Source of the DNA: Amyelois transitella
Taxonomy: Eukaryota; Arthropoda; Insecta; Lepidoptera; Pyralidae
Assembly (NCBI RefSeq): GCF_032362555.1
Contig: NC_083514.1
Span: 4,945,001 to 5,009,000 of the forward strand
Length of the DNA: 64,000 nt
Direction of reading: 5' to 3'
The position numbers and the translations under genes were made by a program. The notes below the pieces were generated by a model. It saw only the letters and a list, made by a program, of their open reading frames with translations. It made no database searches and was not told where the DNA came from. Below, one piece after another: positions 1-64,000 of the stretch; the stretch's first letter is position 1, and each line of letters opens with the position of its first letter.

Positions 1-519
1 GTGTTCCTAACTGTAAGTAATATCAAGTCTGCGATAGGAACTTTGCACTAGAGACGATCAGCCAATTATTTTAAGTCCTAAATTAATTTTGCTCTATATT
101 TTATTAACACCATGTCAGGAATATTCATACAACCTTTACTGAATCGGGCACAAGTTATAATAGGAAACACGCTATGATTAAAGAGAGAAGCAATAATCCT
201 ATATAATTTTGGTTTTCATCGTATCATTACTTTCAGTAACAGTTACAATGTAACTACAGTAATTGCACAAGCGACTAGTCTAGCCCACTCGTGGTAGAAG
301 CCGTGCAGCGTAGCAAGACAATGTTTGAGTTAAAATTAGTCTGTAATAAGAAGCTTATTACGCGCTTGATTTTGCTTGATAAACGATCCAATCAACCAAA
401 CTGTTGGTGGTGGCACAAGAGTCTATATTCTTTAGCTATGTTAATTCCTCAATATTATAAGCTGTTAACTTTTCAATAATAAAAAAAAAACAGTATAACG
501 TAATTTCTAATTGATTATC

Positions 520-582
520 ATGTGCCGTGTGGTTCCCTTTCCCGGCACTTTAGAATAGGACCATGTCTTTTTCATGGATATA
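520..582 (+). repeat. Fragment of SINE-like element (CCGTGTGGTTCCC family)
   Basis: It matches the left end of the fuller copy at 4055-4320: the GCCGTGTGGTTCCC start, a GGCAC block, then AATAGGACCA and CATGGATAT. Only the first quarter of the element is present. Confidence 0.6.
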
Positions 583-782
583 AATATTGATTGATATAGT
601 GTCATTAAAAATTACTTAAAAACATAATGAAGTTTATTTGCCAAGAAATTCTTTAAAATATTTCAACGCAAAATAAAAGAAAATCTTTTTCTATTCAAAG
701 CGGTATTAACATTTAAAATCGATTTATTCGTTTAGTTGCTTCTGCTACAACACTCTATGCCGAATTTTTCAGATATGTCAAA

Positions 783-857
783 GGCTAAAAAATAAGGATA
801 AAACATATATATGTTTGACAGTCAAACATATATATGTTTTATCCTTATTTTTTAGCC
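783..857. repeat. Perfect 75-bp palindrome (37-bp arms, 1-nt centre)
   Basis: Bases 783-819 and 821-857 are exact reverse complements around a single A at 820. The arms contain a TAAGGATAAAACATATATAT core. Perfect palindromes of this size are unstable in DNA, so this is either a recent fold-back duplication, a minimal hairpin element, or an assembly or library artefact. Confidence 0.9.
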
Positions 858-1081
858 GGGTCGGGGTTAAAGACAATAAATCATAACACAAACTAGAGCG
901 AGCTAGAAATTGCATTCGATTTAGTACTTTTTCAGAAACTTTAGACCCGCAGTTCCACTAAATACTCTCCGCCTTTAACAAAAGATTTGTATTACATGTT
1001 TTACTGTTTCATTTTTGTTGCATTATTAATTATTTTCGTCTTCTGCTCATGAAAATGGAAAGTATGCTATATTTGTGGTAA

Positions 1082-1083
<2 letters not shown>

Positions 1084-1112
<29 letters not shown>
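1084..1112. repeat. (AT)n microsatellite
   Basis: An uninterrupted TA dinucleotide run of about 28 bases. Confidence 0.95.
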
Positions 1113-1116
<4 letters not shown>

Positions 1117-1301
1117 TAAAGCCTATATTACATGACTATAATAATAATATATCAACCAAAGCTCTGGTGCCATTCACATGATAACATGAATTGCTATTCA
1201 TATTGCGACACTAATAAGGTAATGATAGTAGTCACAGACGATGATTATCAAAATTTCGTCACGCAAATGCCGCTGCGAATACCCCATTTTATTCTGTATA
1301 A

Positions 1302-1390
1302 CACGTGAAAGCTAGACTGGCTCATGGCCTGGACCAGCCGTCTAGACACATACTCATAGGCTAAAAACGCGGTCGGCAAGAGGCGGGTTC
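1302..1390. promoter_or_regulatory. CpG-richer islet with GTCTAGAC palindrome
   Basis: An exact GTCTAGAC lies at 1340-1347, and a GCTAGACTGG half-copy lies about 35 bp upstream. The surrounding 80 bases are GC-rich compared with their AT-rich flanks. GTCTAGAC is the palindromic Smad-binding element of the literature; function here is inference. Confidence 0.35.
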
Positions 1391-2400
1391 CCCGAGTGCC
1401 ATAAACAGACAGTCATCTCATCATTCTAAAAATTACGTCATGCGTTCTCTGGGTACTTTTCCTACTGCATATTCTGCTTAGATATACATATATAGGCCAC
1501 ATCGTTTTATAGACTGCGTATTATAGGTATCCATGACAGAAGTCTAGTGTCACCAAGAAATTTATCTGTATTCTTTGATTTGAAAATGTTTTTGACATGT
1601 TCTTTTTAAAATATTTTAGGTTTATCCTTTGCAATAATGACACTTCAATTCTGCAATATTCAGATTTCATGTGGCATATTTAGATAAGAACGTAAAAAAA
1701 CAATTTTAGTCACCTTAGATGAAAAGCGTAGGTAACTATTTTTTACCAATCTTATGCAGAGTAGTTTAGATATAATGCGTCGGTAAGTTTAGTTACAGTA
1801 GGCATCAAATAATTCATATGATGGCGGTGACCACAAATCTGAAACCGCAGCATATCCTCATTTGTAGATAACGAATCACATGATACCTACTTACTCGCTA
1901 TATGTTGGTACGTCTGAGCATTTAAGTTTAAATAAATTAAAGTTAGTAACAAAATATTTCACAGTATAAAGGAACATTTTTTCAGTATCTTACTCAAAAT
2001 GAAGGACCATTAAATCTTGTTATTTTTTTTTAAGACAACGGTCAAGCAAAATGTTACTACATTCAGAATCCTACTTCCATCATAAGGTCATCCAGCCATA
2101 GATCGGACTGCTCCGTAAGAGATGGACATCTTCCTAGTCACACCTAGTTCACCATTTGTTCTAGTCATAGCCTAATCCCGCTTAGTTTGCAGAAGCTCCG
2201 GATCCACTTTCTGACATTGTCAACTTACTTTTAATCATCTAGTATTTGGTAACTTGTGAAACGTTTTTTACCTAAGTTTATTTTAATGAATAAAGAGAAC
2301 TGTTTAATTGTTTCATGCTTCTGGCATACAGCACAGTACACGTACTACAATGAGATTCTTCTGCACTCTGGTTATTTTGTGAATTGTTGATTGTTACGCA

Positions 2401-2475
2401 GTAGATGGCGTCCGTGGCTGCGGTCGCGTTCGTATTAAAAATTCGTCTGTGGACTGTCTAGACGAGGCCCGCTTA
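2401..2475. promoter_or_regulatory. GC-richer islet with GTCTAGAC palindrome
   Basis: GTCTAGAC lies at 2456-2463 at the right edge of a short GC-rich block that also carries GTCTGTGGAC. It belongs to the recurrent palindrome set described in the findings. Confidence 0.35.
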
Positions 2476-3593
2476 CATTGTCATGTCATGACAAACAACC
2501 ATCACTAACTTATTACATGAACGTTCTAATAGGCAGTTATAACTTTTCCTCATGCACGTCGGTCGATTTATGCGAAAATCTGTGCAATCAGCCTTTTCAA
2601 AACGTTCGACGGAAGATTCCGCTGCTGAGTATACAACGCTCATATGAGTTACGTAGGGTTTGAATGCTAACTGATGCTCTAACAGTAAGACCTGCACTTT
2701 TCAGGCAACAGCCAGGAATAATTTAGGTTTTCTAAGCTTACTTAGTATTTTTTTTGTTAGCCATAATATAATAAAAATATATTATTTTTATATACATATT
2801 ATATACATACCCTACTAAACAACTTTTGATCGATCGATTTTGATATTTTTTGACACAGAGACAGACGAAACCCTTTTATTTGAATATCCACTTGAATGAA
2901 AAAAAAATATTTGTATTTTTCTGTTCCGAGTTCCGAGAGAGTTAAAGTCATTACAAAACAAAAGGTGGGGCTCTAATTGAATTTAAAATATTTTAATAAC
3001 GAGTCGATTGATAGCGTCAAGTTTTTAACTGAAGTTAGTCAAGTGCGTGTATGAGCAGTTTTTGTGATAGTCTATTTATTCTCGTACATGTTATCGCCTT
3101 CCTCGGTCATTATACCTGCAGCTGCTGCTATGCTACTGTGACGTACGTAGACTTTGAACTTCTCTGTATTACCAATAACTTGACATGTCTGCAACGACTC
3201 ATATGAATGTATTTTCATATAATGTGACCCTGAAATGATTTTGCATTTAATTTTAAAATTGGCATGGCATGTTCTTAAAATTAGCTTATTTTATAATGAA
3301 ATATCCTTTTATGTTATGCTTTGTTGCGAGAGGTCAAAGCAGCTATTGTAGGTACGAGTATATTATAGGCGTAACAAGATTTTGCCAATATTTGATTAGG
3401 TAGTAATTTTGCATGAGATTAAGAAATGACTAGCCGTAATGATGATTTGTTAATGTTATAGTATTTTATGTTTGCAATATAAAGTGGTGGCAGCTGCTTA
3501 ATTCTACAGATTACCTTATCTATTTATTTGTAACGGACAGTGACAACTAAGTTTATACAGATGATACAGATATATTGTCATGAATTATTAAAA

Positions 3594-3759
3594 AGGCCAC
3601 GTTCAGCTGTGTGGTTTAATAGAAAGATAGAGACAGGTTGCTAGCCCATCACCTAGTTTATAAGCCTATCCCTTAGTCGCCTTTTACGACACCCATGGGA
3701 AAAAGATAGAGTGGTCCTATTGTTTTTTTTATTGGTGCCGAAAACCAAACGGCATACAT
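3594..3759 (-). repeat. SINE-like element copy (CCGTGTGGTTCCC family), partial
   Basis: Read on the minus strand it follows the same order as the copy at 4055-4320: a degraded GGTTTTCGGCACC, AATAGGACCAC, CATGGGTGTCGTAAAAGGCGACTAAGGGATAG (in short blocks), GGGCTAGCAACCTGTC and CAGCTGAACGTGGCC. The tail part is missing. Confidence 0.75.
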
Positions 3760-4054
3760 TTTTTTTTTTCTAGAATATTTCTTCTTAAACCGTATTGACA
3801 ATTTTGAAATTCCGTCATAAAATATGAGAATATGCTATTATTTAAGTGTTAGTGTTGTCGGTTGCTGAGGGCGTCTGTTCTTTGATTTTAGAAAAATCGA
3901 ATATTATTAAAATATGTATATACAAAATATAATTTTAACAGATTCCGATACACATAGAAGAGTAGGTATGCCTATGACTCTAACTAATCAAATAAGTCTT
4001 AAATATAATTTAAATATTTTGCATTGACTTGTATTGTTCGGGCAAGTTGATCAA

Positions 4055-4320
4055 CCGTGTGGTTCCCGGCACCAATACAAAACAGAATAGGACCACTCCA
4101 TCTCTTTCCCATGGATGTCGTAAAAGGCGACTAAGGTATAGGCTCATAAACTTGGGATTCTTCTTTTAGGCGATGGGCTAGCAACCTGTCACTATTTGAA
4201 TCTCAATTCTATCATTAAGCCAAATAGCTGAACGTGGCCATTTAGTCTTCAAGACTGTTGGCTCTGTCTACCCCGCATGGGATATAGACGTGACGATATG
4301 TATGTATGTATGTATGTAAG
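4055..4320 (+). repeat. SINE-like element, near full length
   Basis: Best copy in the window of a repeat that recurs at least 12 times. Order of blocks: CCGTGTGGTTCCCGGCACC, AATAGGACCACTCC, CATGGATGTCGTAAAAGG, GCGATGGGCTAGCAACCTGT, AAGCCAAATAGCTGAACGTG, a CTTCAAGACTG block, GGCTCTGTCTACCCCGC, GATATAGACGTGA and a TATG microsatellite tail. It has no coding capacity. Its type (SINE versus other non-autonomous element) is not settled by the sequence. Confidence 0.8.
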
Positions 4321-5235
4321 TTGATCAAAACTTGTTTGTAGAGGACTGCGCGCGTTTGTTAAATCACGTTGCTACCGTATGTGATCGTTAGTGACGTACT
4401 GACTGAGATCTTAAAGGTAAGTAAAGACTGCTCTTTACCTATCAATTTTGAGAACACTTCGGTGTGAATTGAATGACGTATGTTTCGAATTTGAATTGCC
4501 ATGTTTGTCGTCTTATGAACTCACTGTCACTGCTTTCTCCGCCTGCTGCAGCCTTTTGGATGAATGACATTCACTTTACCTAATGATACAGTAATTGCAT
4601 ATTTCCAAGCTATTCTATTGTTCTTGTCATTTTAAAATAGCTAAATGTCATATTTTATAAAGATTTAAAGTTCAGTGTCAGAAATGATGAAAAGCAAATC
4701 ATAGATATTGCCTATTTATATTTAAATAACCTGTTCGTTATGAACACTCTATAACTAACATACATGACTATCGCGAGTTAATAAGTGCGATTTGTCATGT
4801 CAATCGTGAATACCGATAGGGATCTCCAGACAGGCTTAGCTTATTTTTATTCGTAGGAGAGACTCGCAAAAAGCGTGCCGTTGGGAACATTATATTCAAT
4901 GCACATTTGGCTGCGAATATTGCTTGCAGTAGTGTTACCAGCTTTTCTCAAAATTGTTTCTGCGAAAGGTTACTTTTGTAAATTGTAAATTGTACTTTTA
5001 AAAATCGGCTAACGGTTAGTTATTCAATAGTGATATGTGAGTGAATCATTTATCGTGTGTTCTATTTAACTGAATCCGATTTTTTTGTTTAAATACCCAA
5101 AAATAATATCCGAAACAACCTAGTTCCTTAAAATTTGGGGACAAAATCCCTAAGTTGGTGACCGTTGCTTGCAAATTGTGTTTGGTGGACACAAGGAGCG
5201 GGTGTCGTGTGTCGCTAAGCTGACACGGATGGGAC

Positions 5236-5298
5236 GTCTAGACGTACCATTCATGATCTCATACCAGTATCAGTATCTTATATCTTTAAAGTCTAGAC
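5236..5298. promoter_or_regulatory. Pair of GTCTAGAC palindromes 55 bp apart
   Basis: Exact copies lie at 5236-5243 (inside the 10-bp palindrome CGTCTAGACG) and 5291-5298. Pairs at this spacing are the arrangement expected of clustered transcription-factor sites; the factor is inferred only from the known Smad-binding palindrome. Confidence 0.4.
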
Positions 5299-6479
5299 TG
5301 GTTGCAGGCTGCTCGCAAAAAATAGCGAGCACTGCACGATGTGAAGGTCTCTACACAGGCGGTGAACAAATATCTCTAATAATATTCAGTTGACTGGTTT
5401 CGAGTGGCTGCATTATTTTTACTACTTTAACTAAAACTAGTGATGACGACAATTAGTCCTGATTTATAACTTTTCACTAAATAAAACTCTGGACACGATA
5501 TAAAAATGTGTATTCGGTCAGCGTTCGAAAAAAGGTGGAAAGATTTTTCTCTTTTCTGACTATGGAAATTACGAAAACTAATTGACCCAAACAACTAGGA
5601 AGCTTTGTAAAAACTATTTACATGGAACTAAATAAATTAATTGGGTAACAGTAATAAATTTTAGGCACGTTACATTGTATAGAGTTTAAGTATTTAAATA
5701 TCTTAATATGTTTAATTGTGTATTAGAAGATAAAAACTGCTGATATTTATTGCGTTGCACAAATTGTTAGTCGGTAGGTAATTTATTTTTTCATAATAAA
5801 ACTAGCTGATAACACAATGTAAAGGGTATTTTCCAAAACTAGGAATCTTTTCAGTTCTAGGCTATGCAGCTACTTTGTCTAGTTTCGATATGCCAAGACG
5901 GCAAATATTTCATGTTTTTATTTTTTAGAAGATTTGGTTTGCGGTTTAGGTGGACACATGCAAGCATTTGGGTTTATTATGACGATTTTTTTTTATCTAA
6001 CGAAATATGTTTATATATATAAATTTTTTAAATAAAGGAATCCTCATACGATTTCAAGTTATGCTAATTCGAATTCTAAAAATTTTCGAAATTTCACACA
6101 AATTACAACACACGCTATAATAAAGAGTAGATAGTCAATCAATATAAAAATTTTCCGGAAAATTCAGGCGACTGTAAGTGGAGATATTTGAGAACTTTAA
6201 CATACATTGGGTTGTTGATTTCTTAATCTATTCATTTTAGCTAAAATATTGTCTTGCTCAAGTGGCCACCGATGACGGCATGATTTCGATACGTTCTAAC
6301 GCCATGCAATCTTCCTTGTGACGGAGGGATATCCTTATTGCGAGGTTTTTGTTTACCTAAAACTAACGTTTAAAATTAAATTAAAATTTGTAATCTACAG
6401 CGACTCTTGAAAATCAGCGAAGGCTACATGGTTATATGTACTTAGTGTCTGGCAGGTGGTACGTATATACGCATATGTA

Positions 6480-6605
6480 GGGATGGTTACCGCGGCCACT
6501 GCACCTTGTGGTGGAACTGGTCGTGAGGGGGGCGGGGAGGGCCGTGCCTCAGGCTCATCGACCTCATCCTAGTGGTTTGCGGCTGCAGCGGCGCCCGACT
6601 GCCGC
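6480..6605. promoter_or_regulatory. CpG-rich islet
   Basis: A sharply GC-rich block of about 125 bp in AT-rich DNA, with several GCGG/GGCG and GCAGCGGCGCCC motifs. No open exon with splice sites could be assigned. It could be an enhancer or a non-coding promoter; nothing further can be said. Confidence 0.25.
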
Positions 6606-7195
6606 AAAAAATCAACTAACCCAAATTTCGGTAGCCGTCTGGCGCGATCTCTCCACACAATAAGATGATTACAGAGAGAGAAAGAGCTCAATATATAATT
6701 CACTTCCTTTGAATAACAGACGCTGTAATTACCTCACCAATTTAGTTATAATATACATATAAGCGGTTTCACGCAAAAAAGGGTCTAGTAGTCGACGAAA
6801 ACTGGATCCCTTTTGCGTGGAACGCCACACGAATTTCCTTTTTTTTTTAATAAAACCAGACTGCTGGCCTGATTATAAGTAGTGGTGGTACGCTTTCCCG
6901 TATTTAATAATATCCCTGTCTAGCGAATCGAAAGGATATTAGCTTCAGACACTTTAACATTTCTGTGCTTTTTCTTATTATTTTAGGGAGGATTGCGATC
7001 GAATGATTGTTAGGTCACTTGATCCTGGGTTGTATTTTGGTCCAACTGAACGCTTTGAGTCCTCTGATATGGTAACCTAGATCTCCGCGTAACAAGTTAA
7101 TAATTACGACCTATCAAACTTTAATAAAGCTAGACTCCATCCATAGATATCAGAATAAAACAATTGTATCTGAAACTAAATTTTAATCTCAATTA

Positions 7196-7310
7196 GATAT
7201 CATTAGGCCTAACAGCTGAACATAGGCCACGTTCAGCTGTTAGGCTTAATCAGTGGCTCTGTCTACACCCCAAGGGATATAGACGTGATTATATGAATGA
7301 ATGAATGTAT
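7196..7310. repeat. Rearranged SINE-like element fragment with fold-back
   Basis: The right part (GGCTCTGTCTACACC, GGATATAGACGTGATTATAT, GAATG repeats) is the plus-strand tail of the SINE-like family. The left part is an inverted duplication: 7202-7221 and 7231-7250 are reverse complements at 19 of 20 positions with a 9-nt spacer, carrying the AGCTGAAC block in both orientations. Ordinary copies have this block once, so the second arm arose after insertion. Confidence 0.7.
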
Positions 7311-8039
7311 CTGAAACTAAAAGAATGATGTGTCGTCGTCCTGCAATGGAAACAGTTTTCAGAGCAAAGCTATCAAATAACTTTTTGGTGACTGGTGAGA
7401 AACTCCTCACCGAGTAAGAAATTCCTCCTGCAGCCATCATGTTCGTGCGTGACGTAGCAGACAAAATACAGGAAAACCCCCTACGCTGGTACGGCCATAT
7501 CTTGTGGAGATCCAGGGTAGCACACGCAAAGATGTGATAGAGATAACTATCAGTTTTCTTATTTTATGATTCTACTACTCTAGAAACCATAGAGGTCGAG
7601 AGTTGTCTATTCTTGTCTGATCACAGACAATAATAGATAGATCGTTTTGTCAAAGTTTAATTTCTGTTTGTTCGCTATTTTCTCTATTAAATACCCCTGG
7701 CACGGGCGTATGTAGGTAATCAGCACGCGTGCGCATCAAACTCAACGCGCGATTGACATTAGTCGGACAAGGCACTGCCAGTTTCAATCTGCCCCTATCA
7801 CAGCTACATACGAGTACTTTGCATACTTATTTGAATACGATAGGTGTTTTATTTATTCTTTATTAAAAGGAATTTCATTTAATATTAGGTCTTTACATGT
7901 GAAATTGGCGTTTGGTATCGGAGGAACAAAAAGTGGAATATTTTTTAATATAATATACTTATTTACTCAAAGTAAGAACCATATTATCTATATATCCATC
8001 ACATAGGTAGTTCATTGATCCCTTTACTAAAAAAAACCA

Positions 8040-8930
8040 TTCGGACGGGAATCAATAAAATCTTTTAAGGCAGTTCGGACTGCCCTATCGGAGTTGAATT
8101 TTACCCTTGGAAGAAGTCATTTCGAAATCATTCATCCCAAATTTCGAAAAAATGGTAATCTGTTTGAGCAAGGAGCGGGGAGCACAGTGGATGTCTTAGA
8201 CATTTCAATTGAAGCTCCTTGGTAGCCGTCTGTTGTGCAGTGTGTGGTCTAGCGTTGTCGTGAAGCAACAGTCTCGTGGAGCTATTGACCAGCCTCGGTT
8301 ATTTAGCAGTTAACTTTTCCACTATAGTTTGCAATTCCTGACAATAGACGTCTGCCGTAATCGTCTGGCCAGATTTGAGAAAACTGTAATGGAAGACACC
8401 GGCACTAGTCCACCAAATGCTTATAAGTAACTTTTTTGGGTAAATTTTCGCTTGGAGCAGGATTTGGCTGGCTGGCCAGGGTCTAGCCGTTGCGATGACC
8501 GTTTCCGATTATCGTAGAGAATCCACTGTTCATCACAGGTAATGATTTGATTTAAAAACGCTTCATTATTGTGCGGGTTAAGTAATGTAACGCAGCAGTC
8601 GACACGCATTTGCCGGTTTGCTTCACTCAATCCGTGAGGTACCCACCGTTCAAGTTTCTTAATCTCCTTAATTTGCTTCAAGTGGATTAAATTAGTTTTA
8701 TCACTAGCACCAAATTTAAGCCTGAAGCTAACTCGGATGTGGTTTGCGATGGTTACGCTTCCTCAATAACTTTCAATTCTTCATAATCAACTAGGGTTTC
8801 CCGCCGTCAAAGGGACTTGTTGTGCAGGTCGAAATTTCCAGAACGGAAACGTTGGAACCAAAAATGCACTGTGTTCATAATCAATAACCCTTCGAGCCGT
8901 TTCCGCAGCACGGTACCATGGTGGAACTCG
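8040..8930 (-). pseudogene. Mariner transposase remnant
   Basis: The longest open part is 8421-8681 on the minus strand. It encodes an HGLSEANRQMRVDCC block, which corresponds to the conserved mariner HxLsxxNxxxRxxxC segment, followed by ITCDEQWILYDNRKR. That block contains a catalytic aspartate in the mariner TCDE-WI-YDN motif. The reading frame breaks on both sides, and further mariner-like fragments continue toward both ends. The intact protein would normally be about 345 residues. No function is expected. Confidence 0.85.
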
Positions 8931-8988
8931 TTCTTGTAAATAACGCGATATTTCAAGTTTTCTATTTTGTATACTGAGTGACGCAAAT

Positions 8989-9849
8989 AGAATTATTTAT
9001 TTATCCTCTTAATCTGACATCCAAGAGGAAGCGCCTTGGTGTATGATGTTCGCGGATGATATTGTTTTGGTTGGAGAAAACGGATCTGAAGTTGCACTTC
9101 AGATCAGCAGACTGGGAAAATGGCAGGAGAGATTAGAAAACGTAGGTCTAAAAATCAGTAGGACCAAAACAGAACATATGTTCCTCGACTTTGGTGGTTC
9201 TTCGAATTTCTCCTCAATTGCTTTAAGTGGTGTGGTGTGACCTTACCAGTCTGTTCAAATTTTATGTATTTAGGTTCGCTTATACAGGGAGACGCAGGCA
9301 TCGACCGGGATATTAACAACAGAGTACGGGCAGGATGGGCAAAATGGCGACAAGTAACAGGAGTGACATGCGATCCTCGTATGGCTCTTAAATTAAAAGG
9401 GAAAATCTACAAGACTGTCATCAGATCTGTCATGCTGTATGGAGCAGAGTGTTGGGCAACGAAAGAGACGGATGAAAAGAAACTGCATGCAAGTGAGATG
9501 CGAATGTTACGATGGATGTGTTGAGTGACAAGAATGGATAAAATAGTAATGAGTATATAAGAGGAAGTATGAAAGTAGCGCCAATAAATGAAAAGATTTG
9601 TTGAAAGGTTGGTACGGACACATCATGAGAAGAGAGGTCATGTTACTAAAAGAGCCTTAAATATGGAAGTGAAAGGTTCAAGAATAGGGTAAGGCCGAAA
9701 AAGAGATGGATGGACGGCGTAAAGGATAGTATGAGGAGAAAGGGAGTGACCAGTGAGATGGGAATTGACAGAAGTAATTGGAAAAAACTAACATACTGTG
9801 CCGACCCCACGTAGAAAGTGGGAATAGGTAACGATGAAGAAGAAGAAAA
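8989..9849 (+). mobile_element. 5'-truncated RTE-like LINE inserted into the mariner
   Basis: It is flanked by a 12-bp direct repeat AGTGACGCAAAT (8977-8988 and 9850-9861), which is the target-site duplication and also shows that the insertion is intact at both edges. It contains the 3' half of a reverse transcriptase and ends in a GAAGAAGAAGAAAAA-type tail. It is younger than the mariner copy it splits. Confidence 0.85.
9019..9800 (+). pseudogene. LINE reverse transcriptase, C-terminal part, frameshifted
   Basis: The frame starting near 9019 reads EEAPWCMMFADDIVLVGEN: the FADD is the reverse-transcriptase catalytic box. A second frame from 9237 continues with FMYLGSLIQGD, then VRAGWAKW and SVMLYGAECWATKETDEKKL, the thumb and C-terminal region of RTE-type elements. 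A stop at 9524 is followed, in yet other frames, by fragments such as RPKKRWMDG. At least two frameshifts and one stop make it non-functional. Confidence 0.85.
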
Positions 9850-11475
9850 AGTGACGCAAATTGAAAAATCAGAAGAAAAAAAATGAATGACGGCAAAAGA
9901 AACACATGTGTCAATAACTGTATAAATTTGAATTTGGGATTTCTAACCAAAGGGGAGAATCTTTACATGTAAGGACCTAATACTTTTATAATATATGTAG
10001 TCAAAAGAGTCGTTAGTGGGTGATATGTATCGTATTCAGGATGCAATTCAAATTTTTAAATAAATGTAAAAATTGTCCCTATTCTAATTTTTTTTATATG
10101 AATTTAGGATTTTACAATTGAAGAACTAAATAATAATATGTTTTAATAATGTGCTATAATAAAAACCAGCATCGTATGATCAAATGAGGTCACAAAATGC
10201 AAAATTTCCATATTATATTTCATCAGATTAATTAAGGTCTTCATAACCTTTAGACAGCAACGGAATTCCAGATAAGTTTAATCTAATATATTTAATTAAA
10301 TTAAATTAAATTATCTCTAAATGTCACTTTTGGTATTTAATTTGGCCGAAAAGGCGATCGTCATTCCTCTGAGCCTTGAACTCATAATGAACCGAAACAC
10401 GGCCTGTTTTTTTATTTGCGATAATATGTGGGTATAGCGCCGTGCTATTGTTCTTTGTGTGCATAGTAAAGATGGATGTGTGCATAGCGACTAGGCAACT
10501 GCAGGCCAAACTAGATAGACGTCTGTGAAACTGCAGACGTACACTTTGTATAATCTCTAACTTTGCCGTGGTAGGTAGAGCAACAGCATCAGCTAAGGGC
10601 GGCCTCGGTTATCTATGACATTTAAAGTTTAGTCTTCAAAATAGGCTCAGAATATAAAACTATATAATCTAATAAAAATAATTTGTTAATTTCATCTGCC
10701 TTCAAATTGAAGATTCTACGAGACATTGACGTCAAAATCTGACTGATTTGAGAAGAGGAGACCGGCCTTTCTGTAACCACGATCTGTAAAAATCCCCTTA
10801 GTTTGTAAGTTAGCAATCCCCGACTTAATTTCGCAACGCTGCAGGAAACTTACTTTTACTTCATGGTTGTACAAAATATAAGAACCTGCAAAAAACTTGA
10901 GAGACCAACCAACTAACTATTGTGAGTTGGTAAGTAGCTGAAGAAGATTATGTATTCCTGGTTGCATAGTATCAAAATATCACAATAACGACGTCCCTTA
11001 GAAGCAAGCATGCAAGTAAAACTTTACAATATAATTAAAATTATTTGCCAAAGTTTCCATGTTTCAAAAGTTGTTCAACCTTTAGTTGCCTTTTACCTAT
11101 ATGTTGTTCCGCCGCCTATTCTGCAAACTTGCGTTTTGGAAGTGGTAATAGATCTAATTTTTACTTAAGTTATATTGACGTCATTAAATGATACCTTGTT
11201 ATGCTATTAAGACTAGAAAAAGAGGCTTCGTAGCTCACAAACGGATAAAGCGATTTCAATTTTGTTGCCTGTACGTGTCTGTCTATTTGTGTGTGCGTCT
11301 GTGCGTGTGAGTTCACTGAAAGAGAATAATGATTATTTGATGACTTCATCAAGAGTGTCCAAAACAAAATTTTCGACAGGAATTTACACTATAATATGTA
11401 CAGATTTTTAAGAAATACGTCGCATTTTCCCGCTCTAAACCAAAAAAAAAATTATAAATACATAGTCTAACCTAA

Positions 11476-11512
11476 GTGTTAAATTCAAAGCAATTTGCTT
11501 TAAATTTAACAC
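11476..11512. repeat. Fold-back inverted repeat, 18-bp arms
   Basis: GTGTTAAATTCAAAGCAA (11476-11493) and its reverse complement (11495-11512) with one mismatch and a 1-nt spacer. Confidence 0.85.
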
Positions 11513-11694
11513 AAAAATATTTAGATATGTTAAGAAAAAATGGACTTATGAAAAAATCGTAGGTAATAAAAAATATGAATGGTAAATCATTAATTACTAA
11601 GATACCTTGAGATTGAGATTTTATTATTCCTCAATGTTTTTAGGGACCTCAAATTTGTGTCGATTATTTACTTAAAAAAACTAAATACATGCAT

Positions 11695-11800
11695 ATACTC
11701 CCGTCTTTATCCCTTATGGGGCAGACAGAGGCAGCAATCTCAAAAAGACTGGAAGGCCACGTTTAGCTGTATGATTTAAAAAGAAAAAATCTATCTCTCA
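11695..11800 (-). repeat. SINE-like element fragment
   Basis: The right-end blocks of the family on the minus strand: TATCCCTTATGGGGCAGACAGA, a CTCAAAAAGACTG block and GGCCACGTTTAGCTGT. Confidence 0.6.
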
Positions 11801-13367
11801 TCTCATCAATCGTCAGTAGCAGCTGGTTTCCGTCCGAGATAAAATTAAGTTACGTTTGCGTTAATACCTGTTTTATTTGAGAATAGTAATAACTTTTACT
11901 TTAAAGACGCTAAAATATTTTAAAATTCTACGAACCAATAAACCAAACAAAAAAATATGAACATTAAAATGTGAAATAATAATAAAAATTCAAATTTTCA
12001 TTTCCAATGTTTCTAGTATCTGTGAAAAAGAGAGTAAAGGTCGCATTACAAGTGGTATTAATTACTGTTCTTATAGAGATTACGAGGGCAAAGTACAGAA
12101 CTTTATCGTATTTCGTAAAAATAGTTTTAGAAATAACTATTATATTAGTTTATCAGTTTTCTCAATTGACATGTTGAACGGCCAACCACTATAGCTCGAA
12201 CTTCGGCCACTCACTCCTACCACGCGTGTCAGCCCAGGTGATAATGCATGTTTGTTTAATTTGATTGTGTTATCTCTCAAGAACATTGTACACTCATGAT
12301 CATAAGCGCTATGCAAAAGCGTAACCGTAATGCAATAAGGTGGTTGAATATACACGTACGCTCCATGTTCATCAATTCTAACAATAATCATAAAACCTAC
12401 ATGTTTATATAAGTCTACTATTAAAATAAAACTAAACTGGCTAAGTATTTTAAGTGTTAGTCTATGTGTTAAATTAGAATCGGTTCAGTAATATTAGAGT
12501 TCTAATATTAACGCCAAAATCGATTACATAAGATTCTTAATTACAATAAAGATAGGCGTTTTTATTTTTGTAAATAGAAAAAATAGGAGAATCTACTGAT
12601 TAAATGCACTACAATATACTTATACAATGTCTGCAATGAGTAAATTGGATCCTTTAGCGGATCCCGTGTTTAAAAGGCACAGCTGAAAATCACGGGCAAG
12701 CGATTATGCGCCAAGTATTATGAGTGATATTATAGATATCTGTCCGGTATTTTATTTATTTATTTATTTGATTTGTCGCTCAATATATTCGTTTTATACA
12801 AATATAGTTTATTCAGTATGAGTTTACAAACGTTTGTTGTGCTGGCCCCGTATGTTTATTGCGATTGAGACACAGTAAAGGCATTAAAGTCTCGATTGTC
12901 ATAAAATTAAGTTAATTGACTTATGTAACTGTTCTACTTTACTTTTTAAATGTGAATGTTGTAATCCTTTGCTGATATGAGAACTAAATTAATTAATTTC
13001 TCCTTGACCTCTTTTTCCAGAAACAAAATGCAATTTGCAAGTATTTGCATATAAACATTTCAACCATATTTTGTAATTAAATTATAGCTGTATAGTTATT
13101 CTTACACTCAAATATAAATTTAGGAAACGAAGTTAGTTTGAACTACGCTTACAAGCCAAGCACGAATGGAGGAGATATTCCTCGAAGTGCACCTATTTTG
13201 TAGCGCACCTGACCGGAGCGCGAGCTGAGCAAACATTGTGCTAAACAATGATTGATGTTTTTAAATCCAAAGAAATCTACCTACATGATATTTTACAGTA
13301 TTTTCGAGCAAATTAGCACGGACAGAATGTTATGTATCTTTTTATAAAACAAACATACATCTAATTA

Positions 13368-13591
13368 CGACTTTATTCCTTGCGGGAAGACAGAGCCAAA
13401 AAGTGATAGGCTCCGCTCAGCTGCTTGGCATAGTGATAGAATTGACATTCAAAAAGTGACATAGGTCATCGCCCAAAAGAAGAATCCCGTTCATAAGCCT
13501 ATTCCTTATTCGCCTTTTGTGACATCCATGGGTACGAGATGGAGCGGTGCTATTGTTTTTCTATTGGTGCCGGGAACCACACGGCACACAT
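13368..13591 (-). repeat. SINE-like element copy, nearly complete
   Basis: On the minus strand it runs from CCGTGTGGTTCCCGGCACC through CATGGATGTCACAAAAGGCG and AAGAAGAATCCCG (complement) to the AAGGAATAAAGTCG end. It is about 85 percent of the length of the copy at 4055-4320. Confidence 0.8.
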
Positions 13592-14114
13592 TTATTTAAC
13601 AAATGTAAAGTAGTATAAACCATGTTTAGTCACATCTTCCACAGAGAAAGATCGTCGATCACAGTCGTGACAACCGTGTATTTATGGTAAAAATTATTGA
13701 ATTTTAGTCACCATCATAACTTTACACGAAGTGACTTTAGCAAGTTCAGTGCAATCAGTTCCTGTTAAACAAGTAAAGGTGTTAAGTTTAACTTTATATC
13801 TCTTCGGGATATCTGTTAAAAAAGAAGATAAACAAAGAATAGCGCTGCAATTCATTTTGATACTACATGTTGACGGTCAAGAAAGAAATTATGAATGTAC
13901 GTAGAACCGATAAAAATTAAAGACTTTGTCATCTTATATAGGTATCGATTATAATATTGAATAGTTAACTACCAATAAGTTGGGGCGAAAATAAATGTTT
14001 TTATATATATATATATATTATGTTTGTCACGCATTTAAAGTTCCGAGCTTCTCTCCGAAGAGGGTAAAAGGTTGTAAATAATACCAAGTTTGTTTACAAC
14101 GTAGTTAGTCCTAT

Positions 14115-14124
14115 GTCACGTGAC
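14115..14124. promoter_or_regulatory. GTCACGTGAC E-box palindrome
   Basis: A perfect 10-bp palindrome of the bHLH-zip (USF/MiT-TFE type) class, about 75 bp left of the CpG-rich island at 14195-14545. Binding is inference from the motif. Confidence 0.35.
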
Positions 14125-14194
14125 AAATATCATAATAGGTAATATAGGTATCCTTATCGATTCTATGAAAAGTTCCCTTTCTACGGTTATCTAA

Positions 14195-14545
14195 GCCACG
14201 GCTGGGGCGGTCGGGCTTAGGAGCGGCTGTTGATTGTGTTGTCGTTCAGTGCACCGCTACTTGCATTGCAGCATTACCGTTTGAAAGATAAACCGGTGAT
14301 CGAAACAGTGCATGGCCGTCGGTCGGGTGGCGGTGGGAAGCGCGGGGTGCGGGGCGCGAGGCGGCCGTCTAGACGCTACGTCACGCGGCCTCGCGATACC
14401 GCGTCGCGTCGGTAAACAACGTTGTGCACTGACCGAATATGGCAGCCCACAGCCCGGCACGCCGCTCGACGGCCATCCTGCCGGCCTACTGCGGTCACGC
14501 ATCCCGTGGAACCTGCGACCACCACCAGAGGAAACCGCTTTCCCA
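14195..14545. promoter_or_regulatory. CpG island, candidate promoter or 5' exon
   Basis: The strongest CpG-rich block in the left half: about 350 bp with many CG dinucleotides, containing GTCTAGAC at 14367-14374 within CCGTCTAGACG. Open frames run through it on both strands, as expected in GC-rich DNA, and none looks protein-like or is preferred. With the upstream GTCACGTGAC it could be a promoter with a non-coding first exon; no downstream coding exon could be attached. Confidence 0.4.
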
Positions 14546-14669
14546 ATAAGAAATCTCTGAAACCTGTTCTCGCTGTCCTCGTCAACCACCTCTACAATCT
14601 TTGCCTTCGTAATTTCGTTGTGATACGATCTCATATTGTTCGCCTGTCAGGCATTTAATCTAGTTTCAC

Positions 14670-16254
14670 TACAAGAGATTAAATTGGTATTGTGGCCATC
14701 AATCATCCCGATGGCAGATCACCATCAAAACCTCGTCCGTACAGTCCATACATCATTTAGGAAATATAATAATGCCTTTGTTTCGTAGACGCACATAAAT
14801 GGATAATGTGATTATCATTTTACTGATGCCTATGTTAAATGAGACATTGTAATGGAGTAGGTCATTACCTACATCAGTCTATATGCTTATCTGTCATAGC
14901 TGTTAGTATTTGATAAAGATTTATCGTGAACGTCTGTCTGGCTAACGGATTATTACATTACCGTCAATTTATTAACAATGTTTTACGAGTTGGGGTTCCT
15001 AATGTGTGACATAGGTAATAATTGATACATTTTGTGAACAATGTGTGTTTACACAGTCTGAATCACATGTTTATCTGTAACAATAAACGGCGTATCTGTG
15101 TCTGTCTGTTTAAGATATGTAGGTGTTTACAAATAGTTTGTTGTGCCGGTGTGTCGGGTGTTTTCCGGTTTTTACCGTGACGGCGCCGTGATCGGATGGG
15201 TGTCCCTGTTCCAAATCAATGTCTTAAAATTTTTTTACATAAAGATAGGCGGCCGTATTAATTCCTAACTAGTGGGCTTCTAAACATCATCGCGATTAAT
15301 TGGTTTCAATTTAGGGAACATACCTAAATTAAAAGTAACCCTACCTAGATTTTAATATGCATTTACATACATACGTACATTCACGTCTATATCCCATGCG
15401 GGGTAGACAGAGCCAACAGTCTTAAAAAGAATGATTGGCCACGTAAAACTGTTTGCATAATATGCATTTTAATTAGGTGAATTTTAGAAACTTTTAATTG
15501 TCGACATTTGGAGTTACATCCACGATGTAACTCCATACGGCTATAATAGCATTTGGCTTTATTTAACAGATATATCTCTAACGTCGATGAACTGTAAAAT
15601 GTTTGGATGATTTCACTGAAATAAAACAGTTGAACAGTTGGGCGAGCATGAAGGAGTGTACTCCACCCTTTACATCTTGTGTTCAGTGAATTTATATAAC
15701 ACAGCTTCACAGGCACAGGTAATCATTGAGCATTGAACATTCATGTTTCAAATCGGTGAGTCGGAAAAGCGGAAACGGACAGTTCATGTTGATTAGCAAT
15801 TATATGTAAAACAAACAGTCAATTTTGCTCTTATCAACGACTTACCTCCCAATCTTCATTTTTTGATTACAATAGGTACAGTGGGCTCAGAAGATAGCTC
15901 TGTCACCTCGCCTTAATTACTGTATGGGAGATGGCCCAGGTATGTCCTGAGCCGTATGTGTACTAGTAAATCATAAAAATTTAAATTTACTTTTCTAATA
16001 AATCACTTTCAAGTTGTCAATGATTTAATTTATATGTATTGATTGATGACTCAACATCAATACATATAATGAAACAGTAAAAAAAAATTGTTTGTACTAT
16101 GAGTATATTTAAAAAAAAATATTTAATACGATGAAGAAATAGTAACCGAGCTTGAAAAAATCTGTTTCTTTGTACACGCTAATTTCCGGAACTATTGAAC
16201 GTATTTGAATGAAACTTTTTTGTTGTATAGCTCTTATGCCTGGCCAACATTTAG
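14670..16254. other. Gene-free stretch
   Basis: No exon was seen. It holds a SINE-like fragment (15366-15455, minus strand, GACGTGAATG, GGGGTAGACAGAGCC and GGCCACG blocks) and a 12-bp-arm hairpin with a 3-nt spacer at 15509-15535. Confidence 0.4.
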
Positions 16255-16502
16255 GGTAAGGGTGGTTCTCGGCGTCAATAAAAAAAAATAGGACCACTCC
16301 ATTTCATTCACATGGATGTCGCAAAAGGCGACTAAGGGATAGGCTATAAACGTGGGATTCTTCTTTTAGGCGATGGGCTAGCAACCTGTCACAAGTTGAA
16401 TCTCAATTCTATCAGTAAGCCAAACAGCTGAACGTGGCCTATCAGTATTTTCAAAACTGTTGGCTCTGTCTACCTAGCAAGGGTTATTATATGTATCTAT
16501 GT
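16255..16502 (+). repeat. SINE-like element copy, nearly complete
   Basis: Blocks in family order: a degraded TTCTCGGCGTC start, AATAGGACCACTCC, CATGGATGTCGCAAAAGG, GCGATGGGCTAGCAACCTGT, AAGCCAAACAGCTGAACGTG, GGCTCTGTCTACC and a TATGTATC tail. Confidence 0.8.
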
Positions 16503-17410
16503 ACGCCTGTTTCCACAAGATTAAGGTGAAACTATGGTTTCCTCTTGCTTTCTCTATACTCATTCTCAGGATTGGATTAGTAGGATTACAAAGAGATACT
16601 CCTAACATCGTCCTTTTATAAGATATCTGCAATTTGGTCCCTTGATCCTGTCTATTTTGCGGGATTGCGGGACTGTGGAGAGACAATGTCTGACAAACTG
16701 CAAACTGAAACATCTGAGTGAGCGGGAATGGCGCTGCCGGAGCGCGTGCATGGGAGCGGATTGAAGGGGTGGGGATGGGTCATATTTGGTATTTGTCAGT
16801 CAGTGTAATGTTAATCATTCGTCTACTCAGTGCAACATTTTATGCGTCAATTGTTTCAATTTCTTAAAGTATTAAAATTAATTAACCTGAATTACGCGCT
16901 GATGCGCTAACGCTGATTTCCAAGTGGATGTTTTCATTGGTTCCACAAATACATTGATCAAAATTATAAGAGAAAAAAAAATAAAGGCATAAGTAGGATA
17001 GCATCATGTGATGTAATAAATTTATTCAATGTGTAACACTGTTGTAATGTTGAATTTGAAATATTATCTCTTGTTGTCTTGTAAATCTCGGATGTTTCGC
17101 AACGTCTACACGCCGTGAGTCATCACCGCTGGAATTTGTGTTCCAACTTCACACTGATAACATACGTCATTTTAAGGACAAACAAATGTAATGTAGTCCA
17201 TTTCTTTAGGCATTAAAACAGTTTTAAAATGGCTTTTTACCAAAATACATACCAATTTGTTATATAAATTACGAGTATGGTTAATAGCAAAAGTACGTTA
17301 TTCATTGACATAATTGATTATGAAAAGTAGGTATTTCATTTTGCTTTTTCTTTCATCGTTATAAGTAAAAGACATACATAAGGTATCACTTTATTTCAGT
17401 ACCTTAAGAA

Positions 17411-17617
17411 ATGAAATATAAGTTAGTACGGCATTGGCTTGGCGTCCTTTTGGTGGTGGCGTCCTTTTCTATGGGGCTTGGCGTAAGCCACATAGAAAAG
17501 GACACCACTTGGTACCGTAGACATTATATCGGAGGTGATTATATGTATATTTTAATTTATTTTAAAAAGGAATTTTATTATATTCCTTATATAATTTTAA
17601 TAAACGTGTTACAATAA
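17411..17617 (+). other. Unassigned 68-codon frame with signal-peptide-like start
   Basis: The frame opens MKYKLVRHWLGVLLVVASFS, which has a basic start and a hydrophobic core like a secretory signal peptide. A GGAG|GTGATT donor-like site follows at about 17533. The DNA underneath forms a 53-nt hairpin (17456-17508). The signal-like composition may be a by-product of the hairpin and a repeated GGCGTCCTTTT. No partner exon was found. I do not call this a gene. Confidence 0.12.
17456..17508. repeat. Hairpin with 22-bp stem and 7-nt loop
   Basis: The stem is GTGG, mismatch, GTCCTTTTCTATG, mismatch, GGCT pairing with the 3' arm AGCC, mismatch, CATAGAAAAGGAC, mismatch, CCAC. The loop is TGGCGTA. 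The loop is short for a microRNA precursor; it fits the fold-back series in this window. Confidence 0.8.
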
Positions 17618-18045
17618 TGGACCTACATAAGTTTTGTTTATAGTTGTTAGATAAGGGAATAAATATATTTAAAATTAATAATGAACTCACCGACTGATAA
17701 CCACCGTACGTGAATGTCGTCGGTTACTAAAAGTTACAAAGGTTAACTTGATCATGTTCATCAAGTCTCTAGTGTATATTTTGTAATACGAATTAGAAGA
17801 TGAGTATTTCAGTAAAACAAATTATTCCTAGTACTAAGACTGTTATTCCTCCTAGCGATAGCCCCGGTTGCCCTTACCTCTTTGGAAACTTAGGTGCTTA
17901 GACCATGATCTTATACGAGTAATACGAAGACTACTAGAAGAACATGGAGAATTACAATCAATATTTCAGAATTTTCCTGACCTACAACGCACAAAATTAG
18001 AGATGTCACGTAAGTGATCTGTCCTTAAAATTTGGGATCATATTA

Positions 18046-18250
18046 TACATGCATACATAATTATAATCACGTCTATATCCCTTGCGGGATTGTGTGATCA
18101 TTGTTTGAAATATTCATACGAGTATTAACTTTGTTATCAGTAAACAAGTTCAGCATTGTAAAGAAGTTTCCCTATGGGAATTGCTTTTATGCATATTATT
18201 TGTACGTATAGATGGTATGGTGCCGTGTGGTTCCCAGCACCAATAAAAAA
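18046..18250. repeat. Two remnants of SINE-like element ends
   Basis: 18046-18090 carries the minus-strand ATCACGTCTATATCCCTTGC end, and 18220-18248 carries the plus-strand GCCGTGTGGTTCCCAGCACC start followed by AATAAAAAAA. The middle is missing or replaced. Confidence 0.55.
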
Positions 18251-18589
18251 ATAACTCAGAACTTATATGTATGTAATGAACTTGATGGTACAATTGGCTG
18301 GCAACAAACTGGCGTAATGAAGTTACTGCAAATAGTAGTCATTATTTTACGTTAGTGGATACACACTGATGAGTGTTGATTAAAATTGCGTACATTATCC
18401 CGTCCCCGACTCGTCACGCTCACATACTTTGGCCTAAGTATCTACTATTTTGTAAGCAGTTAGTATAAAATTACACAATTAGGAAATAAAAGACACGCTT
18501 CACAATGATGTGTAGCGTTGCGGTCAATTTAACAATTGCGTTATGGTACAATAGCCGTTGTAAGTGCTTAACTTGGTACATATGTATGT

Positions 18590-18790
18590 AGTTATAATAA
18601 ATAATAATAATAATAAATCTTTATTTTTTTCTCTCTCGCATAGAATTAAATAGTTAAAAAATAAGAAGTAAGATGAACCATGCAGTTACAAAATAATGAT
18701 CTATGTGAGAGACTGGTGTCTGTACTAGGAAAACCTGTATGACAGATTACCAGCCTCTCCTACTCTGAACCAAGTGTATACAATGCAGGT
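18590..18790 (-). repeat. Probable retroposon 3' tail
   Basis: A (TAA)n run leads into AAATCTTTATTTTTTTC, the arrangement of a LINE 3' end in minus orientation, followed by about 150 bp of unrecognised sequence. The family is not identified. Confidence 0.35.
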
Positions 18791-19337
18791 AAACCTTACA
18801 CTAGTTTAAGTACATTTGGTATGTACCTGTCTATAAAAACAAAAGAAACAAAAGAAAAAAAAAATGTAAGAATTATGAAATAAAACATAATAAGTAATAA
18901 CAAAACGAAATGAACGTAAGGACATATACCCATCACGAATCCAAAACAAAATAATTTTAGTTTTTAAGCAGGGATTTCTAATAAATTTTCTGTTTCTTCA
19001 TAAGTTAGAGATTTCAACCAAGAAAAGGTAGTTTTCTTACAATTAAATTTAGTAAGCTAATATACAATATTAGTAGTAAGTTAATATACAATTATAATAT
19101 AATAGCTTGGTAGCTAAAAGTCCAAAGTTTCACATTCGTTTATTTAAAATTGTCGTTGGTTTTCTGTTCCCGTAAGGGCGCGTTTATATGACGCGGAATG
19201 TTACAGCGTGTCGGCCGCGCGACGAAAGTATGGTGACCGCGCGGCGGCCGCGCGGTCAGGCCTGGTGGCCACGCCACTGCGAACCCGAACCATTTCCAGT
19301 TGATCTTGGTCTTTCTTAAAATTCACACGTGTTCGTT

Positions 19338-21431
19338 ATGAGCTATTTGACTAAGAAGAATAAAATTATGATTGCATATTACTTGTACCGACAAAGCAAA
19401 AAGAAAGAAAAAAAGAATTGTAGAAAATTTTGGATTCATCCTATTTTAGCACGGCGAGAAGAGTTTGGTGAATTTCATACGCTATACAACCAATTGCGAG
19501 AAGATGAAAAAGAATTCGCAGATTATTTCCGAATGGATGTTAAAACATTTGATAAACTACTCAACTTCATACATGATAAATTGAAGCACCAGAACACTAA
19601 CATGCGGGACAGTATTACCCCCACAGAAAGATTAGCAGTGACATTGCGGTAAGTAAATAAATAATAACAATTACTTGGTCAAGTGGTATTTATTAATCAT
19701 TATATATATAAATTTGTAAGGCAGACTATATATTTGTAAAATCTAAATCGTCGATACTTGAATTGGATGGACTGGCAAAATTGTATTGCTCTCCACCTAC
19801 GGTAGATTCGGACTCTTCAGAATAAGATGATTGTTGTGTTGTCGGACGTCCAGATCCAGCAGCAGTAGTGTAACCATACTGATAGGTGCTTTCGTATGAT
19901 ACATTTTCGCCTTCTCGACGATACGTAGTCTCGGGTGGTGGAGTAAAGTAAGGCCTTTTCGAACCAGCATTCTGGAGCTGTTGGTTTTTAGCTTTTATAT
20001 TTCTCACAATAGACATCACCTGGTACTGAAACTCAACAGTATCTTCATCATTGAATTGTTCAACAGTTGGTAAAATTCCTTTAAAGAACGACATCATACG
20101 ACTGTCTTCTTCTTTTTCAACAGAGTCCATAAACTTCATGAATTTTGCATCCACATCACTCAATTCTTTATTTTTCGTATTTGGTTTACTTTTTCCTGGC
20201 TCAGAATTCTTAAAATTTGAATTAGTTTCGCGGGGGTTGTATATTTTCTTTAAAAACAACATATTATCATAGTATGGGTACTTATGAACTTTTTTTGTTG
20301 CAGATCCAGATTTGTTTTCCCTCATTTTCTTTTCGCATTTCATCCACCCATCTCGCATATTTTTCCATTTCTGAATAACTTTTTTACCTGGAATTTAAAA
20401 ATAATATTCACATTAAAAAATATAGTTATTTTTAATTCGCATGATTCCTCTTTATGTTTCATTATCAGGAAACATGTTAATTAATATTAATACTATTAGT
20501 ATAATTAATTGCTTGAAATAAGTTCCTTAATATCATTTTATATATTTACAGGTACTTGGCAACAGGTCACACGTTTGCCGATTTAAGATACGCATTTAGA
20601 ATTGGAAAAACAACATTATCGTTTATCATTAAAGAAGTGTGTAACTGTATATGGTCAGAACTAGTAAACATATATATGAAAATACCATCAGAAAATGAAT
20701 GGCTGAATATTGCTGAAGACTTTGCTGTTATTGCAAATTTTCCCCACTGCCTAGGTGCTGTGGATGGGAAGCATATCAGAATAATTAAACCTACAAAATC
20801 TGGATCAATGTTCTTAAATTACAAACACTTTTTTTCTATTGTATTAATGGCAGTCGTTGACACCAATTATAATTTTATATTTGTAGATATTGGTGCATAT
20901 GGCAAGGACTGCGATTCAAGTGTTTTTAAAGAAACTGTCTTTTGGAAGAGACTGCTGAACAATACACTTAACTTACCACAGCCTGCTCTGATTCCAGAGA
21001 CTAATTTTCAATTACCGTACGTATTTGTCGCGGATGAAGCATTCGCGTTGCACAAAAATGTACTGAGACCATTTAGTGGTCGAGAACTCAATGAAACAAT
21101 GTCAATATTTAATTATCGTCTTACTAGAGCAAGACGTTATGTGGAATGCGCTTTCGGCATAATGGCCAATAAATGGAGGATCCTCCATCGGCCTTCAAAT
21201 GTATCTTTGGAGCTCACAGTCGACATTGTAAAAACCTGTTGTTTATTACAAAACTTCATACATAAAGAACAGGGCATAGGTAATTTAATTGTCGATTCAG
21301 GCTTTGAACTACAGACACTGTCACGATCAGAATATGCAGATCCTTTAATAGCAGACAATGTTCGTCAAAATTTTGCTGAATATTTTGTTTCTCCTCAGGG
21401 CAGTGTACCATGGCAAAACAAATATATATAG
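19338..21431 (+). CDS. PIF/Harbinger transposase (DDE nuclease), two exons
   Basis: Exons are 19338-19648 and 20552-21431. The join CG|GTAAGT to ACAG|GTAC keeps phase and gives 396 residues, usual for the family. The N-terminal part (residues 1-150) is a basic helix-turn-helix region with FRMDVKTFDKLL and FRIGKTTLSFIIKEV. The DDE_Tnp_4-like nuclease begins at AVDGKHI (D175), followed by KDCDSSVF (D225), VADEAFAL (D265) and ARRYVECAFG (E302). D175, D265 and E302 fit the Harbinger catalytic triad. Nothing in the frame is broken, so it may still be active or was recently. A GTG lies in frame 9 bases upstream of the chosen ATG. In this superfamily the transposase acts in the nucleus with the partner protein encoded on the other strand here. 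Confidence 0.9.
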
Positions 21432-21767
21432 ATACTCAAAATTATCAAATCACTCGTTTATTGCAAGAATATCACAGTTAAAAAACAATTTTAAACTTAA
21501 CTCAAATAATATTTTTTTGCGATTTATGATGATGATGAATGTTCACAATTTTTTAATTACCAAATAAAAGATGGAAAACTTACCGTATGTGTTTTTTTCC
21601 CCAATTGGAAGGTCATTGAAATCTTCTTTTATAATTGAACATAGGTCATGCCAGGCTTTTAGTGTTTGACGTTTATCCTTATAGGATTCGCTTGTTTTAT
21701 CCCAAAGGATATTTCTTTCTTCCACTAAAGATATCAATGTCTCAGGATTGATACTCAGTTCATCCAT
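19726..21767 (-). CDS. Harbinger MADF/Myb-like accessory protein, two exons
   Basis: Minus-strand exons are 21767-21584 and 20387-19726. The join G|GTAAGT to TTCCAG|GT keeps phase and gives 281 residues. Residues 1 to about 95 form the MADF/Myb-SANT-like DNA-binding domain with LVEERNILWDKTSESYKDKR, AWHDLC and KKVIQKWKNMRDGW. The middle is acidic (VEKEEDSRMMSFFKGIL), and the C-terminal 120 residues are rich in S, T, Y, Q and G and likely disordered. In the superfamily this protein carries the transposase to the nucleus and to the element ends. Its exon 2 sits in the transposase intron, and the transposase exon 2 sits in its intron. Confidence 0.85.
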
Positions 21768-22418
21768 CTTCGAAATCACGATGTCCGCGCGTCACGATGT
21801 CTACGCAAGTCCAATGAAAGGAGAATGCGGGGACGCCGGCGCGGGGCGTACATCGAGAACATTCGAGTGATTCGAGCGAGACGGCCGCGCGGCCGCCGTG
21901 TGATCGAGGAGCGAACGCCGCGCGGTCACCGCGCAGTTAGTTACTCAAAATTAATTTCAACTTTACGTCCTAGATAATAAAACATAAATTTGCTATAACT
22001 GAACAGTTAGTACGCGGCCACCGCGCGGTCGCCGCGCGGCGGCCGCAAGAATTTTTTCGCGTCGTCTAGAATTGCCAAAAAATTTGTAGGTACCAAATAA
22101 GTAAATTCAAGATCTATAAAAAACACATTTGGCAAAGTTATTTCAATTGGCTGTCTGCCTGATACCAACGGGCCTATGGGCCATTTGGGATTTAATTGTA
22201 TAATTTTCAAGGGTAATAGATATTTAAAAATAACTCAGCCAAAATCTTGTACTTACAGTGGTCTGTGATAATTAATTTTGGTTAAATGATTTGAGTCCCT
22301 ATTTTGCTCTGACTAAATTTTTCTATATTTTAGACAAACAATAGTCATTTGTTAGCTTATTGCTAACCTGTGGGTAATTGCAGTTAGCTGCTTCTATTTT
22401 AAATTACGTGATTGTGAT

Positions 22419-22650
22419 GGCCTCTGTGGCGCAGCGGTAGTACGCTTGCCTGCGACACCGAAGGTCCCGGGTTCGAATCCCGGCCAGAGCATGATGGAAA
22501 AAGAACTTTTTCTGATTGGCCTGGGTCTTGGATGTTTATCTATATAAGTATTTATTATAAAATATAGTATCGTTGAGTTAGTATCGTTACACAAGTCTCG
22601 AACTTACTTCAAGGCTAACTCAATCTGTGTAATTTGTCTCGTATATATTG
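22419..22650 (+). repeat. tRNA-headed SINE, full length
   Basis: Its head GGCCTCTGTGGCGCAGCGG has a Pol III A-box-like segment, and GGTTCGAATCC is a perfect B box. The body then reads TTTCTGATTGGCCTGGGTCT, ATAAAATATAGTATCG and GAGTTAGTATCG, and ends CAATCTGTGTAATTTGTC. The same body recurs at 38372, 53749, 59752 and 61153, all on the plus strand. It is not a functional tRNA: the acceptor stem and anticodon arm do not close. Confidence 0.9.
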
Positions 22651-23289
22651 TCGTTACTTTTGAATTTAGTAGAATAAATACTACTAAAATACTCATCTAG
22701 GACAATCAGAAAAGTCCATTTTTCATCATGCGATAGTTAGCTTTTTCTAGATAGTTGATTAAAGAGGAAATTCTGATCCTAAACCCTGAAGGATTAATCA
22801 GATTAGCCAGCAATAAGTAAGGTAGTATGCGAACAACATCGGTATCACGTTCGCACAGCCTGCGGAGTGCCGCCTGATAGCTGTTATCAGCCACGCCAAT
22901 ACAGCGTTATCGCGCGCCGATAGCACTTGATACGGTTCGTTTACGAACTGTTTCAGTTTGTCTGGGCAAATGTTTGTGTTATGGTCTGCGATGTAATCAG
23001 GGCAACAGTCAACTCCGCATGCTCTAATGACAATGGAAAATTTCCTGAATGAATTATATGTCAATCTTGAAACCATTGTCATGGTAATCCCCAACTCTGA
23101 ATAAAAACTGTAGGAGCATCGCTAGAAGTGCGATTCTCCAGCAGTTTAAAACAGTTTCATCATTACTGTTACAAGTTTTTGTTACAAATAAGCAAAATAA
23201 ATAATTTGAAATAAAAGTAATATAACAAAAATAAAAGTACGAAAAAAATCCATATTAGTAGTACGCATAGTGGAACTTACATAAAAACG

Positions 23290-23350
23290 TATCAGCCCTC
23301 TTTCCCGGGAGGGTAGTCAGAGACTAGGTACCTCTTTTCACTTGCCATGG
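23290..23350 (-). repeat. Small LINE-tail fragment
   Basis: CCCTCTTTCCCGGGAGGGTAG and CCTCTTTTCACTTGCCATGG match, with changes, the 3' end of the LINE at 38503-39075 (CGCCTCTTTCCCTGAGGGGTAG, CCACTTGCCACGA). Confidence 0.5.
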
Positions 23351-23693
23351 TCCCTATATATATATTTACTTTCTTTTATCCAAATTCATCAATCATTTTA
23401 TATTCAAGTACCTACTTTTGAATTGACCCGTCAACAGAATTTATCGGATTTGATCCAAATACAGTCGCTTACAGAGAAACTGAGATCCAAATTAATAGAA
23501 GGGAAGACTCCCTTAAAATATTTTAAGAAAATTAAATATGAATTAAAATCAAACAAAACTGGGTGAACACAAAAGAAAGTCGTGATGCGCGACGATCTCT
23601 GTCGAGTTCTGTGCTCTGTTGTTCTGAGTTACATAACAGAGAGGAGCGGGCGGGATAAAACGGGATTCGGTTACCTCAAGAGCCTTCAGTCTA

Positions 23694-23735
23694 GTCTAGA
23701 CGTCTGGCGCCGTACGTGACGTAGACGTGCGTTCT
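23694..23735. promoter_or_regulatory. GTCTAGAC palindrome in CpG-rich islet
   Basis: GTCTAGAC at 23694-23701 overlaps AGACGTCTGG and is followed by GTACGTGACGTAGACGTGCG, a run of ACGT-containing motifs. Confidence 0.35.
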
Positions 23736-24235
23736 ACACCTGACAGATAATATCACAGACATTTTTCTAAGAAATTTTGATAACGCAGTAGGTATTGGAA
23801 GTTATTTTCAAAAAATGAATATGATGCATTGAAGATACCTACGAGGTAAAAACGTGACTGCAGGACCGGGATACGAACTTTTATTTGCGAGGATACTCAA
23901 AAACACATACGTATTTAGTATTGAGGGGATATTCTTCTTTCTTTTTATACACACACACGAATTCACACCATGGTTATGAATACAGGATATGGTCATTTTA
24001 AATAACGCGACGCCATTAGAGTAGGCATCTATCTCGAGATATCATAACCTAGAGCTGAATTGTCAGTCATTTTCTAGGGCGATTTAAGAATAGATATCAT
24101 AAAGGATTCTCTTGCAAAGCATACAAATTATGTAGCGTCTCAATTCATAAGCAGTGCGATATGTTAGACAGTAATTTTCAATAATTTACAAAATAGTATT
24201 GATGTTTGTTAGGTAGGACGGCACATTTTTCTCAG

Positions 24236-24315
24236 GCGGCGAAGCGTGTCGGTTAGTCTAGACTGAGCGGGGGCGAAAGCGGGCGCTCGGCTAGACGAGC
24301 GGAAGTGCGATCCAC
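24236..24315. promoter_or_regulatory. CpG-rich islet with GTCTAGAC and a half copy
   Basis: GTCTAGAC lies at 24256-24263 and GCTAGACGAGC about 30 bp downstream. The block between is strongly GC-rich (GAGCGGGGGCGAAAGCGGGC) in AT-rich surroundings. Confidence 0.35.
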
Positions 24316-25149
24316 TCCGCCAACCAGCAGAACACGGACAACCATTGATGAAACAGAGATAAAACCAGAGATTCTAATAATGTGGTTATCTTTTGCTTAG
24401 CGTCTCCTCCTTCTAACTAGCATCGCAGTGTGGTTCCGGTAACATCAAGGTAAACTGTAGGTTTAGAGCCCATCGTTTATTACCTAACCCAGATAATTTG
24501 GCGAGGTCTTTACACAGAGCGACTGACGTCTGACCTTCGCAACCTAAAGGCTAGGCCCGACCTGAGTTGTGAACGCCAAAGTAGAGTAAAACTGTACATC
24601 AGTTTTCAGAAAACTGAAAAGGTCACTTTTTGGTTCCATTTTTAGTGTCGTCCGTGAGGGAATGAGACTAATATGTCGCTTATTCCAATTTTTAAGGAAA
24701 ATGAAGACTTTAGCCGATATTACAATCTCTACTCCATCATCTCTACATCCTTAATAGTAACAAACACATTGTTCACCTTTACCGCTTGCCAACTGTACTT
24801 CTGTACCCTTGTTATATTGTGTGTGACAACAACTACACCATTCTGCCTGTGGACTCCAAACAACAATCAATTGTCTGCAAAAGTTTTGTAAACACAATGT
24901 CTGCCGGTAACATGTCATCCCATGCCTACAGTTGTCATCTTTTTTGAATGCAACATAGTAGATAGGTATTTCTGTGTTGTCCTATATCGTAGCTAGGTAT
25001 AGATAGGAGCAATAACTGTGTGCACAATAATTATGGATCACTTATTTTAATTGCGCTTTTCTTTCTTTTTCAGCTTTCTTTTTCCCGCTTTGGTAGCGAA
25101 GAATATAGCGTGTGCTTTTCTTCTCGTGCAAATTGTAAAAGTCAATAAG

Positions 25150-25345
25150 GGAAAGGCTAAAAAACTTGGGATTCTTCTTTGTGGCGATGAGCTAGCAACC
25201 TGTCACTATCTTAATTCTATCATACAGTCATAAATCTACTGAACTAGAAAGGTCACGTACAGCTGTACGTGGTCCTTCCAGTCTTTTTAAAATTTTTGGC
25301 TCTGTCTGCCCATAAGGGATAAAGAAGCGATTACGTGGAAGTGTG
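25150..25345 (+). repeat. SINE-like element fragment with fold-back
   Basis: It carries AAACTTGGGATTCTTCTTTG, GAGCTAGCAACCTGTCACTA, GGCTCTGTCTGCCC and AAGCGATTACGTG in family order. In the middle, AAGGTCACGTACAG and CTGTACGTGGTCCTT form an inverted pair not found in other copies. Confidence 0.7.
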
Positions 25346-25515
25346 TATGATTTCTTTTCTTGAAATTCACAACATCGGTTCTAACCATTACGTGCCCCTC
25401 GAACTCAATGATCGTTTAGTATTTATTGCAGCCGGCTGTACCTCGCAAGTGTGCATTTTAATGGTCAACCTTGTGTCAGCTGGTGTCATTAACTGTTTTA
25501 TAGCGAAGTCATTTC

Positions 25516-25532
25516 GTCTAGACGCTAGACAC
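25516..25532. promoter_or_regulatory. GTCTAGAC palindrome plus half copy
   Basis: CGTCTAGACG (GTCTAGAC at 25516-25523) is followed directly by CTAGACACG, giving two adjacent AGAC half sites. Confidence 0.35.
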
Positions 25533-26799
25533 GTAGCATTCATATCTCGTAACTTGATGTATAGTTGTTGTTGCAATTCTGCCAAATGAATACGGCTAGC
25601 AATAGAAACACACGTACATTCACTTGAGGTTGAGGCCGCGGATGCACAGTTTCAGACGATGATGCTGGCTATATTCTGGAAATCAAGCATTTTTTTCTAT
25701 TTTTGTTACATTTCATTTTATGTGCAATAAAGAGTTTACAAACAAACAAAATTAATCAGAATATTTGTTATTTTAATAACATTTAATACAGTAGAATTAA
25801 CAGTAGCTTGAATAGCATTTTAGAAAGTAGGCCTTTGACCCTGATGGCCTATGCCCTCACGGACTTAAGTACTGACTAAAGAAAGTCACATCATACATTA
25901 TGAATTTTCTCTCTTAATAAGTTTAGGAATTTAAAATACATGTGTTATATGAAAGTACTGTGTCCATTCCAATTACTAATTGGGACACATTGTTTATTAG
26001 TTATGACATTATAGTGTATATTTATTCATGTTTTAGTTTAAGATGCTCACTGTGCTTTGTAAATTGACGATGCTAAAAAGTAAATTTTCATCTGATTTTG
26101 AAAAACTCTAAACGTGACGCTTCACGCTCCACCATTACCCTCACTAAACCTTACTTAATAGTAAATAAGTATTTTGTCCTTTGTTCGCCTTGACCTTGAC
26201 CTTGACTTGGTTCCGAGCATGTAACAAGAAACAAAACCTACCTATTTACTTATTTATTTACCTTGAGTAATAAGGGACGGCCAGAGTTGCTAAATGAATA
26301 AAAACCTAAGTTCACTAATTTAAGAGGCACATAGTCAATGACTAACGTAACTTATCCATCATATTTTGATAATTATGATTTGGGCTTCATTTCAATCAAA
26401 CGTTTGTGCAATAGTATCACTTAGTTAATTTATCTTTGGAATTGATTAATTGGAAGCTTTAGTGTTTATCACTTATTATTAGCTCTTATTTAAGATTAAC
26501 TGATAGACAAATAAAAATGGTGCACCTCAGACGAATACGTTTTCTTTCAAATTTCGGCTTTCTAAAATTATACAGTACTCGTATAATTTGCCATTTTATT
26601 CGATTTGACATTTTACTCAAAATTCAGATTAAAAACAAGGATCCTATTTTATCATAGTACTTAATTCGAATATTTTTAAGACATTCGAATCATGTTTAGT
26701 CGGAGATTTCAAAACTACTCAAAATTCAAAACGACGGAATTCGAGGAAATTTCGAAAAGCCGTGCCGTATCAACTTTCCTAATATTGTAGTGATAAGGT

Positions 26800-26945
26800 A
26801 CAAAGTGGATATCGGCGGTGCGCCGCAGACGGCCGCGGCCGCATTGCCGCTGAGTCACGCGCCTCGTCTGCCATTGTCTGGCGCTGGCGGCTGCGGCCAC
26901 ACCGCGAACTAGGCCCGCGCCCTCGCACCGACCTTGTCTCGACAC
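26800..26945. promoter_or_regulatory. CpG island
   Basis: About 145 bp of very CpG-dense sequence with GGCCGCGGCCGC, GAGTCACGCG and GGCGGCTGCGGCC. A minus-strand frame crosses it, but its composition simply follows the GC content. It is a candidate promoter or enhancer without an attached exon. Confidence 0.3.
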
Positions 26946-28122
26946 GGATTTATTGATGCGTCACCGCGAGACACGTTGTGTCGAAATCGTAACCAGACTC
27001 TGTTAACAGGGCCGTGGAATGCGTACTAAATTATAATTATAATCTATGCTAAACATTATTACCTATATTGAATTTTGATCCAGTTATAAATATCAAATAT
27101 TTAGGTTTCAAAGTTAATTCACGAATAACCAATTCAGGTTATATTGCAATATGTTATTTTTTGACAAAATTTATTAATTCACAAAAGCGATGTAAATTTT
27201 GTTATGATAACGTTAAGTTATTAAGTACCTAAAAAAATAGTCTAAAAATAATCATCATTCATTTTATGGATGTTAAGTAGAGTGTTATTATCGCTGCCAA
27301 CATATTAAGTGCGAATTATCACATTTATTTATGTTTTTACGACTATAAGTAACTCGAGTGACGTCCTTATAGATCACAACGTGAATTTAGAACTTATGAG
27401 ATAGATCATATCGTGTTTGCAGTTATGGAGTAATTTCACTGTGACCACTGGGCTGGCACTGGCAATTCCATTGGTTTGAGTTGTAGATATTTACTTACAA
27501 AATTAATTTAACAATATTATATAAATTAATTTATTCTATACATACATCTACAGATATTTATAACAAAGAAGTCAATAGAAAGTCAAAGTCCCTTAACGAA
27601 TAAACAGGAAATTAATGTCTAGTAGATTGACGCCACCAATTTATTTTAGTCTCAACTAATTAACGTGTTGTTATCGCTCGCCGCTCTGATGTCATAATAC
27701 TGTTATTATATGTTGTTCACGTAGAACATTTGCTTATTATTTTATTTAAAACATACTTTGATCACGTGTTAACTAATCAAAGTATGTACCTGAGATGACT
27801 TAAGTCGTTATTAAATTATTTATAGTCAATTGTGTATAATATGTGTATTGTGAAATAAGCAAATATTCATAATGTTAAGAAGTATACAGGTTTTATGCAT
27901 ATAATCTTAGATAAAATAACTTCCTTTCTTTTGCTTTATTTTATTCCTTTGACATCGAACATGTCAATGAAAATATTTTCGTTAATAATATTAATTAAGA
28001 TAAAATTTAAAACTCATTTAAAACTATTATAGACAAAACAGAAAAAAGGTTGTACGATTAATAAAATATTTAAATGAGATTTTTTTTGGAGAAAAACTAT
28101 TATTTAATTGTAAATAAAAAAG

Positions 28123-28200
28123 AGCTAAAGCGTAGCCGTAGCGGTAGCAATTTTGACTACGGCGTAGCAGCGCATGTCCGTAGCACAGCGTAGCGGCTTT
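28123..28200. repeat. Cluster of CGTAGC-like repeats
   Basis: AGCGTAGC, CGTAGCGGTAGC, CTACGGCGTAGCAGCG, CCGTAGCAC and AGCGTAGCGGC occur within 78 bp in both orientations. Such clustered short repeats are typical of subterminal regions of DNA transposons; no matching element body was identified. Confidence 0.45.
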
Positions 28201-28394
28201 TCTGTCGCTTAGTACCTACGCGCCGCGCGATTATCGATGCGTTCGATTTCGTTTCAATCGAAACCGTTAGACTGTAATGTCTGTAATCATTGGCAAAAAA
28301 GACACTCTTGATGCGTTATTTCATTAAATAGCCGATATATTTTTACATTGTAAATACACATATACACATAGACAAAATCATGTCAATTTCTAGT

Positions 28395-28565
28395 TAAAAA
28401 ATAAATGTTTAGGGTGGACAATCCTTATCACTAAGGTATAACATATGGAAAATAGATGTTGGCCGATTCTCAAACCTACTCAATATGCTCACAAAATTTC
28501 ATGAGAATCGGTCAAATCATTTCGGAGGAGTACGAGAACGAACATTGTGAGAACACACGAGAATT
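28395..28565 (+). repeat. Dispersed repeat copy 1
   Basis: It shares with 31200-31360 the blocks TTTCTAGTTAAAAAA, TTAGGGTGGACAATCCTTA, AAAATAGATGTTGGCCGATT, GACCTACTGAATATGC (variant) and TTTCGGAGGAGTACG. It is the 3' part of a common arthropod repeat whose class I cannot assign. Confidence 0.7.
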
Positions 28566-28641
28566 TTTTATTTGTAAGGGTTTTTCTCAATTTTGCTTGA
28601 AATATTATAGTTTATAATATTTTTTTTTATTAAACTATATA

Positions 28642-28682
28642 GGGTTCTTTGATAAATGTCACTTAAATTTATCAAAGAACCC
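28642..28682. repeat. Hairpin, 16-bp perfect arms
   Basis: GGGTTCTTTGATAAAT (28642-28657) and its exact reverse complement (28667-28682) with a 9-nt spacer. Confidence 0.9.
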
Positions 28683-29229
28683 TTGTAGTTTAAGCAACAA
28701 TATCAAAATATCTTAATTCTGAACATAAAGTGCATCGTCAACGTGAATTACTTAGTATGGACAATGTGCATCAGATAATATCGCATCTAAGTATAAAACT
28801 AGCGAATGTGGGTGCATTTACGACGTCAATGTACGGATTATTCGATATGAGCGAATTGATGCAAACGTAAGATGAGAGTACAGCGCTCAACATAATTATA
28901 GTTATTTGCATATTAATAAATAAACTTCTTTGTTCATTAAAAAAAATTCAAAACTTCAGTTTTGAAATCTGAAAATAACAGGTTAATTTATTTGTTTGCT
29001 TAACTTTATAAAATAATTTAGTCTCTCAGTCTAACACTTGATGTTGAAGGTTAAGTTGTAGGAATAGTGAATTAAAGCCAGATAATTTTTTTGGTACTTT
29101 TACAAGAACATTTTACCGCTATACTTACTTAATTTATTTGTTTAGTAGCTGTCCTTTATGTTTTTCATATGTGCGATAAATGGAATTTTATTCATACATT
29201 ATTTTTGTGTCAGACTGTAACAGTTATAC

Positions 29230-29310
29230 GGGTGAGCTGGCACGGGTGCATTCGCTGCAGCGCGGTTGCAGTGCGCCGGCGCCGCCCGCCGCCCCCGCTG
29301 GACGTTGCAC
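29230..29310. promoter_or_regulatory. CpG-rich islet
   Basis: An 80-bp CpG-dense block (CGGCGCCGCCCGCCGCC) inside AT-rich DNA. Frames on both strands exist only because of the composition. Confidence 0.2.
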
Positions 29311-30124
29311 CGATACTCAAAACAAAGACCGAATTACCATACATTCCGGTTTCCCCGTATTTGATTGAAACGTTAAAATAGCAAATCTTATACACTTCCA
29401 TGCTGGCAGCGAAAAATTCACAGACAGCATTGGATATCGGTCAAATTTAGCTTGCAAAATTTGATTACAAACTGTCATTTATGCTTACAAACATCGGAAC
29501 AGGTGAAGCTAAAAATAATAATAAAGGTTTGTTAAACAACAACGCCTACCCTTAAGTGACTGAATGACAGGTTACGCAAATTCGAAAATAATAAGCAGGC
29601 TGAAATTCTTGTAGATTTTCAGATCTTACGAGTCTACTAGTAGAGATTTTAATTGAAATAAGTAGCACCTTTGTACTACAATTTATGTATTCTCCTGCAT
29701 GTTCTTTTGTGTAAAATAATTAAATATTTTTACTGTGCTTCTTTTTTTGCAATTAAAAGATCCATGTTTTACGGAGCTATACTTGTACAGACCCTCACTC
29801 CCTTTCCGTTCTGTCAGTTCTTTCCTTGGCACAAAATGATGGTGGAAAGTTTGTGTAAATCGGTAACGGATACGAAAGGAAGTAGGCGGCGGCAATGCAG
29901 AAAGATGGAAGTCCTGTTTGAGCAGCGTCGCGTGAAAATGCGGCGAGAGTGGCCGGACGTCGGCTAAAACACAAGCCGTGTACGCCGAACCTGCCGCCAC
30001 TATAGGTACATGTTTGGTATGCGATTTCAAGGTATCGCCCAGATAAAAATAGAAGATATTTAATAAGAGGAAGGCGAAAATCGTTTTCTATATAATTCTT
30101 TACAACATTCAAACATAATCACGC

Positions 30125-30240
30125 TTCTCATCCAGAAAGGGAGTAGAGACAATTGTATTTATTATGATCCCTGCATACTTCTCTCGCTTTATCCACATTC
30201 ACAACTCTCTTCATGCAAGCTTGACCTTTCGCCAGGACGA
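30125..30240 (-). repeat. LINE 3'-end fragment
   Basis: CCCTGCATACTTCTCTCGCT, TTATCCACATTCACAACTCT and CTTCATGCAAGCTTG correspond to the LINE copy at 38503-39075 and, in opposite orientation, to 54690-54775. Confidence 0.65.
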
Positions 30241-31199
30241 TCTATATAAACTCATTAAAATTTACGAAAAATTGAATTATGTAAGAAATAGTAACTTAGA
30301 GAATTATTTATCTAATGCATATTTAATTGTTAACAATTAACTGAATTTTTAGTATCAAGGCATATTACGAATATTGGTGGCTAAAGCTGGTGCCTTTGAA
30401 AGTCCCCTTTATTGAAATTTACAATTTGCGCGGGAAAAAGAAAATATTTAATGTAATTACGACAATGACAGCAAATATAGTTTCTTCTTATTTGCTGTTT
30501 TTTTTTGTGTTTAAAATTATAATGGGCGGGTGCTTTGCCCTTTTGGGGGCTTCCGTTGTCCACCTAAACCTCCGAACGTCCTCTGGCTCTCATGATTCAT
30601 TCTGATTTACGATGCGCAGACACTGGAAAAGGCTTAATTATCGTTAAATCTCGAATAATTGGCAGCAATTACAAGTTATATCAGATATTTCAACAAAAAT
30701 GCTCGTTATTTATTATTACTGTTTTAATACCAGTTAATAAAAAGAACGTATAAGTACTTATACCTACTTGTTTTATAATTAAGTTAATATTTATCAGATA
30801 TAGATGGACAATAGTGAAAACTTTTAGAAGTTGATCAACTTTTGGGACAAGTAGAAAAGTGGAATCCATCAAAAACCACGGAGTAGGTAAGTCAGGTTAT
30901 ATGTATGATGTATGTAAGCCATTGCTGTAAAAAGGTGCTTCTTGTATCATGGTTACACATCAAGTTGCTCTGAATATTTGGGTTTCCTCTGAAAGATTTC
31001 GCCTGCGTAAATCAAAATGCTTCCATAAGAATATCGGGAAATCCACTTTTAGTGCATCCCTAGACCACATAAGGAAACTAGACTCAGCGGTTCGGGTTGT
31101 GCATTGTTAGGCAGTCAGTTACTCAGTAACGAAAGAGTTTTGATACTTATTAGCTGTCCTGGCAAACGTTGTTTTGCCATATAAATAAGTTTTAAGTTA

Positions 31200-31360
31200 T
31201 TTCTAGTTAAAAAAATGTTAAGGGTGGTCAACCCTTAACACTTAGGGGTATGAAAAATAGATGTTAGCCGATTCTCAGACCTACTGAATATGCATGCAAA
31301 ATTTGGTTAAAATCGGTAAAGCCGTTTCGGAGGAGTACGGAGACAAACATATATAAGATA
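31200..31360 (+). repeat. Dispersed repeat copy 2
   Basis: A direct-orientation copy of the repeat at 28395-28565, with the same block order and better preserved GGGTGGTCAACCCTTAAC and CCGTTTCGGAGGAGTACGG. Confidence 0.75.
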
Positions 31361-32524
31361 TAGATAGATCAAAATTGTGAAGTTTACCCATCTTTTTGGT
31401 CTAGTAAGTATTGTAAGATGCATTTTGCAAATGATGATTTACACAGATCACGGCACAAAGTTAATGACAGTTAAATAAATGGTAAAAAATGTCATTGTGT
31501 AAGCGGACTGATGACGTGGAGTGATTTTGACGCTGACCTTGCTGTGACACTGCAGTACAGCAAAGAGGCTGTAATCAATACGAAATAACCTACGGTGAGG
31601 AGTATAATGAGTTTTTTTTAATCTTTGGAATAATAAAATATATTTAAAAAATGTCTGTTAATATTAAACAAAGTTACCACCTTCGTTTTTTAAACTGCTC
31701 TTTCTGCATGTTATATATCAAAATAATCCAGTGAGTTTCATCATGCACTCAGACACCACAAGCCAGTGCACTTTATGCAGCTCATGTTTTAAGGCTAAGT
31801 AATAAAAATAAATAGTCAATTGTTTCCTTTATCAAATTTTGATTCCGAGACGTATGGACGTGAAAGGGATGTAAAATTCACCATTGTATTGTAATCTAAT
31901 CCAACATACATTATGTACATTGAGTTGTTATAATAAAAACAATTTACAGTAAGTACCTATATTTTCCTAAATAAAATGTAATTTTGTTCTCAAAAAAATT
32001 AAAAAAAAACTGCGACTCAAATTCTCACACTGCATTAAAATGTTCAACTCCGTTATGAAATTTCAATAGGCGCCTATTTTTAACTATTTTTTAAAAATGC
32101 ACAGCTTCCTACAGTGTTTTGGTTTAAAGTCCTAAATAGCTAGTCCTCTTATTTTTTACGAAGCAGAATGGGATCACTCCATTGTCTGTCTCTCTCTCTC
32201 CCTTCCTCCTGTCGGTAAAACCAATCAAACAATTTAGATTGGTAAGTGGAGTTAGGCTATTTATAATTGCAACACTTATTTGCATGTATGTAAATAATGT
32301 ATATAAGTAATAAATGTTTAAAGATATCAAGTGACAATCCAGTTAACCTGATTCTTGATATCTCTCACTGTAAAAGAGAGAGAAGCTAGATCGATGTTGG
32401 ACACGCCGCAGAGAAAAGCCAATTAAAATAAATTCATTAAAATCCAGCAGTCGATATTTGGAATAACTGATTAAACTTCACCATGGTTTGGTCTATTTAG
32501 TGACTTGCACATCGAATCTCTTTC

Positions 32525-32640
32525 CACGCCATCGTCTTTGGACTGCGTGGTCCGCGCCAGTCTCGGCAGCGGACGCGCAAGGGCGCCCTCTATGCAGCGC
32601 CCTTGTGCCCTTGCCGCGCCCAGACGGTGCATGCACCCTC
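32525..32640. promoter_or_regulatory. CpG-rich islet
   Basis: A GC-rich block with CAGCGGACGCGCAAGGGCGC and repeated GCGCCCTTG/CAAGGGCGC inverted motifs. No acceptable exon. Confidence 0.2.
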
Positions 32641-33007
32641 GATACAATGCAATCACACGTTAGCAGTTACCATGTTTTATTTACAGAACAAATACTTTTA
32701 TTGTTTTACCTAACAATAACAATGTATAACAATAACCAATGTAGAAAGACAATTATGCATGTTTGTTTGTTGATCGTGTATTCTTTTATGACTTCAACAA
32801 CAACCTGTTAGGCTACGGTCACTATGATCTTTTAATATTAGGAACGAAATAAAAATACTCCATTGAGAATGTGGTCATCCATCTCATTTAAAAAATGTAT
32901 TAAATTATATTACCTATACCAGGAAATAGTAGTTATGGTAATTTAATCTTGACATGAATGTTTCAATCTATTTGAATATTGTTTTTAAACCGATAAATAA
33001 TAAAAGT

Positions 33008-33085
33008 GCAGTGTCGCAGTGCGCAACAAGCGGCGACCTTCTGTCGCCGTGCTGTCTGGAGGACGGCAGGTCGCCGTGACCTAAC
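33008..33085. promoter_or_regulatory. GC-rich islet with inverted GGCGACC motifs
   Basis: GCGGCGACCTTCTGTCGCCG and GGCAGGTCGCCG are related in inverted orientation within 78 bp. No exon could be supported. Confidence 0.2.
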
Positions 33086-33244
33086 CTCGCAGATCATCAA
33101 TCCACATCAATCCTCTCCATATTCTTTTGTTATGAATATAATTAGCTCACTGGAGCTGACTGGATGTAAAAAAAAATGTAAAAGTTGTCGCAATATATGT
33201 CTATAGGTATTTTTTAAAATCGTTTAACTAAACCGACTACCTTG

Positions 33245-33310
33245 CATGGTTTGAAAAATGTGGATGCAGCAAAGGAAGTATTCAGGGATCGTTGTAAGTG
33301 AAAAGATTGC
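33245..33310 (+). repeat. LINE 3'-end remnant
   Basis: GTGGATGCAGCAAAGGAAGT and CAGGGATCGTTGTAAGTG match the degraded LINE end seen better at 54690-54775. Confidence 0.5.
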
Positions 33311-34429
33311 AAAGTATAGGGTAGGCTATACTCCTTTCGAAAAGGGAGCGTAATCAATGTACTTTAGGTACTAGGTACAACGCTTGCTACGTTTACTTGA
33401 TTCTCGAAAATAAATTTTTATTTATGCTGAATTTTTTTGCCATGAATTTTACCATTTTTTGTTCTGACATTATGAATCTCTTGATTAAACTAAGTCGCCA
33501 GAGGGGCGACGTGGCGGAAGATTCCATAAAACAGATTAAAAAAGCTTTGACTCTCTGTATTCTGTGGCGTTGATCAGCCACTTTTTTAAAGAAAACTAAC
33601 TTAAACACTAATATAAATAAAATACTTACACTAAAAACAAAAATGTTTTGTATGATATTTATGATTTGTATATAAAAATGTCATACAATAAATTGGGACA
33701 TAAAAAGTTAAAACCAACTAACATAAGAGATGCGCTTTTGGTATCGTTAATAGGTGTGTACTACCTTTTGAATGCCTAGTGCCATGTACCAACAAATTAT
33801 TACGAACTAACTACTCAAAGGCATTCTAAGACTTTGGCATCTGATACTTACATACTTAATTTAATAATGGGTCGTGGTTTGCAGAATCAATACCCAATCC
33901 TAAAAGTACAAGTAGTGCTAGTAATCAAAATAGAAACTTTTGAACGAAAGTTTATATTGTCTGTTCATAAAATTAAAATTACAACAGAAAAGTAGATGTT
34001 CTGTTTTGAAAAATAGATAATTATTTGAGGGCAATGCTCATAGAAAACAATTCAATGATTTTGTGTATTTTCTGTTTACAGAACAAACTGATCTTTGAAG
34101 CTCTCAATGTGGATTTCTATGCTAATTAATAATTAAACAATAAAAAACAATCATTTCACAATACATAATGTAAGATTATGTATTGTAAATTGAGTCATTA
34201 ACTTAATAACACTAAATATATATGTTTAAACATGATCCCCAGATCCATTGAGACTCAGATCAATCTGAAAAGGGCACTTTACATCTTAACATAACGAGAG
34301 ATTGAATCCGAGAGATCCAGATTAATAGCCAGGCAGAGGACCCAGTAGGTCAATACTTCAAAAGTTTCATAATTTAATAGGTACATGTACATGTACAGAT
34401 TATAATTATTCAACACGCCCTTCAGCCTC

Positions 34430-34590
34430 ATTTAGTCTGAAGCGAGACGGGACAGTAAGGGGACGGAAAGGGTAGCGGGTGGGGGTGTGTGGGGGTTTAG
34501 GTGGTACTGGGGTCAGACGGCGGCGTTCAAGGTTAAGGCCACCCGCCCTTCGAGCCACCCGCCTCACGCACACTGGAGGTAGCCACATGC
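34430..34590. promoter_or_regulatory. GC-rich islet
   Basis: About 160 bp of GC-rich sequence with GGGTGGGGGTGTGTGGGGG, in AT-rich flanks. No exon with splice sites was found. Confidence 0.2.
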
Positions 34591-35122
34591 CACAACTACG
34601 TCACAGACAATGGAATTTCACTATTTTCAACAATGTCTAGATTTTTTTAATTATCTAGATTCATGTTTTTCAGGTTAACAGTGAAAATTGGTAGGTATAT
34701 CGAATAGTGAAAGTCAGAATGGTGCCAGTAAAGTGTGCTGTCAGTGTTCTATGATCGGCCAACATCATTAAACATCTTTACTAACATGATAAAGGTGCGC
34801 GATCAGGCGATGTGATGTGACGTTTGGTTGATAAAGTCAAATTCAGATAAAATAATTTTGATTGCTTTAAATTAGTACGACAATATCATATTATTTAGTT
34901 ATAACATGATGTAGTAGATGTTTGATGATTCAATTCAATCATTGATAATAATCTACGAGTATGTTAATAGTTGAAGAGACATGCTAAATGTTCATGATGT
35001 GGTGTCGTGCACATAGCCCACGCTGTCTATGCGGAAGCTGAAAATACACCACTAATTGACTATTATTTTCTGTGAATAACATTTTACTAGTAATGTTACG
35101 ACTATCACATAGGTGAGATCAC

Positions 35123-35130
35123 GTCTAGAC
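35123..35130. promoter_or_regulatory. GTCTAGAC palindrome
   Basis: It lies within the 12-mer ACGTCTAGACGT, which is itself palindromic. Confidence 0.35.
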
Positions 35131-37339
35131 GTTTCGCTGCCAACAAATTAGCTGCAAAATATTACTGGCCAGTATTCTAATGGCCTATGACTTTATATTT
35201 ATGGGGTCGATATCTATTTAAAACATACAAAAATAGTTAAAACTTTTAATTCAAGCTTCTTCAAGAAAAGCCTTATAATAATAATATAGATTATTATAGT
35301 TGTTATTCATACTCATTCACAAAAAGAACACTTTAGTCATTGAAATTAAAAAGTCATGAATATCCCGAATTCGATACGATTCCCTAGGGGCGAGGCTCGA
35401 AGCATAAAGGCACGTAGGTGCGCCGTTCAATGTACGTACATATACAATACAATATATACAAAAAGTACCAGAGGGTAGTTCTTGTAGTTACGAAACGCAT
35501 TCTGATTAGTTTTTCCCGAGTCGTAATAGCGCCGATATCCCCAGGAAATGTTTGAACTAATACAAAAGGAGACCTCTTGATTATTGACACATGATAATCA
35601 AATGATGTTTGTCTTACATTCACATATTTGTCATACACATTAAAATTTAATTGTTGCTATTCATTCCGATTTCTACAGTTAATAAAAACTGTTACCTTTA
35701 AAAATTGCGCACAAATGAAATTGTCCTTTCTCAAAATTATATTAATGATAATCAAGGTAATATGTTGGTGGTATTATCTAAAATGAATATTTGGAAAATA
35801 CCCGGCTGAGGATATCGGTTATCTTCCATATGAATCAGATAACGAGTATTGAGGATTATGGCTCATTTGCAAGGATATTGGCAGAACAAGTAATCTGTAT
35901 TTCATTTCAGTATAACATTTTCTATTTAGCGAATAAATAAGCTTAATGGCTGATAATTAATGAATTAACTCATCTAATACCTACAAAGAAGACAAGAATA
36001 ACTCCTTTTAAAATGTCCAATACATAGGCTTTAATGGGTATTTTCTCGAAGTTTCGGTTTTCTGTACTGGCAAATAGGTTTACTACCTTATACTTCTTAT
36101 GGATATTCGTGTGTACATGCCGAACAAAAGCTTCTAGCCTCTTCTAGCTTTCTAAGGCTAGAGCCTTGAAAGTGGAGTACCTATCTTATTAATTAAAAAG
36201 ACAGTCGTTTAGACCGTTATTTTATTTACGCGTCGGTATTCATTCAAGCACAATTGATTTTTGCCAACTTGTTTAGGATAAAGGCAAGGGTTTAATATGC
36301 AAGATCGGCATTCATTTACCCGCGACATGTGAGTCAGTTTAAGCCAACCGACGGATATGAGTTCTTCCACCGCGTTATCGGCCGGCACTTTTGTTAAATT
36401 AAAATGGATGAGGTTTAAAGTGGATGGAGCGGTCGTAACTAACGGTTGGCGGCGACGAAGTCTGCGTGATTACGACAATCTGTTACGTATAGTGGCAAAA
36501 ATGTGCTCCATACAGAAAAAAAGCTTTTATAAGTAGCTAAGGAATAAATTCGATGATAACGAACCGTTGTGTTATCCTATTGCGTATTGCATGCTAATAA
36601 AAATAAAATATCATATGTATATATTTTGTGACAAAGAGTTGTGACAATTTACTCCACAAAGTATAGTTTTCTTTAAAACATATACTGTACTCCTACCCGC
36701 TTATGATTCTATCTGAACTGCATAGATACTGCATACAACAATGAAGTAATGTTTATTTAATTGAACCACGCCCATTTAGTTTTGACTTTAGTATTGTACA
36801 AATGTTGTCCACTTCTTACCTACTATTTATGGTCCTCTTCTGCTCTCTCAATGTTTTTATAAAACAGCGCTGTAGAAATAGGATCAGCGAGCATCGCGTG
36901 GGGTCTCGCTGTACTTATAAAGGATATTTGGATTAAGGCTATTCCTAAACTATTCAAGGATAACAGTGGAATTATAAATAGTACCTATTAAAACTACTAA
37001 CTAACATATGAACCCATTCATAGTTATGATAAAACAGATGTATAAAACACATTTTACAAACAAATGTTGATACCTATCTCCGATTTTGGAGCAGTTCCAT
37101 TAATTAGAACGGCTGAACTGATTTTTTATAACTATTTAATTCCTTAAAGGCTTCAACTACTTACAAACACAACCTTTCGTTTTGTTATTCACTCAGGTTT
37201 TGGTATACTTTGGTTTACTTGCCTCCACTTAAATCACCTGAATCGACTTGAAAAACCCATTGAATAACAATGTTACACACAATAATGAAAACAAAGTAGC
37301 TACATAAAACTTTTAATACCCCTTCGATTTACAAATCTA

Positions 37340-37740
37340 TTTTGCGTATAGAGGCAGCCTTACGCGCCCCAAACTTCCTTCGCAGTCGGTGTTTCTGGCC
37401 TACACCAGTCCACGTGGTGGACTTGCTGTGCAACAGCAAGACAGATCATGGCTCTTTCTACATTAGTTTGATTTCTAACGATGCACTTACGGTGAAGGAA
37501 AACTTCATGAGGAAACCTGCAAATTCGGGCAACTGGATGTGTAAACATGATGGATACAATACAGGGTTAAGTTTACCTGCGAAGGTTGCTGTGTTCCGAT
37601 GGTAGTAACTTCGTTTAAAACCCCAGATCACATCCAGGATCCATTGTCAAAGGCATACCCCGGGCGCCTCTCCAAAGTGGTGAGAATCCAAACTGGACTA
37701 AAGCCAGAAGGAAGAACTTCTTACTAGAGAAACAGTCAAC
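37340..37740 (-). repeat. Dispersed repeat, minus orientation
   Basis: Its reverse complement matches 56190-56530 in order: CTCTGGAGAGG-like block, CAATGGATCCTGG, AGGTTTCCTCATGAAGTTTT, CCTTCACCGTAAG and GTCCACGTGG toward the left. It resembles a common lepidopteran retroposon with a GTGGACTT-rich segment. It is non-coding here. Confidence 0.6.
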
Positions 37741-38502
37741 TGAATCATTTTCCAGTGTACCGTAACTGTCGTACCTATAAAAGCCACTAGGAAAGTTTCG
37801 CCAATCTTATCTACATATCAATGACTTACCTAGGTTTTGTAGTAATTATTTTATCATAATTCAAAATGTATCGTGAATGAGCTCTGGAAATCGGAGTAAC
37901 CACCTACGATAACATTGCTTAGCTGCCTATATATAAAATCACAAAAGACCCAGACAAAAAATAAACATCAATGATCAATTTAAAATTACATCTTGGCGTG
38001 TTGCTTAATCCGGAGGGGTCAATTTGAAATAAAATCTGTCTGGCTATAATAAAAAGTTGATTGTATTTGTACCGCTTGACCTGTGGCTTGATGTCGGATT
38101 TAGCATTTCACATTCAAATATAAGAACACAGTCTGATTGACTGACAATAGCCGTGAATGCTTACATTGTTTGCGAAAAAAAATATTTAGCACTTTGATGT
38201 TGTTGAGCCTTGATCATATTATGAAAAAAACATAAAAACCTCTAAAATAAATTCAATCGACAGTTATAATTTAGTTTAAAAAAAATGTTAGTCGGGTCAG
38301 CAGCAAAAAAGCTTTGAAACCTTTTACTTTGCTTGCAATTTTTCATCAATATATCAATTAACATTAATTTTATAGCGGTAGTGCGACACAGTATGTCCCG
38401 GGTTCGAAATCTGACTAGGACTAACTAGACTAGACATAACGAAAAACTATCTTTTTAATAATCTTTTTTCTGATTGGTCTGGGTCTAAGATTTTTATCTT
38501 TG

Positions 38503-39075
38503 CATACATACGAACATAAAAACACGCCTCTTTCCCTGAGGGGTAGGCAGAGAATACCTCTTTCCACTTGCCACGATCTCTGCATACTTCCTTCGCTTCA
38601 TCCACATTCATAACTCTTTTCATGCAAGTTCGGCGGTCACGTCAGGACGTCCTTAATTTGATCAAGATACGTTCGGATAGGTCTTCCCACTCCGACCTTT
38701 CCCTCCACACTCTCCTTGTATATCTGCTTAGTCAACCTGCTTTCATTCATCCTCTCCACATGATCAAACCATCTTAACATACCCTTTTCTATTCCTGTAA
38801 CTACATCTTCTTTACATCACAACATTCCCTTATCACGCTGTTCCTTATCCGGTCACTCAATTTCACACCCATCATACTCCTTAACGCTCTCATTTCCACT
38901 GCATTTATTCTGCTTTCGCGCTTCTTTTGCCATACCCAACTTTCACTCCCATACACTACCCTATGCACAGCCAGTCGAGCCTTTTTGGATAGTTTCTGAC
39001 TGCTCATAAAGGCATGCATAGGTCCATTCACCATGTTCCCCGCGTTCACTCTGCTTTCAATATCACTATCACATA
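38503..39075 (-). mobile_element. 5'-truncated LINE inserted in the SINE
   Basis: It is flanked by an 11-bp direct repeat TTTTATCTTTG at 38492-38502 and 39076-39086. The coding strand is minus, the 3' end lies on the left (GCATACATACGAACATAAA), and it carries the end of a reverse transcriptase. Related tail fragments occur at 23290, 30125, 33245 and 54690. Confidence 0.85.
38660..39070 (-). pseudogene. LINE reverse transcriptase C-terminal remnant
   Basis: On the minus strand the open part 38801-39049 reads SKKARLAVHRVVYGSESWVW, then INAVEMRALRSMMGVKLSD and RIRNSVIRECC. This is the C-terminal region of a non-LTR reverse transcriptase, in which the Y-GSE-W block is conserved. It continues, in a shifted frame to the left, with LRWFDHVERM- and VGRPIRTYLDQIK-like segments. 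It is a truncated insertion copy and not functional. Confidence 0.8.
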
Positions 39076-39431
39076 TTTTATCTTTGAATGTATGTAAATA
39101 ATGTATTGTTTAGTTACTATCTCGTAACACAAGTTTCGAACTACTTCCGAGGCTTACTCAATCTGCATGATTTGTTCCGTGTACTTTGTTATTATTATTC
39201 CCATTTATTGCAATTTATAGGCATTTTTTATGAAACAATCGAAGGAAAAAAACAAATGGGTTTAATTACCTAATAGCCTCCGATTGCCAATTATTTATAT
39301 CTAATACTCATAAATAAAGTGCAAATTCTTTTTATTTATATTGAAAAAAAAACGTGTATTTGAAAATAAACTCCTATTTTTAGCATAGTGTAAATAGCCG
39401 TCTAGGTACATAAATTTCCATAATGCAATTC

Positions 39432-39505
39432 GTCTAGACCAGACAAAGTACGCTCAGGCTGAAGCTGGCGGAGGCAGACACCGTCTAGAGGTGAATCTAG
39501 ACATA
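39432..39505. promoter_or_regulatory. Islet with GTCTAGAC and two near-copies
   Basis: GTCTAGAC at 39432-39439 is followed by GTCTAGAGG at about 39484 and ATCTAGACAT at about 39496, with a GC-rich segment between. Confidence 0.4.
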
Positions 39506-39848
39506 ATGCAGTCTACGTGAGGCTCTCCTTTTCCTTAATTATGTAATTATGTCTGGATTTGTCTTGGACATAACATACGCACTCGATCTGTTCAAGTTAA
39601 TATTTAATTTTTTTTTGCATCCAAGATGATGTACTGAAATTTCATGTGATTGAGGTATTCTCCAAGGTTAACTTATTATAGTAAAATACAAAACAATTAA
39701 AATCCCAAAAACGTCAAAACAAAACCATCTAAAGACAATACCTTAAATAGGCCATGGACCATTTGGAAAATTACTTGTTTGTATGTACACGCGTTCTCAC
39801 AGTAGACTCATACGTCATTACGTCTATTAGGTGACTAGTGTTTGCCTA

Positions 39849-39930
39849 GTCTAGACTGTAGACGTGAAGTGAGCGATGAATAATATTAGGACAACAAACG
39901 TTACGACCGTCTGGAGGTGAGACGAAGGCC
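39849..39930. promoter_or_regulatory. Islet with GTCTAGAC
   Basis: GTCTAGAC lies at 39849-39856, overlapping CTAGTCTAGACTG, followed by GTAGACGTG and CCGTCTGGAGGTGAGACG, giving four GTCT/AGAC half sites within 80 bp. Confidence 0.35.
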
Positions 39931-40308
39931 TCTAGTTGCCTTTCACGTACGAGTTAATGTTCTGTGAGTTAATGCATCTCGTATTTTTTGTTAGCGCCGA
40001 ATAAATAAAATTACTTACATAAACGTCTAAAAGGTACGCAATTTACCTACTTGCTGAAAAGATTTAAAAGTTATAAATATTTAAACCAGTTTTATTATAT
40101 TAATTCCTATACCATTCTTCGTGAGGTTGGTAAGTTTATCATGCATGCATGTCTCTATGTATATTAATAGAGATAAATCACTTATTTTTTAACAACAAAC
40201 GGTTTCACATACGTTCCTACTTACGAATACAAACGGGTTTTTCATTTCACGTGGCACGTTCATAGAATACGGAATAACATAATACTATCCAATTCAATTT
40301 CTATGGAC

Positions 40309-40361
40309 CAATATTTATATTATAATATAAATATTGATTATATATAATTATATATAATCAA
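40309..40361. repeat. Two adjacent AT palindromes
   Basis: A 26-bp palindrome centred on TATTATAATA (AATATTTA to TAAATATT) is followed at once by GATTATATATAA/TTATATATAATC, a perfect 24-bp palindrome. Confidence 0.8.
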
Positions 40362-40369
40362 CTAGCTTT

Positions 40370-40515
40370 TACCTATAGCTTCGCCGTATTATTTTACCTA
40401 TAAAATAATACAGGTTTTTCGCAAATTCCAAGAAAACTCTAGATTTTTACGGATTGAAAAGTTCTCTATGTCTTTCTCTAAAGACTCTTAACTATAAATG
40501 CATATGATTTAAAGT
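40370..40515 (+). repeat. Degraded dispersed retroposon end
   Basis: GCTTCGCCGTATTATTTTAC, AATACAGGTTTTTCGCAAAT and CTCTATGTC resemble the repeat at 60045-60200 (GCTTCGCCCGCGCGAAATAA, AATACAGGTTTATCACAAAT, CCTATGTCC), a widespread arthropod LINE-type end. Confidence 0.5.
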
Positions 40516-40616
40516 ATGAAGTAAGAGGACTATCATTAATATGTCGCGTACTTAAATAATAAGTTCGCAAAGGCATATAGGCCTGCAGGCAGCTAGAGCG
40601 GACATGTCGGTCGAAT

Positions 40617-40635
40617 GTCTAGACTCTAGACAGCC
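40617..40635. promoter_or_regulatory. GTCTAGAC with overlapping half copy
   Basis: GTCTAGACTCTAGACAGCC gives one full palindrome (40617-40624) and a CTCTAGAC repeat directly after. It is followed by a C-rich segment, CACCCCCTCCCCTCTCGCGCC. Confidence 0.4.
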
Positions 40636-42103
40636 TACACCCCCTCCCCTCTCGCGCCTTTGTCAACACCACGGAAAACATCAGACATCTTTTTGTTAAC
40701 AGTATGAAATTAATATTTGGTTTTAGGAAAACAACAATCCTAAATAGATTTTTCCTCTGAAATATCTTTACAAACTATATGAAACTCTACCTAAAACTTT
40801 AGATCTTAATAATCATTTGTGTTTATACCTATTATGCGACCCAAAAAATCTGACACAATTAATAGTCACTTTAAAAAAATATCTGAAATACCACTGTCTG
40901 TATTCTGTATGAAATAATACCTACATGTTCTATCGACATACAGCCGTATCACTATATGGAAATTATGTCTCCCAAACATCCGTCAAGGAAAGCTATTTAG
41001 AAAATTTTCGTCTAGTTAAGATTTTATTTAAAAGTTTCTATACCTTTCCCTGAATTGACTTTTACAATTTACGCGGGAAGAAAAAAAGTTGGATATTAAA
41101 AGCTATTACGAGTCGCGAACACTGCAGCGTCTGCCCTTCCGTCGCCCTTAACGTAGTGCGTAGGTGTTTAGATTCTAGACTTTGTAGACATATTGGCCCG
41201 TGCAGTCTGCGAACCCCCGCTAGAATCAAAAATGCAGTGAGAAAATAAATTATCTTCACTGCGCAATCGAAAAGATTCGTAATTTAGTACTTAGTAAAAA
41301 CCGCATATTCATTCAATGGAACGACAGATCTTGAGAAATACACAGATAGAAGGACACGAAGTCAACATCTGCTAGGATCGGGTTATTCAAAAACGTGTTA
41401 TATTATTTCTATCACGTTACAAAGTATCAAAGAAATGAAAATATTTAAAGACAATACAAAACACATAGCTCGTAGCACAGCTACGTACGACCGTTAAGTG
41501 TTTTCAGCAAAGTAATTAAAAGTGAATAAGAAAAAAATATTTATATAATACGAGTATCAGTATATTTAATTAACTTTATACCATAACTTAAGTATAACCA
41601 TGTTTTCCTTTACTATTCACACAAAATTTTAAATATAGTGCTCCAAAAAATCTTTAAATTAAACAAGAAAATTCTAAGGCATTTTGAGTCGTTGAAAAAC
41701 AGTATTAATTACAAGTCTAGTTGTTATTGTACAGTAGGTACATTTATTGGCAAGTCAGACGCAATAAATTACTTATTCGAGACTTCAGACAAGTTTAACA
41801 GCTGTTGTTATTCTGACCTCAATAGAAAGTGTTTTATAATTCGGCCCAATGAAAATAATGCTTCAAAGAGTATTTGAAATTATCTTTGCAATTATTTTGA
41901 AAAAGCACTAATCATGCAATTCGATAGTTGTCAATTGTAAGTAGATAAAGAAGCATTAAAATATATGTAATATTTTATTTTTGAGATTTCATTTTCACTA
42001 GTTTAAAAACAAATGACCACCTGATATAATAAAAACTTATTTTCTCAGGAAGGTCCATTGAGCTTTGATAATAGGCACATGTATAAAATAGCTGAATGAT
42101 CTG

Positions 42104-42111
42104 GTCTAGAC
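42104..42111. promoter_or_regulatory. GTCTAGAC palindrome, rightmost copy
   Basis: It lies 1.4 kb upstream of the first called exon of the gene at 43511. A GCTGGCACCGTCTCGGCTCG block follows within 30 bp. No exact copy occurs in the remaining 22 kb. Confidence 0.35.
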
Positions 42112-42707
42112 AAATGACTTTCAGTGTTCAGTCGCTGGCACCGTCTCGGCTCGTCAATGTTATTGATATATAGGACTTTTCTTAATTAAATCTTAAAATT
42201 ATAAAATAATAAAAGAGAACCGAATACCATAGTTGCGTGATAATTAATAACTCTGCTAGAAAGATGGAGGTTGTTTTCTAGCTGATGTGACAAGAGTTTT
42301 ATAGATCAAACCGGAACATACAAATAATTTTCCATATTGTTCTTATTCCTATATTAGAACTATTTTCTCATTATTTTATTTATTTATTTTATATGTTTGG
42401 ATGACCAACAGACGAACGCCAATTACACTAGTTAAAAATAATAATAATAACATTGAAGCAAATGCGTATATGCATGCATACAGAATAATTAAAGACTTAA
42501 AGAAAATAAATATATATACTTAATCACTAAAAAATTTTTCATACAATCAACGTTTAGCCCTTGCTGGATAAGTGTTAAAAATATCAGTGTCTATGATTTT
42601 TGCAACAGTGTTTAAAGACTTGCCTACTCGACTACTGATAGGGGAATAACGTCGGCGATATTTAGCTGTGACTGAGGAACTGATATTTATTCCGGTTATA
42701 CCAGCCT

Positions 42708-43016
42708 ACATACATATAGTCTCGTTTATATCCCTTGCGGGGTAGACAGAAACAACAAACAGTCTTGAAAAGACTGAACGGCCACGTTCCAGATGCCAGA
42801 TGATAGGCTTTCTGATGAAAAGTGTCCGAGATGAAAAATTGATTTAGATTCTAATAGTGACAGGTTGCTAGGCCATCGCTTTCAAGAGAAATTCTAAGTT
42901 TATAAGCCTATCCTTAAGTCGCCTTTTATGACATTCATGCGAAACATACGGAGTGAGTAGAGTCCGGCTCTTTAGAGTAGAGTTCTATTCTAAAGAGCCG
43001 GAAACCACACGGTATA
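42708..43016 (-). repeat. SINE-like element copy with fold-back
   Basis: A near-complete minus-strand copy (TATATCCCTTGCGGGGTAGA, GTGACAGGTTGCTAGGCCAT, GTCGCCTTTTATGACAT, GGAAACCACACGG). Near its end CCGGCTCTTTAGA (42964-42976) and its reverse complement (42989-43001) form an inverted pair absent from other copies. Confidence 0.8.
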
Positions 43017-43510
43017 AGTAACTGTCTCTAGCATAAATGTCAGCGACGTGAGCGTAAGCTATATCGAAGTAGGTACCTACCATTAATTTTTCTCGCTTTG
43101 TACTACGAGCATAAATATCGTATAGTATACAAATATAATAAACAAATTACTCGTTTATACTTGTGTCTGATCATATGCTACTTACTATTATTTAAAGTAT
43201 CATTATTATTTTAAATAAAAGTATTATCACATATTCAGTTCTATCTTGTTATTTAAAAACGAGTTAATAGACTTTTATTACTAACTAGTATGTAATAAAC
43301 GTTACTCTTGTCATTTGTACGAAAATAAAGTTATTTTCATTCCAGCATTGTTTTCGTACGGGCACTCCAGGGAGGCGTTTGATCAATTTTCCATTTAGGG
43401 CGGCTTAGCAACGTCCCTCCGTACAATGTTACAATTTTCATTATAACACAGACAGTAGAACAATAAAAGTATTTATTTAAAGTACATAACTCGATAACAA
43501 CAAGTTTGAG

Positions 43511-46500
43511 ATGGAGGCACCAGCGCCGGCCCCTATCGTCGTGGGCGGCCGCCGGGAACCTTCCACCGATCCTGTCAAGGCTCAAGGCATTCTGTACATA
43601 TTTAATACTATTATCTTTTGTCTGACATTCAAAATAAACATTAGGTTTTACGTTATGGTCAAACTTAAAAGGGTATGTAGGGATCTGAATAACAAATTTA
43701 TCAACAATAATAACAATATTGATTTTTATCTATCAGCATCAAGTCCGCCGATTGTACGTTACAAATTGTAATTGATACAATAAGATGTATGATGTGATTG
43801 TTATAATAATAAATTTAATCAGTGTGTGTGGAGCTGATGACTAGCCGGCTTGTTATATTGACCATATATTTTCATTTACCTTCTGGTCGTACTAACCTTG
43901 GCATATTTCAAACAAACATAGTTACGCCATATATTTTAACCCGATATTGAGTTAGGTATCCATTTATATTATATCTTCGCGATGACCCGTAGATATAATA
44001 TAAATGGACACCTAACCGATATCTCTACGGAGGTTTATAGGAGGAGGTTACATATATATATATATATATATATGTGTGTATACATATATATGTATATGAT
44101 AATATGAATACCTATATATATATATTAAAGTAATAGGTATTATTAGATGCGTGTTACACAACTTTTATTTTATAGGACTACCATAACTCGTAAAGAATGC
44201 GACGCTGCTCGCCAGTGGCACGAGAAATGGGGATTTTATACTCGCATGCGGGAGATACAGGAAGAAGAAGCAGTAAAACTTGGTAAGTATGTATGCTACT
44301 ATATTCACAGAGTCTATTATATATTAGAATGTTGTGAATCTTCAGGTAAAAGCTTATAAACTTCGGATTCTTCTTATGTAGACGATAAACGCTAGCAACC
44401 TGTCACTATTTGAACCTCAATTCCATCATAAAGCCATAAAGAAAGTGTCCATTAAGTCTTTTTAAGACTGTTGGCCCTGTCTACACCACAAGGTATATTG
44501 ACGTGATTATATTGTATGTTTATGAATCGTCAAAGATACAAAAGTAAGCAAATAGGTACTTTATTGTTCACACAAAAGTGCAATGTAAAGGGGGTAAATA
44601 ACAGCTCATATTAAAATGTGAAACGAAACGAATTTTACTCGCGATTTTGTATGCTCAAATATAGTTTCTCCGTACCCGTGAGAATTATAGGAAATCTCTT
44701 CTTGTTACTCCTCTGTTTATCTAGAATAAAAACGACGACTTATAAATAGCTTCTCTGCGATGTTAGATCTTGCCAAGTTGTTAACAGAAGAAAGTCTGCC
44801 AGTCGTCCTTAATAAGTATTATGTTACTGAGTAGGTACATTTTATCGCAGGTCTGTCCTTGGAAGAATACCGAGCCGCTGTAAAGTCGGTAGACTGCCAA
44901 CCGGAGCCGAGAACTTATCCAGTGGTTGTAGACCCATCTCCAAAACCCTTGCCACCTACATCAGCAGGTACTTTATTTCTGATAAAATATTATAACAATG
45001 AAATAAAGATCAGTTAGTTTTGTTGGATGCAGCCAGGCTATTTATGCAAAAGGTCAAATTGCCGTGTGGTTCCCGGCACCAATACAAAAAAGAATAGGAT
45101 CTCTCCATCTCTTTCCCACGGATGTCGTAAAAGGCGACTAAGGGATAGGCTTACAAACTTGGGATTCTATTTTTAGGCGATGGGCTAGCAACCTGTCACT
45201 TTGTATCTAAATTCTATCATTAAGCCAAATAGCCGAACGGCCGATCAGTCTTTTCAAGACTGTTGGCTCTGTCTACCCCACAAAGGATATAGACGTGACC
45301 ATATGTATGTATGTATGTCAAATCGAAGGACCATGTTTTTCATGCTCACTGACACATTTTATATTGATAGGATAGGAAGTGCTAAAATAATGCATCAAAA
45401 GAAGCAAAATATTTGTAAGTTGCGCTAGGGTTACCTGCACCAACAATAGCATTCTTGGTTTGTAAGTATACCTAGGTATCACAAAAGATTCTGCAATGTA
45501 ATTTATGACAAGGCACTTATATATTTCTAGCCATGGTCGGAAGACGGGCTACATGTCCTTTGGAGCGCTACGGCCGCCTTGTAAAGACCGACCGAGACTT
45601 TCCAAGCAGACCGCCTCTTCCGCCCGGTCAAATTTATGATCCTTTCAAGCAAACTTTGGTGTTTTTAGGGTACGTAACTCATACCTCTTTTAGATGTTGT
45701 CAAAATCTTACACTTGGTAGCCTGATACATTGCTAACATATAATCATGTCTATATTGCTTGCGGGGTAGACAGAGCCAGCAGTCATCAAAAGACAACTTT
45801 CAGCTATATGGCTTACTGATAGAATTGAGATTCAAATAGCGACAGGTTGCTAGGCCATCGCCATAAGTATACGTCATCGTATATAAGCCTATCCTTTAGT
45901 CGTCTTTTACGATATCCATGGGAGAGACGCAGTGGTCCTATTCTTTTTTCTATGGGTGCCGGAAAACACGGCATTTCTATTATTATTATTATGTTTTTAC
46001 AGTTATTGCACCACCTGTACATCCATCTCAGATTGGGCCAAGGTTCGACTGACAGAGAATGCCTTGTGACATTAAATCTACAAATTGTACATTTTAAGTA
46101 CATAAAGTTTAAACTAAATAAATTTCTATTACTAGCATTACATATGACTTCCCGTTATCCTCATTTCGTGATTTACCGGTTGTCTGGTAGAAATCGCACT
46201 AAGTAATAAGCTCATTCAAATTCCAGCATTTCATCCGAAATCCAGCATTAAAGCAAAAATAGTTTAATATTAATTCTTTCTTCCTAGCAATAGTCTGGGT
46301 TACATTCTCACCTCTCTGGAGAGACCATGATCCTAGATTGGGTAAGTCAGGTTTTACTAAATGTAGGATCCTCAAACAATAAGTATAGGCAAATATATTT
46401 TTTTGCAGGAGCGTGGAGGGTGATCCCATATCTTACAAGCTGCCAGCGGCACGCTGCGAGATACAAGACGATATGTGGGCGACGCCGCGCCGCGTCGACG

Positions 46501-46538
46501 TGATGCCTCTCTCATATGATTTCTTACAAAAACTATGA
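43511..46538 (+). CDS. Small conserved-looking protein, possible ciliary microtubule inner protein (CIMIP5/C2orf50-like)
   Basis: Five exons join in phase: 43511-43593, 44176-44282, 44851-44967, 45531-45669 and 46409-46538, for 191 residues. The protein starts MEAPAPAPIVVGGRREPS. It then has a charged helical block with RQWHEKWGFYTRMREIQEEE (about residues 40-60) and LSLEEYRAAVKSV, a proline-rich linker, VGRRATCPLERYGRLVKTD, PPLPPGQIYDPF and VMPLSYDFLQKL at the end. The W-x3-W-x-F block followed by a VG-R-x3-PL block recalls the vertebrate C2orf50 (CIMIP5) axonemal protein, but this is a weak, memory-based comparison. The exon 1 donor (CT|GTACAT) is poor, so the first 28 residues are the least certain. 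Its introns are filled with three SINE-like copies. Confidence 0.7.
43951..44016. repeat. Fold-back inverted repeat in intron 1, 26-bp arms
   Basis: 43951-43976 and 43991-44016 are reverse complements with one mismatch and a 14-nt spacer. The arms begin GTTAGGT and contain CCATTTATATTATATCT. It lies 160 bp before exon 2 of the gene at 43511. Confidence 0.9.
44045..44112. repeat. TA/TG microsatellite
   Basis: Alternating (TA)n, TGTGTG and ATACATATATATG runs, 60 bp upstream of exon 2 of the small gene. Confidence 0.85.
44345..44525 (+). repeat. SINE-like element, 3' two-thirds, intron 2
   Basis: AAACTTCGGATTCTTCTTAT, GCTAGCAACCTGTCACTATT, a TCTTTTTAAGACTGTTGG block and TATTGACGTGATTATATTG in family order. 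Confidence 0.7.
45059..45318 (+). repeat. SINE-like element, full length, intron 3
   Basis: Closely matches the copy at 4055-4320 from GCCGTGTGGTTCCCGGCACC to GGATATAGACGTGACCATAT and the TATG tail. It lies wholly within intron 3 of the gene at 43511. Confidence 0.85.
45735..45975 (-). repeat. SINE-like element, full length, intron 4
   Basis: Minus-strand copy from the degraded GCCGTGTTTTCCGGCACC end (right) to CAAGCAATATAGACATGATT (left). Together with the intron 3 copy it forms an inverted pair separated by one exon. Confidence 0.85.
46230..46400 (+). repeat. Dispersed repeat fragment, intron 4
   Basis: CTCACCTCTCTGGAGAGACC, ATGATCCTAGATTGGGTAAG and TCAGGTTTTA match the left part of the repeat at 56190-56530. 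It ends just before the exon 5 acceptor at 46408. Confidence 0.6.
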
Positions 46539-47142
46539 TTCAAATTATTATTTTCTTGCCATAAATGCAAAAAATTTACCAATTTATTTATCGCTTCAGT
46601 TATTTGTCCTGGCTTAGGTTGCTTTCTAGTAACTCTTCCAAGAACTATTGATGTCGAGTCGCCTCGCAGTACATACCTATTACTGCGAGGCGACTTGCGG
46701 ATTGTCTAGCGGAAAACCTTACCGAGTACCGATACGTATGCTGCTCACACTTATATGTGTTTCTCTGTCATTCTCCTTTTTCTTTTCTTAATTAACATTG
46801 TTCCAAAAACTTTGATATAGGATCCGTAAGCAGAAACTCAATTTAACTTTGAATCAATTCCCTTCAAATAAATCAATATAGTGTTTATTTTTAAACTATA
46901 ATTTAAATCTTTTTTTTTTTGTAGAACTGATTTCAGTTGTTCCTAAGCTGACTTGCTACTTTCTGAAATAATATCAGTGCCCCAAACTCAAACAACTCAT
47001 TTACCTACTTATAAACTCGAACATAAGTTATCGATTTGGAACGACATACCTAAACTTCGCTCTAAATTAAGTAAATACATAGATAACATTGGTGACTTAA
47101 CGAAAAGTATTTATTACAGATCAATGTACAAAATTACAAAAT
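46539..47142. other. Convergent 3' spacer
   Basis: The space between the stop of the plus-strand small gene and the stop of the minus-strand UTP4 gene. It holds a 15-bp-arm hairpin (46657-46671 with 46681-46695, 9-nt spacer, arm AGTCGCCTCGCAGTA). A minus-strand AATAAA lies at about 47110-47115, just past the UTP4 stop, and AAATAAATCAA at about 46865 on the plus strand; both are plausible poly(A) signals. Confidence 0.6.
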
Positions 47143-50100
47143 CTATTTACGGCTTATAATCGGCGGTAGTTGCGAGACTATATTCTCGGGAAGAATTTCT
47201 ACGGTAACTGCTTCATCGTCGGCTATCCAGTGGAAATCCGCCAAGTACTGGAAAAAACAATATTGATATTATTCGTTGGAGATAAGAAGAAAAATGTGAT
47301 TTTGTTTCTGCTTACTCCTCCGGGAAGAGGCGTGATTACGTTATAATGATATGTATTTATATAATTAGGAAAAATATAAGGACTAGAAAGTGGTAAGTAC
47401 AGTGAATGAAAAGTCGCAAATCATAAGTAGTAGTTACAGCGTAACAGTAATTTTAAAATGAAATTTTACCTTTATTGGAACTACTTTGAATGCCACATTC
47501 TTCTTTTCTCCTTTCGATTTCCTTTTCGATTGAGGTTCGCTGTTTTCAACCTGAAAAATAAATTATATAAAATTGGATTTTTTTTTACTACGGGGGATGC
47601 CATATGAAATTTTTATTATGTGCAAAAAATCTCTTGATACGATTAAGAACTTAATACCCATACATTGAATGACACAACCTGAAAAAATATTTTCTTCAAA
47701 TTAAAATATGAGTGCGAATAAACCTTAATGGTGACAAAATGGAGTCTAAGGTAATAATAGTATTATCAGTTTAAGTTACAGCGATGTCCTTGGGCAGAAG
47801 TTTAAATTTTGTGTGGTGTGAAAATGTTCGAGCGGTTGAGCCTAACAGAACGCAATATTTGAAACCGCGAAGAATTTTAAGTTTAATGTCCTTGTAATAA
47901 AGTCGTTATTTTTTTGAGTTTTCATTCGGTTGGAATAAACTAATGGCGAGGCAACTTATAAACGTAGTAGTACATACATACATATAATCACATCTATATC
48001 CGTTGCGGGGTAGACAGAGCCAACAGTCTTAAATATAATTTCAGGCAACATTCAGCTGTTTAGCTTTGGCCAGCCCTTACAATAAGAATCCCAAGTTTAT
48101 AAGCGTTTTACGACATCCACGGGAAAGAGATGGAATGGTTCTATGTTCTATATATACGCTCAGGCGCTCCCAGCCGACACTCACCGGCCCCCTCTCCAGC
48201 ACCCACAGCGAGGTCTCGTCCCGGAACACGAGCGCGGCGCGGCGCGGGTGTGCGCTCACTGCCGTCACGGCCGAGCTGCGCGAGTACCACTCCGGGGGTA
48301 AGGCTGTGTTCAGCCATTCCGTGAATTTTTTATTCACCAATTCATATTCTACCACCTGTAATCAACCAATAATAAATCTAAATATGTTATTTAAAAAATG
48401 AGACTGTGGTGTGTATGGTGAGCACATGGTATTTCCGAAATTTCCATGGAAGCCAAAATTAACGGGATTTTTAATTTTACGCAGACCATAACCTAGTACG
48501 TATACTCAAGATGTATGCTGTTCGGTCTGAGCCTTAATGATCGCCAACCTCTACGAAGACGAAAACAGAAGATAATTAACAATTCCTTCTTTAACGTTAG
48601 TATCGACATGTTTCTTCCTTCAAATTTATTTTGATACTTAAAAGTGAACGACTCGTCTCTCGTACAATGCTGTCGATAGCTGCGTTAACAGTTTTCTGTT
48701 ATTTAAGAGAAAAGTGCTACTAGTGTGTTGCCCCTTCTTCTACTTCTTAAATTTATGTATGAACAAGTTATGCAATCGTCGTTAGGTACTATTTTGTGCC
48801 ACAGAGTTACTTATAATACTGTTTCCGTTTGTAACAATGAACAGCTAAATTAAACAGAAAACAAAAACAATATTACCTTTTGATCTACATAAGCCACTAT
48901 GAGGCTATCTCTATCACTGTCGATGGTAAGCGCCGACGGCAGGCATTTGTACGTCGGCAGGGTGACGTAATGCTCGAACTTGTGCTCGCCTTTCGTGAAT
49001 ACCACTATGGAGCCCATTGTATCTGCTAACACCAAATATATTGTGCCAGCTGCCGTCTTCTTGGATATATAAAGATGTATGATAGAGGAAGATTTTAAAT
49101 CTGAAAAGGAAATATAACTCAATTTAAGCAATGTATGTTTTGGTATTTGCTTGAATAGGTTTTACGCTTTGATTTCTTTGACCAGATAATTAAGTGTTAA
49201 TTTCAATAGGTACATACTACACTACAGCGCAAATTTTTATTTTGAAATTTTATGCTCTTTACCATGTTTACTCCTTACCTAAAGGTAAAATTGAAAATGT
49301 TGAGAGTGTGATTATTAATTCTGTTTCAAATATATATTTCTGTCATTTACACATAGAGAGAGTGGTCAAAAATCCTGAAAATAATTATAATTCAAGGAAA
49401 GGGCACTTACGTTTTTGTATATTGATAGTCTGTACGACGGTGGCGCCAGCTAGTGAATCCACTTGTAAAATGTACAATGTACCTGCATTGTGCACAGCCA
49501 TAGTGAAGGAGTCTTCTGTGAACGCTATGTGGTCGCAAGTCGGTGGGAGGCCGTTTAATATCATTTTAGATAAAGACGTGTTTGTTTGTTCTTCATCCTG
49601 TGACAAAACAAATGTATAAATTTTAGTTCAAAAATATATGAATAATTTACATGCTTAACATTTCATAAAGGTAGTCTTATTTCTCATTTAAAGCTAGTGA
49701 AAATAACTACATATGCAAAATATTGCAATGTTCAGAGAAAGCCATATCAGGATATAGAGTGGGTAAGCGCAATCGTTTCTGTTTTCTGCAGTGTTGTCCA
49801 CACAACTTTATATCCATAGCCCCACAGCTATAATCAACATTATTTACAGCATCTTACTACATGATCATTATATTAAATAAACATCTTATTCTTAACTTCG
49901 ACAAATACAAAATAATTTAACTTACAGTTTCTAGTTTAAGCATTCTGATGTCACTATCTGTGGCATATACAATGTATTCGCCAGTTGGGGAGAACTCACA
50001 GCACCTTATCTGCTTTTGTCCTTTTGTTTTAATTGACACAAGCTTCAGAGGATTATCCACCAACTTCAAACTCCTTGTTTCTTTGCTAATGGCCATGCTC

Positions 50101-52060
50101 GCTTTGTTCAAGATGTCAATTCTGGAGTCTTCTTCTGTCTTAGAATTATTGTTGTCCTTACTTTCTACAATTTCTTGTTTATTTATATTATCAAACAGAA
50201 CTTTACCATTTTGATTAGTAGCAAACATCCCCAGTTTCCATACTTCTAAATGTTTGTTGTATCTGAAATTTTTTTTTAGTTTCAATGTGGTATATATTTG
50301 ACAACTTTCGGCTAAATAAGTAAATAGGCCAAATCCAGACATCCATTTCATATATTAATTCGCACAGATATTGATCATCGGAACATGACACATATACATA
50401 GTACCAAGTACCTTAATACATGTTATTTTGGGAAATATTTAATTAAGTGTACCTCTAGAATACATAAGAAATTTACATGGCAAACATATCTCTAAATACA
50501 GTGCTGTGTATTTGTTGGTCAGTCAGTCTCTTTTTTATATTTTAGATTATTCACCTCAGTAAAAGAAGTTTCTTTTTAGCACAAACAGATGATCTTGGCG
50601 CTGGTATCATGTGTGGTATCCTCATCACCCATTTAGGAGGGTAACTGGACAGTGTTAAATACCCATCCACTCCCACTGATATTAATTTATTATCTTTGTA
50701 TTCCAAAGCTCTGTAAAAGATACAAACACATATAAAGTATTAATATTGTCATGAAACATTTTGAAAAAGGCTTGTTCTAGAATAACTCAATTTCTTCATA
50801 TGAATACTGCATATTAGAACAAAAAGATCAATCAACCTAGTGTATAAAGAACCTGAAAAAGTGTGTTAAGTTTGTCTTACTCAAATAATCTAAAGGCTTA
50901 ATATCCCAAAAGTAAATTTCTTACCGCACATCATGCTCGTGAATATGCCTCTGGAAATGTTTGACCCACTGTGGTCCTGTCTGTTTGTTATCGACCTTTA
51001 TGAAGCTTGTTATAACTGGGTCCACCCCACTAAAATACAGACTTTTCTCATCATCTGATATGGCTATGGACAGAATATCAGCTTTGTGAGTTGAATATGA
51101 TTCTATCTGAAACAGGAAAAAATAATAATTGAGGGTAATTTACTCATTAATGACATACAGTTTTTTAATATGTATATATAGCCTCCAAGTAATACTATAA
51201 ATTTATCAACTGTTGCTTCTAATAAAAATATTTTACCTGCTCTCCAAGATTCCCATCCCAAAATGTAAGTCGACCATGGCTATCTCCAGACACAAGAATA
51301 TTATCAGCTAAAATTGCAAGACACCACACTATAGTCTCTTTGCCTCTCCGGCTGACATTCATACGGCTGATAGCATACCCAGTGTTTACATTCCAAACTC
51401 TAATGGTATTGATGGATCCTAATGGGGAATTAAAACATAAATATTAAAATCATGTGACAGTCAAAATGATATTTCACCAAAATAAACAGTATATAATACC
51501 TGTAGCCAGAATGTTTCCCGCACTATTAAATTTACAACACATTATTCTACCTTCTTGTTTATCAAACAATTTTTGGTAAACAATGTCATCATTTTCCACA
51601 TTATACAAATTCACATAGCCTTGCTCAGTACCTACAGCTACTGTGGTGTTGTCAGAATTCACATCTAGACACCATGCAGCATATCCAGTAAGAAAAACTG
51701 TAGTTTTCACACATGACCTATCTAAGTCCCATTCAACTAAAGCACCTCCAAGACCAGTGGATAATAATCTATTGTTTACCCACCCCAAAGCTTCAACCGA
51801 TCCGTTTTCAACACCAGGTATAAATTTTATCAAATAAGGAGCATGTGCTAAGTCCCATATTTCAATTGATGCATCCCCTCTGCAAATAAAAATGTGTATT
51901 AGTTATGTAGTATTAATTTCATAAAACAAAACATGAATACAACCCCACACTATACTAACCTCGCGATAGCAATTTGTTTCTTTATCGTGTTATAAGACAC
52001 ACAATTTATCAATTCAGGTTTTGGGTTATAGTAACGTACTCTATGAACTTTGCTAGCCAT
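47143..52060 (-). CDS. UTP4/cirhin homologue, WD40 protein of the SSU processome
   Basis: Eleven minus-strand exons join in phase: 52060-51960, 51879-51500, 51418-51237, 51106-50925, 50710-50555, 50262-49926, 49597-49411, 49100-48877, 48355-48185, 47550-47470 and 47247-47143, for 701 residues against 686 in human UTP4. The start MASKVHRVRYYNPKPELINC matches the cirhin N-terminus (KVHRVRFFN). Further shared features are SIEIWDL, VEALGWVNNRLLSTGL, DKQEGRIMCCKFNSAG, HLEVWKLG followed by an insert, SIKTKGQKQIRCCEFSPTGE, and a C-terminal PENIVSQLPPIISRK like the human IIAQLPPPIKKK. UTP4 is a tandem WD40 propeller protein of the t-UTP/UTP-A complex, which binds the nascent 18S rRNA precursor in the nucleolus. 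All exons are intact; the gene appears functional. Intron 9 carries a SINE-like fragment (47974-48140). Confidence 0.96.
47974..48140 (-). repeat. SINE-like element fragment in a UTP4 intron
   Basis: A TATG-type tail (complement), GGGGTAGACAGAGCCAACAG, TTCAGCTGTTTAGCTT and AATAAGAATCCCAAGTTTAT precede GACATCCACGGGAAAGAGAT. It stops about 45 bases short of the exon ending at 48185, on its 3' side. Confidence 0.75.
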
Positions 52061-52844
52061 TTTGTAAATGTTAACAATTCAAAAATATACTGATCGGTTT
52101 ATTCACCGCGACTCAGGGTGCGCCATTGAGGAGACAAGACAAGACTACCCAAATCAAATTATCAAAACCACATGTTCAAAATGTCAGACTGCCTGACGCT
52201 GTCAGTTTAGTTAGTCAATTACGGGTTGTTTTTTCTTTTCTTCGTTTTGGCAATCAAACAAATTTCAAACTTCAAACTTCAAACTTTTATTTGCATAATT
52301 TTTTCGCCAGTGTCTAGTTTTAGTCAATTCATGGACTGTAAGTGTTCAAAATTACCGACTACTTGCGACTAGAGATGGAAAAAATTGCTTAAAAATTAAA
52401 ACATTGTTAAGTATATATAGTCGTCAGTCGCGCGCACGCTGCACTGTGCCGAGAAAGTTACGAAGTCAACGAGTAAATCAATTCATTGTCCACAATATAT
52501 GATAGAGTGAAAATCCACAACATCGAGAGGGTGGGATAATCGACCACAGGATCTCCTAAACTAGAACTCGACTAAAACCACACCATGTGTCACTGTCAGT
52601 GTCAGTGTTTGGTACTTATTATCATTCATCATTCTTTCTTTTTCATTCATTTGATGTTGCGCTTGTCAATTGTGCAAAGAAAGAAAAGAAATATATAGTG
52701 AAATAAAATGCGAGTGAATTTGATTTCTCTTTGTGTTTATCTAAAATCTTGAAATTCTTCGGTAAAGTTGACGGGAGTCCCCTAAATATATCTACAGATT
52801 TTTGTATTCACAACAACTTTTAATAATTTAGTGTTGTGTTGAAA
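52061..52844. promoter_or_regulatory. Divergent promoter between UTP4 and PIP4P
   Basis: The two genes start head to head 785 bp apart. The spacer contains three tandem TTCAAAC repeats leading to TTTTATTTGCA (a retroposon-like tail, about 52258-52300), a GC-rich GTCGCGCGCACGCTGCACTG block at about 52428-52447, and a pyrimidine-rich CATTCTTTCTTTTTCATTC leader before the PIP4P start. No TATA box could be placed with confidence. Confidence 0.55.
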
Positions 52845-55800
52845 ATGGGTGATGGACAAAGCGAAACGCAACCCTTGCTGAAAGATGGTAAATCACTTTT
52901 TATTCCTAATTATTTTGTTGTTTTGTCATCTTATGACTCTATTTAATTCTTTATATAACTACTGAACATTGATGACTTATTCCTGCGATATATCAAAGAT
53001 CAAGCGAACATACCTAAATGTTATTCAAAGCAAATACATTAGATGTTGTGTAATTAAATTTTGCTGTTACTTGTTTGTTACACGCAATCAGTTGTTGTCT
53101 AGTAGTCAAACCAAAACTTCCTTGAATTTTTCAACAGAAGTGAATGTAAGCGTCATATCGCCAATTGGTCCTGATGAGTTGCCACCACCGTATCATCAGA
53201 CTGGGCTGCCCATGGTGACATGTCGCGTGTGCCAGGCAATGATAGACATTTCAGGGAAAAGAGAGCAACACGTTGTAAAATGTTCTGAATGCAATGAAGC
53301 CACGGTGAGTAGTACTTACTAAATTAACTGCATATGGTCTGACAACCTTTTAGGCCTAACAATTACTCTCTTTAGGTATGTATGTTTAGTTAAACTCCAG
53401 GGTTCTATGATTAGAGAGTTACTGAAAATCTTATTGTAAACATTGACACTAATTAGATTTGTAATGAGTCATGCATTTATGTTTTGTTTAATACAAATTA
53501 AGTATAAGAGGCAAGTTTATTTGCTATGTAATGAGTAAAAATGAATTCATACTCTTTAAAACTTTTAGCTGAATGTGACATTGTTATTGATTGATTAAAC
53601 TTCTATTATTATTCAAGAGTTTTTATATTATGGCTTGAGCATCGTGATAGCAGGATAAAATGATAACTAAGGCATAGGTGTAAAAAAGATTGACTCTATG
53701 TACTCACTTTGTTAAGTAATTATTATTTTTTTATAATTGTTATTTATCGGCCTCTGTGGCACAGCAGTAGTACGCTTGTCTGTGACACCAGAGGTCCGGG
53801 GTTCAAATTCCAGCCAGGGTATAATGAGAAAATTACTTTTTCAGATTGGCCTGGGTCTTGGAAGTTTATCTATATAAGTATCTATTATAAAATATAGTAT
53901 TGTTGAGTTAGTATCTCGTAACACAAGTCTCGAACTTACTTCGAGGCTAAGTCAATCTGTGTAATTTGTCCTGCATATATTTATTTATTTTTCCAGCCTA
54001 TTCGGAATGCCCCTCCAGGGAAAAAGTATGTGCGTTGTCCTTGTAATTGTCTACTCATTTGCAAGACATCATCGCAGCGGATTGCATGTCCCAGGGCAAA
54101 TTGCAAAAGGATTATCAACTTGGCACCTTCCCCGGTGACACCACCAGTCCCAACATTGCCCGGCATGTGCAGGGTCATTTGTGCGCACTGTCAGGATACA
54201 TTCTTGGTATGTAAACATACAATTTACATACTAATATTATATTATTGATGTGAATGCGAATGTGTGCAGGTCGCGACATGCGTCGGCGGTGAGTCGTACG
54301 GCACATGCGCGGAGTGTACTCTGATAAATCGTCTCGTAACACCAGAATTCTTAATCTCCTATACAACATTCTCCATAACCCCTCTTACCCATCCTACCTG
54401 AGCGAAATTTTCTTACAAAAACCCACTTGACGCGCCTTGTAGATCGCACCGCAGACTTCTACTGGAATTGCCACAGCATAGTACTGCTTCATACAGCCAC
54501 TCGTTTTCTGTCCATGCTGTCAGATTGTGAACTGTTTACCGCCAGATGTATGTAATAGTAATTAGGTTATTAGTAATTAGGCTTTATCAGGTTTTAAGAG
54601 GGGAGTGAGAGAACACTACCTGTCGTTGTTGTCGTGATGCATCCACTATTCATTTATATCGTATTTATATTATATTATATTGTATTCATACCGCCGAGCT
54701 TGCATGAAGAGAGTTATGATTGTGGATGAAGTAAAGGAAGTATGCAGAGATCGTGGCAAGTGGAAATAGGTAGTAGTAAAGTAGTAGGTAGAGTAGTGTA
54801 TATATATTTGTTACTTTATGATAATATGTTTTAGGTTTATTAATATCAGTAAGTTTATGTAAGTTTATATCTTAATTATTAGGTATGTACACAAGCCAAT
54901 GCCTTTCTTTACTTTCCTGTCGTGGGCCTGCTGGAAGAAATTTCTCTAGGAATAAGTAGTGCCCTTGTTCTGAATTTCTCTTTATTTTAAGTTATTTTTT
55001 TCTTTTTTTCCTTGTACATAAATATATTAATAAAAATAAATTGACTGATCTGGCCCTGAAATATTTAAGTGCTCTCCCAGCTAGCGTTCAGAGTGAATAG
55101 TTAATCAGTGCAGCCGGGCTTATATATCAGCCACTGCGAAATCGCCTTACGGGAGAGAAGACAGCAAAATTACTATTCTTAAAATATAATATACCTTTGC
55201 TAAAATTTGAATATTGAATAAACCGAAAAAACAAGAAATATAGAAGTAAATTTACCAGTAATATTTAAATTTGTCGTTTTGTCGTTTTTAGTGTACCTAC
55301 CGCTAAATTGTTAAATATTAAAAAAAAACTTACTTCAATGTAACGTAAAAACCTTCCTAGCATTCGTACTCGCAATCGCATTCGCAAATTCGCATTACGA
55401 AACATTCGCTTTCGCGAATGCGACGAAAGTGACATTCGTGACATCCCTAATCTAAACCATTGAACTATACTCCATGAAATTTTGCTTAAAAACGAAATGG
55501 GCACTTTTCATGTGTATGAACCCACAAGCCACAAATCTTAGCTAAGTAGTATTCGTAATAATCTGGGAATCCTGCTCAAAATGAAGTTTTATTATTTTAT
55601 TGAGTTCCATAAGTTTTATATACTTCCTTTCTGTTCTGTATTCTGCTGTTAAGATATTTTCAAGACGAGTGAGAAACAGAATCATTTGAGCTTGCACTCA
55701 CCACCTGATATCTTCCTTACCGTTACATTACATCAGACAATTTGAGGACAAACACAAAAACCTTCCTGGGAAAGCCCTCTTTCCAAACTAGAATAAAATC

Positions 55801-56898
55801 CGTCCACACTTTCAGAGGTTAGCACATATGTAAATTCAGACACAGAAAATAGGGGGACTTTATAATATGTAGTGATATAAAGATCAATAAAGTCTACATA
55901 TCAAGTCTATAAATAATACACTTCTCGTGCAAAATAATTACCCCCCAACCAATAGTTTATTGTTGTAATTTTGTGATGGACCAGTGATTAAGCCTACAAT
56001 GGCACTTCAGTAGTGTTGATCACTTTATTGTTTGAACTTGCATGACACAATTAAATCGATTATAATACATTTAGTTGTAATCAAAACAATCAGAGTAATA
56101 TATGACAAATTATATGTCGCCATCTTGCACCGGACACTATTTTCTGCTGTAAAGCTTTCAAATGAAATCCTCCTGGCTTTCAGTTCCAGTTCCATCGTCA
56201 CCTCTCTGGAGAGGGGCCTAGGGTAAGCGTTTGACCATGGATCCTGGAATGGGTAAGTCAGGTTTTAACACGAAGCTACTCCCATCTGACCACCGCATAC
56301 TTAGCAAGTAAACTTTACCCATATTGGATATGGATCCAATACTGGATGGCTAACCATGGGGTTAGCCATCCAGTTGCCTGAATGGGCAGGTTTCCCCACG
56401 ATGTTTTCCCTCACCATAAGAGCATCGGTTAGTATTCATTTATTCATTATAATATATAATTCATAGAAAAGAGTCATTGGTACATGGCCAAGGTGGGATT
56501 TAACCTGTGCCTTTCTGCATATCGCGCATTTTAACTTCGAATTGGTCACTTTCAAATCAGTTATTCTTTTTATTGTCCTGAATTCTATGGTTATAATAAC
56601 ATTCAAATTTCAGTATCAGCTACTGAAGAACGCGCCAGTACGATGCCCGCACTGCCGCAAAGTGTCGTCCGTGGGGCACCGCATGGCTCGAGTTCGTGGG
56701 ACAGTATTTGCTGTGCTCTCGCTGATATTCCTCGCGATCGCACTCGGCGTCACCCTGGGAACACTGAATGCGGCGCAGACGCACGGAGGCGGAGTCTACG
56801 TAGCCTATGTGGGAGCCTTCCTAGTTGCATTTCTACTAGGTAGCCGAGCTGTCTATTATTTTGCCATGAAAGTAAGCACAATCGAAGGCCCCATGTAA
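52845..56898 (+). CDS. Type 1 phosphatidylinositol-4,5-bisphosphate 4-phosphatase (PIP4P/TMEM55)
   Basis: Four exons join in phase: 52845-52887, 53138-53304, 53997-54206 and 56614-56898, for 234 residues. The N-terminal region is acidic and proline-rich ([10 protein letters not shown]). CRVCQAM and CSECNEAT form cysteine pairs, then [20 protein letters not shown] follows, with the family CX5R signature C-KTSSQ-R at residues 92-98. [10 protein letters not shown] and the second cysteine cluster [17 protein letters not shown] come next. Two membrane segments lie at about 169-190 and 201-223, and the protein ends [10 protein letters not shown]. The family is described as removing the 4-phosphate of PI(4,5)P2 at late endosomes and lysosomes; TMEM55B also recruits JIP4 for lysosome transport. 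The first exon starts [14 protein letters not shown], with the acidic dileucine-like ETQPLL expected of lysosomal proteins. The stop codon is embedded in a donor-like ATGTAAGT. Intron 2 ends in a SINE. Confidence 0.95.
53749..53990 (+). repeat. tRNA-headed SINE abutting the PIP4P exon 3 acceptor
   Basis: Full-length copy: GGCCTCTGTGGCACAGCAG, B box GGTTCAAATTCC, GGCCTGGGTCTTGGAAGTTT, GTATCTCGTAACACAAG and CAATCTGTGTAATTTGTC. Its tail CATATATTTATTTATTTTTC merges with the CCAG acceptor at 53993-53996, so the SINE end supplies the pyrimidine tract of that splice site. Confidence 0.85.
54207..56189. other. PIP4P intron 3, left part
   Basis: No exon of another gene was recognised. It holds the LINE-tail fragment at 54690-54775 and ordinary AT-rich DNA. 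A short block of ATTCG/GAATGCG repeats occurs at about 55360-55430. Confidence 0.5.
54690..54775 (+). repeat. LINE 3'-end fragment
   Basis: GAGCTTGCATGAAGAGAGTT, ATGATTGTGGATGAAGTAAA and GCAGAGATCGTGGCAAGTGG are the reverse complement of the tail region of the LINE at 38503-39075. Confidence 0.7.
56190..56530 (+). repeat. Dispersed repeat in PIP4P intron 3, with fold-back
   Basis: CGTCACCTCTCTGGAGAGG, ATGGATCCTGGAATGGGTAA, GGCAGGTTTCCCCACGATGT and TTCCCTCACCATAAGAGCAT match 37340-37740 in inverse orientation. Inside, 56341-56355 and 56360-56374 are perfect 15-bp reverse complements (ACTGGATGGCTAACC) with a 4-nt spacer. Confidence 0.7.
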
Positions 56899-57477
56899 GT
56901 TCAGAAACCAATATATATTGTTATTGTGATAAAATTTTTATGACTAGGGAATAATAATAATTAATTTCTCAATTCCATATTTATAGAATTATAACATAAC
57001 ATATAATTATTTGGTCTGACAACAAATTAATATATTTGTAACTTGAATATGTTGCATTAATATGTTCAAAAGTATGTACTGACGACTACACTATTTCTTG
57101 GAGAATGAACATAGCATAGAAATTAATAGTGATATAAATACATAACTTAATGTTTTAAACCTTTTTTTAAGACAAAACCTATAATTAAGATGCATACTTA
57201 CTAGTATGCTAATAGTTCTTGTGTTAAAAATATAATATGTTATTGCAAGATATGTGTGATATACATATATTCCCAATGCATGTATTATGGATCTTTTTTG
57301 AAATGAGGTTAAAATAAGAGCCAAGAAGATGGAATAGCAGATTATGTCATCTTGCATTGTGAATGCAGCAATTCTTTAATTCTTCTAAAACCCAAACAGG
57401 CATGTTTTCAAAACGTCATATCATTTGTTTTGGTCCTTTATTAATTATTAACCTTTGTAAATTGATAAGCTATTTAG

Positions 57478-57540
57478 TTTCCGGCAATGTGGAACGGGAC
57501 CTTTTTTCCTATAGGTGTTGTAGGAGGCGACTTAAGGAAA
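57478..57540 (+). repeat. Degraded SINE-like fragment
   Basis: TTTCCGGCAATGTGGAACGG and TAGGTGTTGTAGGAGGCGAC correspond to the CGGCACC and GGATGTCGTAAAAGGCGAC blocks of the family. It ends where the 54-bp palindrome begins. Confidence 0.4.
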
Positions 57541-57588
57541 AAGGCAATAATATCTAGTGCATGCACTAGATATTATTGCCTTTTTCCT
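57535..57588. repeat. Perfect 54-bp palindrome, no spacer
   Basis: 57535-57561 and 57562-57588 are exact reverse complements, centred on GTGCATGCAC; the arms contain GGCAATAATATCTAG. There is no spacer at all. Confidence 0.9.
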
Positions 57589-59751
57589 GCCCCAAACGGA
57601 TAAGTGTTCAAATGGAAAGTTGGTAATTGATTTGACAATGTTTATAAAGTTCTACTTTGTTTCTACCTATATTAAAAATGATTGTTTTCTATACATTCTA
57701 AAATAAGCAATGATTAAAAGATAAAAGCTGAACGTTGGAAGTAAATATTGGAAGTTCAGATAAGAAATTACCAAGTTCTTTTTTTTCATTAGATTCATTT
57801 GAAATATCGTATTCAATTAAACAAACAGCTTTGTAATATTATATTAATTGATTTATTTAACGGTTAGTTAGGTAGTCGCAAGCATTTAAGCATAGTAAAT
57901 TAAAATTACTGTCACACACATTCTTCCTTCAAGATTATAAAAATGCAATAATTACGAATTTACAACCGATTTTTATGGGTATATTATTTGCTCAAGTATA
58001 AAACAGTTATTTACGGACATATTTTCTCGCTTGTCAGACCTTGTGTTTCGTAATATTATAACCTAGTATGAGGCGACATTTATTTATCTTTGTTAATTCA
58101 ACAAACCAACGTTGCATTGACATTAATGCAAAATTATGTGTGGTGGTTATGTCAAAATCTGTTATACTTATTTAAAGCCTGTTAAAGATGATGCAAGTTA
58201 TTTTCTGTTCATTCAGGAGTCAGCCTTCTCATAGTTGCGTTAACAATAATAAACTGTCATAGGTTAAACATTGTAAGGAATACTAACACTTAAATTAGCA
58301 AGTAAATTATGAATGACACATCTTCAAGTTATTTGTAATTTTATTATATCTATTATCTGAATGCTATGTTAACCGCTAAAGCAATACATAGCCTTGTGCC
58401 TATTGTAATCGATATACTCTTTAAACGTGTTAAGGGGCTAGTCTGTTATTAGTTTGTTTTATTTGAAGTATTTTACTTTTCGTTAAAATTACATTTAGTT
58501 AGTTTTTATTTGTAATAGCGGTGTTGAGTGCATGAAAAAATTAATCGAAATTTGGTAAAATACATAAAACGTACCTATTTGGTTTCGTAGTTTAAATGGT
58601 TTACTCCCACAGTTTCGGCTTACTATTAAGATTAATGTTCTATTCACATGTATAACAGTGTGGCGCTCCGAAGTCTGGCCACAAACTGGTCGTGGACGCT
58701 AGAATAACAGTCAAAATGTATTAAGTGACTATACACGACTTAAGGGATCCCACACTTTTACGCGTCGCTAAAACCCGCTTTAATGTAATTATAATTTTGT
58801 GGGTAATTATTGCCTTTAAATACAAATACTTAACAGTGGGAGTGTTACATCCTCATCATTACCACGCAACTCATTTTACAGTGACTCAGTTGTGATTGTG
58901 ATTTGTAACCTCCGGGATTAATCTTTCGGCGGTACTGGTTTCTATATAATGTCATGGTGTTTCTCGCATTCGTAACCCCAGACTACGTGACTAACATAGG
59001 GGTTACAAAAGAGTGCAATTAATATTGTCCAAATAGGTAAGTACTTTAACGTGCATGTATAGTTGGACACAATCATTAATTGGCTACACTATTAAGAGTG
59101 CTAACCTGATTAAAGTATCTCAATGCAGTTGTTTCGACCACTTTTAGACTTAGAATTTGTTTAAACACATTGGATCAATCAGCTAATGAAATGATGAATC
59201 ACTAACGGTATTAAATTGGAACTTTCATGAAATTTCTAGAACAGGAGGAAATGCCGCCCCTTCGAATTGTAATATTATTTTTTATTTTAGATGTGATAAT
59301 TTTATTTTGTATTTGTTTCTAACTATTATTGTTTTAAACATTCTGTGAAACTAAGACTTAAAACATTTAGACCATTTATATTCAGTATGTAAAATTTTTG
59401 TAGATTATCATGTATTATATTTTCATGAAATGTTAGGCTTTACACATGTATTTTTAGATTTTAAGGTAATAAAATTGTATCTATTAAAAATATGTACCTA
59501 TTAGTTTTATTATATATATGTAAAAACTTTGGTTAGGAAACGAAAATGCATAAAAAAAACTGCTATACCTAATGCCATGACTGTAACACCAACTTAAAGA
59601 TAACTATTACGATGTGGTTGTTCACGAATATTGACAAAACTTTGATATACATATTTTACTTTCGCTCACTCCCTATAGTACAAATTTCTGATCTTAACCA
59701 AAAAGGTTAAGAAAATGGGAAGACAAGACATTCCTTATTTATTATTCAGAC

Positions 59752-59970
59752 GGCCTCTGTAGCGCAGCAGTAGTGCGCTTCTCTGTTACAATTCGTCCCG
59801 GGTTCGAATCCCGGCCAGGGCTGAGAAACGCCTTTCTCTGATTGGCCTAGGTCTTGGATGTTAATCTATCTAAGTATATACTATAAAATATAGTATCGTT
59901 GAGTTAGTATCTCGTAACTTCAAGGCTAACTCAATCTGTGTAATTTATCCCGTATGCATTTATTTATTAT
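59752..59970 (+). repeat. tRNA-headed SINE
   Basis: GGCCTCTGTAGCGCAGCAG head, perfect B box GGTTCGAATCC, then the family body ending CAATCTGTGTAATTTATCC and a TTTATT tail. Confidence 0.9.
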
Positions 59971-60044
59971 TATTTATTCCCTATCAACATTCGTGAATAA
60001 GTGTGATGACTAATGTGGATGACGTATATTGTACTTATTAGCCC

Positions 60045-60240
60045 TAACCCGCAGCTTCGCCCGCGCGAAATAATCGCCACCTACAAAGGAATACAGGTTT
60101 ATCACAAATCCTATATGGGAGCTATAGTTTTTACAGAGATAAAAGGTACCTACTAAGCTACCCTATGTCCTATATCATATATGCGATATTTCAAGATTGT
60201 TTCGAATTAATTCTATCTCTGCTATAAAGTGAAGTGTATT
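60045..60240 (+). repeat. Dispersed retroposon end
   Basis: CCCGCAGCTTCGCCCGCGCG, AATACAGGTTTATCACAAAT and GCTACCCTATGTCC are the well-known CCCGCGGCTTCGCCCGCG-type arthropod repeat, truncated on the right. Confidence 0.65.
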
Positions 60241-60590
60241 ATTTTACAACGCACAAGCACTGGGTGTGCATGCAACGATAAGGGAGCTGATGAACTTATG
60301 TTTTGTGTTTGTTTGGTCTCTTGAAATTTAATACAGCTACTAATACCACATTACACAATAGGGACGTGGACTATTTATGGAAAAGTGTTTAAAACCATGC
60401 ATAAGTAACAAATATAACCCAAACTATTTTTTTTTATTACAAGTAATACCTTTAAAATAATTTATTTAAAATTTCGCGCCTATTGAAACTATTGAAACAC
60501 CTGAAAAACTGTTTATTCACGTTCCACGTACAAAAAAGATTCAATTAGTCCGTCGGGATCCGGCACTTGTATCATTTTTCATTGTGAGGA

Positions 60591-61083
60591 TCATTTTGAT
60601 GTAAGTTTGATAATATTTTGAACTTTGTTTCGGAAAAATTTTGCACTTAACTGTGCACAATTTTGCATCTCGACGAAGTTGGACATATCCCACAGCATCG
60701 TCTCCATATGACCGCCTCGAGGAACTAAAAAGAAATGAAACAATTTGTTAAAAAGAAAAATAATAATAGGTAAACCTCAAAAATATATTATTTTATTTTT
60801 AACTTATAATTTACCTTTTCGACTTTAAAAATACCTACTAATACTATTATAATGTATCTTGAGCATATTACTTACATGGATGTATTCACATTTCTAAATT
60901 CAGCAGAGCAGAAGTTAAGTACCTACTATTCGTGGTGCAGAAATTAGCCACCGTAAAGCAATCAATTCTTGGCAAATTTGAACTATCTGCCTTAATATAT
61001 CCACTTTCCAATATGGGAAAACCTTTAAAAATTTATTCAAAAAGATAATCGAGAAAATTTTAAAGGAGTTGCACGGAATCACA
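60591..61083 (-). CDS. Candidate 3' end of an unidentified gene (two exons)
   Basis: Minus-strand segments 61083-60923 and 60724-60591 have acceptor and donor signals (TTTTTAG at each start; GTAG|GTACTT between) and join in phase to 96 residues ending in a stop. The product reads KVDILRQIVQICQELIALRW, then LISAPRIVV, PRGGHMETMLWDMSNFVEMQ and CAQLSAKFFRNKVQNIIKL. The second part looks helical and protein-like; the first is rich in F, I and K and may be fortuitous. No family was recognised and no upstream exon was found before the SINE at 61153. It could be a small divergent partner of the gene at 61615, or nothing. Confidence 0.3.
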
Positions 61084-61152
61084 CTAAAAATCAACAAACA
61101 ACATAGTACTTGACAGCGAAAATTCTTGTTTGGCAACACGTGACGGACGGAC

Positions 61153-61386
61153 GGCCTCTGTGGCGTAGCGGTAGTATACGCTTGTCTGTGACACCGGAGG
61201 TCCCGGGTTCGAATCCCGGCCAGGGCATGATGAGAAAAGAACTTTTTCTGATTGGCCTGGGTCTTGGATGTTTATCTATATAAGTATTAATTATAAAATA
61301 TAGCATCGTTGAGTTAGTATCGCGTAACACAAGTCTCGAACTTACCTCGAGGCTAACTCAATCTGTGTAATTTGTCCCGTATATAT
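61153..61386 (+). repeat. tRNA-headed SINE, best preserved
   Basis: Head GGCCTCTGTGGCGTAGCGG, B box GGTTCGAATCC, body TTTCTGATTGGCCTGGGTCT, tail CAATCTGTGTAATTTGTCCC. It ends 18 bp before the E-box promoter at 61404. Confidence 0.92.
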
Positions 61387-61403
61387 TTATATTTATATGT
61401 GAC

Positions 61404-61440
61404 GTCACGTGATTTTGATTGGTGTTCATTGTCACGTGAC
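61404..61440. promoter_or_regulatory. Paired E-boxes around a CCAAT box
   Basis: GTCACGTGA (61404-61412), ATTGG (61418-61422, a reverse CCAAT box) and the palindrome GTCACGTGAC (61431-61440) are packed into 37 bp, about 175 bp before the ATG at 61615. GTCACGTGAC is the CLEAR/MiT-TFE/USF-type motif; such promoters drive lysosomal and autophagy genes in vertebrates. Function here is inferred from the motif and spacing. Confidence 0.6.
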
Positions 61441-61586
61441 TTGAGGGAGAAATATTTAATTACAATTTATTAAATAAAAACTAATCCCTTGTTCACTGAG
61501 GAAAATATGGCGTTTTTTTATTATTTTTACTATAGAAACTACCTTTTCGTGGTAAAATTTTATACTTATTTGAGTACATACATCCG

Positions 61587-61628
61587 AATTGATCTTCCAT
61601 ATTCTAGATGCGATATGGAAGATCAATT
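61587..61628. repeat. Perfect inverted repeat spanning a start codon
   Basis: AATTGATCTTCCATAT (61587-61602) and its exact reverse complement (61613-61628), spacer 10 nt. The ATG of the small gene at 61615 lies in the right arm, so the mRNA leader can fold over its own start. Confidence 0.85.
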
Positions 61629-62522
61629 TATCGAAAAGTCGGTTGAATACAGTACGACATGGCAAAAAAATCAAACTAGGTACATTATATTTTTAATTTA
61701 AAGAATAAAATTTATTGGTTTACATTCATTAATTATTACATTTGCGTTAAATTTAAAACACATTTGTATCATTTAGGCATATTATTTTAATTATGTAAAT
61801 TGGACATGATAGTGTCTGCATTAACAAAATGTGTAAGTAACAATAACATTAACACATTTTAACTTAATAACATGAGAAAAAAAATATTTGCTAAAAATAA
61901 AGGTCGTATGCTTAACTAGTTAGAAAAAACAGATGCCTTTATAATAATAATCCCTAAACGGGATAAGTCCGCGTTTGTAAATTTTGCCTTACAAATTTAC
62001 TGTATGTTTGTGTTTTTTCGTATGTACAATAGAAATTATAAACATATATATAACAAACAAACAAAAAAATAAATAGGTTTACTTAAAAATTTCAAGCGGA
62101 TCTTTCATAGTTTACCTCTGAAGTGCAGCGGCATGCAGAAATTATTCAATCAAATTTGCTAAAGACATTAGTACGAAATTTATAGTTAGCTTTTTAAGAA
62201 AAATTTGGTGTTGGACCTAAAAAGGTAAACAAATAGGTATCACCTGTATGACATCACATTCTTTTGATCAAATAATGATAGTTGCTTAAATATACACTTG
62301 CTACTTCAGAAGTTGATAACCAGGTGCCAAGATATACTCCTTAAATTACAGGTAAACTCGGCTGCCGATATAACCGAAATACGAATGTGCTTCTACGAAA
62401 ACTTAAATTTCCTGCAAGACGTGGTCAATTCTTATGAACAGTCGATGGAAGCTAAACCTGTCCTGTCATATTTTAACACCAAAGATGGGTCAGGCTTATC
62501 TGCCACTAACTATTTAATTTAA
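61615..62522 (+). CDS. Unidentified small protein of 87 residues, two exons
   Basis: Exons are 61615-61679 and 62324-62522; the join ACTAG|GTACAT to ACCAG|GTGCC keeps phase. The protein reads MEDQFIEKSVEYSTTWQKNQ, then QDILLKLQVNSAADITEIRM, FYENLNFLQDVVNSYEQSME and ends LSATNYLI. It is acidic and mostly helical with heptad-like spacing of L, I and V, the look of a small coiled-coil subunit of a complex. No signal peptide or membrane segment is seen. The CLEAR-type E-box pair upstream would suit a lysosome-related complex, but that is inference only. I do not recognise the family. An alternative acceptor at 62309 would shift phase and is rejected. Confidence 0.55.
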
Positions 62523-63247
62523 TAGTAAAGTAGGTACTATTTACGGTTAAACCCTTGCACCTATACAAAAATTAAGGAAGGCTATTCTACATTACGGACA
62601 CCTACGACTAGACATACTTAGAAACAGGACGAAAATTGTAAAAATATTACGTAGGTCGGTAGTTATCTACTTAGGTAATAATCGGGAAGTTCGTAATGAA
62701 AAAATATCGTATCTTACTTGACAAAGTTTAAAAACCATAAAATACTTCAGATATGAAGGAATGTCTTTTTATATAAATATGGGACGATTTTTTTTTTAAG
62801 TGAAATATATTTGAACTTCTTCACATAAGCTACATGTACTTCCTTCCTCCTTTAATATATTTTTTCAACAACATCCATAAATTATTTTTCATTTGTGACT
62901 GCGTTTAGTACGCATATTTATTTGAATGTCGTATTTTATACGTTTAATTTTTTTTAACGTTAGTTGCTTTCGAATATGTCATGACGGTGCATCAATCAAA
63001 CATTTGAGATCATTTGTTTTACTGTGGATAGTAAAACATTCATTGGAATGAAGTTATCCCGCAGATCGACCTGACAATTTTAATCTCAATGATTCTCCTG
63101 CACCATAAATCTGACGTTGAAAAACAGTTATGTATAAGTAAGAAGGTGTAATCGTTGCTCTCACTTTTACACTATTACAATGTGATTCTTATGACTGCGT
63201 GTTAGTAATAGATTGAATTATTATCTTCTGCGAGCCGTTTAAATCGG
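62523..63247. other. Convergent spacer between the 87-residue gene and TPPP
   Basis: The 3' ends of two convergent genes face each other. The spacer is AT-rich with no recognised repeat. A minus-strand TAAATA-type signal at about 62925-62935 could serve TPPP. Confidence 0.5.
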
Positions 63248-64000
63248 CTAGTGGCTTTTATCGTAGGTATCTTTGTGCTGATACCCGGAGACATATCCGG
63301 AGCCGTCGACCAAATCTTTCCTGCCCGCTATGCCCTTGCCTTTCCCGGTCTCGTCGAACCTCTGCTTGTGCGAGCCTGTGTACTTGCTAGTGTCTGTCAG
63401 TCTGTCGACAGCAGCAGCGGCTGCAGGTGATTTGGTAACCTAAAAAAAATGGTTTTTTTTTTAAGTATGTATATTCATATAATCCTGGTGTTTATCCCAT
63501 TTCCGTCTCTGAAGAGCAGAATGATCCACCCATTAACACCAGAGGCATTCTTCGAATGGACACCCACTACGCGGTTTCTCCACGAAACTCGGTACATACA
63601 TACTTAGTAGCATTTTCATGCCCGAGGCAGCTTCTGCTTGTGCCGCTCTCGCACTGGTCATGTTTCACTTTCATACATCATGCGGTGTATTAGGCGATTT
63701 GTGTTTGCGTCATACGCGACGCGTGTAGAACGCACAGACAATCAGTTTAACGCTATGTACCTATGCACAATTTTTGGTTAATAAAAAAAGACTTACGTGA
63801 GATGAAACACCTGGCTGGCCACACGTCGTTAACTTCTTTTTAATCTCGTCGAGTTCCACCTTTTTGCTCTTCGCCAAGTCCTCGAGGAACTTTTGGTAAT
63901 CCTCGACGCCCACTTTTAGAGACTTCAGTTTCTTGAAGTGTATGGCGGTATCTGTAGTTGTGATCTTCTTGCCGTCTATCACTTTGGCTTGTTTCATCCA
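63248..64000 (-). CDS. TPPP/p25-alpha (ringmaker-type) protein, C-terminal part
   Basis: Minus-strand exons are 64000-63797 (continuing beyond the window) and 63439-63248. They join in phase (CAC|GTAAGT to TTTAG|GTT), giving the last 131 residues. The first opens [20 protein letters not shown], the hallmark of p25-alpha proteins, followed by [20 protein letters not shown] and CGQPGVSSH. The second carries [20 protein letters not shown], the glycine-lysine stretch [20 protein letters not shown] and [13 protein letters not shown] at the end, matching TPPP (DTTKFTGSHKERFD, GKGKGKAGRVD). The family binds and bundles microtubules; in Drosophila the homologue is ringmaker. The N-terminal exon(s) and promoter lie to the right of the window. 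Confidence 0.96.

Follow-up and report, generated by a model that had tools for sequence, protein, structure and literature searches.

Known Smad recognition sequences

A natural copy of the palindromic Smad-binding element is found in the vertebrate SMAD7 promoter. The element itself (SBE/pSBE) is the GTCT/AGAC 8-mer, here GTCTAGAC, and the available parts of the literature describe it as bound by Smad3/Smad4. Binding of Smads to DNA is reported, in the available part of PMC11607640, to be weak and to proceed through 4-bp half-sites that need cofactors, and in an in vitro pilot selection described there, TGF-beta-activated human Smad complexes concentrated the 12-mer GTCTAGACGTCT. According to the available part of PMC5727232, the DNA-reading hairpin of Smads shows no amino-acid differences in distant metazoans, with the exception of Drosophila Smad2; an insect Smad could therefore read the same word, and the Drosophila exception weakens a reading by Smox. 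Excerpts of PMC11907993 describe a Drosophila Dpp silencer element that includes a GTCT half-site, as well as 5-bp-spaced BMP-type composite motifs of GGCGCC with GTCTG. We found no literature joining "Smad binding element" with Lepidoptera and none joining cirhin with Lepidoptera (the word cirhin/UTP4 was not in the butterfly matches listed), and GTCT, SBE, and Smox were all absent from the main text of PMC13376614.

Exact palindromes in the gene-poor part of the window

The window, meaning the whole 64-kb stretch of DNA that was analyzed, contains 13 exact copies of GTCTAGAC, each at the start position given in an earlier note on this DNA. That note also expected about one copy by chance; dinucleotide shuffles gave a mean of 0.51 copies (largest 3, with 0 of 100 shuffles reaching 13). 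Its identification of the 8-mer as the palindromic Smad-binding element holds letter for letter against the definition in the available parts of the papers. The copies, and the domain containing them, are as follows.

1..43000, strand., gene-poor domain with all 13 palindromes; Pfam gives transposon-type domains and one chance-level match only
1340..1347, strand., GTCTAGAC, with a CTAGAC half-site at 1312
2456..2463, strand., GTCTAGAC, with GTCT 7 bp to the left
5236..5243, strand., GTCTAGAC, first in a close pair
5291..5298, strand., GTCTAGAC, second in the pair with 5236, 55 bp start to start
14367..14374, strand., GTCTAGAC, inside an islet at 14070-14697 with 54 CpG
23689..23705, strand., GTCT-A-GTCTAGAC-GTCT cluster around the 23694 palindrome, containing an exact GTCTAGACGTCT
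24256..24263, strand., GTCTAGAC, with GGCTAGAC 25 bp to the right
25516..25530, strand., GTCTAGAC-N3-AGAC
35123..35130, strand., GTCTAGAC, not in islets as defined
39432..39502, strand., GTCTAGAC-N1-AGAC, followed by GTCTAGAG (39483) and ATCTAGAC (39495)
39849..39863, strand., GTCTAGAC-N3-AGAC
40617..40631, strand., GTCTAGAC-N3-AGAC
42104..42111, strand., GTCTAGAC, last copy, with a weak exon-like match at 44186 about 2 kb to the right

The excess of GTCTAGAC is real. Markov backgrounds of orders 1 to 4 predicted between 0.43 and 1.44 copies, with P values from 1.9e-15 to 4.9e-9, and the corrected P stayed below 0.001 for all four orders, the order-4 value multiplied by 32,896 8-mers being 1.6e-4. 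An order-5 background predicted 5.82 copies (P 0.007, not significant after correction), an expectation that is raised because the palindromes themselves feed it. Chance has nothing in its favor beyond this order-5 result, and with the shuffles and the lower orders against it, it is excluded for practical purposes. When 8-mers were ranked by P, GTCTAGAC came first behind two AT runs; when they were ranked by ratio, some CpG-only words stood above it. It was the top word among the 96 half-GC palindromes (13 copies, the next having 7) and second among its 1308 anagrams, behind CGTCTAGA, whose 14 copies overlap GTCTAGAC. Words one mismatch away were near background (18 observed against 13.4 simulated), whereas the exact word had 13 copies against 0.3 in simulated sequence or 0.51 in shuffled sequence, so the exactness of the palindrome matters.

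Within the window, the palindromes are confined to the left. As the earlier note had reported for the right third, the right 21 kb holds 0 copies, against 6.3 expected at the left rate (Poisson P 0.0017, binomial P 0.0057), with the boundary (43 kb on the left, 21 kb on the right) having been picked after the data were seen. The 13 palindromes form 10 groups over 42 kb, and their clustering within the left 42.2 kb was not significant (P about 0.07). Outside the palindromes, GTCTAG occurred 26 times in the left 43 kb versus 11.7 expected, and in the right 21 kb it was at background (5 versus 5.8). The density of the GTCTG half-site hardly differed (2.0 per kb left, 1.6 per kb right). The left 43 kb and right 21 kb held 10 and 3 copies of TGTCTGG, respectively, and 7 and 1 copies of GGCGCC.

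Nine of the 13 palindromes lie inside GC- and CpG-rich islets, which make up 28% of the left 43 kb under thresholds set by the analysis itself (binomial P 0.002). The earlier note had placed many copies in such islets with half copies nearby; the islet part holds under those thresholds, and the half-copy part needs qualifying for AGACGTCT, since of its three copies a single one lies close to a palindrome, where it overlaps the 23694 copy.

Extra half-sites accompany several palindromes. A third GTCT/AGAC half-site lies no more than 3 bp away from 5 of the 13, a gap limit picked after the sites were seen, and 8 have none at that distance. The local null, with positions shifted by 20-200 bp and palindromes masked, gave 0.74, and 0 of 5000 draws reached 5; at a gap of 12 bp, the test was weaker (P 0.007 to 0.009). 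The arrangement GTCTAGAC-N3-AGAC occurred three times against 0 simulated. AGAC pairs were also raised, and not just with the N3 spacing (AGAC-N1-AGAC 6 against 1.0 simulated, N6 6 against 0.95, and N3 4 against 0.9); some of these pairs lie in the right third. One exact copy of GTCTAGACGTCT is present in the window, at the 23694 palindrome, whereas the other sequence from the selection, GTCTAGAC-N3-TGTCTGG, does not occur in it. The CAGA-type Smad motif TGTCTGG was about threefold over simulation (13 versus 4.4), and the spaced forms GTCT-N1-AGAC, GTCT-N2-AGAC, and GTCT-N3-AGAC were at chance with 1, 0, and 1 copies. No cofactor motif stood at a fixed offset from the palindromes beyond chance.

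Gene content and alternative explanations

Pfam domains were scanned at E up to 0.1, using all six frames for 1-47 kb and a single frame of each strand for 57-64 kb, a search that detects hidden genes through exons with a Pfam domain only. The scan returned the transposon-type domains mariner, Harbinger, and MADF, an AGA2 match at chance level (E 0.073), and a weak, exon-like LLC1 match at 44186-44275 (21.6 bits, under the cut-off of 27.3). Fragments of mariner and Harbinger transposons and repeated SINE-like families share the same 43 kb with the palindromes. Two patterns of the SINE-like repeat had no matches, and thus no lepidopteran DNA, in viral_contigs; in genome_contigs, one had none and the other a single Desulfospira match, taken as chance, with no other lepidopteran DNA.

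Those transposon fragments and SINE-like families are what would favor spread of the copies by a transposon or satellite carrying the motif, a possibility the earlier note had raised. We compared 400 bp on each side of all 13 palindromes with the window by blastn. Similarities adjoined palindromes at 3 of the 13 sites (23694, 25516, and 39432), none covering the palindrome, and no alignment ran across any palindrome, whether flanks were compared with each other or with the rest of the window; the earlier note's remark that flanks do not align is thus upheld within the window. The 13 flanks shared no words at fixed offsets. A decaying repeat is also disfavored because it should leave an excess of one-mismatch words, which is missing. 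A repeat-borne origin within the window was therefore rejected, and transposon or satellite spread is very improbable. Alternatively, GTCTAGAC might simply be common in the non-coding DNA of this species, whether through a mutational or compositional habit or as a short motif dispersed long ago, which would make the window ordinary; the left/right contrast does come from one window with its boundary picked afterwards. However, the right 21 kb has neither palindromes nor raised GTCTAG, and a compositional habit should also raise one-mismatch words and other anagrams, which makes this account rather improbable.

The palindrome may instead be read, in the islets of this gene desert and probably in those of others, by a lineage-specific homodimeric DNA-binding protein (a zinc-finger/BTB architectural or insulator protein, for example) with no role in TGF-beta signaling. 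The full, exact, spacerless palindrome appears to be needed, which fits a tight dimer no worse than it fits low-affinity Smads; single Smad half-sites differ weakly between left and right, and ten groups over 42 kb would suit an architectural role. Against this, no insect protein was named for GTCTAGAC among the literature matches listed, in the parts available, and the third half-sites and GTCTAGACGTCT agree with the Smad selection data as excerpted. We regard such a protein as an unlikely reader that nevertheless deserves weight; if another protein does read GTCTAGAC, the word would offer a useful starting point for finding an insect regulatory factor that is not yet described.

A candidate Smad-responsive domain compared with known systems

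On sequence grounds, we consider the chances about even that Smads read the left 42 kb as a distributed regulatory domain, serving a gene that probably lies to the left, outside the window. It would comprise about ten separate elements, each with a single exact palindromic Smad-binding element or a pair of them, and several with a third abutting half-site. The complex, of the co-Smad Medea and a receptor Smad, would be arranged differently from the classical Mad/Medea/Schnurri one, with two MH1 domains on GTCT|AGAC and a third on the extra half-site. Acting as enhancers or silencers, the elements would make the gene respond to TGF-beta-family signaling. In favor of this reading count the excess of the exact word, the third half-sites, GTCTAGACGTCT, the raised TGTCTGG, and the islet context; against it count the similar left and right densities of single half-sites, the missing second sequence from the selection, the AGAC pairs raised at other spacings and in part on the right, and the lack of a cofactor motif at a fixed offset. 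The earlier note's Smad reading, which invoked Dpp or activin, is thus supported in part, by the exact palindromes together with the third half-sites and GTCTAGACGTCT that the window adds. Its Dpp part is not supported: the Dpp silencer pattern GNCGNC(N5)GTCT was not enriched in the window (1 copy versus 0.38 simulated), and the Dpp activating pattern GGCGCCA(N4)GNCV had 0 copies versus 0.05.

About ten groups of perfect palindromes would offer a sequence-only route to direct Smad targets in insects, and such a domain would let affinity be tested against cofactors as the setter of response.

With the Drosophila Dpp elements (Mad/Medea, Schnurri), the locus has in common the GTCT half-site of the silencer, but it shows no excess of the spacings found in those elements. 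It resembles the BMP-type composites in its GC-rich surroundings, but its palindromes have no partner motif at a constant distance, the composite having been counted as fly patterns only. With the palindromic Smad-binding element, the locus shares all 8 bp, together with additional GTCT/AGAC half-sites that abut the palindrome and one exact copy of the selected 12-mer GTCTAGACGTCT. In the available parts of the literature, the palindromic element comes from in vitro selection, crystal structures, and short reporters, and a palindrome with a third abutting half-site is so far known from in vitro selection and artificial reporters; here, 13 exact copies are spread over 42 kb of gene-poor insect DNA. 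If our tentative proposal holds, one more doubtful than Smad reading of the domain as such, the locus would be a direct target that Smads bind with high affinity. The proposal is of an insect gene with a distributed 42-kb Smad-responsive landscape that may be built from perfect palindromic SBEs, some of them joined by a third abutting half-site, and not from fly-type Mad/Medea/Schnurri elements.

Abundance and exactness of the palindrome

We found all 13 copies of GTCTAGAC, an 8-bp palindrome in which GTCT abuts AGAC, at the starts listed in an earlier note (1340, 2456, 5236, 5291, 14367, 23694, 24256, 25516, 35123, 39432, 39849, 40617, and 42104), all left of 42.2 kb. Dinucleotide shuffles of the window gave a mean of 0.51 copies and a maximum of 3, and the palindrome ranks first among 96 half-GC palindromes (runner-up, 7 copies). 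Under Markov models of order 1 to 4 the excess survives correction for all 8-mers; at order 5 it does not, because the palindromes themselves set the expectation there. As a separate observation, TACCTA/TAGGTA is strongly over-represented across the whole window (108 vs 35 expected).

Exact copies exceed the shuffled mean 25-fold and the simulated mean 40-fold. One-mismatch words, some of which adjoin a palindrome, number 18 vs 13.4 in simulation, and GTCT/AGAC pairs with spacers of 1, 2, and 3 bp occur 1, 0, and 1 times in the window, which is chance level. The immediately flanking base is G or T in 20 of the 26 oriented flanks and C in 2, indicating a preference for G/T and avoidance of C. 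That the flanks do not align with one another across any palindrome was confirmed, with 0 of 13 palindromes inside within-window similarity. Spread of a repeat-borne motif, also proposed previously, is disfavoured on this ground and on the near-copy count; decaying copies should leave many near-copies, and so a protein reading the exact abutted palindrome would be the simpler cause.

As the earlier note stated, the genic right third (21 kb) holds no copy, where 0.14 would be expected without enrichment and 6.3 at the rate of the gene-poor left 43 kb (Poisson P 0.0017, binomial P 0.0057, with the boundary picked post hoc). The half-site GTCTAG is at background there (5 found vs 5.8 expected).

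Islets, genes, and mobile elements

Merging palindromes within 600 bp yields 10 groups. Islets by our definition (200-bp windows with GC ≥ 43% and CpG ≥ 10) make up 28% of the left 43 kb, compared with 23% of the 21 kb on the right. The proposed location in CpG-rich islets applies, under these thresholds of our own, to 9 of 13 palindromes (P 0.002) and fails for 35123, 39432, 40617, and 42104. A palindrome is held by 8 of 37 islets starting on the left and 0 of 12 on the right; as most islets lack one, islets alone do not explain the excess. GC within 100 bp of sites is 44%, vs 35% around positions drawn at random from the left 43 kb, with 11.8 vs 6.8 CpG per 208 bp. CCGCTC and CGACCG lie within 120 bp of six and five of the 13 palindromes (0.86 and 0.68 expected), possibly through mere GC content. 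Islet 14070-14697, which holds one palindrome, is very CpG-rich (54 CpG in 628 bp) and may represent the promoter or 5' exon of a transcript that escaped recognition; its 129-aa ORF (14257-14646, - strand) has no Pfam match.

Features from a six-frame Pfam scan of 1-47 kb, and genes of the right third
~8.3-8.5 kb: mariner fragment
19320-21740: Harbinger-type element (transposase and MADF pieces at about 19.7-21.7 kb)
20517-21431, +: DDE_Tnp_4 transposase ORF of this element
about 20251-20385 and 21615-21737, -: MADF halves on either side of the DDE_Tnp_4 ORF
44186-44275: weak LLC1-like stretch
within 1-47 kb: AGA2 match, chance-level
about 47-52 kb, -: WD40-protein gene (WD40 families in ORF 51474-51902; extent interpreted)
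about 53-57 kb, +: TMEM55 gene (Tmemb_55A, E 7e-34 for 53922-54248; extent interpreted)

The Harbinger-type transposase sits as if within an intron, itself putative, of a MADF gene. We would call the WD40-protein gene UTP4/cirhin; the ORF scan gave WD40 families only. The appearance of the SINE-like repeats suggests a lepidopteran origin for the window. The gene served by the palindrome domain may lie left of the window.

Separately, a perfect inverted repeat at 783-857 (two 37-nt arms, 1 nt between) forms a long hairpin. Two tRNA-like stretches (59753-59822 and 61154-61227) narrowly pass the Rfam cut-off of 29 bits, with 29.5 and 31.1; one was also called by ARAGORN, and there is a look-alike near 53750. 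Part of the flank of site 39432 is similar to sequence just past these stretches, and they are thus probably tRNA-derived repeats.

Third half-sites and candidate readers

A third GTCT or AGAC lies ≤ 3 bp from the palindrome at 5 of 13 sites (six half-sites). A local null, built by masking the palindromes and displacing positions by 20 to 200 bp, gave 0.74 sites, and not one of its 5000 draws reached five. Wider limits gave P 0.0002 to 0.0008 (5 bp) and 0.007 to 0.009 (12 bp). Three of the five sites are GTCTAGAC-N3-AGAC; AGAC pairs are raised at other spacings too, including N1 and N6, and some of this rise falls in the right third, so N3 does not stand alone. Local slippage producing CTAGAC doublets would also yield two N3 cases, 25516 and 40617. 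Cluster 23689-23705 contains GTCTAGACGTCT, a 12-mer that, according to passages of PMC11607640, TGF-beta-activated Smad complexes concentrated from a 12-nucleotide random library; its selected 18-nucleotide companion is absent from the window. The same paper describes Smads as acting as trimers, which suits three half-sites. TGTCTGG, a CAGA-type motif, occurs 13 times in the window, three times the simulated 4.4; 10 of these copies are in the left 43 kb and the other 3 in the right 21 kb.

We favour, at about even chances and from sequence, a distributed Smad-responsive regulatory domain on the left. Of the Dpp- or activin-responsive domain first proposed, the Smad part is plausible and somewhat strengthened, and the Dpp part is unsupported. 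Counting against a Smad domain, single half-sites are nearly equal left and right, and, according to PMC5727232, Drosophila Smad2 is the exception to hairpin conservation. The main rival, another dimeric DNA-binding protein reading the palindrome, seems less likely, and a species-wide habit less likely still. Also against the Smad domain, neither the silencer nor the activating pattern of fly Dpp elements, as cited within PMC11907993, is enriched in the window. GCCGNC, which is raised near sites (11 vs 4.4, P 0.006, GC content uncontrolled), resembles the GC-rich half of the fly elements.
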